Source: Suillus spraguei (Eukaryota > Basidiomycota > Agaricomycetes > Boletales > Suillaceae). Taken from it: a stretch of DNA of 64,000 nucleotides. Shown here piece after piece: positions 1-64,000 of this stretch. The number at the start of each line of letters is the position of its first letter. Positions within the stretch are counted from its first letter, which is position 1. The position numbers and the translations under genes are program-made. The stretch covers positions 124,001 to 188,000 of the forward strand of contig JABCPU010000038.1 in the NCBI GenBank assembly GCA_016800925.1. Direction: 5' to 3'. The notes below the pieces were generated by a model. The model was not told the DNA's origin and did not search any database. It saw nothing but the letters and a program-made list of their open reading frames with translations.

Positions 1-409
1 GCAGCGTGAGCACGTTATTAACACTTCCTACAGACAAAGAATTGTGAAGCTCAGAGCCTGCAGGCCTTGCGATTTGACTGAGAACCTATCAATGTATGAA
101 CCCCTTGAAGCTGCTCAGGAATACACGAAGAAACAACCAACAGAGGCTGAGTTTGAAGTTTGCGAGTCAGTTCATAGATATCCAAGGCAGTGTAACGACA
201 ATGAAGCTTCACCGGCTACGCGATCTACTGCAATCAAGGTAGTGAGGGGACTCAGAGGAGGGGGTTTACACAGAGCACAATATAATTAGTTTCAAACGTG
301 TCCGAAGGCACGACTCGCCATGGAGTAAATATCAATGTTACATCAACATTTTGCACAGGGGTTAAGATGGACCTCTAAGGAAACCATCCATGAGTCAAGG
401 TGTGTTCCG

Positions 410-1095
410 ATAAAAAAAATGCTGTCATCAGCAGGTTTTGAACCTACACTGGAAAGAGAAACAGATTTTGATTCTGTTGTGGTAACCATCAGGCTAAGAC
501 TAGTTACAACGAACTGCCAAAGAAACCATCATGGGTGAATATCAAGGTGTGTTCCGATAGAAAAAACCTTGTCGTCGGCAGGTTTCGAATCTGCACAGTC
601 CAAGAGAAACAGATTTTGATTGTGTCGTGGCAACCACCAGGCTAACACCAGCTACGGTGAACTTTCAAAGAAAACGACCACGAGAGAACATCAAAGTGGG
701 TTCTGATAGAAAAAACCTCGTCATCGGCAGGTTTTGAACCCGCACGGTTCAAGATGAACAGATTTTGATTCTGTTGTGGCAACCGCCTAGCTAAGACCAG
801 TTACGATGAACTTCTGAAGAAGCCATCCATGAGTGAATGTCAAGGTGTGTTTCAATAGAAAAAAACCTTGTCGTCGCCAGGTTTCAAACCTGCACAGTCC
901 AAGAGAAACAGATTTTGATTCTGTTGTGGCAACACCTGACTGAGACCAGTTGAGGTGAACTTCTGAAGAAACCGTCCATGAATGAATGTCAAAGTGCGTT
1001 CTGATAGAAAAAAACTGTAGTTCAGCAGGTTTCGAACCTGCGTAGTCCAAGAGAAACAGATTTCAATTCTGTTGTAGTAACCAGGCTAAAGTCTT
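410..1095 (-). repeat. Tandem array of five tRNA-derived (SINE-like) Pol III units
   Basis: Five units with a period of about 148-151 bp, best read on the minus strand. Each has a B-box-like core GGTTCGAAACC or variant (plus-strand positions near 431-443, 581-591, 730-740, 880-890, 1028-1038). Upstream is an A-box-like CATCGTAACTGG or variant (consensus TRGCNNARYNGG). Between them is a hairpin CAGA-7nt-TCTG that looks like an anticodon arm. The loop reads ATCAAAA in four units (CAA, Leu-like) and ATTGAAA in the unit near 1070 (TGA, Ser-like). A run of 5-7 T follows each unit on the minus strand, as in Pol III terminators. The D-arm region is longer than in a normal tRNA, and I could not fold a clean acceptor stem. 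So these are tRNA-derived repeats, probably from tRNA-Ser, rather than proven working tRNAs. Confidence 0.7.
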
Positions 1096-1099
1096 TAAC

Positions 1100-2760
1100 T
1101 TTCACTTGACGACTCATCCGAAGTTGAAAGCCTATGGGGCCCCTGATTGACACTGCCCGCTAAGATAATTCTAATTCACCATCATTAGCAGCAAGTTCAA
1201 TGTGATTGACATTACCACTAAGTATACACGGAGTTTCTGTAAACCCAGAAAGAAATGAGCAGATACTAGAAAATGGGGACAGTGAAACACTGTCACCACC
1301 TTGAAGGCCAGACATGGAGGATTGGAGACGGGAGTCTCATCTTCCCACAAAACGGTGGTCACGCAGCAATGCAGTTCATCCCTAACATAACATCGAGACC
1401 TCACGCGACCTCGAACTCAACATCGGTAGTGAGAGCACGGCAATAAATCACTGAGGCCATGGGGATTTCAGCGAAACGCGAACTTGGGCCCAAATGGCTG
1501 AGCGAACGAGCAATCGAAGAAGACGAGAGAAGAATACCATTCAAGGACAAGAGCAACAGACGCAGGAAGACAATCGATTTGAATGATGTCCCATAAAACA
1601 CGATATAACCCACTCCCTTATGGTAGCGGGAATAAATCTACATGACACATTAGCACAGGGTGTTCGGAAACCAATGCAAGCACTTACCTTACTAGGAAGG
1701 TTCTGAGAAGTGGAAGCCTTGGAAGTAGAGCACGGTGGTCTGGCTTTCCATAGAGCAACAGTCTTCGTACGAATCTCTGCTCTCTTCTGCACACAACGGG
1801 GGCAACAAGGGTCAGTACAAATACGGACAGAGTTTGCAAGCCGTCGTGATAATATTGATCGTCGTAATGAGACCATACATGATTGTCATGCTGTCTCCAA
1901 GCCATATGGGATGCGGCAGAAGGAGAAAAGACAGTGGGAATATACTTCAGGCTAGACAGACCGGTCGAAATGTCTGTTAAGAATTATACCAACTGTCGAT
2001 AGTAGGAATGCGCGCAGGACCACATGTCAACTCCACGATGACCCCATTATGATCAGAAACAAACCGCAACACAATGCAGTCATGTAGAAAAGACGATAGC
2101 ACGGAGAAATCCCGACTCATCGTTGACATAAATAACAGTAGGAATATCAGTGAAGGGTCCACAACTAAAGACACAGTCGAGGATTAAGATCAACATACGC
2201 AGTGAGAAACACAACACCAACTACTGTCATAGCGGGAATGAAGCACTGCGCAGCCTGAGTGAGTCGCATATCCTGGAGGGTAAGGGTTGCTCAGTGAGCT
2301 CAGGGAAGGAATCCGAAGGATGGATTCATTCGCCGCTAAAGTTGTGATATAAATAGTAATGCTCGCCAGCAGCTGCGGATCTACCTCAGTGAGCACGGCG
2401 CGCAGAGTCGCCGCAGACTGGCGTAGAACTGATTTGTGATTCATGTGACAGGACCATAGCGTGAATAGGTACATACCAATAAAGTTCGGAACACACATTG
2501 GTCGGACTTCAAAATAAGTTGCGGCATATCGGCAAATCGAGCTGTAACCTATCGTCCACCATAGCAACTTCAAGCTGTTGAGATCCGCATTTGGAGTGAC
2601 ACGATCACGTGCATCTGTACTGTTGCAAGCGATTTTGATTCCGACTATCCATCGGCCATAATCACTACAAGCATTTATGGATCAAAACATGGCCGATCAG
2701 ATAACTAGATTGTCGCTGACAGCGCCTTCCAAGCTCTTCAAATTGTTGGCCAGAGTGGCC
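1100..2760. other. Region with no recognisable gene
   Basis: Only short ORFs occur here, on both strands (the longest is about 127 codons on the minus strand at 2190-2573). None shows a domain I recognise, and none connects to another by convincing splice sites. The minus-strand piece is moderately hydrophobic and could be a decayed membrane-protein exon, but I cannot assign it. Bases 1-409 likewise hold no supported gene. Confidence 0.5.
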
Positions 2761-2809
2761 TCTTGAACAAAAACTAGTTTTCTATAGGCCCGAATAAGAT
2801 ACATACTAC

Positions 2810-3620
2810 GGTGTCATCCGAGTCTTTAAGCAGCAGGTGAGCATCCAACAACCTCTGTTTGCGTGTCTATTGATGCAATGTTGCCACGTTGTTCCTTTGG
2901 ATTCTTTACTACCTCCAGAAGCCACTGGTTCCCTTTTATTGGGTCCTTCATCTCTTACAGGAATGCTCCACTCAATTTTTTCATATGGAGGGAAAAAGTA
3001 CGGTTCTGTGGCATACATATCTCATATCATAATTTTATCACATTCTCTTCTCCAGTACAGTGATGTCTTCACATTTACTCCACTCGGACGCGAGGTTACC
3101 GTCGCACTCGGCGCTAAAGGCAACAACTTTGTCTTGGGTGGTAAATCAACTACGTCCTCCGCAGAAGACGTTTACACGTATGTGCAATTGTTTTTCCCTC
3201 GCAAGTATCTTTCTCAACTACAAGTCGCACATTATGACCGCCGTATATGATGTCCCCAACGAAGTGTTCAAGAAGTTTGTCGAAGTAGGCCTTTCAACTG
3301 AGAACTTTCGGGCGTATGCGAGCATGTTCGAACAAGGAGTCCACGATTTCATGCGCAGCGACTAAGCATTCATCATCTGTCAAATAAGCGACGTCAATGA
3401 ATCGGGACGATTTGATGTGACGGATATCATGGGCTAAATCACTATTTCAACTGCCAGCCGGACTCCACAAGGCAAGGACGTCAGGAGTAGTTTAGACAAA
3501 TATTTCTTTGTGCTCTATAACGACCTGGATGGATGTTTCATCTCGTTGGATTTTATATTCCCTACTACCGTCGGGATGAAACGCACAAGAAGATGAGTAA
3601 ACAAGACGCAGAGACCGATT
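2810..3620 (+). pseudogene. Truncated, inverted CYP51 relic (N-terminal half)
   Basis: This plus-strand relic matches exons 1-4 of the CYP51 genes found on the minus strand further right. It keeps the end of exon 1 with its GTGAGC donor (near 2836), a proline-rich exon 2, exon 3 ([18 protein letters not shown], near 3070-3125) and the start of exon 4 ([18 protein letters not shown], near 3246-3300). Exon 4 then carries in-frame stops, the first right after MRSD at 3363. The sequence drifts out of homology near 3620, before the I-helix and the heme-binding region. Without its catalytic half it cannot encode a P450. It faces a DUF6533 relic tail-to-tail, the same arrangement as in the main array but inverted. 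Confidence 0.9.
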
Positions 3621-3939
3621 ATATAAATAAGATCAAGAAACTAATAAATAGGGAGCGTGAGCTGAGCGGTTCATGACACGAACGAGCAACAGATGCGCAC
3701 CACTGGGACATCCAGGTTACTGGGTCAAACATCGTCAGAACGCATAGTAAATTACTCGATTAAATACTACGACCAAAACATTATCCAGGCCTATGTCTCA
3801 ACTCAAATCTACTTCAGAATATCACATAGCTTAAAGTAATACCGATATCAAAGTGGGAATCAATAAAAATGAACTCTCCTGCAGTTCCGCTGCGAAGCAC
3901 TGGATAACCATTAGCTCCATCAAGCATCTACCGTGCTAT

Positions 3940-5570
3940 ATACCACGACCGCTCGATATATACACCTGCTCCTGGAAAGCGATTGAGGTCATGATGGTTG
4001 CTGCGTCGGAATCAGCCATGAGCTTAGCGTGATATTCTCGAATGCCAAGGATTAGACGGGGTCCTAGTACAAACATCTGCACGACCTCCAAAATCTGAAG
4101 CAAACCAGTCAAATATAAAGCATTTTGACTCTATAGATGTGATGAACCGTAGTCACATGGAAATGCAAGTGAACGATCGACATACCGTTAGGAGTGTTGG
4201 GGACAACAAAAGAATCAAAGTGAGGCAAGAAACAGCAAGGAAACTAGCATGTCCGACCCTTCAGCGAAAAAAATGGAACAATGATCACAATATAGACTCA
4301 CCCCATGAAGTAAAGCATGTGAGTTTTCATCAACACTGTGAAACAGTCCCTGATAATCCCTTCTGGGGAATGTCGTCGCAGCTCACGAAAGTGTTTTACC
4401 GCAACCCAGACTGCGAGACACAGTGCGAGGGCCTCCCACACAGTCCCAAGGATCCAGGCAATGGAATCCAGAAGTAAGGCATCTTCCGCATACTCGATCG
4501 AGCACTGATATGTGCCGGAGAGAATGAATTCCTCTGGTATTCGTCAATCAGCCCCATGTACATTCTGTCATCCACAATTAAGTGTACCCTCTGAGTCATA
4601 CAATGTTGCTATCATGGTTGCTACTCCATTAAAAATGTTGATAGCCAGGAAGGGGACGACGAGAAATATCAGGATCTTTCTGGACCGTTGATACATGGCA
4701 TATAACCGAGTAATGATGATGACTTGCAGCATGTTTCAGTCGAGTCAATATCACTGAGTTCTCGCAAGTGCTAAGCTCACCCCATAGCATTGCAAATAGC
4801 ACGACATAGGTCCAAATCCATACGACGAACAGAATTCGGCCTGAGGAATCCAGTCAGTGACCAGCCTCGGGTAGCACACACGCCAAACAGACTCACATCT
4901 GTGGTAGCATAGTGTGGCGGTCGTTACTGAATCAAAATTTCGTAAAGAATCATACTCACTCCTGAGGCACCACTGTTAATTGGAGGGGAATAGCAGGCGT
5001 CCGTGCAGAAGACTCACTGTATCTGTCAGAAAGATGGTCGGAAGACTGCCTGTATACTGTTGGTCCAAAGAAGCAAAGACAGTGAATATACTAAGAAGAC
5101 ATACGCAGTATGTCCACGCTAATTATGAAAGATAGATGATTAGCACAACATCGATTGTTTAGCCTTCCAAACATACGCAGCATATGAGATTCCAAGGTAG
5201 CGCACCTGAGATACTTCAAGTCAGTACAACATGATAATCGTGACAGGCAAACTATGTACATACAACGAGATACAGCACTGTCATCAGTGACCAGTGTTGC
5301 CTCTGGAATGAAGTGTATTTTTGTATGTGTTCCTCCTACATAAAACTCCACTCACCCAAACCAATTCGACCTATGAAACCATTCTTAGCGAGATAGCTGC
5401 TCCAGTCATAGCACCGACATACCTCTTGTCCGAATGTAAGTGCTGGAAATACTTGTAGTCTATCAGCAATTCCTTGATGGTATCATGCTCACCCCAGTCA
5501 TACAGCAGTGCAACAAAGGCGGCAACTGTGAATCGCAAGGTTAGACTTCAACTTCAGCATCCGACTGTTC
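3940..5570 (-). pseudogene. DUF6533-type membrane protein relic (unit 0, nearly full length)
   Basis: On the minus strand the exons run in order. LRFTVAAFVALLYDW lies near 5480-5530, the mini-exon ALTFGQE near 5435, QHWSLMTVLYL near 5280 and VRYLGISYA near 5200. RLYAMYQRSRKILIFLVV lies near 4680, a segment ending ALCLAVWVAVKHFRELRRH near 4380-4440, and the C-terminal VLGPRLILGIREYHAKL near 4040. These are hallmarks of the DUF6533 family of multi-pass membrane proteins of unknown function in Agaricomycetes. The N-terminal part has a stop just before VAAF, and the loop exons are degraded, so I call it a pseudogene. It is the most complete of the eight relics in the window and is tail-to-tail with the CYP51 relic to its left. 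Confidence 0.75.
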
Positions 5571-5799
5571 TCCACGAACCTACAAAATAGCTGGAAATGC
5601 GATATGAACTAATGGCCGGCCACCAAATAGGATCATTTGAGACTACGGTCATATTGGTAGAGAATGGAAATGCGGATAGAGATGAACTTGGTAGACGTGT
5701 AGTAATGGCATATACTTATACCAGCATCTGAGTGTGGCAACGCTCGAAAAGCAGCGTTCGATTTAGTATAGATCAGGTCGTGCTCACGTACAGGAAAAG

Positions 5800-7060
5800 A
5801 CTATACCTAAAATGTACAAAGCCTTATGTTTTTCGTCAACATGATTATTTTCTCAACAACTTTGCCGACAAAGAACTGTACCAAACACTAGCCGTAGCAT
5901 TTGGTGTCTAGCTGTACTAGTAGTAGATTGAAATCCATATATCTCTCAATTTGTTATATCTTAAAGCGATCTTCGGGCATTGCGAACACTTATGTATCCC
6001 AGCATCCAGTGCTTGCAAGTTGCATTATCAAAATGAGATATCCGTCCCTGCCTTGATTGACTAAATCCGCAGCTGGTTGCTTCTTACATAATTAGTACGT
6101 ACTATTAGTTTTCCTCCTGCTCGCGTCGCCTCCACCTTGGTCACACTTTGACTTCCCTCCCATCTCTTCTGCCTACCATCCCTTTACTTCCGACTGATCT
6201 TTTTAGTTCTCCCATCGTCAAAGGGGCATCTCATATATCTTGTATATGCTGACTCAGATGATCCATATTTCATTCTTTATTTCTTAGGATGCCCAGAGTC
6301 ATACGCTCGTTCACCATTGTGTGTAATAATGCACTGACACTGTTGCACACTGCTTTATTCTCCTCTTTAAGCGGCCACTGTCACTCACTCGTGCCATGAA
6401 ACGCGTAGTCAGTTTCTTGAACATCAGTCTCCCTCTCCCAACTGGCTACACATTCGCTCCTCAAGCTCATCGGTGACCTTGATAGAACTATTTACTCTAG
6501 TGCGTCTATCCCATCCCGTCATTACACACTAATGAACCACAAAACCGGAGTTATCACAGATTCGTTAACTTCGCATTTAAAGCGCGTACAACCACTGCCT
6601 ATTCGTCCTTGCGTTTGTTTCTACTGCCACTGCCTTCGTTCCTGTACATATCATTTGATCGTTCCTTTTTGTACAGCAGCCCTCTTCTGTACAAACGCGC
6701 TTTCCCCCTTTGTCCAACTTCCAACTTTCTTCGTGTGACTGTCCTCGTCGCTACACATGTCACTCATGGGATTGGATACGACGCATGTATGTACTTTTGG
6801 TTGCATTTGTACTAATCAGCGTGTACATGAATTAGAAGAAAGGTTGTATATTCTGACTAACAAGGTCTTCCGCGAGGTCGAAGGCGCCATTCTCGTGTAC
6901 ATACATTGGATCAATGGTGGGCCGAGGCCGAACCCCTCACTCGACTGTAGCAACTATTAGAACCGAATATTGAAAGGATACTTCAAAGATTACGCTCGCA
7001 AGTTCCCGACATGACGCACAGTTCTCCGATCTTTTGCAGTGTTCAAAGATTAAGTATGAA
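5800..7060. other. Region with no recognisable gene
   Basis: AT-rich sequence with short ORFs only, the longest 67-68 codons near 6532-6960. No domain or convincing exon chain was found. By analogy with the other units it may hold the badly decayed 5' part of the DUF6533 relic that becomes recognisable at 7070. Confidence 0.4.
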
Positions 7061-7069
7061 AAGATATTA

Positions 7070-7945
7070 TGGTATTTCTAGAATTTACGTTCGGACAAGA
7101 GGTAGGTTAACATCACTATCAGGGCAGCCAACTCGCTTAGAGTTGTGTTATAGGTTGAGGCCTTATCACAAACGACACACTTGATTGGATGGGTGACGTT
7201 GGTGAATGTAATACTGGGCAGTAAGCCATACATCTCCGTGATATTGACTTGACTGAAACGTTATGCGAGTCATCATGATCGCTCGGTTGCATGCCATGTA
7301 TCAGCGATCTAGAAAGGTGCTGATATTTATCGTTATCATCTTTCTGGTCAGAATCGCCAATGTAGTGATCGCCACAATGATGATGCAGATTTCAGGGGGT
7401 AAGCTTTTAATTGAAATGTTCAAGTACATCAGGCTTATTGACAAATACTAGAGTGACTCGTTCTGTCCGGCACTTATCAGTGCATGATTAGCTTCGCGGG
7501 ATATTCCTCATCCCTGGGTTCCTTGACTTGGATACTTGGGACTGTATGGAAGGTCCTTGCATTGCGTCTTGCAGTTTGGATGAGTTACTTTGCAAGGTGA
7601 GATCGTAATGTGAATGTGGTTCTCTTGTTCCACTGAAGTTTTGCACGTGCTAGCTTTTTGGCTTTCTCTTGCTTCCGGATCGGTTTGAGTACTTTCTCCG
7701 ACGCTCTCGGTGGTATGCCGGTCTATCGCTGACTTCTACATACCGCAGATTCCATGGGCACTCAAACTTATCTTGGTCTCTCTGGGATATTTGAAATGGT
7801 GCAAATGTTCGTGCTAGGACCACGCCTAATCCTCGGTATTCGAGAATATCACGCTGAGCTCGTGGCTAACTCTGATACAGCAACCGCTATGACTTCAATT
7901 GCTTTTCAGGAGCGCGTCCATGTGTCAACTAGCAGTAGTGTGTAG
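7070..7945 (+). pseudogene. DUF6533-type membrane protein relic (unit 1)
   Basis: Starts recognisably at the mini-exon EFTFGQE (7080-7101). The RWSLMTVLY-type exon seems deleted. It continues with RLHAMYQRSRKVLIFIVII (near 7280-7350), a TVWKVLALRLAVWM segment (near 7535-7575) and a last exon ending VLGPRLILGIREYHAEL...FQERVHVSTSSSV with a stop at 7943-7945. The internal deletion and missing N-terminal exons make it non-functional. The C-terminal exon is well preserved and gives the clearest view of the family's conserved tail. Confidence 0.75.
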
Positions 7946-8149
7946 CGCAGGAAATGCTGGACATGATTGATGTGCGATGAGTGGATAGCGTACAGAGAGT
8001 GGGTGAATTTGTTCCAGGTTTTGTTGTGGTACTTATTTCGGTTGCGCAGTAAATATAGGTCGTACAAAAGCATTTTGCGGACTGAGTAGAGATCTTTCCC
8101 CGATGCTGATGTTCACGTACTCGATCTCAGTGGGTAACGCTGTCAAGAT

Positions 8150-8620
8150 CTTAGCGACTGGTAGAAGTCTGTTTGTTCCTGATACCACTGCTGAAAGATG
8201 GCTTGTTGCCAGGACCTCAAAAAAGTCCTCGACCACTCCAGTGCCACCCGGCGGTGAATACGATCGTACGACTAAACTATTTCCGAAGATCAGTACGGTG
8301 CCTTACAGAACTTGAACTTCCATATGGGCGACGTACGTCAATTCTATCCTCACCCCTTGTTCACCATTTTGCACAGCAAGCCTACAGTCTCACCCCTGAC
8401 GCCCAAATTTAGCATCGTTATCTCAACATCAACATTGGTGGTCGAGGCGTTCCATATATCTCGTCGTTTGCGACATTGGCACGCGCAGTGGCCAAGGGTA
8501 TGGATCTATGACTTTCATCTTAGCTACGTATTCATGCAGTGCTTTTACACTGCGCTCGATACTACCAACTCCCGCGTCGGTTTTGCCCAATCGCATTCAC
8601 TGATGCCACCACCACTAGTA
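8150..8620 (+). pseudogene. 3' fragment of an A1 aspartic protease gene
   Basis: Plus-strand sequence that matches the last exons of the intact aspartic protease gene at 60531-62013. It contains NLNFHMGD followed by a GT-AG intron-like stretch. Then come SLTPDAQI-like bases (near 8390-8410), a YLNINIGG-type stretch and LDTTNSRVGFAQ (near 8555-8595). Frameshifts in the middle break the frame (for example GGRGVPYIS runs into a different frame). The catalytic Asp-containing exons are absent or unrecognisable. It lies 52 kb from the intact gene and in the opposite orientation, so it arose by a duplication that was not simply tandem. Confidence 0.8.
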
Positions 8621-8877
8621 ATATGGAATCCCCAAAGTAGACGGAGGTCCGTTTTGCAGACGCAAAGCAACATGCGGATTTGACATATGCAATGTACCAC
8701 GGACAGGGCATACGACAACAAGTATACTACATACACAAAAGAAATTCTATACACTGAATACAAACTTGCATATTTCCTCTTCTAACTCAAGCCGCGCAGC
8801 AATAGTCACTTCGCATAAGTAGCAGGACATTGAGCATTAATTTGATCCAGCGTGTCAATAGAGGTGGACCACATCCT

Positions 8878-10908
8878 CTAATCAAATCTCCTGCGTCTGT
8901 AGCAGATAGTCCGGGGTTTCTTTGGCATCGTGATCATAGTCTATGGAACGGCGGTCAGCAATACTCATGGGCGGTGATCAACTAAACAGACAAACATGGT
9001 AGTCGCGTGTTGGGATCTCTGTGATGCCATCATCTAATCGAATCTCGACTTTACGTATGATACTGGAAATCACGACTCCAAGTTGCAAGTATGCGAACTA
9101 TTGAAAAAATCAGCCAAGTTCACCTCAGAAAGTGGATAATCAAGAGCACCTGCTCGCCGATGCATCTATGGCGCCCAGCACCAAACGGTTGGTACGGGCT
9201 ATCAGTTCCCTTGCTCACAGCACCAAAACCATAATCAATCTTCTCGCCGTGCTCATCAGAGTAAGCCTTGAATGCCTGAGCAGCAACACCCTCGGGATCA
9301 CTCCACCGTGTCGGATCCCACGTCATGGGGTTGACCCAAATACGGGGGTCAACCTGGCTGACGGCAGAAGAAGCAAGTACGTAGTGGCCCTTTGGGACGA
9401 CATAAACACCACCTTTGGAGGGGACAGCGAGAGTTGCGGGAATCGGGACATCAGAACAAACGTAGCGTATCATGCTGTGAATAGGCGGGTGTATGCGAAG
9501 CGTCTCACGGATGACGGAATCAAGGACTAGAAGCTTGCGGAAGCCCTCATAGGTCATCGGACGAAAAGAACCATCCGGGTTGCCGAAATGCTCCACTTGC
9601 TCCTGGTAAAGTGCTTCCCTATCATGATGATCAGTATGTGTTAGCTCGCCGATAGCGAACAAGACCCACTGAACTTCGATATTGCAAGCAAGGTGAAGAA
9701 GTGTCCATGAACCTGAGGCGGAGCTAGTGTGCTGTCCTGCCATGAGAAGGCCAATCATGAGGTTCGCGATTTCATGGTCACGGAAGGGTCTGCCATCACG
9801 ATATTCTTGATTCATCAAGGTGGAGATCATATCAGGTTCATCCTATAGGATTCATGGTGAACGTTGGCGGGATCTCATTAATGCAAATGCCTTACAGAGT
9901 GACCAGATTCTCTGCGTTTGCGGATAATGTCGGTATAGTACTGGCTCATGATCTTCTGCGCTTCGTCCCGACGGCGGTAAGATTCCAAAGGCAAGTGAGG
10001 GAACATGAAATGCAGCGGGGTGAAACCTCCACCCAAGTCATTGTAAAGCTCAGAGATTGATTTGTCCAAACCACTCCTGACCTCTTTACCTTGCAGAGTC
10101 CGGCTGGCAGTCAAAATAGTTATCTGGGTCATGACATCTGTCACATCGAATCTTCCCCATTTATTGATATCGTTCATTTGCCAGATGATGAATGCTTTGT
10201 CGCTGCACATAAAGTTGTCGACCTCTTGCTCGAATATGCTCACGTACGGCCGGAAGCTTCTAGTCGAAAGACCGACTTTAATGAACTTCTTTTGCTCCAT
10301 GAAAACTTCATTTGGGACATCATATGTGACGTCTTTACCAAAAGCAGGAGTGGTGATGTGCTATTCATGGTTGAGATAGACATTTGCGATATAAAAACAA
10401 TTGCACGTACCATGTAAGCGTCTCTTGCAGAGAACGCAGTCGATTTACCACCCAAGACAAAGTTGTTGCCTTTAGCCCCGAGTGCGACGGTTACCTTGCG
10501 TCCGAATAGAATGAATGTGAAGACATCACCGTACTGAAGAAGAGGGTCAGATGTGAGATATGTACATTATGTCACACGACCATACCTTTTCCCTGCACTT
10601 AAAGAAAAAATTGAGTGGGTCATTACCGTACGAGATGGAGGACCCGATGAAAGGGATCCAGTGGAACACTTCTGGAGGCAATGAAGGATCTCGAGGAACA
10701 ATCTGACGACATTGCATGAGTAGACACGCAAACAAGATTGTTAGACGCTCACCAGCTGCTTAAGGATGTTCAGTACGACACTGAGAACCGGGACATAGAA
10801 AAGTCCCAACAGAAGTGCTCTGCCGGGGGAGGCGGCGGCATACTGCTGCGCGGTATGAACGATAGCTGCAACATAACCCGTAGCTGGGGCGGTCGAATTA
10901 GACGACAT
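8878..10908 (-). CDS. CYP51: CYP51 copy 1 (sterol 14-alpha-demethylase), intact
   Basis: Predicted ER-anchored P450 that removes the 14-alpha methyl group of lanosterol or eburicol in ergosterol synthesis. Eight exons joined by short GT-AG introns give about 555 residues, starting [12 protein letters not shown] at 10908. In order: an N-terminal membrane helix (LLLGLFYVPVLSVVLN), a proline-rich hinge ([13 protein letters not shown]), the B-C loop with [20 protein letters not shown], the I-helix [10 protein letters not shown], the K-helix ETLR, DPTRW, the heme loop [12 protein letters not shown] and a basic end YRRRRFD. Positions equivalent to Candida Y118, F126, Y132 and K143 are kept. I found no frameshift or stop. 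A small last exon of about 20 codons lies beyond a short intron and is easy to miss. Confidence 0.93.
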
Positions 10909-12500
10909 TATGATCAAAGAATGATGCAGACAAGATGCAAACAGTGCTAGTTATGTAGTCCATCCTAACCGCCGCACAGGATACGATAATTACATGATGA
11001 ACTTGCATCAGATCAGAGTGCACAAGTCACTGTTTCCGAAATAATAGATCGGCTCTGGGTTTAATTACTCAGTCAACCTTATACCCCAGCAACTCCTCGG
11101 CCCTAAGCCGAGTATCCTACATTTTACCCCTGTCATCCTTCCATATACTTGAGGAATTTGGAGGCCGATTTGGACGTGATTACTTGGATGAATTTGGATG
11201 CTCAAAAGCACCGAAATCCGATTTCAACTTTGACATCGACACGACACTGTTTTCATTTTGCCGCGTCGAAGTTTAATTTATCGTTGTATTAACATTTTCG
11301 TAAAAAAAACCATGCCCTTTCAGACTGGCACTGAACGCTGCAAGAGTGCTTCTAGCTCTCTTCGGAAAGATCCGACAGCATGATTAGTCACTACATGCCC
11401 TCCTCCAGACGACTCTTCTCCCTTCTCAAATTCAAACTCGTCAGCATTCTTGTCTCACGTTCTGTGGTGTTCTCGAACTCAAGTTGCCAGCGTTTTCGTC
11501 TCACGCGCTGTTGTGTTCACGAACCCAGAGTTGCTCAGGGTTCTCGTCTTCTTACTGCATGATGTAGATCTTTTTTGCTGAAATCAAATAGATCTTCTTT
11601 GAAGAAAAATTGTGCATTGCAGAGTAGCCTACAAAAAACTAACACAAAAGAGATTGAACTTGGGAGTAAAAGAGACCATTGGTGGAAATGAATCAAGGTA
11701 ATTAGCAGCTACTGCAAGTGCTTTATTGCCACTCCAACCTTACCCCGTGCGGTTAGGGCGAGTCTCGTACTTCTCGTGCAGTGAATAGAGCACGAGTGTT
11801 TCGACTACAGTGTGCTCCAAGTCTAGCCTGAGACAGGAAACATAAATTATAGTAGTACATGTATCGTAAAATTGCGAATTATGGCGTATAGCACTGGTGC
11901 GGCCCTAGTCTAGTCTGTACGGTTTCCCCTAAAAAATACCTTACGTGCCAAATACCAGTGACTGAAGTCCTGGTGTGTGTTGGTGCCTTGCACGTACCTT
12001 GTCTGTGGGAGCCGATCTACTTCGGAACAGCCATCACTCGTCATCGGTTCATCATCGAATCGGGAACTCGATGTCTTTCATGGCACCTCGGAAAAGACAC
12101 CCAGTCAGGCCGCCATCTGCAAAACCACTGAAATGAACGCTGAACTTGCGCGCATTACGGACACTTACGAACGCTTACGACTTCACTGGTAGCGCACTCT
12201 GAAGATAACATAAACTTGATTTGATCTTTAAAATATTATAGACGACATGGTGCAGTTGAGCCGCAACAAAATGAAAAATGCAAGTGTGAGCGCAATGCAT
12301 TGATACACTCGTACTAACATAATAACTAAAAGTGCGTGCTTACGAACGCAAACCTGAGCTATGCTGCTTGCATGTCAGAGCGCACTTCGCCCAATCCGCT
12401 TTTAGCAGGTCACAATCATAGATCATGGATCATTACATAATCAGGCTGTGTACGCTTGACAGGTGCGATGTCTTGCATCAGATCGGATGCACGAGGGCGG
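10909..12500. other. Intergenic region between array units
   Basis: No gene recognised. Near 11040-11110 the sequence resembles the 5' flanks of the other CYP51 copies (compare 34390-34450). Bases 11415-11562 hold an imperfect minisatellite listed separately. Small ORFs such as 11977-12192 show no domain. Confidence 0.5.
11415..11562 (+). repeat. Imperfect minisatellite, about 47-nt unit
   Basis: Three diverged units each carry a version of AACTC..GT(C/T)AG(C)..TTCTCGTCTCACG..CTGTTGTGTTC. They run head to tail from about 11415 to 11562. The short ORF over it (11380-11562) is a by-product of the repeat. Confidence 0.5.
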
Positions 12501-13511
12501 GATATGGATAACATCGTACGGTTGAAAGGATTATGGTGAGTGATCTGTCTTGTCCTATATATCCCTCTCTGTTTGTGTCAATATAAACTCTCCTTGTTCA
12601 GAGTTCAGGCTGTCATTCCCAACAACTCGTTCGGTTTTGATGACGTGCAACAGAGTGTTACCGCCTTCGGTCCTTCTCGTATAATCAAGAGCCCGAGGAT
12701 ATCGAAGGTTCGTCAATCAAGCTTTACGAAATCAGATTGTGCAGTTTGATAAATCATGCACATGTTTAATGCGGTCATATCAGCGTGCCCTCGGAGTCTT
12801 AGCCGATGACATATTATATTGACTGTATCTTAGTCAACTACGCTATCTTTGATTGTGCAAACTGATGCCCTATCAGCACCAACTTCACGATAATCATCAA
12901 CCTCATTTATACGAGAACTTAACCGAAGAAGAGAGCGAGAACGTGCTCGTGAAGCGACAGATCGGTCCCAGGACGAATTGTAGACATCGAGACACGTGCT
13001 CGCACACGGGTAGAACGTGGGTTATCTATTTGCTATCTGTGGATCTCTATCTTTGACGGTTTATTTCTGGTCTTCCATCTTTTACGGTATTCAAGTGTTC
13101 TGCTAGTGCAAATGTTTCATGACTAGCATTTATGTTAAGCCCTTGGTCACTCAAGGCAGGAACGGATATCATCCCTCAAATTCATTTCAGTCATCCGAGT
13201 ACTGCACGGTGGTATAACCAGTATGAAGCAATGGCCGCCATGATCGTACATCTATCAAGTTCGCCTCTTGTCCATACCTATTCTGACCATAGTCTCGAAC
13301 GATCCGTTATCAATTCATACCGTTTTTGCAGTTATTTTGTAGGTTCGCGGAGATCAGTCGGATGTTGACGCTGATGCTCTCGACCTAACGTTGACTGGTT
13401 CCGTAATGGCCATCTCTGTTGCAGTCGCGTATGGTTGGGGTGAGTATGATAGGATTAAAGAACTGCTGATATCCTACAAGTATTTTCAGCATTTACATTC
13501 GGACGAGAGAT
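12500..13511 (+). pseudogene. 5' part of DUF6533-type relic (unit 2) with conserved upstream block
   Basis: Bases 12630-13080 repeat a block also found upstream of the relics near 35.1-35.5, 39.9-40.4 and 50.1-50.7 kb (shared words ACCGCCTTCGGTCCTTCT and CCGAAGAAGAGAGCGAGAACG). Near 13395-13440 lies the N-terminal exon ending in a VAVAYGW-like segment with a GTGAGT donor. After a short intron comes the LTFGRE mini-exon (near 13490-13508). The gene is then interrupted by LTR debris, an inverted piece and two large transposons, and resumes at 22443 and 27881. Confidence 0.6.
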
Positions 13512-13564
13512 CTACCTTGTAATCTAGCGGGCCCGCTCCCTCCCGTTCGTCTCATAATCCCAGA
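13512..13564 (+). mobile_element. Remnant of a copia LTR 3' end
   Basis: This stretch matches the last about 50 bases of the copia LTRs at 22592-22999 and 27478-27875 (shared end TCTCATAATCCCAGA). It sits directly on the LTFGRE exon of the DUF6533 relic. It looks like the stub of an older, mostly deleted insertion of the same family. Confidence 0.65.
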
Positions 13565-13566
13565 CC

Positions 13567-13772
13567 ACCGCGGTTGATTGGATGGGAATGGCACGCATGT
13601 GTGCAGAAGACTCACTGTATCTATCAGCGAGATGTTCGGAACACCGTCTGTATACCGTTAGTCAGAAGAAGCAAAGACGGTGAATGATGGACTGAGGAGA
13701 CATATTAGCACAACACCGATTTTTTAGCCTTTCGAACCTACACAGCATATAATATTCCAAGGTAGCGCACCT
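13567..13772 (-). pseudogene. Inverted internal piece of DUF6533-type relic (unit 2)
   Basis: The reverse complement matches the segment that follows the RWSLMTVLY exon in the other relics (compare 30930-31170 on the plus strand). It includes the VRYLGILYA exon near 13750-13772. The rest of this unit is in plus orientation, so this piece has been inverted, with LTR debris on its left and a foldback MITE on its right. Confidence 0.65.
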
Positions 13773-13773
13773 A

Positions 13774-13883
13774 CATCAGCAAAACACTTATGTACCATAC
13801 AGGGAAGTCCCCCTATATACAATGCTGTGCAGTGCTGCACAGCACTGGAGATAGGGGGACCTCACATTTGGGTTTTGCTGATG
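13774..13883. mobile_element. Foldback MITE, 110 bp
   Basis: The two ends are inverted repeats: CATCAGCAAAAC at 13774 and its complement GTTTTGCTGATG ending at 13883. Inner arms AGTCCCCCTAT and ATAGGGGGAC also pair. The centre holds a perfect hairpin TGCTGTGCA-GTGC-TGCACAGCA. The terminal word CATCAG(C/G)AAAA resembles the terminus of the neighbouring Plavaka-type transposon, which suggests a related non-autonomous element. I could not find a clean target-site duplication. Confidence 0.75.
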
Positions 13884-13951
13884 CTGTGTGGGAAGTCCTC
13901 ATCAGGAAAATACTCAAAATGCCGTAGCCCTGGTGACAGCTATATAGCACT

Positions 13952-15588
13952 TGTTACAATCATACGTGCCCCTATTCATTCTCTGCCTCCTTTACTTTGT
14001 ATATTACGTAACGCGACTCTGACTCGTATGCTCAACGCATCTGTACTATAGTTGCCTTCCTTCTTTGGATACGCACTTACATTCTCACATCTCTCTTGGT
14101 CCGTGCGTGCATATTGGCCTATTTAAGCACAATGTATTACGCTTGTATACTGACTATCCAGCAATCGGTCGAGGAAACAAGAGCAGCTAGAAGTTTAGTC
14201 GAAGAAGCCATTGTTGATCTACAGCAAACTCAAAAGGACCTTGATTCCCTGCGAACTCCATCTCCAATTGAACAACCAACTTCACCGCCCCCATTATAAC
14301 CTCCCATGATCACCCCGCATGGCTATATGAGCCTTGCACAGAGAGCAGTGTGCAGCCGCGAAAGCGTTAGGGATCCCTGTCGTTGAATTGGTGACACTTG
14401 GTCCTCGACTTTGCGACCTTCATATTCACCCCCCGATGTCTATCCCGTCATCATTCGGTCCAATGGACCCCGTCTCACCAGTCCTAGTAAAGGACTTTGG
14501 CATAACGACACCTTCCTCATCTGACAAACTCCTTGCTGAATGAGCAACCACCCCTGATCTCCCAATGTCAGCATACACCCTTACCACTAAACAGCAGGCG
14601 CAGCTCAGATGCGACAATGCTTTCGCTTTAAGTCATATGGCACAGCGAAAAGGAAAGAAGCGCGCCAGATCCACTAGTCCCAAGCCCATTATTTCGCCAT
14701 CACCCTTACACATGTCTATTTCTAACACTGATAACAACATGAAATGTCGGTTTTGCGGCATTGTTGGACATCGGCAAAAGAATTGCCCCAAGTACCGGTG
14801 TCAAATCTGTCTGCGATACGCCCCTACCCACCTATCTATCTACTGTCCCCAACGAGTTGGTCCTCCTCCTTTTACATTAACTTGGAAGGACAACGGGTTC
14901 TACGACGCACTTTGTTCCTGGGAACGACAGCTTGACGATGAATGAACTCAAGCAGCAGCTAAGCGGGACTCTAAATGGCGTGCTGGTGTTGAGGAAGCCG
15001 CGTATATGAGAAGTGGTTCTTTTCTTGACGAAGACTATGAGTATAGCAACGACCCCATTTACTATGCTAATCAGGATGAGTAAAGTCGGTGACTTTACGT
15101 GTAAAATGGGGGTAATGTTACAATTGTACATGCCCCTATTCATTCTCTGCCTCCTTTACTTTGTATATTATGTAACACGACTCTGACTCATATGCTCAAC
15201 GCATCTGTACTATAGTTGCCTTCCTTCTTTGGATACGCACTTACATTCTCACATCTCTCTTGGTCCGTGCGCGCATATTGGCCTATTTAAGCACAATGTA
15301 TTATGCCTGTATACGTTACTTTAATCTTACTGGGTTTTACCTGGAATATCCTTCACTTAGGTCTCCAACCTAAGTCGTCTTGAATCGTCTCTAAGTCTAA
15401 GCACTCCTTAGCCTTAGTCTATATTCTTGTAGAACCTCTTAGACTTGTCTTTGAGGCCGAACCCTTGATAGTACTTGGAACGCGTTCCTTGTACCTTCAC
15501 CTTGTCCTCATCTGGACATTGTAGAACTTCCCAGCAGACTGCCTGTGTCTTTTCACTGTCGCTGGTGATGCCACCCCAGTTCGTAACA
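13952..15588 (+). mobile_element. Internally deleted LTR retroelement nested in the Plavaka element
   Basis: Starts TGTTACAATC (13952) and ends GTTCGTAACA (15588), flanked by the 5-bp duplication GCACT (13947-13951 and 15589-15593). The right LTR is complete (15116-15588, 473 bp, TG...CA). The left LTR keeps only its first 199 bp (13952-14150) and then jumps into internal sequence. A purine-rich tract AATGGGGGTAA lies just before the right LTR. The internal part keeps only the 3' portion of a gag-like gene. The deletion therefore removed the end of the left LTR, the primer-binding site and all enzymatic domains. Confidence 0.85.
14565..14945 (+). pseudogene. Gag-like zinc-knuckle fragment of the deleted LTR element
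   Basis: A 126-codon ORF with a basic patch (RKGKKRARS) followed by the zinc knuckle CRFCGIVGHRQKNC (CX2CX4HX4C) and a second Cys-rich stretch CQICLRYAPTH. This order fits the nucleic-acid-binding end of a retrotransposon Gag. The 5' part of gag is missing, although an upstream ORF (14096-14299) with a coiled-coil-like stretch may be a leftover of it. No protease, reverse transcriptase or integrase follows before the 3' LTR at 15116. Confidence 0.7.
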
Positions 15589-15739
15589 GCACTGTAGCAC
15601 ACTGTAGCACTCCATAGGCACCCTTTAAACTACATAGATGTTTATAGTACTATATAGCATCAAGCTGCACTACATGTGGCTACAGGTGTTTGCCAAGTCA
15701 AGATTCACTACAGACAGCTACAGGTTGCACTCGCATGAT

Positions 15740-18700
15740 ATTAGCCTGTGTCTAAACTACTTATGACAGACACACCAAACATCTCGCCATTGATGAACTC
15801 CTTAAAATAAAAATCACTTGCTGCCTCATATGCATTTCCACTTCTCAACCTCGCATCCACTGACTGGCCCATCTTTGGTATTGGATGACATGGATGCACT
15901 ATTTTGTCAACATGGATTACAGCCGCATTGCGGCAGAGTTGGCACATTGAGCGCAACACTTGTCGCATTTGGGAGGAGGGATCTGGAGGTCTGAATGGCA
16001 TGAACCACTCGATATAAGTGAGGGCTCTGCTGTATGTTCCAAATTGACAAGGGAGAGAGAATATAGTGCAAACCTGAGCCACTCACACACCTGCAGGAGA
16101 TCATTGTCAGATATGATCCTTGAGTGACCAACAAAAACTTACCATCAAGAGTCCGCAAGCGAGATGACTGAGGCCTGTCTGATATCAGTGCCATGTCAAA
16201 CCGAGCTGGGCAACTAGGCTTTCGGCCTGATGCAACTACTTCTGGCGTGGCTCTAATGTGCCACCGCTTTGGTACATCGCTGACTTGTTGATCAGGTGGC
16301 GCTATGATGACCACTTGATGATAAACGTCAAAATGGTTGTGAAGGGAAGGTATGATGGTGGTGTGTGGGAGGTTCTTGTGAAGGAAAGTTTGGAGAGCGG
16401 TGAGAAAATCGATAGCACCATGCGCTGTCACAATTTTAGCAACCATTTGGTGAGGATGTGCCGGAACCTTTGCAAGGATGTGGGTCACTTGAACTTGTTC
16501 AGCAGTGGCAAATTGTGAGCTCAGTGTGGTGATGGGAGAGTCTGTGTCTTTGAACTTGGAGTCTGAGTCTGAGTCAGGACAAAACAAATGATGCTCTGAG
16601 CCACCTGCAAAGAGAGGTTGTTGTGACTCCCAATGCAGGTACGCACCACACAAAAACACTGCTTCCTGCTGCTGCAACCACAAAGCCATTTGCCCTTCAT
16701 AGTCCCATTTGTTGCTTGCACGGTAAGCATCCTTTGTGAAGTCGATATGCAAGTGTTTGGGAAGCTCGGTATTGAAGCCATCAGCTGCACCTAACAAGGT
16801 GATTGAATCAACATAGTGAGTCAGTTGGTGTAACTTAGGTATATTGAAGTGTTCTCGAATGGCGAGTTCCTTCAGGACATCTTTATTGGTGTGAAACACA
16901 GCCAGTGCAGTCTGTAGAGCTCCAAGTGTGTCCATTGTGTGAATTCACAGCTGTGCATAATAGGAAAAGTCAAGAATCGATCACCAAGACACAGCTGGCA
17001 CCTCACAACATCAACAAACATGACCTTCAAGACTTGTCAAACACGCACCTGGGCACTGCACCTGTGAGTAAGCCAATAAATACTCGTTGCATTTCTTTGT
17101 GTTCACTTTCCGTGCATTGTTTAACAGCCGATATACCTTTCTTGAAGTGACGGAGCCCTGGATAGTCAGGCATGGCCTTGAAATGTGTGTCCATCTCTTC
17201 CTCCCCAACAATATCAACACCCCACTTCACAAGATGGTCCTTAAACATTCCTTTATGGAGTTGGTGCAAAAGGTCGGGAGTGAATGCAAGGAAGATATTG
17301 CAATGAGGCATATCTGCCCAAAATGGTTTATAAATGGCGTGTAGACCATTTTCCTCAAATTCTGGAGGATGCTGACCATTCTTGCGCCTTTCCAGAATAT
17401 CTTTTGTCGACTCTGGATTATGCATCACCGAGTTGAGTCCATCACCTCACTCATTCCCTGCCACCAGACACTTTGGACAATGATTCTCCTTGCAACAGGA
17501 AACCAGGCACTGCTCAGGAAAGTTGGTGACATATGTATGCTGCCAGTATCGGGTGGATACAACAATCTGTGAGTCTGCGCACACCATTTCAACACCATCT
17601 TGTCCAGCAGCTATGAGAGGATGGAGGAATAGAGCCATGCAGTGATGAAAGAGTCTGTATCTGGCCAGCGAGTGTGCATCGGGAGTGAAGCAGTTGAGTT
17701 TGCCTGTAGGTAAGTAACCAATGAGAATTGTTGCTTGTGCTGATGCCTGATGCCTTTTGGCCTTGGCGATGTTGCCAATAGACATATATACTGGCCATGC
17801 TGACTTGTCCCCTCGAAACTGCGATAGGCAGGTTTTGTCTGACAATAGAATAATTGGTGCCATCGTGGCTCCTTTGGGCAAGGCTTTCTGCTCACGAGGT
17901 CAGTCCAATTCTTCATTGCTCCCTCTTGAACAGTCTTACTTGTGTCTCGCCCCACCAGTCTGCCGTCCACATCTTGTCAATCACTCTATGTTGGCCTGCA
18001 TGGTCCACATATGCTCTGGCAGGTGAGTACACCATATCTGCCTTAAACAAAGGGTTGCTGATTAACTCCTTGACACACTCTACAGGATCACGGCTCCAAA
18101 GCTTGACATTTTCTTGCAACGGTACTCTGTTATCATCCTCAAGGTTACCCTGGACAGTAACCTTCCTGCAACTCCAACCTGGTCCATGTGGAAGATTGTT
18201 GACCCTCTGCAAGAAAGAGTGGTTGTTATGGAACAAGACTTTCATGCAGTTTTGCGTCTGTGCGGTATCAATATCGTGAGTTTAGTCAACACTTTTAACA
18301 TACTATTGGTAACTTCAAATATTTATCAGTCTGTGTCTGACCATGATTTTTGATAAGCCACTGAGCCAATTCCCACTCTTCCCTAGTGAGTTTAGTTTTC
18401 CTTCTCACCAATGCCATGTTCAAGCACTTACATGTCTCAAAGGGCGCCCATGCATGCTCACCCTCTTCCTCCTGATATCTTCTATGTCTTTCAAAAGCTG
18501 TCTCACCCTCACACAATGCCCAGCCGGCATCTCCTTGAGGTTCAAAATAACACCCAGAGTGGGAGAATGTCTCATCCTCGTCCTTGACTTCCTCAATGGC
18601 AACACGACAACTTTTTCTGGGAGCAGGGTTGTTGTCAATATCGGCAGATGGGTGGGAGTGCACACAGCCTGGACATGGAGCAGTGTCATCATGGGCGAAG

Positions 18701-18900
18701 TAAACAGGTGGTGCATCCCAATCCTCTGCCTTGACATCTTTGATCATTGATGCCCACTGCTTTCAACATTCAGGATGTCCTGCAATGTGTCTGTTGAGAC
18801 CTTCGTGTGTGGTTGATACATACCTTGCTGCAGAACATACAGGAAGGCATGGTTTTGACCACTGTTACCACAACACACCCATGCACTTACTAGGTTTTTT
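15740..18900 (-). pseudogene. Plavaka-type transposase, with at least one nonsense codon
   Basis: The minus strand reads as a multi-exon gene. An N-terminal Cys/His segment (GLNRHIAGHPEC, near 18790) comes first, then ELAQWLIKNHGQTQTDKYLKLP (near 18310-18370). Next are the catalytic-core stretch APIILLSDKTCLSQFRGDKSAWPVYMSIGNI (near 17780-17870) and FLAFTPDLLHQLHKGMFKDHL (near 17230-17300). Then comes ELPKHLHIDFTKDAYRASNKWDYEGQM (near 16690-16770), with a C-terminal part near 15760-16070. These are typical of basidiomycete Plavaka transposases. Between the HKGMFKDHL block and MDTLGALQTAL the frame meets TGA (complement of 16945-16947), consistent with CGA to TGA decay. This copy is therefore probably dead unless an alternative splice skips the stop. 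Confidence 0.75.
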
Positions 18901-18914
18901 CCAGGAACATTTAA

Positions 18915-19330
18915 TTTCAACGCCACAACCCTAACCCTTCGACATCTTCCTTCACAATTGGAACTACACAACCCTTCTACTTCTCCCTCCACAAATGTAG
19001 AGTTCACATATCATGCCACAACCCTAACCCTTCAACATCTTCCTTTGCAATCAGAACTATGCAACCCTTGACCACTAGCATGCACAAACATAGAGTTCAC
19101 ATATCACCTCGCAAACGTAGAATATGGCCTTTCTTTTTCCCGTTTTCTTGTTGGCCTTGGTTACTACCACATCATCTCTCTTATCTTTTCTATTTACTCA
19201 TTTTCTCATTGGCCTTGTCTCTCTCATATTTTCTATCTTCCCTCCACAAATGTATGGTTCATTCTCGTTGACCTTGGTTACTACCATCATCTCTCTCGTC
19301 TTTTCTATTACTAACATCATCTTGTGCCAC
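18915..19330 (+). repeat. Two imperfect tandem duplications inside the Plavaka element
   Basis: A unit of about 100 bp beginning CACAACCCTAACCCTT and ending GAGTTCACATATCA occurs twice (about 18918-19010 and 19015-19110). Next to it a pyrimidine-rich unit containing GGCCTTGGTTACTACCA and CATCTCTCT..TTTTCTAT is repeated (about 19150-19330). The CCCTAA words are too few to be telomeric. Confidence 0.55.
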
Positions 19331-19354
19331 TTTTCATGCCTGACTGACACCTGA

Positions 19355-19633
19355 CTAAACTAGGCTAGTGATACCATGAGCCGCAAGTAGGAGTTCTAAT
19401 ATTTGAACCTTGTGTGCCTCTTCACACCGCTTCTTCTCCACATCCCAATGCTGTGCTATCATCTCCCACACCAACAGTTGGTGAGTCACTGGGCCCTGGA
19501 AGTGTTCCAATAGTTGAGCTTTGCACGCTTCATCACAGCACCTTATCTCTGCATCCCAACGTTCCAATACCAGAGCTTGAAGGTAAGTTTGCAATGCTTG
19601 AACAGGTCCTGGTGTTTGATGAAACGGTTGCAA
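19355..19633 (-). CDS. Small hypothetical ORF with an internal repeat (Plavaka element)
   Basis: A 92-codon ORF whose protein repeats itself. RWDAEIRCCDEACKAQLLEHF in the first half matches HWDVEKKRCEEAHKVQILELL in the second, about 38 residues apart. The segments look alpha-helical. I do not recognise the family. It lies just upstream of the transposase on the same strand and could be an extra exon or an accessory ORF. Confidence that it is a real gene is low. Confidence 0.3.
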   Translation of the reverse strand: MQPFHQTPGPVQALQTYLQALVLERWDAEIRCCDEACKAQLLEHFQGPVTHQLLVWEMIAQHWDVEKKRCEEAHKVQILELLLAAHGITSLV

Positions 19634-20145
19634 TGGAAACAGAATGTCAAGAGTGGGGGCTGGACCCCCCTTAGCCTTAGCCTGTCCTGGGGCACGAACT
19701 ACATGAAACAGTTGACTCGGAGGTGGTATGGGCCTGGTGGAGTATCAGATTTGTCATGGTGGAGTATGCAGTCAAGTATCTCACATTGTGCTGACTTTGT
19801 TGCCCTCCAGCAGTGGTCTGTTTGACAGTGATAAGGCTGAACTGCAATTGCAATTAGTGCATGGTGAGTGTTGGACCTGCTGAAGTGACTTACTAGGTGG
19901 TCATTTTGCATATGACTGGAGTATTGATCATAAGGTTGAAAGGAAAGTCATTCCAACCCTCTTACTTATACTGTTGAATTGACACTGCATGGACAGATGA
20001 AAATTTAACATTCAAATCAACAAAGCTCAAAATTTGTTTGTTGATTGAATGCTGCGGCAGCATTTTTAAAGGTACATTTGTCACTTATGTTGTCACAATT
20101 TCTACTTACCATTGATCATAGCCACAAAAGCAGGTTCGAAGAAGC

Positions 20146-21980
20146 CTGCCAAAATGTCTGTTTTGAAGGCCCAGAAAGACCTATGCACTGAGATGGAGTC
20201 AACTGCAGGGCGCACTGCAAGTGGTCGCAAACGCCGACCAACTGAAAGAGAGACCTACAGAAGTAAGTAGTACTCGGCAAGTTAACGTTCTAAAGTGACA
20301 GACACCCTTCTACTCAACAGTGTTAGAAGCTCGTCAAGGTGAAGTCCGCCACAAAGACTTCAAAGCAGCAATGGAAAAACATCAGTTGAAGGTACTGCAT
20401 GCTGCATACAAAAAAAAACCCGAGGAGTTCGACATTGAGCCTGCAGAACTCCTCAGTGATATTGATACCAAAGAAGAAAATATGGTTGGCATCTTGTTCT
20501 TTCAGTGCCATGTTACTCACAATGACATGGTAGTTCTCAGATTGCTGTGTACCTACAAAGGTATCTAAGTCACAGGTTCTCATGTTCAGTATGAGCAAAA
20601 CCCCACTGGCTGTCTCCGCTCCAAAGTCTTTCAGTCAGGACCACCTGAGTATGGACTCGAGCCTGACCGTCTCAGCACCAAAGTCAATCAGTAAGTACCA
20701 CAAAGGTACTGTATCTTATGTTGTGTACATCTACAATACTAACACTCTTTTGTCAGCTCCTGCAACCATTGTGCCCTCCAGTGACAATAGCAGCACTGAG
20801 GATGAACACAAATCAAGCGACATTGAGTCTGTGAATGATGCTGACTACACTAGTGACCATCACAATCAAGCGGTGGTCAAAGATGCTTCACCACAGGTCA
20901 TCGGGACAAAGCATCAACTGCAGGACAGTGATGAAGAAACCAAATCACTGAAGTTCAGCAAAACTTCAAATGGATCTCGCCAATGATTAAAGGCCTGTGA
21001 CTTCGAGAAGGTCACAAAGGATTTGCTTGTCATTGCAATATCTATCTATTGCTGTCTAATTGTGACACGCGAACCCTTTCCTCAGATGCTTATTGTTGAG
21101 ACAAAGCTAGCTAAAGAGGCCTGGTGAGAGGCATCAAAAATAGCAGGGCTTACTATCCAACTAACGCCTTCTTTGGTCAAAATGGTAAGCAGTCACTTGC
21201 TCATGTACACATGCCTTCCCTATTGATGTTATGTGTTATGTAGATAACAAGGCACACTTCACAAGTGTGAGGGGAGCTCAAAACTAAGATGCAAGCACTT
21301 ACAGCATCATTCTTTGGCTTCCGCACAAGCTGTTCTATAGTGGCCATTAAACAGAATCGTGACCTGGCTGAATGTCTCAAGGATGGGTCATGTTTCATTT
21401 TCAAGGTGCGTTGCCAATCCTAACTTCACCCATTGTTGCTCGATGTCTGACTCACAGAGTAACAGGACTGGGAGAAGAGATGTGGGATTTACAAGACTGG
21501 ATTAATACAGTCTGCAGTGAATGACATGTGGTTTGCAAACCGCAATGATGAGGGTGTGATTCACAGTAAATATTTCGACCCTTTTCCAGTCGAAACTCTT
21601 GCACTTATACTCACAGCAGTGAGTGTCTTCCAGCAATCTGATGTCTATGCTGCAGCTGACTCCTGCGGTCTTACAGATTGACTGTTGCATCGATGAATGG
21701 ATAACTGGGGTGAAGGAAGACATAAAATTCTCATCAGCAACTTATTCTCCAATCTACCTTGTTCATCTCAATTCCTTACAGCGGTTCAACGAGTGCACAT
21801 CTGCCTATAAACTGCTAGGTAAAATCAGTGGTGATATCCTTGACATTGCTCGGTATGTGCCTGCCCACTTGCATTGATCGTCCTCTGAACTGATGTGGAC
21901 AGCAAGGCTCCATGCTGGTGTGGACTCACTGGCTGCTCAGGCAACACCCATCGGCTTCACAGATGATATATTCGATGATG
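20146..21980 (+). pseudogene. DUF6532-domain gene carried by the Plavaka element, interrupted
   Basis: The plus strand holds an exon chain starting MSVLKAQKDLCTEMEST near 20155. A basic stretch (SGRKRRPTERETYR) ends at a GTAAGT donor (20262), followed by EARQGEVRHKDFKAAMEKHQ and an acidic linker (20750-20985). The C-terminal part matches the DUF6532 pattern. It has VRGELKTKMQALTASFFGF (near 21270), GLIQSAVNDMWFANRNDEG (near 21500-21555), YFDPFPVETLALILTAV (near 21570-21620) and CCIDEWITGVKEDIKFSS (near 21683). DUF6532 is common in Agaricomycetes and its function is unknown. Stops and frame changes around 20985-21130 and after 21870 make it doubtful that this copy is expressed intact. Confidence 0.6.
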
Positions 21981-22442
21981 CAATTCAATAGTATGAAGCC
22001 AAGGCTAGAGATGCATGAGAGCTTGAGGGGGCCGCGGAGGTGTAGAAATTAGTAATGTTTGACCTTTCAGGAGGCTGCTGCTGGATGTAGGACTGGATGT
22101 AGTGCTGTCTGCTGTCTGCTATGCTCTAATTCTACTCAGTTTTGTCAATTTCGGCCAGTGGCATGGATTGGTTGTTGTAGCTAGCTGTTGCACTGTGTAG
22201 CTGCCTGTAGCTGGCTATGATGAGCTACAGGTGAGTGTTATAGCATTATATTGTTGCCTGTCTTATCTATTGCACTGTGTAGCAGCCTGTAGCTGGCTAT
22301 AACGAGCTACAAGTGACTCCCATAGCACTATATAGTGAACCATATGTCTACATAGCTGCATGTAGAAGGGACCTGACAAATGGGACTACAGGTACTACAG
22401 TGACTATATAGCAACCTGTAGTCAACCATATTTTTCCTGATG

Positions 22443-22591
22443 CTCGCATTATGTCTCGCAGTCTGAATTGCTGTAAAACACTTCCATGAACTGTGACCAC
22501 ACTCGGCAGGGCTTATCAAGGACTGTTTCACGGTATTGATCAAAACTCGCATGCTTACTTTGCAAGCTCATGCTATGATCATTGTTCCCTG
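22443..22591 (+). pseudogene. DUF6533-type relic fragment between the two large transposons
   Basis: The sequence reads CTCGCATTATGTCTCGCAGTCTG and continues with the exon that elsewhere encodes AVWIAVKHFRELRRHS...DCFTVLIKTHM, then runs into an intron-like ATCATTGTTCCCTG. The left end abuts the Plavaka element (CT duplication) and the right end abuts the copia element (CCCTG duplication). The gene continues at 27881. It therefore records the order of sequence before both insertions. Confidence 0.7.
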
Positions 22592-23021
22592 TGTTGGAAT
22601 CCAAACAATCTGAGAGGAAAGAGACCAAATGATCCGAGATAGGTACGAGTGAGAAGAGATAAGAAGAGTGGTCCGAGTGCAAGGCCAGAATGGCCAATAG
22701 CATGTGCCAGTGTGACGATGTTGTTATGCTGTGCAATATGCTGTTTGATTAGTTTTATTATTGTTGCTAATCCACTCACCTTATAGTAGGTGCTCAAGTG
22801 CAAAAACATCTCAGTTCTTTTCAAGAGACTGAGATGTAAGTACCTAGTCACCAGTCGCTGTTTTTGCCCTGGCTAACGAGTGTTTTAGTTACCTGTTATC
22901 TAGGTACTTTAACCGTCAATATGAGTTCTTTTCAAGAGATTGAGATTTACCTGTTATCTAGCACATCCGCTCCCCACCTTATTGTCTCATAATCCCAGAG
23001 GTTATGAGCCCTGACTCGACC

Positions 23022-26000
23022 ATGGATACTACACTCCCCAGCACTATATCTTCCCCGTTTAACGTCCCGAAGTTAGCTGAAGATGGTTCAAATTGGATCA
23101 CTTACAAGCAGAGGACACTGACAGCTATAAGTGCCCAAGGTTTGATGTGATATGCCACTGGAAGAGCTAAGAAGCCTGTCATGTACAAACTCGATGATAA
23201 GACAAAAGTCTTCAAGAAGAAAGATAGGAGCCAGGCCAGTGCTACGGAGATAGAGGAACTTGAAAACAAAATCGAGGAGTATCAACAAAAGAACTCACTT
23301 GTCATGCAGCAGATATTCAGCACGATCTTTGATCGGCTTTTACTGCACGTCCAAAGCCTGGAAGGTGCCCACGAGATCTGGGCAGAGATCTGCCAGATCC
23401 ATGAAGGCAAAACGCAAACGGTCCAGATAGACTTGCGCCATCATATGCATGAGACGAGATGCGAGGAGGGAGGCGATGTAAAGGCCCACTTTGCCAAGTT
23501 GTTGAGGCTCCGCGAGTGTCTTGCAGGCATGGGTGTCAATATAGAGGACATGCACTTTCACGTGATGGTGCTAGGGTCCCTGCCAGAGTCATACAAGCCC
23601 CTGCTATCGTCCATCACTGCTACTGCCAAAATAATGAATACACCACTTACCACGCATGAGCTCATCAGCCTGATAAGTGAAGAGTACGAGCATCGGCAGC
23701 TGAGCGACCAACGTCCTGGCTGGAAGGCAGGAAATAGTGCCCTGAATGCCAGAGAGGCAAAAGGCAAGGGAAGAGTGTCAGCTACCTCCAGTAAAAGTAA
23801 CCCGGACATTACCTGCTTTAATTGCGACCGCAAGGGCCACTATAAGACCAACTGCTGGAGATCAGGAGGAGGAAAGGAGAATCAAGGGCCAAATCAACAG
23901 TGAAAGAGAGGAGAGAGACCTCCCAAGCAGGCCGCAAACTCAGCAGCCGAATCCTCCAAACCTGTGGATCAATACGCCTTTGTAACATCAGACTTAGCCA
24001 GTGTGGTGACAGACTTAAACATACCAGTGGAGAGGTGAGGTGCCATTGTAGACTCGGGAGCGACATCCCATTTCTGCCCAGATTGAGCAAAGTTCACGAA
24101 CTTTGTGAAAATAGCACCCCAAGATGTGCATACAGCAGACGGTTCCACCCTCAGTGCCATAGGACGAGGCGACGTGGAGATTGAGCTACCTTTGGGTCAG
24201 AAAAAGACCAGTGTCACATTGAAAAACACATTATACGCACCTGAGATGGCTTTCAGCCTCATATCCACTAATAGAATCACCTCCACTGGCCTCGTTGTCC
24301 TGTGCAAAGGCCGCATGTGCAAGATACTCTCGCACACACCCAAACGACGAGTCATTGCCAAAATCCCCCAAGTCAAAGGCCTATATAGTGTCATTGCCAC
24401 ACATCAGACGCATCACACACACATAGCAAAGTCCAAGCTCACTGTCAATGAATTGCACAAAGTCTTGGGCCATGTGTCCCAACCGGCAGCCATGGATGCT
24501 GTGAGAAAAGGACTGGTCACAGGCATTGAACTTGATGCCAACTCAAAACCTGAATTTTGTGATGCCTGCATAAAGGCGAAGTCAGCAAAAAGGCCATTTC
24601 CCACAGAGACAGACAGCAGAGCACTTACCTATGGGGAACTAGTCCATACAGACCTCTGGGGTCCAGCGCAGACCACAAGCCTCGGCAGATGTCTCTACTA
24701 CATCAGCTTTACGGATGACTACAGTCGCCAAACGAGGCTTCAGTTCTTGAGACTCAAGAGCGAAGCACTTACTGCCTTTAAGGCCTATGAGGCCTGGGTT
24801 GCTCATCAATCGCTGGGAGTACGCCTACGGAGGGTCTGATCTGATCGCAGGGGAGAGTACCTGAGTGCAGAGTTTGACACCTACCTATCTCAGCATGGTA
24901 TAGAGCGTCAGTTGACTGTACACAACTCACCTCAGCAGAATGGCATAGCCGAGCACCTAAATCGGACTCTGGTAGAGCACGGAAGGGCAATGCTTATCAC
25001 CAAGGACCTCCCGAAGTTCCTCTGGGTGGAGGCTGTCAGTTATGCTACCTGGTTAAAGAATTGCCTACCATCTAGAGCGACACCAGGCACCACGCCCTAT
25101 GAACTTGTCCGAAAGGCAAAGCCCAGCCTTGCACAGGCATGCGAATTTGGATGCGCCGCCTATGTCCACCTCTTGGATGCCAGGAAACTCGAGCCGCGAG
25201 CAGAGGAAGGGATTTTTGTGGGGGTGGATGCAGAGAGCAAGGGTTACCGTATCTACTAGCTGGAGAAATGGAGGGTGTCAGTGGAACAGAACGTGACCTT
25301 TGCCCCTACCAAGGTGACTGTTGCCCAAGATGTACTGAATGAGGGGGAGTCCAACACCACCCTGAACAGTAACAGCAACAATAACAACAACGATGTTGCA
25401 GTTACTGAAGCTGGCAACGCACCTACCGTTCAGCACATCCCAGTGCCACCATCCTCCATCCCTACTCCAGAGCTGAGAGTAACGCACAGTAGGCCAGCCC
25501 CAGGTTACTATACCAGACTTCAGAATGGCCAGATGGCAACAGTTGCCATAGAGTCCCTGCTGGAGGCGTCAGAATTGGACCTCCTGGATGAGGTAACCCA
25601 CCTAGAACATGCCCTGGCTGCTGCCGAGCCAGAGCCCACCTTGCAGCAGGCATTGAATGGCCCAGATGTGGTTGAATGGAAGGAGGCAGTTGACTACGAG
25701 ATCAGTCAGTTAGAGAAACTCGGCACATGGGAGGTAACAGACTTACCCCAAGGAGCTAATGTCATCCCCTGCCATTTTGTCCTGGCGACGAAGCGAGGCC
25801 CAGATGGCAAGAAACTTAAGCTCCATGCCCACCTAGTTGCAAATGGTCAGAGGCAGCAATACGGTGTCGACTACTTCGACACCTTTGCCCCAACCACAAA
25901 TATGAGCACCATCAGGACGGTCCTGACGATGGCAGCCCAGAAGGACTGGGAAATCCACCAGGTCGACATCAAAAGTGCTTACCTCTATGCTACCATCCAG

Positions 26001-27477
26001 GAAGAGATCTATATGAGGCCGCTGCCCAGATATCTGAAGGATAGTCAGCAAGGAAAGGTATTGAAGTTAAAACAGAGCTTACCTGGCCTGAAACAGGCCG
26101 GCTTTGAGTGGGCGGAAGAGCTGGTGGGAGTTTTTGAAAAGCTCAAGTTTACCCGCTCAAAGGTAGACCAGGCCATCTACTTCAAGCAAGGGCCCAATGA
26201 GCATGTCGTCATCACTGTGTCTGTAGATGACATGGCCGTCACCGCCAACCATATCTCCCACATCCACCGCTTTAAGGCACAACTCCTCGACTTCTTTGAG
26301 ATATCGGACCTAGGGGAGTTAAACTGGCTGTTAGGACTGAAGGTAACGTGCGACCGAACTGCACGCACCTTAACCCTATCACAGAAAGCATACGTCAATA
26401 CCATAGTCGAGAGGTTTTACCTCACCAAAGCAAAGAGTGCCCAAACCCCCATGGAACCAGGCACCATGTCATCTGTGGATCAGTGCCCTAGCACACTCGC
26501 AGAAACACAGGCCATGAGTGACGTACCTTATCAGCGAGCTATCGGGTCGCTAATGTATGCTGCCACAAGCACACGGCCTGATATAGCCTTCACTGTGGCC
26601 ACCCTTTCACAGTTTATGCAGAACCCAGGAAGAATTCACTGGGAAGCAGCCAAACGCGCACTCCGATACCTAAAAGGGTCAGCAGAGATTGAGCTCACCC
26701 TCAGCATGACAGATGAGGGTATAGAGGCCTTTGTGGATGCAAACTGGGTGTCCCATCCCCACCGACACTCGATATCCAGCTATATTGTTCTACTGAACAG
26801 AGGACCAGTAGCCTGGAGTGTGAGGAAGCAGCCATTAATTGCTTTATCCACAGCAGAGGCTGAGTACATTGCACTTACCAGTGTAGCTTGGGAGGTACTG
26901 TACCTCCAACTTCTCATTGGTGAACTCTACAATGCACCATCCCTTCCTACATCAGGAAATTCACACATTCCTTGACGTGCTTAATCAGCTTAACTCACTT
27001 ATCTCAAAACTTGTTTGCTCTCTCTCACATCATTCACCTGGCATATCTTATATTTTTTGAGTGCGAAATATAATAAAACATGTATATTAATATATCTCAA
27101 CTTTTTTTTTCTGAATTCACTCACATTGAAATTTTGGACAAGTAGATTCAATTTCACCAAGGCAGTTAAGTGTAAATAAGTCTGCATAAGGGCACGTCAA
27201 GGAATGTGTGAATTTCCTGATGTACCCCCATATTCTGCGATAACCAGGCCGCTATTGCGTTAGCGAGTACTGGGAAGTTCCAATCATGCACCAAACACAT
27301 CGACCTCCAGTACCACTTTGTTCATTCCCACGTCAGGAACGGAACGTTCAATCTCCTCTATTGTCCCACGGACAAGAATGTGGCCGATGCCTTCACCAAG
27401 GCTTTACCCCGCCCGCACCTTCAAAAGTTGAGGACACAGATGAGCCTGGCTTGCACTCAAGGGGGAGTGTTGGAATC
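23022..27477 (+). pseudogene. Copia Gag-Pol polyprotein with six in-frame stops
   Basis: One reading frame from ATG at 23022 covers everything up to the MITE. It has Gag with zinc knuckle CFNCDRKGHYKTNC (near 23815-23860), protease VDSGATSHF (near 24050) and the integrase zinc-binding motif with the core residues HTDLWGP, FTDDYSR and SPQQNGIAEH. Reverse transcriptase (VKSAYLYA-like region, SVDDMAV near 26220) and RNase H (FVDANW, LSTAEAEY) follow. After the MITE, CDNQAAIALASTGKF and VADAFTKALP finish the protein. Stops lie at 23148, 23901, 24036, 24084 and 24837 (all TGA) and 25257 (TAG). The element cannot move by itself. Confidence 0.93.
26953..27219. mobile_element. MITE with 28-bp perfect terminal inverted repeats
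   Basis: A 267-bp AT-rich insertion without coding capacity. Its ends start CAGGAAATTCACACATTCC at 26953 and are inverted at 27219. The first 28 bases of each end match perfectly. The 2-bp duplication AT (26951-26952, 27220-27221) flanks it. Removing it restores the copia RNase H frame across PTCTPIFCDNQAA. The 2-bp duplication and CA-terminus resemble the Plavaka-type element to the left, but the repeats differ, so the mobilising transposase is not identified. Confidence 0.9.
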
Positions 27478-27880
27478 CAAACGATCCGAGAGGAAAGAGA
27501 CTGAAGGATCCGAGATAGGTATGAGTGAGAAGAGATAAGAAGAGTGGTCCGAGTGCAAGGCCAGAATGGCCAATAGCGTGTGCCAGCGTGACGACGTCGT
27601 TACGCTGTGCAATATGCCATTTGATTAGTTGTATTATCGTTGCTATTCCACTCACCTTATAGTAGGCGCTCGAGTGCAAAAACATCTCAGTTCTTTTCAA
27701 GAGACTGAGATGTAAGTACCTAGTCACCAGTTGCTGTTTTTGCCCTGGCTAACGAGCGTTTTAGTTACCTGTTATCTAGGTACTTTAACCGTCAATATGA
27801 GTTCTTTTCAAGAGACTGAGATTTACCTGTTATCTAGCGCGTCCGCTCCCCACCTTATCGTCTCATAATCCCAGACCCTG

Positions 27881-28143
27881 TTCTTCCCTGAAAGGTCCTG
27901 GTGGCTTTGTTGCTGTCTCTTGCTTCACAACCACGGTCCATCGTTTCTATATGGTTGATTTTACCTAGAACGTCAAACTTCTTATAGCTTGCTTGAGGCT
28001 GTACAGTTTATGCGAGGACCCTACCTGATCCTTGGAATTCGAGACTATCACGCTAAGCTTGTAGCCAATTCCAACGCAGTCACGGGCATGATCACAATCG
28101 CTTTCCGAGAGCGAGTGCATATATTGACTGGAAATGGTGTATA
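27881..28143 (+). pseudogene. 3' end of DUF6533-type relic (unit 2)
   Basis: Resumes after the copia element within an intron-like stretch (TTCCCTGAAAGGTCCTGG). The last exon encodes LEAVQFMRGPYLILGIRDYHAKL...FRERVHILTGNGV and a stop at 28141-28143. This exon is open and well conserved, so the relic was probably intact until fairly recently. The CYP51 copy 2 stop lies 273 bp downstream on the other strand. Confidence 0.75.
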
Positions 28144-28415
28144 GCACGGTATATGCTCAATGGAACTAATAGTCGTCTCGTGTTCTGCAGGGAGCGGTAG
28201 CATGATCAATTTTATTCAGGCCCACTTTCGTCTTGGTACTGATTTAAGTTACGTGGCGTTCTGAAAGTGCATGTCAGGAGTCACTTGGAGTTCTCCATCG
28301 ATTTACTCCAGCGTTTCTGTAGAAGAGGTAAATGTTATACAAGTCACCAAGCGTCCAAGAGTAAATACGGCTTCAAGACATAGCATAGGTATTTGGAGGA
28401 AGTGGAGCGCATCCT

Positions 28416-30442
28416 CTAGTCAAATCTCCTGCGTCTGTAGCAGATATCCCGAGGTTTCTTTGGTGTTATGATCAAGGTCTATGGAACAATGGTCAGCAAT
28501 ATTCATAAGCGATGATCAACTAAACAGGCAAACATGGTAGTTGGATGCTGGGATCTCTGTGACGTCATCATCTAACCGAATCTCGACTTTACGGATGATA
28601 CTGGAAATCAAGACTCCTAGTTGCAAGTATGCGAACTTGAAAAAATCAGCCAAATTCACGTGAGCAAGCAGATAGAAATCAAGCTCACCTGCTCGCCAAT
28701 GCATCTATGCCGCCCAGCACCGAAAGGTAGGTACGGGCTCTCAGTTCCCTTGCTCACAGCACCAAACCCATAATCAATCTTCTCGTCATTCTTGTCAGAG
28801 TAAGTCTTGAATGCCTGAGCAGCAACACCCTCGGGATCACTCCATCGTGTCGGGTCCCACTTCATGGGGTTGACCCAGATACGGGGGTCAAGCTGACTGA
28901 CGGGAGCAGAAGCAAGCACGTAGTGACCCTTTGGAACGACATAAACGCCACCTTTGGAGGGGGCAGCGAGGCTTGCGGGAATCGAGACATCAGAACAAAC
29001 GTAACGCATGATGCAGTGAAAAGGCGAATGCACGCGAAGTGTCTCACGAATGACAGAATCGAGAACTGGAAGCTTGAGGAAGCCCTCATAGGTCATCGGG
29101 CGGAAAGAACCATCCAGGTTGCCGAAATGCTCCACCTGTTCCTGGTACAGCGCTTCCCTATCATGATGATCAACATATGTTAGTTGCCGATAACAAACAG
29201 ACCCACTGGACTTCGACATTGTGAGCAATGTGAAGAAGTGTCCATGAACCTGAGGCGGCGGTAGTGTGTTGTCCTGCCGTGAGAAGACCAATCATGAGGT
29301 GCGCGATTTCATGGTCACGGAAGGGTCTGCCATCACGATATTTTTGATTCATCAAGGTGGAGATCATATCAGGTTCGTCCTATAGGATTCATGGTGAATG
29401 TTGGCGGAATCTCATCAATGCAAACGCCTTACAGAATGACCTGATTCTCTGCGTTTGCGGATAATGTCGATATAATACTGACTCATGATCTTCTGCGCGT
29501 CGTCCCGACGGCGGGAAGACTCCAAAGGCAAGTTAGGGAGCATGAAATGCAGAAAGGTGAAGCCTCCAGCCAAGTCGTCGTAGAGCGCGGAGATTGATTT
29601 GCCCAAACCACTACTGACCTCTTTGCCTTGTAGAGCCCGGCTGGAAGTCAAAATAATGATCTGGGTCATGATATCCGTCACATCAAATCGTCCCCATTCA
29701 TTGATGTCGTTCATTTGCCAGATGATGAATGCTTTGTCGCTGCGCATGAAGTTATCGACCTCTTGCTCGATCATGCTCACGTACGGCCGGAAGCTCTTGG
29801 TCGAAAGGCCTACTTTAATGGACTTCTTTTGCTCCATGTACACCTCCTCTGGGACATCATATATGACGTCTTTACCAAAGGTAGGGGTCGTGAGGTGCTA
29901 TTCGTGGTTGAGATAGATATTTGCGAGGCCAAAACAATTGCACGTACCATATAAGCGTCTCTTGCAGAGAACGCAGTTGATTTTCCACCCAAGACAAAGT
30001 TGTTGCCTTTAGTGCCGAGTGCGACGGTTACCTTGCGTCCGAGTAGATTGAACGTGAAGACATCGCCGTACTGAAGAAAAGGGTTAGGCAAATCATGGCA
30101 TGAGATATGTATATCACACGACGATACTTTTTCCCTGCACTTGAAGAAAAAATTGAGTGGGTCATTGCCGTACGAGATGGAGGATCCGATGAAAGGGATC
30201 CAATAAAACACTTCTGGAGGTAGTGAAGGATCTCGAGGAATAATCTGATGACATTGCATCAGTAGACACGCAAATAGGGGTTACTATACGCTGACCAGCT
30301 GCTGAAGGATGTTCAGGACGACAATAAGGACCGGCGTATAGAAAAGTGCCAGTAGAACTGCTCTACCAGGGGAGGCGGTGACATACTGCTGCATAGCATC
30401 CACGATAGCTGCAATAGCTGGGGCGGTCGAATTGGGCGACAT
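28416..30442 (-). CDS. CYP51: CYP51 copy 2 (sterol 14-alpha-demethylase), intact, divergent
   Basis: Eight-exon P450 of about 550 residues with all splice sites GT-AG. The exon 1 donor is GTCAGC and the acceptor before exon 7 is CAAG in place of CAATAG, both usable. Start MSPNSTAPAIAAIVD at 30442; an ATG lies one codon upstream. It keeps the membrane helix, [20 protein letters not shown], the I-helix TAGQHTTAASG, ETLR, DPTRW and [12 protein letters not shown]. Compared with copies 1 and 4-7 it has Glu where the usual YDxPN Asn sits, EQKKSIK for EQKKFVK, and TT for TS in the I-helix. These sites face the substrate channel in known CYP51 structures. It is closest to copy 3. Confidence 0.92.
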
Positions 30443-30780
30443 CATGATAAAAGGATGATGAAGACAAGATGCAAACAGTGAAAGTTATGTAGTCCCTGTC
30501 TGCTATCCTAACGCCATACAGGATGTGACAATTGTGGTTGCAACGAGGAGTTCTCGAGTGATAAGTGTTACTGTTCCGAAACAGATCGGCTCCTACAAGC
30601 TTCCGCAAGAGTGATGTGTTACCATTTCGAAATAGATCGGCTCCCAAAAGCATGGTACGACGTTCTTTACAGCAACTTTCATATCGATAGACCAGATTTG
30701 ATTTTGTTCCCCTCACCGCTTTTGTTTAGTTGTGCAGCTGTACAAACAAAAGGGTCCCGCCTGTTAAGTGATTCGCACCA
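30443..30780. other. Short intergenic gap, CYP51 copy 2 5' flank
   Basis: No gene. The 60 bp upstream of the CYP51 start (AAAGGATGATGAAGACAAGATGCAAACAGTG and what follows to GTTATGTAGTCC) recur upstream of the other copies. They probably include the shared core promoter. Confidence 0.45.
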
Positions 30781-31790
30781 TACTAAGAACGGTTTTATAG
30801 GATTAGTACAGGGGAACATGCCGAAAATATACTTACAACGCTGGTCCCTAATAACAGTGTTGTATGTTGGTGTATGTAGCTTGTTTATTGCGGTTTCCAT
30901 TGCTGACTTGAAAATATCCTAGGTGTGCTACCTTGGAACGTTATATGCTGTATATGTTCGAAAGGCTAGATAATCGGTGTTGTGCTAATCGTTTATCTCT
31001 CATAATCAGCCTCGACATGCTGCGTATGTCTCCTTAGTACATCAGTCACTGTCTTTACTTCTTCTGACCAACGGTATACAGACGGTGTTCCCGGAACATC
31101 TCGCTGACAGATACAGTGAGTTTTTTGCACGAATGCGTGCTATTCCCCTCCAATCAACCGCGGTTCCAGAAAGATCCTGATATTTGTCACTGTTATGACA
31201 CGGTAGCAATCGTACTTACACTTCAGGGAGTACGCTTAATTGCGGACTAAAAACGTGCATAGGGCTCATTGATGAATGCCGGAGGTACTCATTCTCTCCA
31301 GCACCTATCCGTGCTCATTGGCTACCCGGAGAATGTGCTACTTATGAATTCCATCGCTTGGATAGTCTCCACTGTGTGGGAAGTCCTAGTATCATGTCTC
31401 GCGGTCTGGATTGCTGTAGAACACTTTCGTGAACTGCGGCCACACTCGGCAGGAGGGCATCACGATGTTGATTAACACTCACATGCCTACTTCGCGAGGT
31501 GAGCTCAGTTTCCCTTTATCCACTGAAGGGTCGTGGTAGCTTTGTTGCTGCCTCTTACTTTGATCTCAACGGTATTTTAATATTTTTCTTGATTCTACAT
31601 TACAAACACGGTTTTTCCCTAGAACGTCAAATTTCTTGTGGCTTGCTTGAAGTTGTACAGTTTGTGCTAGGACCCCACCTGTTCGAGAATATCATGCTAA
31701 GCTTGTAGCCAATTCCAACGCAGTCGCGTAACAGGCATGATCACAGTCGCTTTCCGAGCGTGAGTTCATATATTGATTTGGAAATGCTGT
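30781..31790 (+). pseudogene. DUF6533-type membrane protein relic (unit 3)
   Basis: Begins at the exon encoding QRWSLITVLYVGVCSL (near 30835-30885) and continues through the GVLPWNVI-like position near 30920. The later segment SIAWIVSTVWEVLVSCLAVWIAVEHFRELRPHSAG lies near 31345-31455. The last exon LEVVQFVLGPHLF (near 31640-31690) is broken by a short deletion before REYHAKL. The N-terminal exons and the MYQRSRK exon are missing. Non-functional. Confidence 0.7.
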
Positions 31791-32245
31791 GGCACGGTAG
31801 ATGCTCGATGGAATTAATGGTCGTCTCATGTTCTGCAGGGAGCGGTGGCATGATGAGTTTTATTCAGTCCCACTTTCGTCTTCGTATTGATTTAAGTTAC
31901 ATGGTGTTCCGAAAGTACATGTCAGTGAGACAGGTCTGGACAAGGCTGGCTAGCCAGTAATGAAGGTAATGGCACAGTATAAATCAGGAGTAAAGACATG
32001 GTATAGATATCTAGGAGTACATCCCGGTGGCCAGTGGCATGATGATCAGAGTACATTGCCGAATGTATCCAACTGTGCCAGTTATAGGTAGTACTAGTAG
32101 CAGTGAGTCACCGCTTGGGATTTTCCATTGATTCATCCTAGGGTTTCTGTAGAAGTGGTAAATGTTATACAAGTCACCAAGCGTCCAAGAGTAAATACGG
32201 CTTCAAGACATAGCATAGGTATTTGGAGGAAGTGGAGCGCATCCT

Positions 32246-34286
32246 CTAGTCAAATCTCCTGCGTCTGTAGCAGATATTCCGAGGTTTCTTTGGCGTCGTG
32301 ACCAAGGTCTATGGAACAATGGTCAGCAATACCCGTAAGCGGTGATCAACTAAACAGACAAACATGGTAGTTGGGTGCTGGAACCTCTGTGATTCCATCC
32401 TCTAACCGAATCTCGACTTTACGGATGATGCTGGAAATCACGACTCCAAGTTGCAAGTATGCGAACTTGAAAAAATCAGCCAAATTCACCTCAGTCAGCA
32501 GATAATCAAGCTCACCTGCTCGCCAATGCATCTATGCCGTCCAGCACCGAAAGGTAGGTACGGGCTCTCAGTTCCCTTGCTCATGACACCAAATCCATAA
32601 TCAATCTTCTCGCCACCCTCGTCAGAGTAAGTCTTGAATGCCTGAGCAGCAACACCCTCGGGATCACTCCACCGTGTCGGGTCCCACTTCATGGGGTTGA
32701 CCCAAATATGGGGGTCAAGCTGACTGATGGGAGAAGAAGCAAGTACGTAGTGGCCCTTTGGGACAACATAAACGCCACCTTTGGAGGGGGCAGCGAGACT
32801 TGCGGGAATTGGGACGTCAGAACGAACGTAACGCATCGTGCCGTGAAGAGGCGGGTGCAAGCGAAGCGTCTCACGAATGACAGAATCGAGAACTGAAAGC
32901 TTGAGGAAGCCCTCATAGGTCATCGAGCGGAAAGAACCATCCGGGTTGCCGAAATGCTTTACTTGCTCCTGGTACAGTGCTTCCCTATCACGATGATTAA
33001 TAAATGTTAGCTGTAGATAACGAACAAAGACCCACTGAACTTCGACATTGTGAGCGATGTGAAGAAGTATCCATGAACCTGAGGCGGCGCTAGTGTGCTG
33101 TCCTGCCATGAGAAGACCAGTCAAGATGTGCGCGATTTCGTGGTCACGGAAGGGTCTGCCATCACGATATTTTTGATTCATCAAGGTAGAGATTATGTCA
33201 GGTTCGTCCTGTAGGATTCATGGTGAATATTGGCGGGATCTCATCAATGCAAACGCCTTACAGAATGACCTGATTCTCTGCGTTTGCGGATAATATCGAT
33301 ATAATACTGGCTTATGATCTTTTGCGCTTTGTCCCGACGGCGGGAAGACTCCAAAGGCAAGTTAGGGAACATGAAATGCAGCAAAGTGAAGCCTGCAGCC
33401 AAGTCATCGTAGACCGCGGAGATTGATTTGCCCAAACCACTCCTGACTTCTTTGCCTTGTAGAGTCCGGCTGGAAGTCAGAATAATGATATGGGCCATGA
33501 TATCCATCACATCGAATCGTCCCCATTCATTGATGTCATTCATTTGCCAGATGGTGAATGCTTTGTTGCCGCGCATGAAGTTATCGACCTCTTGCTCGAT
33601 CATGCTCACATACGGCCGGAAGCTCTTAGTCGAAAGGCCAACTTTAATGGACTTCTTTTGCTCCATATATACTTCCTCTGGGACATCATATATGACACCT
33701 TTACCGAAGGCAGGGGTCGTAATGTGCTATTCGTGGTTGAGATAGAGATAGACATTTGTGAGGCCAAAACAATTGCGCGTACCATGTAAGCCTCCCTTGC
33801 AGAGAACGCAGTCGATTTACCACCCAATACAAAGTTATTGCCTTTAGTGCCAAGTGCGACGGTTATCTTGCGTCCGAGTACATTGAATGTGAAGACATCG
33901 CCGTACTGAAGAAGAGGGTCAGAAAAATCGTGACACGAAATATGTATATTATACGACCGTACTTTTTCCCTGCACTTGAAGAAAAAATTAAGTGGGTCAT
34001 TGCCATACGAGATGGAGGACCCGATAAAGGGGATCCAGTGGAACACTTCAGGAGGTAGTGAAGGATCTCGAGGAACAACCTGATGACATTTCATCAGTAG
34101 ACACACAAACAGGAGTTGTTAGATGCTCACCAGCTGCTTAAGGATGTTCAGCACGACGATGAAAACCGGGGTATAGAAGAGTGCTAACAGAAGTGCTCTA
34201 CCAGGGGAGGCGGCGGCATACTGCTGCGTAGCATGAAGGATAGCTACAACATAACCCGTAGCTGGGGCGGTCGAATTAGACGACAT
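32246..34286 (-). CDS. CYP51: CYP51 copy 3 (sterol 14-alpha-demethylase), intact, divergent
   Basis: Eight exons, about 555 residues, start [19 protein letters not shown] at 34286 (a second ATG is one codon upstream). Motifs: [56 protein letters not shown] and a final exon ending YRRRRFD. It shares Glu in YDVPE, EQKKSIK and the CAAG acceptor before exon 7 with copy 2, so copies 2 and 3 form a subfamily. In the L-helix approach it has [11 protein letters not shown] where the others have [11 protein letters not shown]. No stop or frameshift found. It lies 3.8 kb from copy 2, the shortest spacing in the array. Confidence 0.92.
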
Positions 34287-35080
34287 CATAATGAAAGAAT
34301 GACAAGATGCAAACAGTGCAAGTTATGTAGTCCCCGTCTTCCATCCTAACGCCATACAGGATATAACAATTGCACGATGGATTCAGCGCAGTGTGGTAGA
34401 TCGGGTCCCAAATAATCACTTAGTCATTTCTAGACCCCAGCAACTCCTCGGAGTAAAATTTGAGTAAGTCCGTTTCTCTTCAACTCGGGTACCTCAAGGG
34501 TACCTGCCTATCCTAAATTTTGCCTATGCAGTCCTCCAATCAGTTTTCCCCTACCCTGATCATTACGAAGTGTGCTCTTAGCTATCATTGGTAGGACCTC
34601 AGGTGCTGGCTTGTTGTTGTCGTCACTCATTGAACCCGAATTTCACCATGGACGGTGAGTCTTGTTCTTCGACGAGATTTTGACCATGGACAGGGAGCCT
34701 TATTTCTTGTAGAGAATTTGGTCATTGATGGTGAGCCTCGTTTGTCTGACGAGAATTTCACCATCGACGGCGGGTCTTGGAAGAGAATTTGATCATGCTC
34801 TGTTTTGCAACTACCCTCCTCCATTTCGCTTGCTCGCTCGTTCTCTGTCTCGACTTCTCCGAGTCGTGCAGCAAATGGAGTGTTATGTTAACATTCCAGT
34901 TTGACTTCAGTGCGAGTGTATCCACCAGAGTCGTGACTTTTGACGGTGAATTCTAGTCTGACACAGGAAACGGAAATCATAGTCGTGTATGTATGATAAG
35001 ATTGTGCGGGATTGACCAGTGACTGGAGTCCTGGCCAGGTCCCCAGTGGTGTGTTGATACTTGTTTGCGGAAGCTTTTGG
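34287..35080. other. CYP51 copy 3 upstream region
   Basis: No gene seen. The first about 60 bp repeat the 5' flank common to the CYP51 copies. Bases 34635-34805 hold a minisatellite. The rest is unassigned. Confidence 0.45.
34635..34805. repeat. Imperfect minisatellite, about 38-nt unit
   Basis: Four to five diverged units, each built on GAGAATTT(C/T)(A/G)(C/T)CAT(G/C)GACGG(T/C)GAG(T/C)CT(T/C)G, lie between about 34635 and 34805. The 65-codon minus-strand ORF across them is a by-product of the repeat. Confidence 0.55.
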
Positions 35081-35089
35081 GAGCCGATC

Positions 35090-35860
35090 TATTGACAGGT
35101 TACACATCTTATCTTAACTTCATATCAGCACTAACTCGATTCTGCACTCAAAGCCACTCACCATTGTTCGCAACCTTATTATATGCAAACTCAATTACCG
35201 AAGAAGAGAGCGAGAACGTGCTTATGAAGTGACGGATGGCCCGAGGGTGACGAGTATGGATAGTAGACATCGAGATATGTGCTTGCACACGGGTAGAATG
35301 TGTGGACCTCTCCTATCTTCAACTGTTTATCTTTGGTCTTCCGTCTTTTACAGTATTCAAGTATTCTGCTGGTCCAAATGTTTCATGACTGAACCCTTCA
35401 ACCGATCAAGGCAGGGTAGGAACGGACATCATCCTTTAATCTCGGTTCACTCATCCAAGTACTGCATGGTGGTATAACTAGCATGGAGCGATGGCTGCCT
35501 TGATCACACATCTACCAAGTTCTATACCTATTCTCTAACAGTATGACCGTAGTCTCAAAGGATCCTATCTGGTGGTTGCTGTTTTCAGCTATTCATAGGT
35601 TCCTGGAGAGCAGCTGGATGTTGACGCTAATGTCTCGACCTAACCTTGACCGTGGTTCTGTAGTAGCCGCCTTTATTGCAGGCGCGTATGATTAGGATGA
35701 GTATGATAAGATTAAAGAACTGTTGATGTTCTACAAGTATTTTCAACACTTACATTCGGACAAGAGATATGTCAATGTTATGACCGGAGTAATCATCTCG
35801 CTAAGAATAATTTCAACATTCACCATCCATGTCTTCTCGCCTAAGTCACACAAACCGGCT
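35090..35860 (+). pseudogene. 5' part of DUF6533-type relic (unit 4)
   Basis: Bases 35190-35480 hold the upstream block shared with 12.9, 40.1 and 50.5 kb (CCGAAGAAGAGAGCGAGAACG). Near 35620-35700 is an N-terminal exon starting ATGTCTCGACCTAACCTTG and ending VVAAFIAGAYD followed by a stop where Trp is expected (TGATTAG). The LTFGQE mini-exon lies near 35745-35765. The rest of the gene is replaced by an unrelated block from about 35870 on. Confidence 0.65.
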
Positions 35861-36189
35861 CACAGAAGATTCACTCAAGATGATCACAAGGTGTGTGAGG
35901 CACGTTCGTGCATACAGAGCTTGATGCGGGATGTACTAGATAAGTTTTGACGAGGTTGAGGTATGTTAATGCTTGTGAAGAAACTTGCCTTTCGCTTCTG
36001 TTCGATGAGGCAGAAATGTTGGAAGTTCAACGTCGTCACTGTTTCCTCTTTCGTCATGAATATTCCGGACTCTGTATAACCTATAATTTCTACAAGAAAT
36101 GCAGATACAAATATGAATGCGTTTAGAATTATTATGGAAGCATTCTTGTAACACCGATGACTTACAGAAGATGTTCGAAGAATGTATGT

Positions 36190-37430
36190 GCCAGTGTTCA
36201 ATATGCTGATATATTTCGATCACCGTTGGGAAGCCCTACCAAGCATTGTGAAGACCGCCGCCCGCATGTCCGTTACACCAAAAGGTGAGATACTGAAAGC
36301 TTAGCTTTCAGCATCAGCGGCGGTATATGTACTGATTATGGGAACTCAGGTAAGCCAGCGTGCTTACACGTAGTAAGGTTGAATGAAAAAAAAGATGTTC
36401 CTGCGTCCTTTCTCTAGCTGAAACCCAACACCTCTGGGGAATTTGAAGGAATTCAGGTACTCATGTTTAAGCATCGCACAAACATAAAACGGTTTGACGG
36501 CGTGCTTCCAAATGATAACACCGACGCACCTGGGAACGGACATGCAGGCACCGGCACTAGTGATAGTGCAGGAGTCGGGCACCTCCGCTCGATGTCAGGT
36601 TGTGGGCGTGATGGCGACTTCGAGACAAGGATGGGTGAATGCCTCGATGGTGCTTACTGGTAGCAAAGGCTGCCTCCAGGACATAGCAGGAATTGGAAAA
36701 TGAATAATAGGCGGGTGCGGCCAAGATGTCCTCAACAAATTTGACAATGGCATTGACGTCGGGGCCAGAGGCCTTGACTTAGGTTGTCGGATTTGAAAAG
36801 TGCGTGGAGTGGTACTCTGGGAAATTGAGGGCACCGAAGAAGGGATTCGCAGGTTCCATTATCTTTATTGCGAATTGTCATAAGAACATCTGTGCATGGA
36901 ATGGCGACGCAGAAACGATAAGATATTTCAACTCAAGTGACAGAGACGCTCTGAGCACGACAATTGACCCTTGGTGTGAGTAGGTGGTATTGCTGTGGGT
37001 CGAAACTGAAAAATGCAAGTCGAAATGTGATTATACAGTCTGCTGCATGGACGCTCACGTTTTCTACGGAAATGCATTTATGAATGGCCCAGACTTGCAG
37101 CCTGCACCGATATTGCGCACTGTAGTGGCTTGGAGGAGGGGAGATCTAGTAACCGGAACGCAAGCACGTCAAGCTCTCAACTGGGAAGAAAACCTGTAAA
37201 TATTTGAGATGTACATGTATCATGGAACGGATCACTTGCAAGGCTGATCATTCTGAAGAGCAAAAAACTGGGTGGTTTTGCTCTTGCTTCTCATCCGAAG
37301 TCATCCTCGAGGATGGACAGCTCGGGACTTATTCTGGTTACATCGAAAGTACTGTCGCATATTGGCTTTCATGGTCAAAGTTTGAGGCAACGCCGGCAGG
37401 CATCCTCGACTTACATGTCACTCTGCTTGT
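36190..37430. repeat. Three-copy intergenic block, copy a
   Basis: This sequence recurs at about 41620-42860 and 46185-47390, each time just downstream of the CYP51 stop of copies 4, 5 and 6. On the minus strand it contains a coding-like stretch (DSCTITSAGACMSVPRCVGVII near 36500-36575, upstream part near 36640-36830). This stretch may be the remains of a gene with an unrecognised product. Stops and frame changes differ between copies. A small ORF on the plus strand (36984-37199) is shared but lacks a known domain. Confidence 0.5.
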
Positions 37431-39497
37431 TTATATGGTATAGGTATTTAGAGGAAGTGGAGCGCATCCTCTAATCAAATCGCCTGCGCTATAGCGGACA
37501 TTTCGAGGTTTCTTCGGCATCGTGATCATAGTCTATGGAAAGATGGTCAACAATCTTCGTGAGAGGTAATTGACTGAACAGACAAACATGATAGTTGTGT
37601 GCTGGGATCTCTCTAATTCCATCGTCTAACCGAATCTCCACTTTGCGGATGATACTGGAAATCACGACTCCTAGTTGCAAGTATGCGAACTATTGAAAAA
37701 TAAGCCAAATTCGTCTTAGTAGGAGGTAATCCAGCGTACCTGCTCGCCGATGCATCTATGCCGCCCAGCGCCGAAAGGTTGGTACGGGCTCTCAGTTCCC
37801 TTGCTCACAGCACCAAAACCATAATCAATCTTCTCGCCATTCTCGTCAGAGTAAGTATTGAACGCCTGAGCTGCAACACCCTCGGGATCACTCCATCTTG
37901 TTGGGTCCCACTTCATGGGGTTGACCCAGATAAGAGGATCAACTTGGCTGACGGCAGCAGAAGCAAGCACGTAGTAACCCTTTGGGACAACATAAGCGCC
38001 ATCTTTGGAGGGCGCAGCGAGAGTTGCGGGAATCGGGACATCAGAACGAACGTAACGCATGATGCTGTGAATAGGCGGGTGCATCCGAAGCGTTTCACGA
38101 ATGACAGAATCAAGGACTAGAAGCTTGCGGAAGCCCTCATATGTCATCGGGCGAAAAGAACCATCCGGGTTGCCGAAATGCTCCACTTGCTCCTGGTAAA
38201 GTGCTTCCCTGCCATGATAATCGGTATATGTTAGCTGCCGATGACGAACAAGACTCACTGGACTTCGACATTGTGAGCAAGGTGAAGAAGTATCCATGAA
38301 CCTGAGGCAGAGCTAGTGTGCTGTCCTGCCATGAGAAGCGCAATCATGAGGTGCGCGACTTCGTGGTCACGGAACGGTCTGCCATCACGATATTTTTGAT
38401 CCATCAAAGCGGAGATCATATCAGGTTCATCCTATAGGATTCACGATGAGTGTTGATCAGGTCTCATCAATCCGAACGCCTTACACAGTGACCTGATTCT
38501 CTGCGTTTACGGATGATATCGGTATAATACTGGCTCATCTTCTTGTGCGCTTCGTCCCGACGGCGATAAGATTCCAAAGGCAAGTTAGGGAACATGAAAT
38601 TCAGCGGGGTAAAGCCTCCATCCAGATCGTTGTAGAGCGCAGAGAATGATTTATCCAAACCACTCCTGACCTCTTTGCCTTGCAAAGTCCGGCTGGCAGT
38701 CAAAATAGTGATTTGGGCCATGACATCCGTCACATCGAAGCATCCCCATTCGTTGATGTCGTTCATTTGCCAGATGATGAATGCTTGGTCGCTGCGCATG
38801 AAGACGTCGACCTCTTGCTCGAACATACTCACGTACGCTCGGAAGCTCTCAGTCGAGAGGCCGACTTTGACGAACTTCTTTTGCTCCATGAACACTTCGT
38901 TTGGGACATCATATACGACGTCTTTCCCGAAGACAGGGGTCGTGAGGTGCTATTTGTGGTTGTGGAAAACAAAACATTTGCAAGGCAAAAAAAGATGCAC
39001 ATACCGTGTAAGCGTCTTCTGCAGAGAACGCAGTCGATTTGCCACCCAAGACAAAGTTGTTGCCTTTAACCCCGAGTGCGACGGTCACTTTGCGTCCGAG
39101 TAGAGTGAATGTGAAAACATCGCCATACTGAAGAAGAGGATCAGATAAAATCATGACATGAAATATGTATATCACACGACCGTACCTTTTCCCTACACTT
39201 GAAGAAAAAATTGAGTGGGTCATTGCCGTACGAGATGGAGGAGCCAATGAAAGGGATCCAGTGGAACACCTCCGGAGGTAATGAAGGATCTCGAGGAACG
39301 ACCTAGCGACATTGCATCAGTAGATATGAGAACAGGTGTTGCTAGATACTCACCAGCTGCTTGAGGATGTTCAAGACGACGATGAGAACCGGGATATACA
39401 AGAGTCCCAGCAGCACCGCTCTTCCAGGAGAGGCGGCAACATATTGTTGCGTAGCATCAACGATAGCCGCAGCTGGGGCAGTCGAATTATAGGACAT
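37431..39497 (-). CDS. CYP51: CYP51 copy 4 (sterol 14-alpha-demethylase), altered C-terminal tail
   Basis: Eight exons starting [19 protein letters not shown] at 39497 (exon 1 is four codons shorter than in copy 6). All catalytic landmarks are present: [42 protein letters not shown] and [12 protein letters not shown]. In the last exon a 1-nt loss changes CGCTACAGACGCAGG to CGCTATAGCGCAGG. The usual end YRRRRFD is replaced by [20 protein letters not shown] with a stop at 37431; the ancestral stop position is 37471. The changed part lies beyond the heme-binding domain, so activity may survive. It is nearly identical, introns included, to broken copy 5. Confidence 0.85.
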
Positions 39498-40540
39498 GAA
39501 AGGATAATGAAGACAAATTACAAACAGTGCAAGTTATGTAGCCTTGGTCTTCCATACTAACAGCATAGAAATTGCCCATCAATTACATGATGGATTATCG
39601 ATTAAGCCTGGTGCGTTTACTTGGCGTTTACATCAGAGTGGCACTGCTCCGTTACTCACTTTTACCGGGGCGTTCCGAAACTCAGACTCAGCTCATCCTG
39701 CCGTTCTTGTATGGACAGTGGGTGGACCAGCGTCTTCTACTCTCAATTCGTTTCTGTTTGCAGTCGGTGTTAACCATTCACTGCATTAATACTTCAATCA
39801 TGGATTGTTGCACACAATTGAATTTGATGGACATGCGGCAAGCCTCTTCTTCGAAGGGTCGGCATCACACGTTGGCCCTTACGGTTATCAAATACACGTG
39901 GGCAGATGTATGGCTCTCTCAACTTATTTCAGTCTGATAACGTGCCAACAGAGTATTACCGCCTTCTGATCCTTCTACAATCAAAAACCCTAGGATATGA
40001 ATACTCCTGAGGCTCGTCAATTAAGTTTTACTGTACGGTTTGAAGAACAACAAATCATGTTTCATGCTGTCATATCAGCACTGTTTGGATCTAACGATGT
40101 CATCGTATCTTAACCCGATAACCGAAGAAGAGAGCAAGAAGGTGCTCATGTAGCAACAGATGGTTTGAGGACGAGGAGCATGGATAGATATCGAGATATG
40201 TGCTCGCACACGGGTAGAACGTGAGTTATCTGTTTGTTATGTGTGGATTTCTCCTATGTTTGACCGTTTATCTTTGGTCTTGGCATGCCGACACATACTG
40301 CCTTCCATTTTTGCGGTATTCAAGTGTTCCGCCGGTGCAAATGTTTCATTACTAACATTAAGCCCTTCGTACAAGCACTGCATCATGACGGTGGCACAAC
40401 TAACATGGTGCAATGACTGCCGTGATCATACATATACTAAGTTCGCCTCTTATCTATACCTATTCTCTAACCGCATGACCATAGTCTCAAATGATCCCAT
40501 TTAGTGGCCGGTCATCAATTCACACCGTGTTTCCAGCTAT
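39498..40540 (+). other. CYP51 copy 4 5' flank and shared upstream block
   Basis: Bases 39498-39600 repeat the CYP51 5' flank. Bases 39945-40400 repeat the block found upstream of DUF6533 relics (GTGCCAACAGAGTATTACCGCC and CCGAAGAAGAGAGC). The ORF at 39572-39937 has no recognised domain. Confidence 0.45.
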
Positions 40541-41300
40541 TTTGTAGGTTCGTGGAGAGCATTCCTATGTTGAAGCTAATATCTCAATCCCACCTCGAAT
40601 GCGGTTCACAGTCACCGACTTTGTTGGACTGCTGTATGATTGGGGTGAGCACGATATGTCAGGGGGTTACTTATAGTTTACAAGTATTTCCAGTACTTAC
40701 ATTTGGACATGAGGTATGTTGATGCTATGACCGGAGCAGCTATCTCGCTGAGAATGGTTTCCATAGGTGTCTGCGTGAGTAAAATCTCATGTCAGAGGAA
40801 CACATGGATACACTTAATTCCAGGGCATCCGAGTCGCTGTTCCCTAATGACAATTATGCATCTCGGTGTATGTAGCTTGCTCGCGGTTGCCACGTGCTGA
40901 TTGGAAAGCTCCTAGGTGCGCTACCTTGGAATCTTTGATGCTGCGTATGTCTGAAAGGCTAAATAATCGGTGTTGTGTTAATGGTCTATCTCTCATAATC
41001 AGTCTGGACATGCTGTGTATGTCCACTTGGTATATCATTCACTGTCTGTACTTCTTCTGACCGACAGCATACAGGCAGTTTTCCGATCAACTCTCTGACA
41101 GATACAGTGAGTTTTCTGCGCAGATGATTGCTATCCCCCTTCAATTAACCGTGGTGCCATGTAGGAGTGAGTATGATTCTTTACGAAAGTTTTGGTTTAG
41201 TAATCACTGTCACAGATTTGAGTTTATTTGGAGTGTGGCTGGTCACTGACTGGATTCTGTTCGTCGTGTGAATTGTGAGTTTGGCACTTGCAAGAATTCG
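40541..41300 (+). pseudogene. DUF6533-type membrane protein relic (unit 5)
   Basis: Contains VTDFVGLLYDW with a GTGAGC donor (near 40610-40645) and the LTFGHE mini-exon (near 40695-40715). An exon with SLMTIMHLGVCSLLAV follows (near 40835-40895), then VRYLGIFDAAY-like bases near 40915. The relic stops before the MYQRSRK exon. Premature ends in the second and third exons make it non-functional. Confidence 0.7.
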
Positions 41301-41619
41301 GCGATATTGTGTAACACTGCTGCAGTTCCGCAGCAGTCCGTCCTCGATTCATTTTCCCGCCTCATTCAACGTCCCACCCTGTTTCTCACCTGACTTACGC
41401 CAACCGGCTTATATAAAATGATTACAAGGTAAACAGACACGTTCGTGCGTGCGTAGCTTGATGGTGCGAAACGTACTTGACGAGTTTCGACGAAGGTTGA
41501 GGTAAGTTAATGTTTGTGAAGGAGCTCGCCTTTCACTTTTGTTCGACGAGGCGGAAAAACTGATACGAGCATGAATATGTCTATGATTGTTACTAAAATG
41601 CTGTCGCGGGATACATGTA

Positions 41620-42860
41620 CCCTATCAAGCATTGTGATATGAAGGCCGTGAGTAAGATGGGATGAAAAATATATTGCTGCGTCCTTTCTTTAGCTGAGAC
41701 CCAGCGCCTCTGGGGAGTCAGGGGATGTTGAAGGAATACAGGTACTCACATCTGAGCATCATACACCAAACATAAAACAGTTGTCCGGGTGGTTCCAAAC
41801 GATGACACCGGCGCACCCAAGAACGGACATGCAAGCACCAGCACTAGCGATAGTGCAGGAGTCGAGCATCTATTGCTTGATGTCAGATTGTAAGATAGCG
41901 ACTTCGAGACAGGGAGGGATGAATCTCTCGATGTAGCTGACTGGTGGCAGAAGCTGCCTCCAGGACGTAGCAGGAATTGGATAGTGATACTACTCGGTGG
42001 ATGCGGCCAAGATGTCTTCAACAAGCTTGACAATGGCTTCGACGTCGGGGTATTTATTTAGGTATTGTGTTTGGGAAGGTCATGATGGTACTCTGGGAGA
42101 TCTGGAGCGTTGAAGAAAGGAAGGTTCCATGATCTTTAAAGGGTGTCCTATTGTAAATTGTCATAGGAACATCTGTGCATGAGAGGGCGATCATCCGAGT
42201 CATTATGGGGATTTCGGACATATTGAACTGACAAAATATTTCAAACAAAGTGACAGGCGCTCTGAGCACGGGCAATTGACCCTGGGTGATAAAATATCGA
42301 CAATTCGCCGTGGCCCAGTGTGACTAGCATAACCGGGCAACCAGGTTGGCATGTGCGAGTGAGGCCGCGACATAGACATGCAGGCTTTGAGAGCGGAGGA
42401 CTGAGTAGGTGGTGTGGTGTCGCTCGAGACTGAAAAATGCAAGTCGAAATGTGGTTATACAGCCTTGATGCGTGGACGCTCACATTTTCCATCGGAATGC
42501 ATGTATGAATGGCAGACTTACGGTCTGCACAGATATTGCGCACTCCTAGTAGTAGCTGGAAATGCAAGCACATCGAGCTCTCATCTAGGAAGGAAACTTG
42601 TAGATATACGTGCATAATGGAATGGGTCACTTGCAAGGCTGATCATTATGAAGAAAAATAACTGGGTAATTTTTCTCTTGCTTCTCATCCAAAGTCATCC
42701 TCAAGGATGCACAGCTCGGGACTTACTCTAGTTATATCGAAAGTACTATCATGTATTGGCTTCCATGGTTAAAATTTTAGTCGACGCTGGCATGCATCCA
42801 CGACTTGCACGTCACTCTGCCTGCTTATTTGAAAATGTATGGCATAGGTATTTAGAGGAA
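41620..42860. repeat. Three-copy intergenic block, copy b
   Basis: Homologous to 36190-37430 and 46185-47390. The minus-strand coding-like stretch is interrupted at other positions than in copy a. Immediately upstream, 41400-41550 (ATGATTACAAGGTAAACAGACACGTTCG and on) also matches 35880-35990 and, in part, 52075-52110. Confidence 0.5.
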
Positions 42861-42874
42861 CTGGAACGCATCCT

Positions 42875-44899
42875 CTAGTCAAATTTCCTGCGTCTGTAGC
42901 GGACATTTCGAGGTTTCTTCGGCATCGTGATCATGGTCTATGTAAAGATGGTGAATAATCCTCGTGAGAGGTGATCAACTAAACAGACAAACATAATAAT
43001 TGTGTGCTGGGATCTCTCTAATTCCATCGTCTAACCGAATCTCCACTTTGCGGATGATACTGGAAATCACCACTCCTAGTTGCAGGTATGAGAACTATTG
43101 AAAGATCAGCCAAATCCATCTTAGTAGGCAGGTAATCCAGCGTACCTGCTCGCCAATGCATCTATGTCGCCCAGAACCGAAAGGTTGGTACGGGCTCTCA
43201 ATTCCCTTGCTCACAGCACCAAAACCATAATCAATCTTCTCGCCATTCTCGTCAGAGTAAGTATTGAACGCCTGAGCAGCAACACCCTCGGGATCATTCC
43301 ATCGTGTTGGGTCCCACTTCATGGGGTTGACCCAGATAAGAGGGTCAACTTGGCTGACGGCAGCAGAAGCAAGCACATAGTAGCCCTTTGGGACAACATC
43401 ATAAACGCCATCTTGGGAGGGCGCAGCGAGAGTTGCGGGAATCGGGACATCAGAACGAACGTAACGCATGATGCTGTGAATAGGCGGGTGCATCCGAAGC
43501 GTTTCACGAATGACAGAATCAAGGGCTAGAAGCTTGCGGAAGCCCTCATAGGTCATCGGGCGAAAAGAACCATCCGGGTTGCCGAAATGCTCCACTTGCT
43601 CCTGGTAAAGTGCTTCCCTGCCATGATAATCGGTATATGTTAGCTGCCGATGACGAACAAGACTCACTGGACTTCGACATTGTGAGCAAGGTGAAGAAGT
43701 ATCCATGAACCTGAGGCAGAGCTAGTGTGCTGTCCTGCCATGAGAAGCGCAACCATGAGGTGCGCGACTTCGTGGTCACGGAACGGTCTGCCATCACGAT
43801 ATTTTTGATCCATCAAAGCGGAGATCATATCAGGTTCATCCTAAAGGATTCACGATGAGTGTTGATCAGATCTCATCAATCCGAACGCCTTACACAGTGA
43901 CCTGATTCTCTGCGTTTACGGATGATATCGGTTAGAATACTGGCTCATCTTCCTGTGCGCTTCGTCCCGACGGCGATAAGATTCCAAAGGCAAGTTGAAG
44001 AACATGAAATTCAGCGGGGTAAAGCCTCCATCCAGATCGTTGTAGAGCGCAGAGAATGATTTGTCCAAACCATTCCTGACCTCTTTGCCTTGCAAGTCCA
44101 GCTGGCAGTCAAAATAGTGATTTGGGCCATGACATCCGTCACATCGAAGCATCCCCATTCGTTGATGTCGTTCATTTGCCAGATGATGAATGCTTGGTCG
44201 CTGCGCATGAAGACGTCGACCTCTTGCTCGAACATACTCACGTACGCTCGGAAGCTCTCAGTCGAAAGGCCGACTTTGACGAACTTCTTTTGCTCCATGA
44301 ACACTTCGTTTGGGACATCATATACGACGTCTTTCCCGAAGACAGGGGTCGTGAGGTGCTATTTGTGGTTGTGAAAAACATTTACAAGGCCAAAAAAATT
44401 GCACATACCGTGTAAGCGTCTTCTGCAGGGAACGCAGTCGATTTGCCACCCAAGACAAAGTTGTTGCCTTTAACCCGAGTGCGACGGTCACTTTGCGTCC
44501 GAGTAGAGTGAATGTGAAAACATCGCCATACTGAAGAAGAGGATCAGATAAAATCATGACATGAAATATGTATATCACACGACCGTACCTTTTCCCTACA
44601 CTTGAAGAAAAAATTGAGTGGGTCATTGCCGTACGAGATGGAGGAGCCAATGAAAGGGATCCAGTGGAACACCTCTGGAGGTAATGAAGGATCTCGAGGA
44701 ACGACCTAGCGACATTGCATCAGTAGATATGAGAACAGGTGTTGCTAGATACTCACCAGCTGCTTAAGGATGTTCAAGACGACGATGAGAACCGGGATAT
44801 ACAAGAGTCCCAGCAGCACCGCTCTTCCAGGAAGGCGGCAACATATTGTTGCGTAGCATCAACGATAGCCGCAGCTGGGGCAGTCGAATTGGACGACAT
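42875..44899 (-). pseudogene. CYP51: CYP51 copy 5, multiply frameshifted
   Basis: Nearly identical to copy 4 but with several small indels in exons. One base is lost in exon 1 (near 44832, CCAGGAAGG against CCAGGAGAGG). One is lost in exon 3 (near 44472, TTAACCCGAG against TTAACCCCGAG) and one in exon 4 (near 44095, GCAAGTCC against GCAAAGTCC). One base is gained at the end of exon 4 (near 43932). There is also a 3-nt insertion in exon 6 that keeps frame (YDVVPKGY). The heme loop reads [12 protein letters not shown]. The late exons are still open and the final exon still ends in FD-stop, so the damage is young. Confidence 0.92.
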
Positions 44900-45224
44900 G
44901 AAAGGATAATGAAGGCAAGTTGCAAACAGTGCAAGTTATGTAGTCCCGGTCTTCCATCCTAACAGCATACAAGATCCCATCAGTTGCATGATGGATTAAA
45001 ATGATTAGCGTAGCCTCGCGCGCTTACATAATGTTGACAGTCAACGATCACTTTGTCGGGGCGTTCCGAAACTCTGATTCTGCGACTTGTAGTATGGGCG
45101 CCTGTGTCTTCGACTCTGGATTCGTTTCTGTCTGCAGTCGAGGGATGGTGTTAACTATTCACCGCATCAATACTTCAATCATGGTTTGTTGACGTGAAAT
45201 TTGAATTTGATGAACATGCGGCAA

Positions 45225-46190
45225 GTAGTGTTGTGGGCAGAAATCCGCCATTCTGCCAGCCGGTTTGGCAGAATCGCTTCTGCCTGGCAGATGGCAGAAT
45301 TCTGTCGGCAGAATCTGGCAGAATGTCAAAATACAGTGTATCTCGATGTATGTAGCTTGTTTATTGCCGTTGCTACGTTATACTGATCTGGAAGCCTATC
45401 TTAGGTGTGCTACCTTGGAATATTTCATGCTGCGTACTATATTTAAAAGGCTAAATAATCGGTGTTGTGCTAATGGTCTCTCTCATAATCAGTCTGGACA
45501 TGCTGCATATGTCCCTTAGTACATAATTCATTTGCCTATACTTCTTCTGACCCACGGCATACAGGCAGGTTTCCGATCAACTCTCTGACAGATACAGTGA
45601 GTTTCATGCACAGATGCCTGCTATCCCCTTCCAATTAACTGTGGTACCCTATAGGAGTGACTATGATTCTTTGGTTCAGTAATCACTACCACAGATGTGA
45701 GTCTATTTGGAGTGTGTGCTACGTGAGGTTGGTCGCTGACTAGATTCGTTAAGCTGGATTCTGTATGTCGTATGGATTTGGATATATATTGTGATCATTC
45801 TACTACTGTGGGGTGAGCTTAGCACATACGAGAACTCGGTGATATTGAACATTCTGCAAGTCATTATCATCACTCGGTTATATGCAATGTGTGAACGTTC
45901 CAAAAAAATCCTGATATTTTAGCATTTGACTTTGCAGAACTGCAGCGCGTTGACAAGGGATTGGTACCCGCAGTGTTCGAGGTAGCCACAGATCATGATG
46001 CAAATGAAAATGGGAATATAGATCCTGTATTGCTGTCGAGCGGTCTTACATCGATTAGTTAATAGTTGGTACTCGTGCGCTTTAAACATCACGTGATTAT
46101 GCCATCTGCCACATTGGCAAAACATCATGGTTCTGCCAGTTATGCCGGCAGAACTACCTCGAAATAGTTAGTTCTGTCCACAGCACTAAC
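45225..46190. repeat. Flanking TGGCAGAAT-rich ends around a DUF6533 relic
   Basis: At 45225-45320 a cluster of (T)GGCAGAAT words follows AGTGTTGTGGGCAGAA. At 46095-46185 a similar cluster in inverted sense ends TTCTGTCCACAGCACTAACT. The two outer words are roughly complementary (AGTG(T/C)TGTGG(G/A)CAGAA), like terminal inverted repeats. The sequence between is array DNA, so this could be one transposon end pair that captured it or two independent small elements. No clean target duplication found. Confidence 0.4.
45340..45925 (+). pseudogene. DUF6533-type membrane protein relic (unit 6)
   Basis: Keeps a VCSLFIAVATLY exon (near 45345-45385), the VCYLGIFHAA exon (near 45405-45435) and VIIITRLYAMCERSKKILIF followed by a stop (near 45855-45920). 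The N-terminal exons and the C-terminal half are missing. Non-functional. Confidence 0.7.
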
Positions 46191-47390
46191 TACGAGTAAG
46201 ATTGGATGAAAAAGATGTTCCTGTGTCCTTTCTTTAGCTGAGACCCAGCGCCTCTGTGGAGTCGAGGGAAGTTGAAGGAATACAGGTACTCACGTCTGAG
46301 CATCGTACACCAAACATAAAACAGATTATCCGTGTGGTTCCAAACTATGACGCCGACGCACCCAGGGGCGGACATGCAAGCACCAGCACTGGCGATAGTG
46401 CAGGAGTCGAGCATATATTGCTTGATGTCAAATTGTACACGTGATGGCAACTTCGGAATGGATGGATCTCTCGATGTAGCTGACTGGTGGCGAAGGCTGC
46501 CCCCAGAACGTAGCAGGAATTGGACAGTGATACTACTAGGTGGATACGGCCAAGATGTCTTCGATAAGCTTGACAATGGAATCGACGTCGGGGTGTTTTG
46601 TATTTGGGAAGGTCATGGCGGTACTGTGGAGGATCTGGGGCGTTGAAGACTCACAGGAAGGTCCCGTGATCTTTAAAGGGCGTCCTATTGCAGATTATCA
46701 TAGGAACATCTGTGCATGAGAGGGCGAACATCCGAGTTATTATGAGTATTTCTGACATACAGAACTGATAAAATTATTCAAACAAAGTGACAGGCGCTCC
46801 AATTGACCCTGGGTGAGAAACCATCGATAATCAAGTCGCCGTGGCCCAGCGTGATTGGTATAACCGGGCAACCAGGTTGGCATGTGCGAGTGAGGCCGCG
46901 AAATAGATAGGCTTTGAGAGGTTGCGGACTGAGTAGGTGGTGTGCTGTCGCTCGAGACTGAAAAATGCAAGTCGAAAATGTGGTTATACAGCCTGCCAGT
47001 GATGCGTGGACGCTCACATTTTCCACGGGAATGCATTTATGAATGGCCCAAACGTACGGTCTGTACCGATATTGCGCACTCTAGTAGCTTGGACGAGGGG
47101 AAATGTAGTAGCTGGAAATGCAAGCACATCGATATACGTGCATCGTAGAATGGGTCACTTGCCGCGGCCAAGGCTGATCATTATAAAGAGAAACAACTAG
47201 GGTAATTTTGCTCTTGCTTCTCATCCAAAGTCATTCTCGAGGATGTACAGCTCGGGACTTACTCTAGTTATATCGAAAGTACTATCGCATATTGACTTCC
47301 ATGGTTAAAGTTTTAATCGACGCCGGCACGGGCATGCATCCCCGACTTGCACGACACTCTGCCTGTTTATTTGAAAACGTATGGCATAGG
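46185..47390. repeat. Three-copy intergenic block, copy c
   Basis: Homologous to 36190-37430 and 41620-42860. The minus-strand stretch is the most open of the three (a 128-codon ORF at 46190-46576 with DSCTIASAGACMSAPGCVGVIV), yet I do not recognise the product. Its conservation over three copies reflects shared duplication and does not prove function. Confidence 0.5.
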
Positions 47391-47416
47391 TATTTAGAGG
47401 AACTGGGACGCATCCT

Positions 47417-49462
47417 CTAGTCAAATCTTCTGCGTCTGTAGCGGATATTCCGAGGTTTCTTCGGCATCGTGATCATGGTCTATGTAAAGACGGTCAACTA
47501 TACTCATGAGTGGCGATCAACTGAACAGACAAACATGGTAGTTGTGTGCTGGGACCTCTGTAACTCCATCGTCCAACCGAACCTCGACTTTGCGGATGAT
47601 ACTGGAAATCACGACTCCTAGTTGCAAGTATGCGAACTATTGAAAAATTAGCCAAATCCACCTCAGCAAGAAGACAATCAAGCGCACCTGCTCGCCAATG
47701 CATCTATGCCGCCCAGCGCCGAAAGGTTGGTACGGGCTCTCAGTTCCCTTGCTCACAGCACCAAAACCATAATCAATCTTCTCGCCATTCTCGTCAGCGT
47801 CGGTCTTGAACGCCTGAGCAGCAACACCCTCGGGATCACTCCATCGTGTCGGGTCCCACTTCATGGGGTTGACCCAGATAAGAGGGTCAACCTGGCTGAC
47901 GGCAGCAGAAGCAAGCACATAGTAGCCCTTTGGGACAACATAAATGCCATCTTGGGAGGGCGCAGCGAGAGTTGCGGGAATCGGGACATCAGAAGAAACA
48001 TAACGTATGATGCTGTGGATAGGGGGGTGCATCCGAAGCGTTTCACGAATGACGGAATCGAGAAGTGGAAGCTTGCGGAAGGCCTCATAGGTCATCGGAC
48101 GGAAAGAACCATCCGGGTTGCCAAAATTCTCCACTTGCTCCTGGTAAAGTGCTTCCCTATCATGATAATCAGTATATGTTAGCTGCCGATAACAAACAAG
48201 ACCCACTGGACTTCGACATTGTGAGCAAGGTGAAGAAGTGTCCATGAACCTGAGGCAGAGCTAGTGTGCTGTCCTGCCATGAGAAGCGCAATCATGAGGT
48301 GCGCGACTTCGTGGTCACGGAACGGTCTGCCATCACGATATTTTTGATCCATCAAGACGGAGATCATATCAGGTTCATCCTATAGGATTCATGGTGAATG
48401 TTTACTGGATCTCATTAATGAAAACGCCTTACACAATGACCTATTTCTCTGCGTTTGCGGATAATATCGGTATAATACTTGCTCATCTTCTTGTGCGCTT
48501 CGTCCCGACGGCGATAAGATTCCAAAGGCAAGTTAGGGAACATGAAATTCAGCGGGGTGAAGCCTCCATCCAGGTCGTTGTAGAGCGCAGAGAATGATTT
48601 GTCTAAACCACTCCTGACCTCTTTGCCTTGCAAAGTCCGGCTGGCAGTCAAAATAGTGATCTGGGCCATGATATCCGTCACATCGAATCGTCCCCATTCG
48701 TTGATGTTGTTCATTTGCCAGATATCGAATGCCTGATCGCTGCCCATGAAGTCGTCGACCTCTTGCTCGAACATACCTACGTATGCCCGGAAGTTTTCAG
48801 TTGAAAGGCCGACTTTAACGAACTTCTTCTGCTCCATGAATACATCGTTGGGGACATCATATACGACGTCTTTACCGAAGATAGGGGTCGTGAGGTGCTA
48901 TTCGTGGTTGATAACTTGATATAGACATTTGTGTGGTCAAAAGCAATTGCACACACCGTATAAGCGTCCTTTGCAGAGAACACAGTCGATTTACCACCCA
49001 ATACAAAGTTGTTGCCTTTAGCCCCAAGTGCGACAGTAACCTTGCGTCCGAGTAGAACGAATGTGAAAACATTGCCGTACTGAAGAAGAGGGTAAGACGA
49101 AATCATGACATGAGATATCTATGTCACACGACCGCACTTTTTCCCTGCACTTGAAGAAAAAATTGAGTGGGTCATTGCCATACGAGATGGTGGACCCGAT
49201 GAAAGGAATCCAGTGGAATACTTCTGGAGGTAGTGAAGGATCTCGAGGAGCAACCTGGCGACATTACTATCAGTATACACGCGAACAGGTGTTGCTAAAC
49301 ACTCACCAGCTGCTTAAGGATGTTCAAGACGACGATGAGAACCGGGATATACAAGAGTCCCAGCAGAAGTGTTCTACCAGGGGAGGCGGCGACATACTGC
49401 TGTGTAGCATCACCAATAGCTCCAATATAGCTCGAAGCTGGGGCGGTTGAATTGGACAGCAT
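47417..49462 (-). CDS. CYP51: CYP51 copy 6 (sterol 14-alpha-demethylase), intact
   Basis: The best-resolved member. Exons: 49307-49462, 49138-49254, 48957-49079, 48433-48897, 48207-48379, 47688-48156, 47535-47636 and 47417-47479, giving 555 residues, all GT-AG and in phase. The N-terminal helix is [16 protein letters not shown] and the B-C loop [20 protein letters not shown]. The I-helix is [13 protein letters not shown], then ETLR, DPTRW and [12 protein letters not shown], with the last exon [20 protein letters not shown]. Length and motifs fit fungal CYP51 (ERG11), which demethylates lanosterol or eburicol at the ER. Start is MLSNST where the other copies mostly have MSSNST. No lesion seen. 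Confidence 0.95.
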
Positions 49463-51050
49463 GAAAGAATGATGAAGAAAAGATTCAAACAATGCAAGTT
49501 ATGTAGTCCCCATATTCCATCGTAATACCACCAGTACAGGATCATTTATCAATTGCACGCTGGATTTAGCGTAGCGTGTGTTTACATTAGAGCGGCACCG
49601 TGCTGTGTTTTGTCTGATAAGCACCTGCCACTGAGTGACATCATGTCAGGTACCATACCCCGTCAATGAACAGAGAACATACTAGCTATAATCTACCACA
49701 GGGGCCAGCGAATTTTTCAGCAAACCAAACACGGATACGTGGCGTGATCAAATCGCTCATTAAGAACTCATAGCAGACTTCTTGCGGTCGTACGGACCCG
49801 GGCCTTCTCCAGCTGGTCTTTCGTTCCGAGGGAGTATTTGTCAACCGTGGCACGAGCGCATCTCGCACTTACCATTTATGGGACGATACCGGTGACATAT
49901 TACATAACTGAGTACTAAGTGATTGTTCCTCATATTCAACATCTCTATCATATCGATCTAGGCTCTCCTTATTGAATAATCTTATATAGTGCTGTTATTC
50001 ACAGGGAGGCCGCCGATGGCCTCATCGAGAATTATCAAGACAGTAAGGTTTTTCGGCGCGGTCTTTACGGTCAGACCAAGTTTTTCGGTTTATATTTCGA
50101 GGAGTAACACATTGTCAATTGTATGGCTACCCTCCAAACTCATTCAATTCCGATGAAGTTCCAACAGAATATTGCCGCCTTCGGTCCTTTATACAATCAA
50201 ACGCCCTAGTACATGGATGTTGCCCCGTCGTTAACCAATTTTACGAGATCAGCTGTACAGTTTGACGAACGATAATAAATTGTGCATCATGCGGCCATAT
50301 CAGCGCGCCCGACTATTCACGTCCTTTCGCGATGACATCTTATCTTTGCTGTATATCGAGCATGGATCTCAACTAGGCTATCTCTGGCTATGGAACTTAA
50401 TGCCGTATCAGCAACGCACCAACTCCGTGATGGAAATCAAAGATGAAGGCCTGACAACCGAGGCAGAGAGTGGGAAGGTGCTCATGAATCGACAGATGGT
50501 CCGAGGACGAGGAGCACAGATAGTAGACAATGAGATATATTCTCGCACTGGGTAGAACGTGAGTTATCTGTTTGCTTCGTGTGGATCTCCCTATGTTTAA
50601 CGGTTTATTTTTTGCCTTCCATCTTTTACACCATTCACGATGTTTCGTAACTAACATTTACAATGAGCCCTTCTGTCAATCAAAGCAGGAACGCTCGTCA
50701 TTTGAGTCCCTTAATCTCATATCAGTGGTTCAAGTACTGCCGCATGGTGGTGTTTGAGTGGGCTCTGCCTACTCTCACACTGGAAGTTGCACTTGAAAAG
50801 GAATGGATTGTTCTCCTACGCAACGCGGAACTCCCCGCTAAACATTGACAAACACCGTTCCTGCCTTGCCAAGCTCCCTAGGGGTCCCTACAGTATGACT
50901 GGCATGGAGCAATGGCTACCATGATTATACATCCACAGAGTTCGCCTCTTACCTGCACCTATCCTCTAACAGTATGACCATAGTCTCGATTGATCTCATT
51001 TGGTGCCTGGCCATCAATTTGTACCGTGTTTCCAGCTCTTTTGTAGGTTC
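49463..51050. other. CYP51 copy 6 5' flank and shared upstream block
   Basis: Bases 49463-49620 repeat the CYP51 5' flank. Bases 50150-50720 repeat the block found upstream of the DUF6533 relics (CAACAGAATATTGCCGCCTTCGGTCC). Bases 49640-50130 hold nothing I recognise. Confidence 0.45.
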
Positions 51051-51059
51051 TTGGTGAGC

Positions 51060-52000
51060 AGCCGGATGTTGACTCTGATGTCTCGACCTAACCTTAACTG
51101 TGGTTCGGTAGTGGCGCCTCTCAATGTTAGGACTGGAGCAGTCGTCTCTCTAAGAATAGTTTTATAGATCGAATTAGTCTGGGTGAGTAGAGTCTCACAT
51201 CAGAGGAAAATATACTTAATTTCAGAGGTAGTGCTGACCCCTAATGACAGTGTTGTATCTTGGTGTTTGTAGCTTTTCTTATTGCGATTTCCATGTCGTG
51301 AAAGTATGCTAGGTATACTGTATGTTTGAAGGCTAAATAATCGGCGTGAGGCTCATTGATAAATATCAGAGGGACTCATTCTCTCCGGCGCCTATTAGTG
51401 CATGATCAACTATGCGGAAGATATCCTACTTCTGAGTTCCATTACCTGGATACTCGAGACCATGTCGGAGGTCCTCGCACTGTGTCTCGCGGTCTGGATT
51501 ACGGTAAAATACTTCCATGAACTTCAACGACATTCAGCAGGAAGGATCATTGAGGACTGTTTCACGGTGCTGATCAAAACTCACATGTCTTACTTTTTTT
51601 CTAATTTAATTTTTTAAATTCAATTTATTGTCCTTTGGGTCGAAGATCCTATGTAGGACATAACCCTGTTCGCGGGGGGCTTACTCCCGCTTTAACTATC
51701 GTATAAGAATGTCTTACTTTACGAGGTGAGCTCATATTGTGATCATTGTTCCCTTTTTTTCACTGAAGTGTAGTATGTGGTAATTTTGTCTCGGTTTCTT
51801 GCTTCGAACTTAATCTTAAGTTTTCTCCAACGCCCTCAACGGTTTCACTCCCTTCTGCATACGAGCACGGTTTATCATTATATAGGATAAATATTCCCTG
51901 AAAACTCAGACTTCTCAAGGCCTGCTTCAGATTTGTCATCGCCAAGATTTCTTTGGCAAATGTACGCGCAAGAGCTAAGTCATGCAATATTGCTGCAGTT
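51060..52000 (+). pseudogene. DUF6533-type membrane protein relic (unit 7)
   Basis: Has the N-terminal ATGTCTCGACCTAACC exon (near 51080), a decayed VLYLGVCSFSYCDFH-like exon (near 51250-51295) and a well-kept exon ITWILETMSEVLALCLAVWITVKYFHELQRHSAG (near 51435-51545). DCFTVLIKTHMSYF follows and is split by a 115-bp non-LTR insertion. The intron and a stretch matching FRVIAKIS follow to about 52000. The LTFGQE exon and the C-terminal exon are missing. Confidence 0.7.
51594..51708 (-). mobile_element. 5'-truncated non-LTR retroelement (LINE/SINE tail)
   Basis: A 115-bp insertion flanked by the 9-bp duplication ATGTCTTAC (51585-51593 and 51709-51717) inside a DUF6533 exon. Read on the minus strand it ends in an A-rich tail and contains GGGTTATGTCCTACATAGG followed by ATCTTCGACCC. 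That layout (truncated body, 3' A-rich end, variable-length duplication) is the signature of target-primed reverse transcription. The family cannot be named from such a short piece. Confidence 0.8.
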
Positions 52001-52129
52001 CCTCAGCAATCCATCCTCGATTCATTCACACGTCCCACCCCTGTTTTCTCGCCTGACTCACGCCAACCAGCTTACAGAAGATGATTACAAGGTGAGCGCC
52101 GAGGCAGTGTGCATGGGACGGTGATCATT

Positions 52130-52830
52130 ATGAGGATTTCAGGCACGCAAGAATGACCAAACAAAGTGACAGACGCACTATGAGCATGACAATTGTCAAT
52201 TCAGACCCTTGATGTTGGCATGAACAGGCTACCAGGTTGGCAGGTGCTAGTAGCGAGGCTGCGACATAGATAAAGGTTGCGGAGGGGTCTAGCGGCTGGG
52301 TCAAACTCTCAATTGGGAAGGAAACTTGTAAATATTTGGCACTTGCTCTTCTAGCCTAGCACTGAATTGCCTGCTATCCAAAGTTTTACTCGACGCCAGC
52401 ATGTATCCCCAACTTGAACTTGCACGTCACTCTGCCCCTTCATTTTCTTGTCTTCACTGCGTCACGCTGCGGGTCATCTGAAGACTGAAAATCGATCCAA
52501 GCGCTGGCAGTCATAAGAGATTCATGAGTCGGTCGGGCACTCCCTTGGGATATCGAAGAGCTGAGGATGTGCCAACTTACTCTAATGACGTCTTCTACCG
52601 GGGTAGGTTGTAATGAGGGCGATGATGCAGGGATAACTTAAACGCGACATAAATATCTAGGAGCAGGTCCTCAAATGTGCCAGGTTCCTTATAGGTAGTA
52701 CCAGTAACAGTGAGTCAGTCCCCTCGCTTGGTTTTCTCCATTAGTTTACCCCAGCATTTCGATAGAAGTGGCAGTTTTCATGCAAGTCAACGAGCATTCA
52801 AGAGTAAATACGGAAGGTATACTGTATAGG
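52130..52830. other. Decayed intergenic region
   Basis: The first about 200 bp contain short matches to the three-copy block (ACAAAGTGACAGACGC, AGCATGACAATTG), so a fourth, strongly eroded copy may have existed here. No gene seen. Confidence 0.4.
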
Positions 52831-52856
52831 TATCTAGAGGACGTGGAGCACATCCT

Positions 52857-54889
52857 CTAATCAAATCTTCTGCGTCTGTAGCAGACATTCCGAGGTTTCT
52901 TCGGCATCGTGATCATGGTCTGCGGAAAAACGGTCAACAATACTCGTGAGCGTTGATCAACTGAACAGACAAACATGGTAGTTGTTTGCTGGGATCTCTG
53001 TAATTCCATCTTCTAACCGAACCTCGACTTTGCGGATGATACTGGAAATCACGGCTCCAAGTTGCAGGTATGCGAACTATTGAAAAAATCAGCCGAATTC
53101 ACTCCGGCATGCAGGTAATCAAGCGCACCTGCTCGCCAATACATCTATGTCGCCCAGCACCAAAAGGTTGGTACGGGCTCTCAGTTCCCTTGCTCACAGC
53201 ACCAAAACCATAATCAATCTTCTCGCCATTCTCGTCAGCGTCGATCTTGAACGCCTGAGCAGCAACACCCTCGGGATCACTCCATCTTGTTGGGTCCCAC
53301 TTCATGGGGTTGACCCAGATAAGAGGATCAACTTGGCTGACGGCAGCAGAAGCAAGCACATAGTAGCCCTTTGGGACAACATAAATGCCATCTTTGGAGG
53401 GCGCAGCGAGAGTTGCGGGAACCGGGACATCAGAACGAACGTAACGCATGATGCTGTGAATAGGCGGGTGCATCCGAAGTGTCTCACGAATGACGGAATC
53501 GAGAACTGGAAGCTTGCGGAAGGCCTCATAAGTCATCGGGCGGAAAGAACCATCCGGATTGCCGAAGTGCTCCACTTGCTCCTGGTAAAGTGCTTCCCTG
53601 CCATGATAATCAGTATATGTTAGCTGCCGATGACGAACAAGACCCACTGGACTTCGACATTGTGAGCAAGGTGAAGAAGTGTCCATGAACCTGAGGCGGA
53701 GCTAGTGTGCTGTCCGCCATGAGAAGCGCAATCATGATATGCGCGATCTCGTGGTCACGGAGGGGTCTTCCATCACGATATTTTTGATCCATCAGAGCGG
53801 AGATCATATCTGGTTCGTCCTATAGGATTCACAGTGAGTGTTGATCAGATCTCATCAGTGCAGACAACTTACAGAGTGACCTGATTCTCTGCGTTTACGG
53901 ATGATGTCGGTATAATACTCGCTCATCTTCTTGTGCGCTTCGTCCCGACGGCGGTAAGATTCCAAAGGCAAGTTAGGAAACATGAAATTCAGCGGGGTAA
54001 AGCCTCCATCCAGGTCGTTGTAGAGCGCAGAGAATGATTTGTCCAAACCACTCCTGACCTCTTTGCCTTGTAAAGTCCGGCTGGCAGTCAAAATAGTGAT
54101 CTGGGCCATGATATCCGTCACATCGAAGCGTCCCCATTCGTTGATGTCGTTCATTTGCCAGATGATGAATGCCTGGTCGCTGCCCATGAAGTTGTCAACT
54201 TCTTGCTCGAACATATCCATGTACGCCCGCAAGTTTTCAGTTGAAAGGCCGACTTTAACGAATTTCTTCTGCTCCATGAACACTTCGTTGGGGACGTCAT
54301 ATACGACGTCTTTACCGAAGACAGGGGTCGTGAGGTGCTATTTGTGGTTTGTGAAAGACATTTGCGAGACACAAACAATTGCACATACTGTGTAAGCGTC
54401 TTCAGCAGAGAATGCAGTCGATTTGCCACCCAAAACAAAGTTGTTGCCTTTAGCTCCGAGTGCGACGGTCACTTTGCGTCCGAGTAGAGTGAATGTGAAA
54501 ACATCGCCATACTGAAGAAGAGAATCAGATAAAATTCATGAGATATGTATGTCACATAACCGTACTTTTTCCCTGCACTTGAAGAAAAAATTGAGTGGGT
54601 CATTGCCATACGAGATGGAGGAGCCAATAAAAGGGATCCAGTGGAACACTTCTGGAGGCAGTGAAGGATCTCGAGGAACAACCTGGCGACAGCACATCAG
54701 TAGACATGAGAACAGGTGTTGCTAGATACTCACCAGCTGCTTAAGGATGTTCAGTACGACAATGAGAATCGGGGTATAGAAAAGTCCCAGTAAAACTGCT
54801 CTACCAGGAGAGGCGACGACATACTGTTGCGTAGCATCAATGATAGCTGCAATGTAGCCTGCAGCCGGGGAAGTCGAATCCGATGACAT
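52857..54889 (-). pseudogene. CYP51: CYP51 copy 7, single frameshift in the I-helix
   Basis: The eight-exon structure is otherwise complete: MSSDSTSPAAGYIAAIID start at 54889, [41 protein letters not shown], last exon ending YRRRRFD with stop at 52857. In exon 5, near 53715, CTCATGGCAGGACAGCAC is CTCATGGCGGACAGCAC, one base short. Translation then leaves the frame exactly at the conserved AGQHTS motif ([12 protein letters not shown]). Unless this is a sequencing or assembly error, the product lacks the catalytic half. Every other exon is open, so the lesion is recent or wrong. Confidence 0.85.
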
Positions 54890-55150
54890 GAAAGAACGAA
54901 GCCAAGGTGGAAAGCAATGCTCACGCGCTGTCAATGAGCACTGGTAGGTTTCACGAAGTACGTGGATTTTTCAGCGCGCATTTTATGCTGCAAAATAGGT
55001 CATCGAATCATTGTACGCGGCTTAGTCATCTCACTATCCGAACCAATCATATCCCGACAGTCGACTGGTATCCGACGGAGAGAAATTCAAGAGAATGGGG
55101 TGAGCAAATATGCAGTGGATAAACATTATGACGTGTGAAAATCTAATAGA
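54890..55150. other. Divergence-free gap between CYP51 copy 7 and the exoribonuclease
   Basis: This gap holds the CYP51 copy 7 promoter side and the 3' end side of the exoribonuclease gene. No further gene seen. The shared 5' flank of the array fades after about 54900, which marks the right edge of the amplified region. Confidence 0.5.
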
Positions 55151-55151
55151 A

Positions 55152-58114
55152 CTAAGCACCACCACATAACTCCAGGACGAACTGCGCCTTCAACCCAACC
55201 TGTATGTCCTTGACTTTCACATTTACACACTGCCCTACCGGGATATTTACAGTCCTAGGCGTGACAATTACTGCTGGTAGACCAAGTGATGGGACGTGAC
55301 ACCGAAGTTGGTTTGTCAGGAAGTCACGCGTCTTGCTAGGCTCTGTGATATATGCGCTGAGCGATTGCAGAGGGTCGATGCGATCACTGGGAGGATTCGG
55401 GTGGTCAAGGAAGCGCTTGATATACATCAGTGTCCACTGCATGCGATGACTCTGATCGCTATGCTTCCAAAGCTTCTCGTGCTTAAATACCTCGGTGGCG
55501 TAGTTAGTGAGCCACCCGGGAGTGAATGGACGTGTAGATGCCTTCGGCCGAAGTAGTGCATCCTTGATCTGCCAGTGCGCAACCAGATCGCTGTACCGTC
55601 GTAGTGGTGATGTGACACGCACATAACCTTCCCCTTCCGGGATACCCAAGGACCAGTGCATACCTGGCTCAAGGACATATTCAACAGGTGGGATATGCAA
55701 TTTCGCCTGTAGGAATTCCGAGTGATCCACAAATCCATCTTCGTCCATCCTTGCAACTAGCCTCTCAATGTCTCTGTTGTCCTCGAGGGCAATCGGAGGC
55801 CGTGCAGAACGACGCAACATCGGCACTCCCTTTGCAGCGAACCACCGTGAAGCAACGCGGCATGCTGTTTTCATACACTCGGCAACAAACAACCGTGAGC
55901 CGCGTTCCATTTTCACCTGAGAGTATACTTGATAGGTAAGGCTGGGGAAGCCACGATAATACGAAGCGTTCCTGGCTGGTATTATAGGAGCGCCGTGAAT
56001 TGGTCTTTCAGTAGCCACAAGAGTAGCCATGGAAGCTGAGAAGACGAATGGATTTAGTGTCTGGCGGTTACGCTGTCGGGACCTGCGTGTCACGTCGTCG
56101 ATAAGGCGCATATTCTCCACATCTTTAGTTTCTAGTACGGGTACATGGGAAGCTCCTGGGGTTTGGAGTGCCCCGAACGGGTAGCCACATTGAGCACCTT
56201 CTTTTCCAAGAAGTTGATCCACACTATCGTAATTCACTCTTTTAACGTTACGAATGAGACCCGCTTTAACATCGTAACCGACCATGTTGCCTTCAGCATC
56301 TACCTTGAAGCTGAATGTAAGTACAGGCTCAGGCTCTCCCTTTCGAGAACGTGAGCACAGACTTAGTCGATCGTGTGTAAGGGAGGAAGGTAGCATAGGC
56401 CATGTCCTGTGGATAAAGTATGCGGAGGAGCCCATTTGACGTGCTGCTTCTGAGATAGCATGAGTCGGTGGAAGGACGGCGGTAGGGTCTGCAATGTGGA
56501 CGTGTACCCAAGCCGACCCAGGCTCGTTAAGAACAGGTTCCACCGACAAGCCATCGTCCAGTTCTTCTGCGCCCAAGTCGTCAATCACGTAGACTGGCAA
56601 GCTTCCGAAGTCGTGTCGCAGATGCTCGACGGGATCACGATCATAGAAGTCTTCTGGTCCTAATGGTTGCTTTGTCTTCGTCTGCGAGGGTTGCAGCAAA
56701 GACAGGCTTCTTCTGATAAGAGCATCCTGATCTCTGACGCGCTGCGACTCTTTGTACGGCGTCAAGTCCAGATTCAGTTCCTTCCTCTGGGTGACGATAT
56801 CCTCCCAAGGAGCCATCTCCCCTATCTCTATCAAGAACTGCCGTAGACACACATCATCCACCATTTTATGAGCATGCAGGCCAATCCTCTTGATGATGGA
56901 TGTGACCACTCCAGAAAAGGGATCAGTACAAGAGCTACGCGTCCTGCGGAATGCGAGATGCAAGACATCAAGGATGGTGCGATCGTCTGGGGAAAATGTG
57001 ATATCCTTTACGACAACTCTGTTCGGAGGCTCATCCCATGACTCGCTAGCCTTCTCCCTGGTAGTAAGAATGAGGCCCCGAGCCTTCTCGATAAACGCCT
57101 CCAGTTCTGGACTCCTGTTCCGCACCATATCCACAACTTTCTGCAGTTTGACAACATGAGTTTCTGGCCGCACGTCGTACGTGAGCGCAATCCTCTGAGA
57201 ATGCATGTGCGGCACAAATTCGATAGGGCGACCCATGATATATTTATGCGTTGCGATTAGAGTCGGCCAACTCTCCGGTCTATAATCGCACACCATCTTT
57301 GCAGCATCTGAAAGACTGACGGACGCCCACTCGTCTGGGACCTTCGCCCGCACACGAGAATATAGCATCACGTTCTTCCGCCCAATGACCATGAATGCCT
57401 TATTTATTTCTTTTTCAGCCTCCCGTAGGAACTTCAGGATTTCAACGCGCGCATTAGTCTCTACGCGGTCCATTGGGATTACGCCGGTGCCCGCGCGGAG
57501 GGTGAGGTCCCCGTCAGCCATGCGAGGGACCTCGATGAACACATCTGACTCAACATGCTGAATTACTTCGCCTGTACTGATCAGGGAGAGATGCCACATG
57601 CGACCATTTAGATACGAATGGCCCAAGACTACACCATGTGCATATGTGTTACCCCTACAATATCATAAGTCACCGAGAATAAAAAAATAAATGAACCATA
57701 AGCTTACTTTCGAATCTCGACCAGGGATCCAGGCTCTATGTAGGAAACTGCTGAAGTGTCCTCTGGTCCCACCCCAGGCTCTGCATCTTCTACATCATTT
57801 GCGAAGGTAGCTTGCGTTTCTGTCATGGGTGGCTTCGGCTTCGGCTTCACAATATCTAGTAGACGCATTTCGTCGCCTCGTAGTGTCTGAGTGTGCTTCC
57901 ATGGTCGTTTAGGAGTAAATTTGGTCCCAGCGGCAACGCGGACGAGCTTATCCGTTAGCTTGGCAGTCGCAGCGAGCTCACTGGGCGGCAGTTTTCGAGG
58001 TCGACGATTAAAGCCTTTTGGGTTATTGTTCTTTGTTGGCGTAACTATCGGAGATTGTCTTGGCTGGACATTAGGCCGGATGTCTGCAAGCAGTTGGCCG
58101 GCGCGTCGATGCAT
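55152..58114 (-). CDS. RNase II-family exoribonuclease, probably mitochondrial (DSS1/CYT-4-like)
   Basis: Two exons (57708-58114 and 55152-57654) joined by a 53-nt GT-AG intron give 969 residues. The N-terminus MHRRAGQLLADIRPNVQPRQ is Arg-rich and poor in acidic residues, fitting a mitochondrial presequence. The RNB catalytic domain is clear: VIDDLGAEELDDGLSVE carries the acidic metal-ligand cluster, followed by VHVHIADPTAVLPP and LPSSLTHDRLSLCS. Then comes RVTSPLRRYSDLVAHWQIK. The C-terminus resembles an S1-like fold. The overall plan matches yeast Dss1 and Neurospora CYT-4, the 3'-5' RNase of the mitochondrial degradosome. It is a single copy and shows no lesion. Confidence 0.9.
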
Positions 58115-58389
58115 GAAAGTATACGGAGGAAAATGAAGGTGTGGCTGTGCAAAAAGTTAAGACCAAACGTCGAACGAGCGCCGGTCACGAGTTCCCACTG
58201 GCAGCGTTCCGAAGACACCTTCAGGTTTTCCTAAGTCGGTTGACATAGATCGCGTCCTCGCACTCTTCAATTTGTTCCGTATAACACCTCGACTTTGCTG
58301 CTGAATGGCGTCTCAAGCTCAAGTTTGAAGTTACCGCTGGCATGGTGATTGATGATTATGAAGTTAGTTCTGGAATCCAACAGCAATGC

Positions 58390-59030
58390 TATAATTGCTA
58401 TTAGTATTCAATATTCATGCATGCATGTTCCAAAGTAAGTTGTTATTTCGGGTGGGTTGCACATGTCCTTTAAATACAATCAGGTATCGGCCAATCGAGC
58501 CTCCGTCACAACCTATCAATGCTGTCATGCTGTATGGCCGCGATGATCTTGCGGCAGAGTTGACGAACCTTGTAAGTTGTTGTCAATGATGAGCAGATTG
58601 CATTGAGTGGGAAAGAGCTCTTTTGCGAAAGCTATCCTCGACAAACTGCACATCGCAAAGAGATTTGCTGATCGACGTTTCTTTGTGACATACGGTGGCC
58701 TGGATCCTTCGACCATCACATTCGAAACCTTTATGACTCGTTTCGCGAGAGCCCTTGGCGTAGAGATCGCTGGCGCTGATCTCGTGCGCTAGATATCTAC
58801 CTTTCTTCGTTCTGCCAACGCCCTCATTGTCCTCGGTGATATCTAGGTCTTTGAGGAGGCCAGCGCATCGTCAGCCCTCGGAGACATACCGCCAGTCATC
58901 GCTGAAATAGCTAATATCCCTGGTATCATTCTGGTTCCCGCGTCACACAGTAAAATGAATGCAGCAAACGTACGATGGATTGCTCTGCCACTGGACTTAA
59001 GCTCTGCTCAAGTAGCACCAAAAGTCTAGT
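58390..59030 (+). pseudogene. STAND/NB-ARC-type NTPase relic
   Basis: The plus strand reads PSQPINAVMLYGRDDLAAELTNL (near 58500-58570), then after a frame change GKSSFAKAILDKLHIAKRF (near 58607-58665), which resembles a P-loop with the first part lost to a stop. It continues ADRRFFVTYGGLDPSTITFETFMTRFARALG, then after stops LRSANALIVLGDI and GIILVPASH. These follow the order of fungal STAND NTPases of NLR type (YGR/RE motif, P-loop, Walker B region). At least two stops and the damaged P-loop show that it is not functional. Confidence 0.7.
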
Positions 59031-59039
59031 CTCACGTTT

Positions 59040-60430
59040 GTAGAATTTACTTCGTAAAGCCTCGTGGCTCGAGTATTACAGACCCACAGATATTGATATT
59101 TTGTTCTAGGTCAGGCCCCAAGTACTCAGCACGCATCTTGATACACACATTTTTATTGATGCAGCTCCTGCTCATCGTATACAATACAAGTCACAAGTTG
59201 TATTGAAATGATCAGGCAGAATATCATGTGCAAAGCAGATGTGACAATGATAACATGGGACTGGGTTCACGGACACGATATCCCATACCCCAACTTCAAC
59301 ACTCGCCACCAATACAGGAGCTACGAGAAAATCTTAGATTAATCTGTCAAGCACGCTGTTCACATCGGTAAATCAAAGGTTACTCGTTTGCGAAGATACA
59401 GTTCACCTCCTCTTACCCTTCCAGTGAGCTATCATCTCACCCATCAATAATATATAAGGAATACCGTGCTGCGCAATCACTACATATTAGATTCACGAGT
59501 GTCGGCGATGATTAAGAGCTCAGTCGAATTAATGTATTGTCAATGATGGAAGTTGTAATCATTAGACACGGCTATAATGTACCACCATGGGACCTAGTAA
59601 CTGAATAGTCTCAAGTTACCATCAGTTGTGGGGCTGACCTAGATAATTTCCCTTACGCCGAGGCGGTCGGAACGAAGCTTTGAAGTTGCTCTCTATATGT
59701 GTCGTGTAGTTCCCAATTCCAGTAAGAGCGGTGATTAAAGACGCAATTCTTACAGAAGGTTTCCTGCGATCGGAAACTGGACACCTGGATCCTGGAACCG
59801 AGCTAAAGAGCTGTGTTCAAGACCTTGATGTGATCTACCGCAGCAAGAGCCTCTGAAATAGTAATCATTGGGGCCTGAGGGTCGGAGGTATTACTTATTG
59901 ATAGGGCCGCCACCAAGACTACCTGGAGTTAGTTGATGTTGATTCCTCAAACACGTACTGATGGTGGAAAGGACCTGAGAGGACTCACACGTGGTTGATG
60001 CTAGTGGATAGGAGAGCACATAGTACCTTCAATCGGTCGTCCCAATATGGAAGTACTAACTTAGGTGGTTTCCATCCGACTTAGTCCGGGATTTCAAAGC
60101 TTCATCATTTGGACTACAATTATGACAGATATTATATGTATTTTAGAGTAGATAAAGCTTTGCATCATTTTATAATTTTCGGGTCAGTTACCTGATGCGC
60201 CCCCCCACTTAACTCAAACTTGAACTTGAAGCTCGCTCTTGTCTTCAATGTCTCGCATCTATCATGGTTCTTGCTAAAGCGTACCCCACGCAAGGAACCA
60301 CTGGCTTCGCGAAACATTCCAGTGAGTATCCATAACTCATCACCATGGAGGCTGATAAACGTAACCTGCTGCTAGATGTGGGGAAGCGCAAATCACACAG
60401 AAACTCAACAAAGGAATAAGACCTCCATAG
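59040..60430. other. Region with no recognisable gene
   Basis: No ORF above background and no splice-linked exon chain found on either strand. Probably intergenic, possibly including regulatory sequence of the aspartic protease's 3' neighbour. Confidence 0.5.
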
Positions 60431-60530
60431 CCTATTTTATGAACCGTACGTAGTATGTACAACCTTCAACAAATCCGTATGCTGCTCTACATCTGCAAAA
60501 CTATCCTTCGTATACTTTGGTAATTCCACA

Positions 60531-62013
60531 TTAGTTGGTGACGGCATCAGTGAATGAGGTTTGGGCAAAACCGACCCGGGAGTTGGTGGTATCGAGCACA
60601 GTGTAGAAGCGCTGGATGAATACGTAGCCATTGATGAAGTCAAGCCCTTTGCCACTGGGCGCGCCAAGATCACAAACGATGAGATATATGGAACCCTTCT
60701 CACCACCAATATGGGTGTTGAGAGAGCGAGGCCAGATTTGGGCGTTTGGGGTGAGACTGACCGTTTGCTGTGAAAAACGATGAACAATGGGTGTGAGAGC
60801 TGACAGAATTTCCATACCTTGTCAATATTGAAATCCAGGTTCTTCAGAGCACCGTACTGGTCAGAGGTAACCATGAGAAGTTTAGTCAACGGATCCACAG
60901 TAGCACTGGTCGCAGCCTGGTATGTGTGGTAGGCATCTGTCGAACGCTAATTAGACCATTATTACTCGCTGTACTCTAGTAGATACACACCGGTGGCAAG
61001 AAGAAGAAAGGTGGTGCCAGAATCGACGACACCAGCGGTGGATGATAAGATTGTTTTGGATCCATATGTGATGGCCTGATTGAAACCCCAATAGGCCGAT
61101 GCAGGGTTGGTTTCGGTGATAGGACTGAAATAAAACAATTATTAACAGTCTGAATCGATCTAGGAACTGAGGTATCTTACGTGTATACAATGTCACCCTT
61201 GCACTTGGAAGGGTCAGCTCCACCAAAGGTGAGTTCTCCACCGGAGTCTAACCGTGAAGGACCGACCTCGGGCTGGAAAAAGATACCAACAACGTCCGCA
61301 GGAATATTGCCTTGGGAATACAGATTGTCAGTGACAGTCGGAATCGTCTCCATCTTCAAATCCAAATCTTGCAGGGTGCCGCGTGTCAAGAGTACAGGCC
61401 CGATGCCAAGGATACCGTCAAGACCACTATAGCCGACTGATTTAGAAGCAACACCGAACGACTGCGGGATGATAGTGAGCCCAGGACCGAGAGTGAGGGT
61501 GTCGAGGTACTCGGTTCCTATAGATAATCGTAGGTATTTTCAACTTATGATATCATTGTATGTCGCACCAGAAAAGTGACCAGAACCGTAGCCAACGGTC
61601 ACAGGTTGCTCAATGTTGATGGCGCTGCCGGTTGGCACGTACGGAGTAGAGGAGTTAATCCATGTGTTCGAGCTACCGCTGTCGACCAACAAGGTGTCTT
61701 CAATAATATATCAGCAGCCGTATGGTTTCTCAGTATTGAACTTACAGCTTGTAGGGGGGTTGCCAATGCCAACTGAGACGGTGTAGATCATATAATCATT
61801 TGTCAAAGGAGCATTGAAAAAATGTTGTCCGCGCATGCTGGGATCCCTAAGGGCGTTCGCACGAGCTTTATCGCGCGCCAAGATGTTATTAGTAGTACTA
61901 TCGGAGAACTGTAGCCTCCTGGCCATGGGGATGGTGACAGGGGATTTGCTAGCTTGAACGGGCGATCCCGTGATTGACAAAACTAGGGTTAATAAGGATG
62001 CAGAGGAAAACAT
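60531..62013 (-). CDS. Secreted pepsin-like aspartic protease (A1, polyporopepsin type)
   Basis: Six exons with five short GT-AG introns. The start MFSSASLLTLVLSITGSPVQAS at 62013 is a clear signal peptide, and a basic propeptide follows. The first catalytic motif is LLVDSGSSNTW and the second VVDSGTTFLLL. Other landmarks are YTVSVGIGNPPTS, VTVGYGSG, LDGILGIGP and GGELTFGGAD. The C-terminus is SLTPNAQIWPRSLN, then GLDFINGYVFIQRFY, LDTTNSRVGFAQ and TDAVTN with stop at 60531. This is the standard order of a basidiomycete acid protease acting outside the cell. No lesion seen. A broken plus-strand copy of the 3' end lies at 8150-8620. Confidence 0.93.
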
Positions 62014-62019
62014 GGCCTA

Positions 62020-62790
62020 CTGGAAAGTAATGGTATCATACTTAGTAGCCCATTATCATTATATATGTGCTAGCGGATGGGATCATCGGCATAGGCACCT
62101 TACTAGCCACGAGTCAACTGAAAAAAGCGACGAGGTAGTTGCGATCTGTGTCATCAAGCCTGAGAGTGCAAGGATTCAGCTTCTCAATAAAATGTGGTAA
62201 GAGACGGTTTGCTTTTGATACCAGGTGGCAGGGATATACAATTCCCCTGTTTACCCACGTGGCCTCACGTTCATTTCTGCAGACCAATTATGAATACACC
62301 TTGGACCAAGTGGCAGAACGTTCGCGTCAGTGTCAAGGTTAGTGTGGCAAGCATCGCTAAGGAGCACGAAATAAATGAAACCAAACACTGATCGGACATT
62401 AAAAATGTATGTGGCTTAGTCGAAGTGTACTATCATTCCGGGTAATCTGCAACATTTTCAGCAAATCTTTTGTAGCTCGTCAATCACTTCATATTATCTT
62501 CCACGAATTTAGGGTGTTGTAGATTAGTACCGCCTCTATATAGATCTGATTTTTTCTTATTTTTAGGATTTTGTGGTGTGGTGTCGGATGAAAGCCGAGA
62601 AAATCCAGGGTCTGACTCAGTGTTCGTCCGGTCGCCGAACGTTCACAAAAGTCAGTGAATGTTCACCGGTGAACGTCACTATGTCGACAGGTAAACGTGA
62701 ACAGCTATGGTACCAGGAGTCCGAGAGAAAATATTATATAATCGTATCTGATTGGCTAAGGCCCGCATCACCAAGAAACTCGTCAGTCAT
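62020..62790. other. Intergenic region between protease and hAT gene
   Basis: No gene recognised. The side near 62020-62200 should contain the protease promoter. GAACGTTCAC and GGTGAACGTC words near 62637-62680 are inverted relative to each other. Confidence 0.45.
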
Positions 62791-62791
62791 T

Positions 62792-64000
62792 TTACTCGTC
62801 CAAAATCTCATCTGCTTGCGGAAATTCTGGGTCGTCAATACCATCGGCATCCAAATCCAACAGCTCGTATAACTCAACCTCTGCATCTAAGCCTCGTATG
62901 GCTGTTTGGTAGAAGGATCCTAGCCAATCTTGAGCACGAGAAAAATCAAAGAGATCCTTGATAGGAATTTGCTGGAAGTCTGACGGATTGGTAGTTGCCT
63001 CCGTAATCTCGGAGATGGTGAATGTCTCTTCATCCTCGACAGCTTGAATCAAGTGTGCAGCAATTTGCCGTATCCCTCTGTGCTCATGAACTTCATTGCT
63101 CGTCTGCTGGGAATCATCACCAAAGGCATCTGTGTCACCCTCTGTAGGGTTAGCCTCAGTGGTATTCTGGCAGTAGCACCGTTTGAGACGCTTCTTGACG
63201 GAGCCTGCGCGAACATGTTCCTCGTGGAGGTACATCTTTAACTCTGCAAGTAGCATAAGATTCTGAGTGGAAAGCCGATTTCGCCATTTCGTCAGGATTG
63301 CGCCAAAGATACTGAAAAGACGCTCGCATGAAGCAGAATTTGGACAGATCGAAAGAATTCGCTGAGTGCCCTATGGGTAGAAATAGGTTAGATATTGAGG
63401 AATACAGCTCCGAGTCTAGTAAATATATTACCTGTTCCTTTGCGCGAGATACTAAAATCTGTGTATATATATTGAGTGGCTGGAACTCGGGTGAACTTTT
63501 CAAATAATTATCGAGATCTGTAAAAAGTTCGAGTGGTGGCACACCACCATAAAAACGCGTCCAGAGGCGACTGAAAAGGGACATCAGCCCGGCACGTGTT
63601 GTCAGGGGAATATTTTTGAATGGTTTGTCTTTGTAGAGTGGGTCAACGATAACGGCGGCAATGAAGACCTCTTGATCAATTTGAGCCCATCGACGCTCGG
63701 CACTCTCTAGGACCACATTTCGAGCCACAAGATCAGTTTCATCACCGACTTTCGAATAACGGTAATAAAGAAACCCAAACGAGATTGGAATATGTTCAGG
63801 TTTCGAGTGGGCAGCTTGGTGAATATTCGTCATTAGCGCAATTTGTTCCAAAAGATTTTTCCATCTAAATGGTAGTGCAATGTCAGTCAAAATTATGTTA
63901 TGTTACAACGAGAATGTTCCTACCAAGCCATTGCATGCCAGAATGTTGGATTTTTTATTGTCATAATGGCAGCTGAGGTCTTTGCTCGTGAACGAGCATC
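62792..64000 (-). CDS. hAT-family transposase, partial (5' end beyond the window)
   Basis: Exons at 62792-63370 and 63432-63864 and a third beginning at 63924 that runs off the edge. The 62792-63370 exon contains CPNSASCERLFSIFGAILTK and WRNRLSTQNLMLLAELK, the hAT C-terminal dimerisation region. An acidic tail ends DEILDE with stop at 62792. Upstream, ERRWAQIDQEVFIAAVIVDP fits the segment before it in hAT proteins. Joining the 63924 and 63864 exons at the obvious GT-AG sites gives TGA at the junction as I read it. The copy may therefore be decayed, or the splice differs. Bases 62620-62700 contain short inverted GTTCAC/GTGAAC words that could belong to a terminal repeat. Confidence 0.7.

Follow-up and report, generated by a model that had tools for sequence, protein, structure and literature searches.

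Results

Array layout and gene structure

The window that we analysed, a stretch of 64,000 nucleotides from Suillus spraguei, a pine-associated mycorrhizal mushroom, contains seven gene-length copies of CYP51 (c2 to c8) and a CYP51 relic (c1), together with a retroelement, a dispersed repeat and an RNB-domain gene (Table 1). The original prediction of seven gene-length copies in one orientation plus an inverted relic holds, with the copies mapped to the minus strand and c1 to the plus strand, but its term "eight-unit" fits only in part: the eighth unit is a mere fragment. The identical 8-exon structure that it attributed to four copies is common to all seven gene-length copies, with GT-AG introns, and the four copies regarded as intact are, by reading frame on the window haplotype, c2, c3, c4 and c7. 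DNA identity among the array copies is 83.5-90.2% over at least 2 kb, far above chance. The public model of c3 keeps intron 2.

Table 1. Positions of the CYP51 copies and neighbouring features in the window; fractions are changed pocket positions.
Feature	Position	Strand	Description	Public protein or model
c1	2823..3600	+	CYP51 relic, inverted and truncated: exons 2, 3 and most of exon 4; 74-78% identity, stops present	
c2	8883..10908	-	CYP51 gene, 8 exons, frame intact; pocket moderately remodelled (12/77)	P0009
Copia LTR retroelement	22591..27875	+	Between c2 and c3; LTRs 22591-22999 and 27467-27875, 94% identical	
c3	28421..30442	-	CYP51 gene, 8 exons, frame intact on window haplotype; pocket remodelled (17/77)	P0016
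c4	32251..34286	-	CYP51 gene, 8 exons, intact on both haplotypes; pocket most remodelled (21/77)	P0011
c5	37476..39497	-	CYP51 gene; pocket canonical (2/77)	P0003
Dispersed repeat	40435..41257		c5-c6 spacer; also in other spacers and left flank	
c6	42880..44899	-	CYP51 pseudogene, frameshifts	P0095
c7	47422..49462	-	CYP51 gene, 8 exons, intact; pocket near-canonical (5/77)	P0001 (100% identical)
c8	52862..54889	-	CYP51 gene, ancestral position by RNB gene	P0007
RNB-domain gene	55152..58156	-	Mitochondrial exoribonuclease type; ORFs 55152-57662 and 57704-58156; conserved CYP51 neighbour	

The RNB gene and CYP51 share a contig in 24 of the 28 species that are present among the best 120 matches for each of the two genes (contigs of equal length, paired by hand), and their locus tags are adjacent or near-adjacent in Bondarzewia, Tricholomella and Athelia sp. 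TMB. Because c8 adjoins the RNB gene it is, as judged from synteny, the copy that holds the ancestral CYP51 position. A co-amplified gene in the c5-c6 spacer was rejected, as this spacer is a dispersed repeat with at least 40 genomic locations that reach 74% identity, on the basis of 40 scored candidates out of 214. A domain scan of 13 window ORFs and six of the 14 flank ORFs identified no linked terpenoid/sterol or partner gene, and a search for oxidosqualene cyclases gave domain matches only on two other contigs (C403 and C251) and none on that of the window (C569); among the ORFs scanned, the locus is thus as free of other terpenoid or sterol genes as had been claimed. Neither Rfam (gathering scores) nor ARAGORN reported RNA genes in the window, and an NCBIfam scan gave only bacterial P450 models, far below cut-offs.

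Haplotypes and lesions

Three contigs represent a second haplotype and are colinear with the window: C1008 corresponds to positions -951..9079 (99.3% identity), C850 to 27256-47562 (99.2%) and C635 to 51709-62617 (98.5%). Their CYP51 content comprises c1 and the 3' end of c2, followed by c3 to c6, and c8. The contigs break inside c2 and inside c7, and assembled sequence of the second haplotype is missing for the greater part of c2 and almost the whole of c7. Parts of these contigs carry one-base indels that resemble sequencing error. In the whole 86 Mb assembly, CYP51 matches above 45% identity lie only on the window's contig and on these three, among 78 of 96 candidates scored, so that genome-wide counts are lower bounds. 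A second, unlinked CYP51 on C1008 was considered and is rejected: this contig represents the left end of the array on the second haplotype. The array is confirmed as real in S. spraguei, with the same copies on the second haplotype where it is assembled.

Single-base deletions are found on the window haplotype in c5, where only the last exon is affected and the tail altered (the frame is intact on the other haplotype), and in exon 5 of c8, the I-helix exon. On the second haplotype, c3 has a one-base deletion in exon 6, which may be real and not a sequencing error because the surrounding stretch has few other indels. c6 is a pseudogene: it has several frameshifts, two frameshifting indels are common to both haplotypes, and its omega of 1.2-1.6, depending on the model, is not different from 1 (branch codon models, with c6 as internal pseudogene control). 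The suggestion that several copies may be functional is compatible with several intact frames, but does not extend to c6.

Age and relationships of the copies

Pairwise dS between copies is 0.23-0.42, except for c5-c6 (0.07), versus an allelic dS of 0-0.022 between haplotypes, and we therefore reject a recent amplification of the fungicide type. In a protein tree built without c1 and c6, six S. spraguei copies (c2-c5, c7, and c8 without exon 5) form one clade, whose support of 90/95 falls short of what the tree program itself rates as strong, and c2-c4 form a subclade (100/99). The array copies other than c8 are lineage-specific among the species sampled, and old. The DNA tree groups c8 with c5/c6 although the upstream region of c8 is unlike that of all other copies, so gene conversion may blur the history of the array.

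Changes in the sterol pocket

The pocket was defined as 77 positions, with a list from yeast structures (SRS1, SRS4, SRS5, SRS6 and contacts); isolated positions beyond the printed stretches were assigned provisionally by means of the yeast sequence. c8 entered the protein tests without exon 5, hence without SRS4, leaving 59 testable positions. The background comprised 119 of 130 proteins, excluding seven S. spraguei proteins, P0008 and P0025 of S. subalutaceus (damaged models) and two others outside 500-590 aa; for the ratio of change inside to change outside the pocket it comprised 118, with P0002 as the reference.

Counted against a Suillus-like orthologue, pocket differences increase from c2 over c3 to c4 (Table 1), near relatives have 0-4, and c8 has none in the 59 positions compared. 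The pocket is conserved in c5, c7 and, over those 59 positions, c8, only partly so in c2, and not in c3 and c4. Pocket/outside ratios of 1.22 (c2), 1.41 (c3) and 1.71 (c4) each exceed those of all 118 background proteins (maximum 0.70), and that of c7 (0.65) lies above 116 of them. Permutation among conservation-matched columns gave p=0.0004 for c4, 0.014 for c3 and 0.018 for c2, values that are uncorrected for multiple tests and optimistic, as the pocket tests were prompted by differences already spotted there by eye; neither c5B nor c7 reached significance, nor did the five proteins tested from four further species. The 153 near-invariant sites are broken 16 times in c3, 11 times in c4, five times in c2 and once each in c5B, c7 and c8 (median 1, maximum 9 in the 119 background proteins), and within these columns alone the pocket enrichment is weak (c2 p=0.28, c3 0.09, c4 0.17, c3/c4 union 0.037).

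The changes in c2-c4 fall in SRS1, SRS4, SRS5 and SRS6 and hit the SRS5 serine (found in 119 of 119 relatives) as well as the F-T-P motif's proline (118 of 119). The heme motif, ExxR and the I-helix AGQHT are kept in c2, c3, c4, c5 and c7. In line with a CYP51 family relationship, the best match among solved structures is 6cr2, 'Cyp51B' of A. fumigatus (3.9e-145 for c7, 3.3e-134 for c4). By their sequences, c5, c7 and c8 look like canonical CYP51.

Selection on the copies

Branch codon models show a release that is specific to the pocket: there, the canonical copies have an omega of 0.085 and the c2-c4 clade one of 0.586 (LRT 21.9, p=3e-6), and in the rest of the protein the values are 0.231 and 0.313, a difference that is not significant (p=0.11). 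For c3/c4 omega is 0.42, about twice the background and below 1 (LRT 29.9). Their stem has an omega of 1.22, followed by 0.34 at the tips (p=0.008); because the stem value is not significantly above 1 (LRT against 1 = 0.16), relaxation is a possible reading. With a free-branch omega of 0.42 and its pocket/outside ratio of 0.65, c7 is partly relaxed too.

Discussion

Of all P450s, CYP51 has been described as the one best conserved between kingdoms, and it is the principal target of azole antifungals (PMC10455484). Among 295 fungal species surveyed, 180 have one CYP51, 100 two, 14 three and one four (PMC9635630), and against this maximum the amplification is as unusual as the original prediction held.

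We consider it probable that the canonical copies serve ergosterol and that c2-c4 have been released from this task, most likely with an altered ligand specificity. Repeated tandem duplication of a single CYP51 (sterol 14-alpha-demethylase) beside the RNB gene would have produced the array in the S. spraguei lineage. c8, c5 and c7 would retain the canonical pocket for 14-alpha-demethylation towards ergosterol. c3 and c4 in particular, but also c2, would have been freed from this task: purifying selection kept their scaffold, heme site and catalytic motifs, and the ligand pocket diverged, with a burst of change on the branch leading to c3/c4. c2-c4 are most likely working P450s whose ligand specificity has shifted, either to a different sterol or a triterpenoid or by way of a pocket that admits an inhibitor less readily, and c6 and c1 would be decay products. 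That the array proteins are made and active, and what their ligands are, we infer from sequence. Among the roles originally put forward (dosage, inhibitor sensitivity or a new substrate), a recent gain in dosage is made unlikely by the age and divergence of the copies, and altered ligand binding is favoured for c2, c3 and c4 because pocket change is concentrated there.

The same changes could reflect relaxed decay, by which c2-c4 are redundant and heading to pseudogenes and the pocket changes most as it holds the most constrained sites. c6 and c1 show that copies do degrade in the array, c3 is frameshifted on one haplotype, and the raised omega of c3/c4 points the same way. However, this omega is far below 1 and drops again at the tips, c4 is intact on both haplotypes, c2-c4 do not differ significantly from the background outside the pocket, and conservation-matched columns change less than pocket columns; we regard decay as unlikely.

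Target-site insensitivity alone would make c2-c4 spare demethylases that tolerate natural CYP51 inhibitors, from soil or self-made. The position of the changes in the substrate/inhibitor pocket and the retained catalytic machinery would suit such a role, but exchange of the near-invariant SRS5 serine and F-T-P proline should also harm sterol binding, and linked biosynthetic genes were not identified in the ORFs scanned; this explanation seems to us quite improbable. Still less credence is due to pure dosage, in which the array would simply supply more of a single ordinary CYP51, as happens in Erysiphe necator, where fungicides select for extra copies. In that species the number of CYP51 copies has documented dose effects (PMC4298948), and the canonical pockets of c5, c7 and c8 could add up, but duplications that long predate allelic divergence and diverged copies argue against it, as do the remodelled pockets of three of the six genes that remain when c6 and c1 are set aside. 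Wrongly joined haplotypes or paralogues are a negligible concern, despite contig breaks inside c2 and c7 and error-like indels, as two colinear haplotypes have the same copy order where assembled, spacers and flanks differ between copies, and between-copy divergence far exceeds allelic divergence; we reject an assembly duplication.

With pocket-remodelled c2-c4 beside canonical CYP51, S. spraguei offers a natural experiment on the pocket positions that sterol demethylation needs, and on those free to change while the protein stays selected. The array also allows possible neofunctionalisation of a fungal CYP51 to be put to the test; our searches of open-licence PMC papers found neither such a case from Suillus or other Boletales nor a paper on this array.

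Comparison with known systems

c5, c7 and c8 resemble the canonical basidiomycete CYP51/ERG11 (group Cyp51, PMC9635630) in their eight exons, heme motif, ExxR and near-unchanged pocket (c8 without exon 5), and c8 also shares the ancestral RNB neighbour. S. spraguei differs in its tandem copies and in c2-c4, which break conserved pocket positions. Ascomycetes with CYP51A/B/C likewise have more than one CYP51 per genome, with a division of labour; their two or three genes are shared across Pezizomycotina (PMC6491756, PMC9635630), whereas the S. spraguei array belongs to one lineage among the species sampled. Tandem duplication and conserved gene structure are shared with basidiomycete P450 expansions such as CYP5144, CYP512 and CYP5150, but these are xenobiotic/secondary families, and CYP51 is not named among the enriched families in the available part of that study (PMC3899305).

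Erysiphe necator also has multi-copy CYP51 in one genome (EnCYP51, 2 to 14 copies), with one amino-acid difference between five sequenced isolates and a copy gain tied to fungicide use (PMC4298948). Near-identical, recent copies of this type are not what we found in S. spraguei, where the copies are old, diverged, partly pseudogenised and partly remodelled in their pockets.

In plants, CYP51H (such as TaCYP51H and BdCYP51H of arborinane clusters) represents CYP51 duplicates that are believed to have given up sterol demethylation, with several linked copies as in S. spraguei. In those plants an oxidosqualene cyclase is also linked, and triterpenoid products have been demonstrated (PMC9169793); in S. 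spraguei, the cyclase domain search found none on the window's contig. By our own measure of a CYP51H-type change, c2-c4 combine a diverged pocket with a scaffold under purifying selection. Tentatively, by analogy, c3/c4 and in part c2 might be a fungal counterpart of CYP51H, recruited within a tandem array from sterol demethylation to the oxidation of another sterol or triterpenoid that this mushroom produces, by rebuilding the pocket on a conserved scaffold.

Structure of the array and its haplotypes

The array lies on contig C569 (length 295,388 bases, assembly size 86.2 Mb; the window covers 124001-188000) and has the predicted composition of seven gene-length CYP51 copies in one orientation plus one inverted relic: c2 to c8, numbered along the window, are on the minus strand with eight exons in each and start-to-start distances of 19.5, 3.8, 5.2, 5.4, 4.5 and 5.4 kb, and the relic c1 faces them. 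Unbroken frames with the catalytic motifs are present in c2, c3, c4 and c7, in line with the four intact copies of common 8-exon structure in the original prediction, and in c5 of the other haplotype. The genome-wide count proposed there revealed no CYP51 beyond the array in an exon-wise search with 78 of 96 candidates scored. Window proteins are 100% identical to the S. spraguei public proteins P0001, P0011 and P0131, and seven of the eight units are deposited as separate entries (P0001, P0003, P0007, P0009, P0011, P0016, P0095) labelled 'cytochrome P450' or 'hypothetical'; the genes are therefore already annotated. No paper on this array was found among open-licence PMC papers.

Features in and around the CYP51 array (window positions)
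Feature	Position	Strand	Remarks
Tandem array	395-1083		4.6 units of 149 bases
c1 fragment, exons 2-4	2823-3600	+	orientation opposite to c2-c8
ORFs surrounding Plavaka piece	15907-18762		no Pfam match
Plavaka-type transposase piece	17447-17899		between c2 and c3; Pfam match
Copia LTR retroelement	22591-27875		between c2 and c3; gag and reverse transcriptase domains
c3	28421-30442	-	public model P0016 includes intron 2 in its coding sequence
c8	52862-54889	-	public model P0007 frame-shifted through exon 5, masking lesion
c8 upstream sequence	54890-55151		differs from c2-c7

The largest gap, between c2 and c3, contains the Copia element (LTRs of 409 bases, 94% identical to each other) and the Plavaka piece; the Copia region matches second-haplotype pieces at about 96%. 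The spacers hold a dispersed repeat, present at 40 or more places, that may have promoted unequal crossing-over. By eye, the 149-base units resemble a minus-strand tRNA-Leu(CAA) in a manual reading; neither ARAGORN nor Rfam reported a tRNA in that array.

Three contigs are colinear with the window, C1008 (99.3% identity over 10 kb), C850 (99.2% over 20.3 kb) and C635 (98.5% over 10.9 kb), and are most simply read as the second haplotype. Together they contain c1, the 3' end of c2, c3, c4, c5, c6 and c8 in unchanged order; the assembly of this haplotype lacks the greater part of c2 and almost the whole of c7. Relative to the window, C1008 is almost free of substitutions and has up to 9 one-base indels per kb with zero substitutions, the C635 stretch carrying c8 has 13 per kb with 9 substitutions, and C850 has few over most of its length. 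Indels are dense on C1008 (L044, L045), at the right end of C850 (L042) and in the left part of C635 (L043). Uncorrected long-read error probably explains much of this, so one-base lesions must be read with caution on both haplotypes: c5 and c8 have theirs only on the window haplotype, and c3 has its lesion only on the other, where the surrounding stretch shows few further indels. The pseudogene c6 is an exception, because two of its frameshifting indels are common to both haplotypes.

Two kinds of copy

The data themselves suggested the pocket test, since the differences of c2-c4 in the substrate-recognition stretches (SRS) had first been noticed by eye. The pocket comprised the 77 ligand positions of Table 1 of PMC7908997, whose machine text is without typographic marks, so that entire SRS were taken. 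The reference was P0002, a JGI protein that groups with the Suillus orthologues. SRS1, 4, 5 and 6 were located through the printed stretches, and 20 single positions outside them through what we take to be the yeast sequence. The remodelled copies differ from P0002 at 12 (c2), 17 (c3) and 21 (c4) pocket positions; the canonical copies differ at 2 (c5B, the second-haplotype c5), 5 (c7) and 0 of 59 (c8, without exon 5), and the orthologues at 0 (S. bovinus, S. paluster), 2 and 4 (R. vinicolor) and 3 (Hydnomerulius). The ratio of pocket to outside change is 1.22, 1.41 and 1.71 in c2, c3 and c4, against a median of 0.28 and a maximum of 0.70 in 118 background proteins; that of c7 (0.65) exceeds 116 of the 118. 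Examples among other replacements in c3 and c4 are the SRS5 serine (119 of 119 background proteins; C and G, respectively), the FTP proline (118 of 119; F and L) and an I-helix alanine (118 of 119; G in both). When columns were matched for conservation, excess pocket change was found in c4 (p=0.0004), c3 (p=0.014) and c2 (p=0.018; all uncorrected for multiple tests), and none in c5B, c7 or five outside proteins (two of R. vinicolor, Hydnomerulius, Scleroderma, Serpula). Within the 153 near-invariant columns alone the enrichment is weak (c2 p=0.28, c3 0.09, c4 0.17, c3/c4 union 0.037).

Selection was estimated with our own branch codon model (GY94 type, F3x4). Background omega is 0.20-0.24 with separate classes for c6 and for c3/c4 or c2-c4. 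Neutral dN/dS in all copies, together with a lack of expression, had been named as an outcome that would speak against the array; neutral dN/dS applies to c6 (1.2-1.6, indistinguishable from 1, LRT 0.08), as expected for a pseudogene, but not to the c3/c4 clade, whose omega of 0.42 is above background (LRT 9.8) and well below 1 (LRT 29.9) across two topologies. Splitting this clade gives 1.22 on the stem, not significantly higher than 1, and 0.34 on the tips (LRT 7.1, p=0.008). In a pocket-split fit on one topology, omega of pocket codons is 0.085 on canonical branches versus 0.586 in the c2-c4 clade (LRT 21.9, p=3e-6), and that of non-pocket codons 0.231 versus 0.313 (p=0.11). These copies are under purifying selection, and the change in c2-c4 is pocket-specific. 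That decay alone accounts for these copies is less likely, because true decay is displayed by c6 within the same locus. In a free-branch fit c7 has an omega of 0.42 and is therefore less than perfectly canonical. Identity is uneven along the gene, which may reflect gene conversion and could bias branch rates.

Origin and age

The gene of an RNB-domain exoribonuclease adjoins c8. It and CYP51 lie on contigs of equal size in 24 of 28 species, S. spraguei included, counted by hand among species named in the best 120 matches of both, although on megabase scaffolds a common contig does not prove adjacency; the four others are S. subalutaceus, Fomitiporia mediterranea, Coniferiporia weirii and Mycena sanguinolenta. 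The two genes have consecutive locus tags in Bondarzewia and Tricholomella; in Athelia sp. TMB the tags are two apart. Given this recurrence and proximity, c8 occupies the ancestral CYP51 place. In the proximal upstream region, c2-c7 have roughly 100 bases in common that are missing from c8, yet the gene tree groups c8 with c5/c6; gene conversion and promoter replacement are candidate readings.

The six S. spraguei copies placed in the protein tree form a single clade inside Suillus (support 90/95, slightly below the tool's strong-support mark), so the expansion is lineage-specific among the sampled species. Smaller duplications occur in other species: the two CYP51 proteins of Rhizopogon vinicolor lie on contigs of unequal size, and S. 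subalutaceus has two (P0008, P0025) on a contig of 51842 bases, both with odd gene models, possibly an independent tandem duplication. Pairwise dS is 0.07 for c5-c6 and 0.23-0.42 for other pairs, far above the 0-0.022 between alleles, so the array is old.

Function and comparison with known systems

The canonical copies would make ergosterol, and c2-c4 are predicted to be expressed P450s with another ligand or with a different binding of the same sterol. As predicted, no linked terpenoid or sterol gene was identified: cyclase-domain matches occur only on contigs other than C569, and a Pfam scan covering 13 ORFs of the window and 6 of the 14 flank ORFs that reach 120 aa yielded no pathway gene; its matches were to transposon or RNB domains, and the remaining ORFs had none.

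Members of Suillus form ectomycorrhizas with Pinaceae (PMC9009389). The CYP51 maximum given for 295 fungal species is four per species, in a RefSeq-based survey that may miss copies and whose main text makes no mention of Suillus (PMC9635630). Basidiomycetes commonly carry P450 genes in tandem arrays (PMC3899305), and the S. spraguei array shares this arrangement. In Erysiphe necator up to 14 CYP51 copies are counted, with one amino-acid difference among five sequenced isolates (PMC4298948); in contrast to this near-uniformity, the copies studied here are old, with dS mostly 0.23-0.42. The array is a variation on known kinds, in which CYP51 forms a tandem family and one branch of it has remodelled pockets. 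The CYP51H genes of plants are described as sterol genes that underwent duplication and neofunctionalisation (PMC9169793), whereas for c2-c4 the change of ligand is a prediction from sequence; plant CYP51H may have passed through the same pocket-first release.
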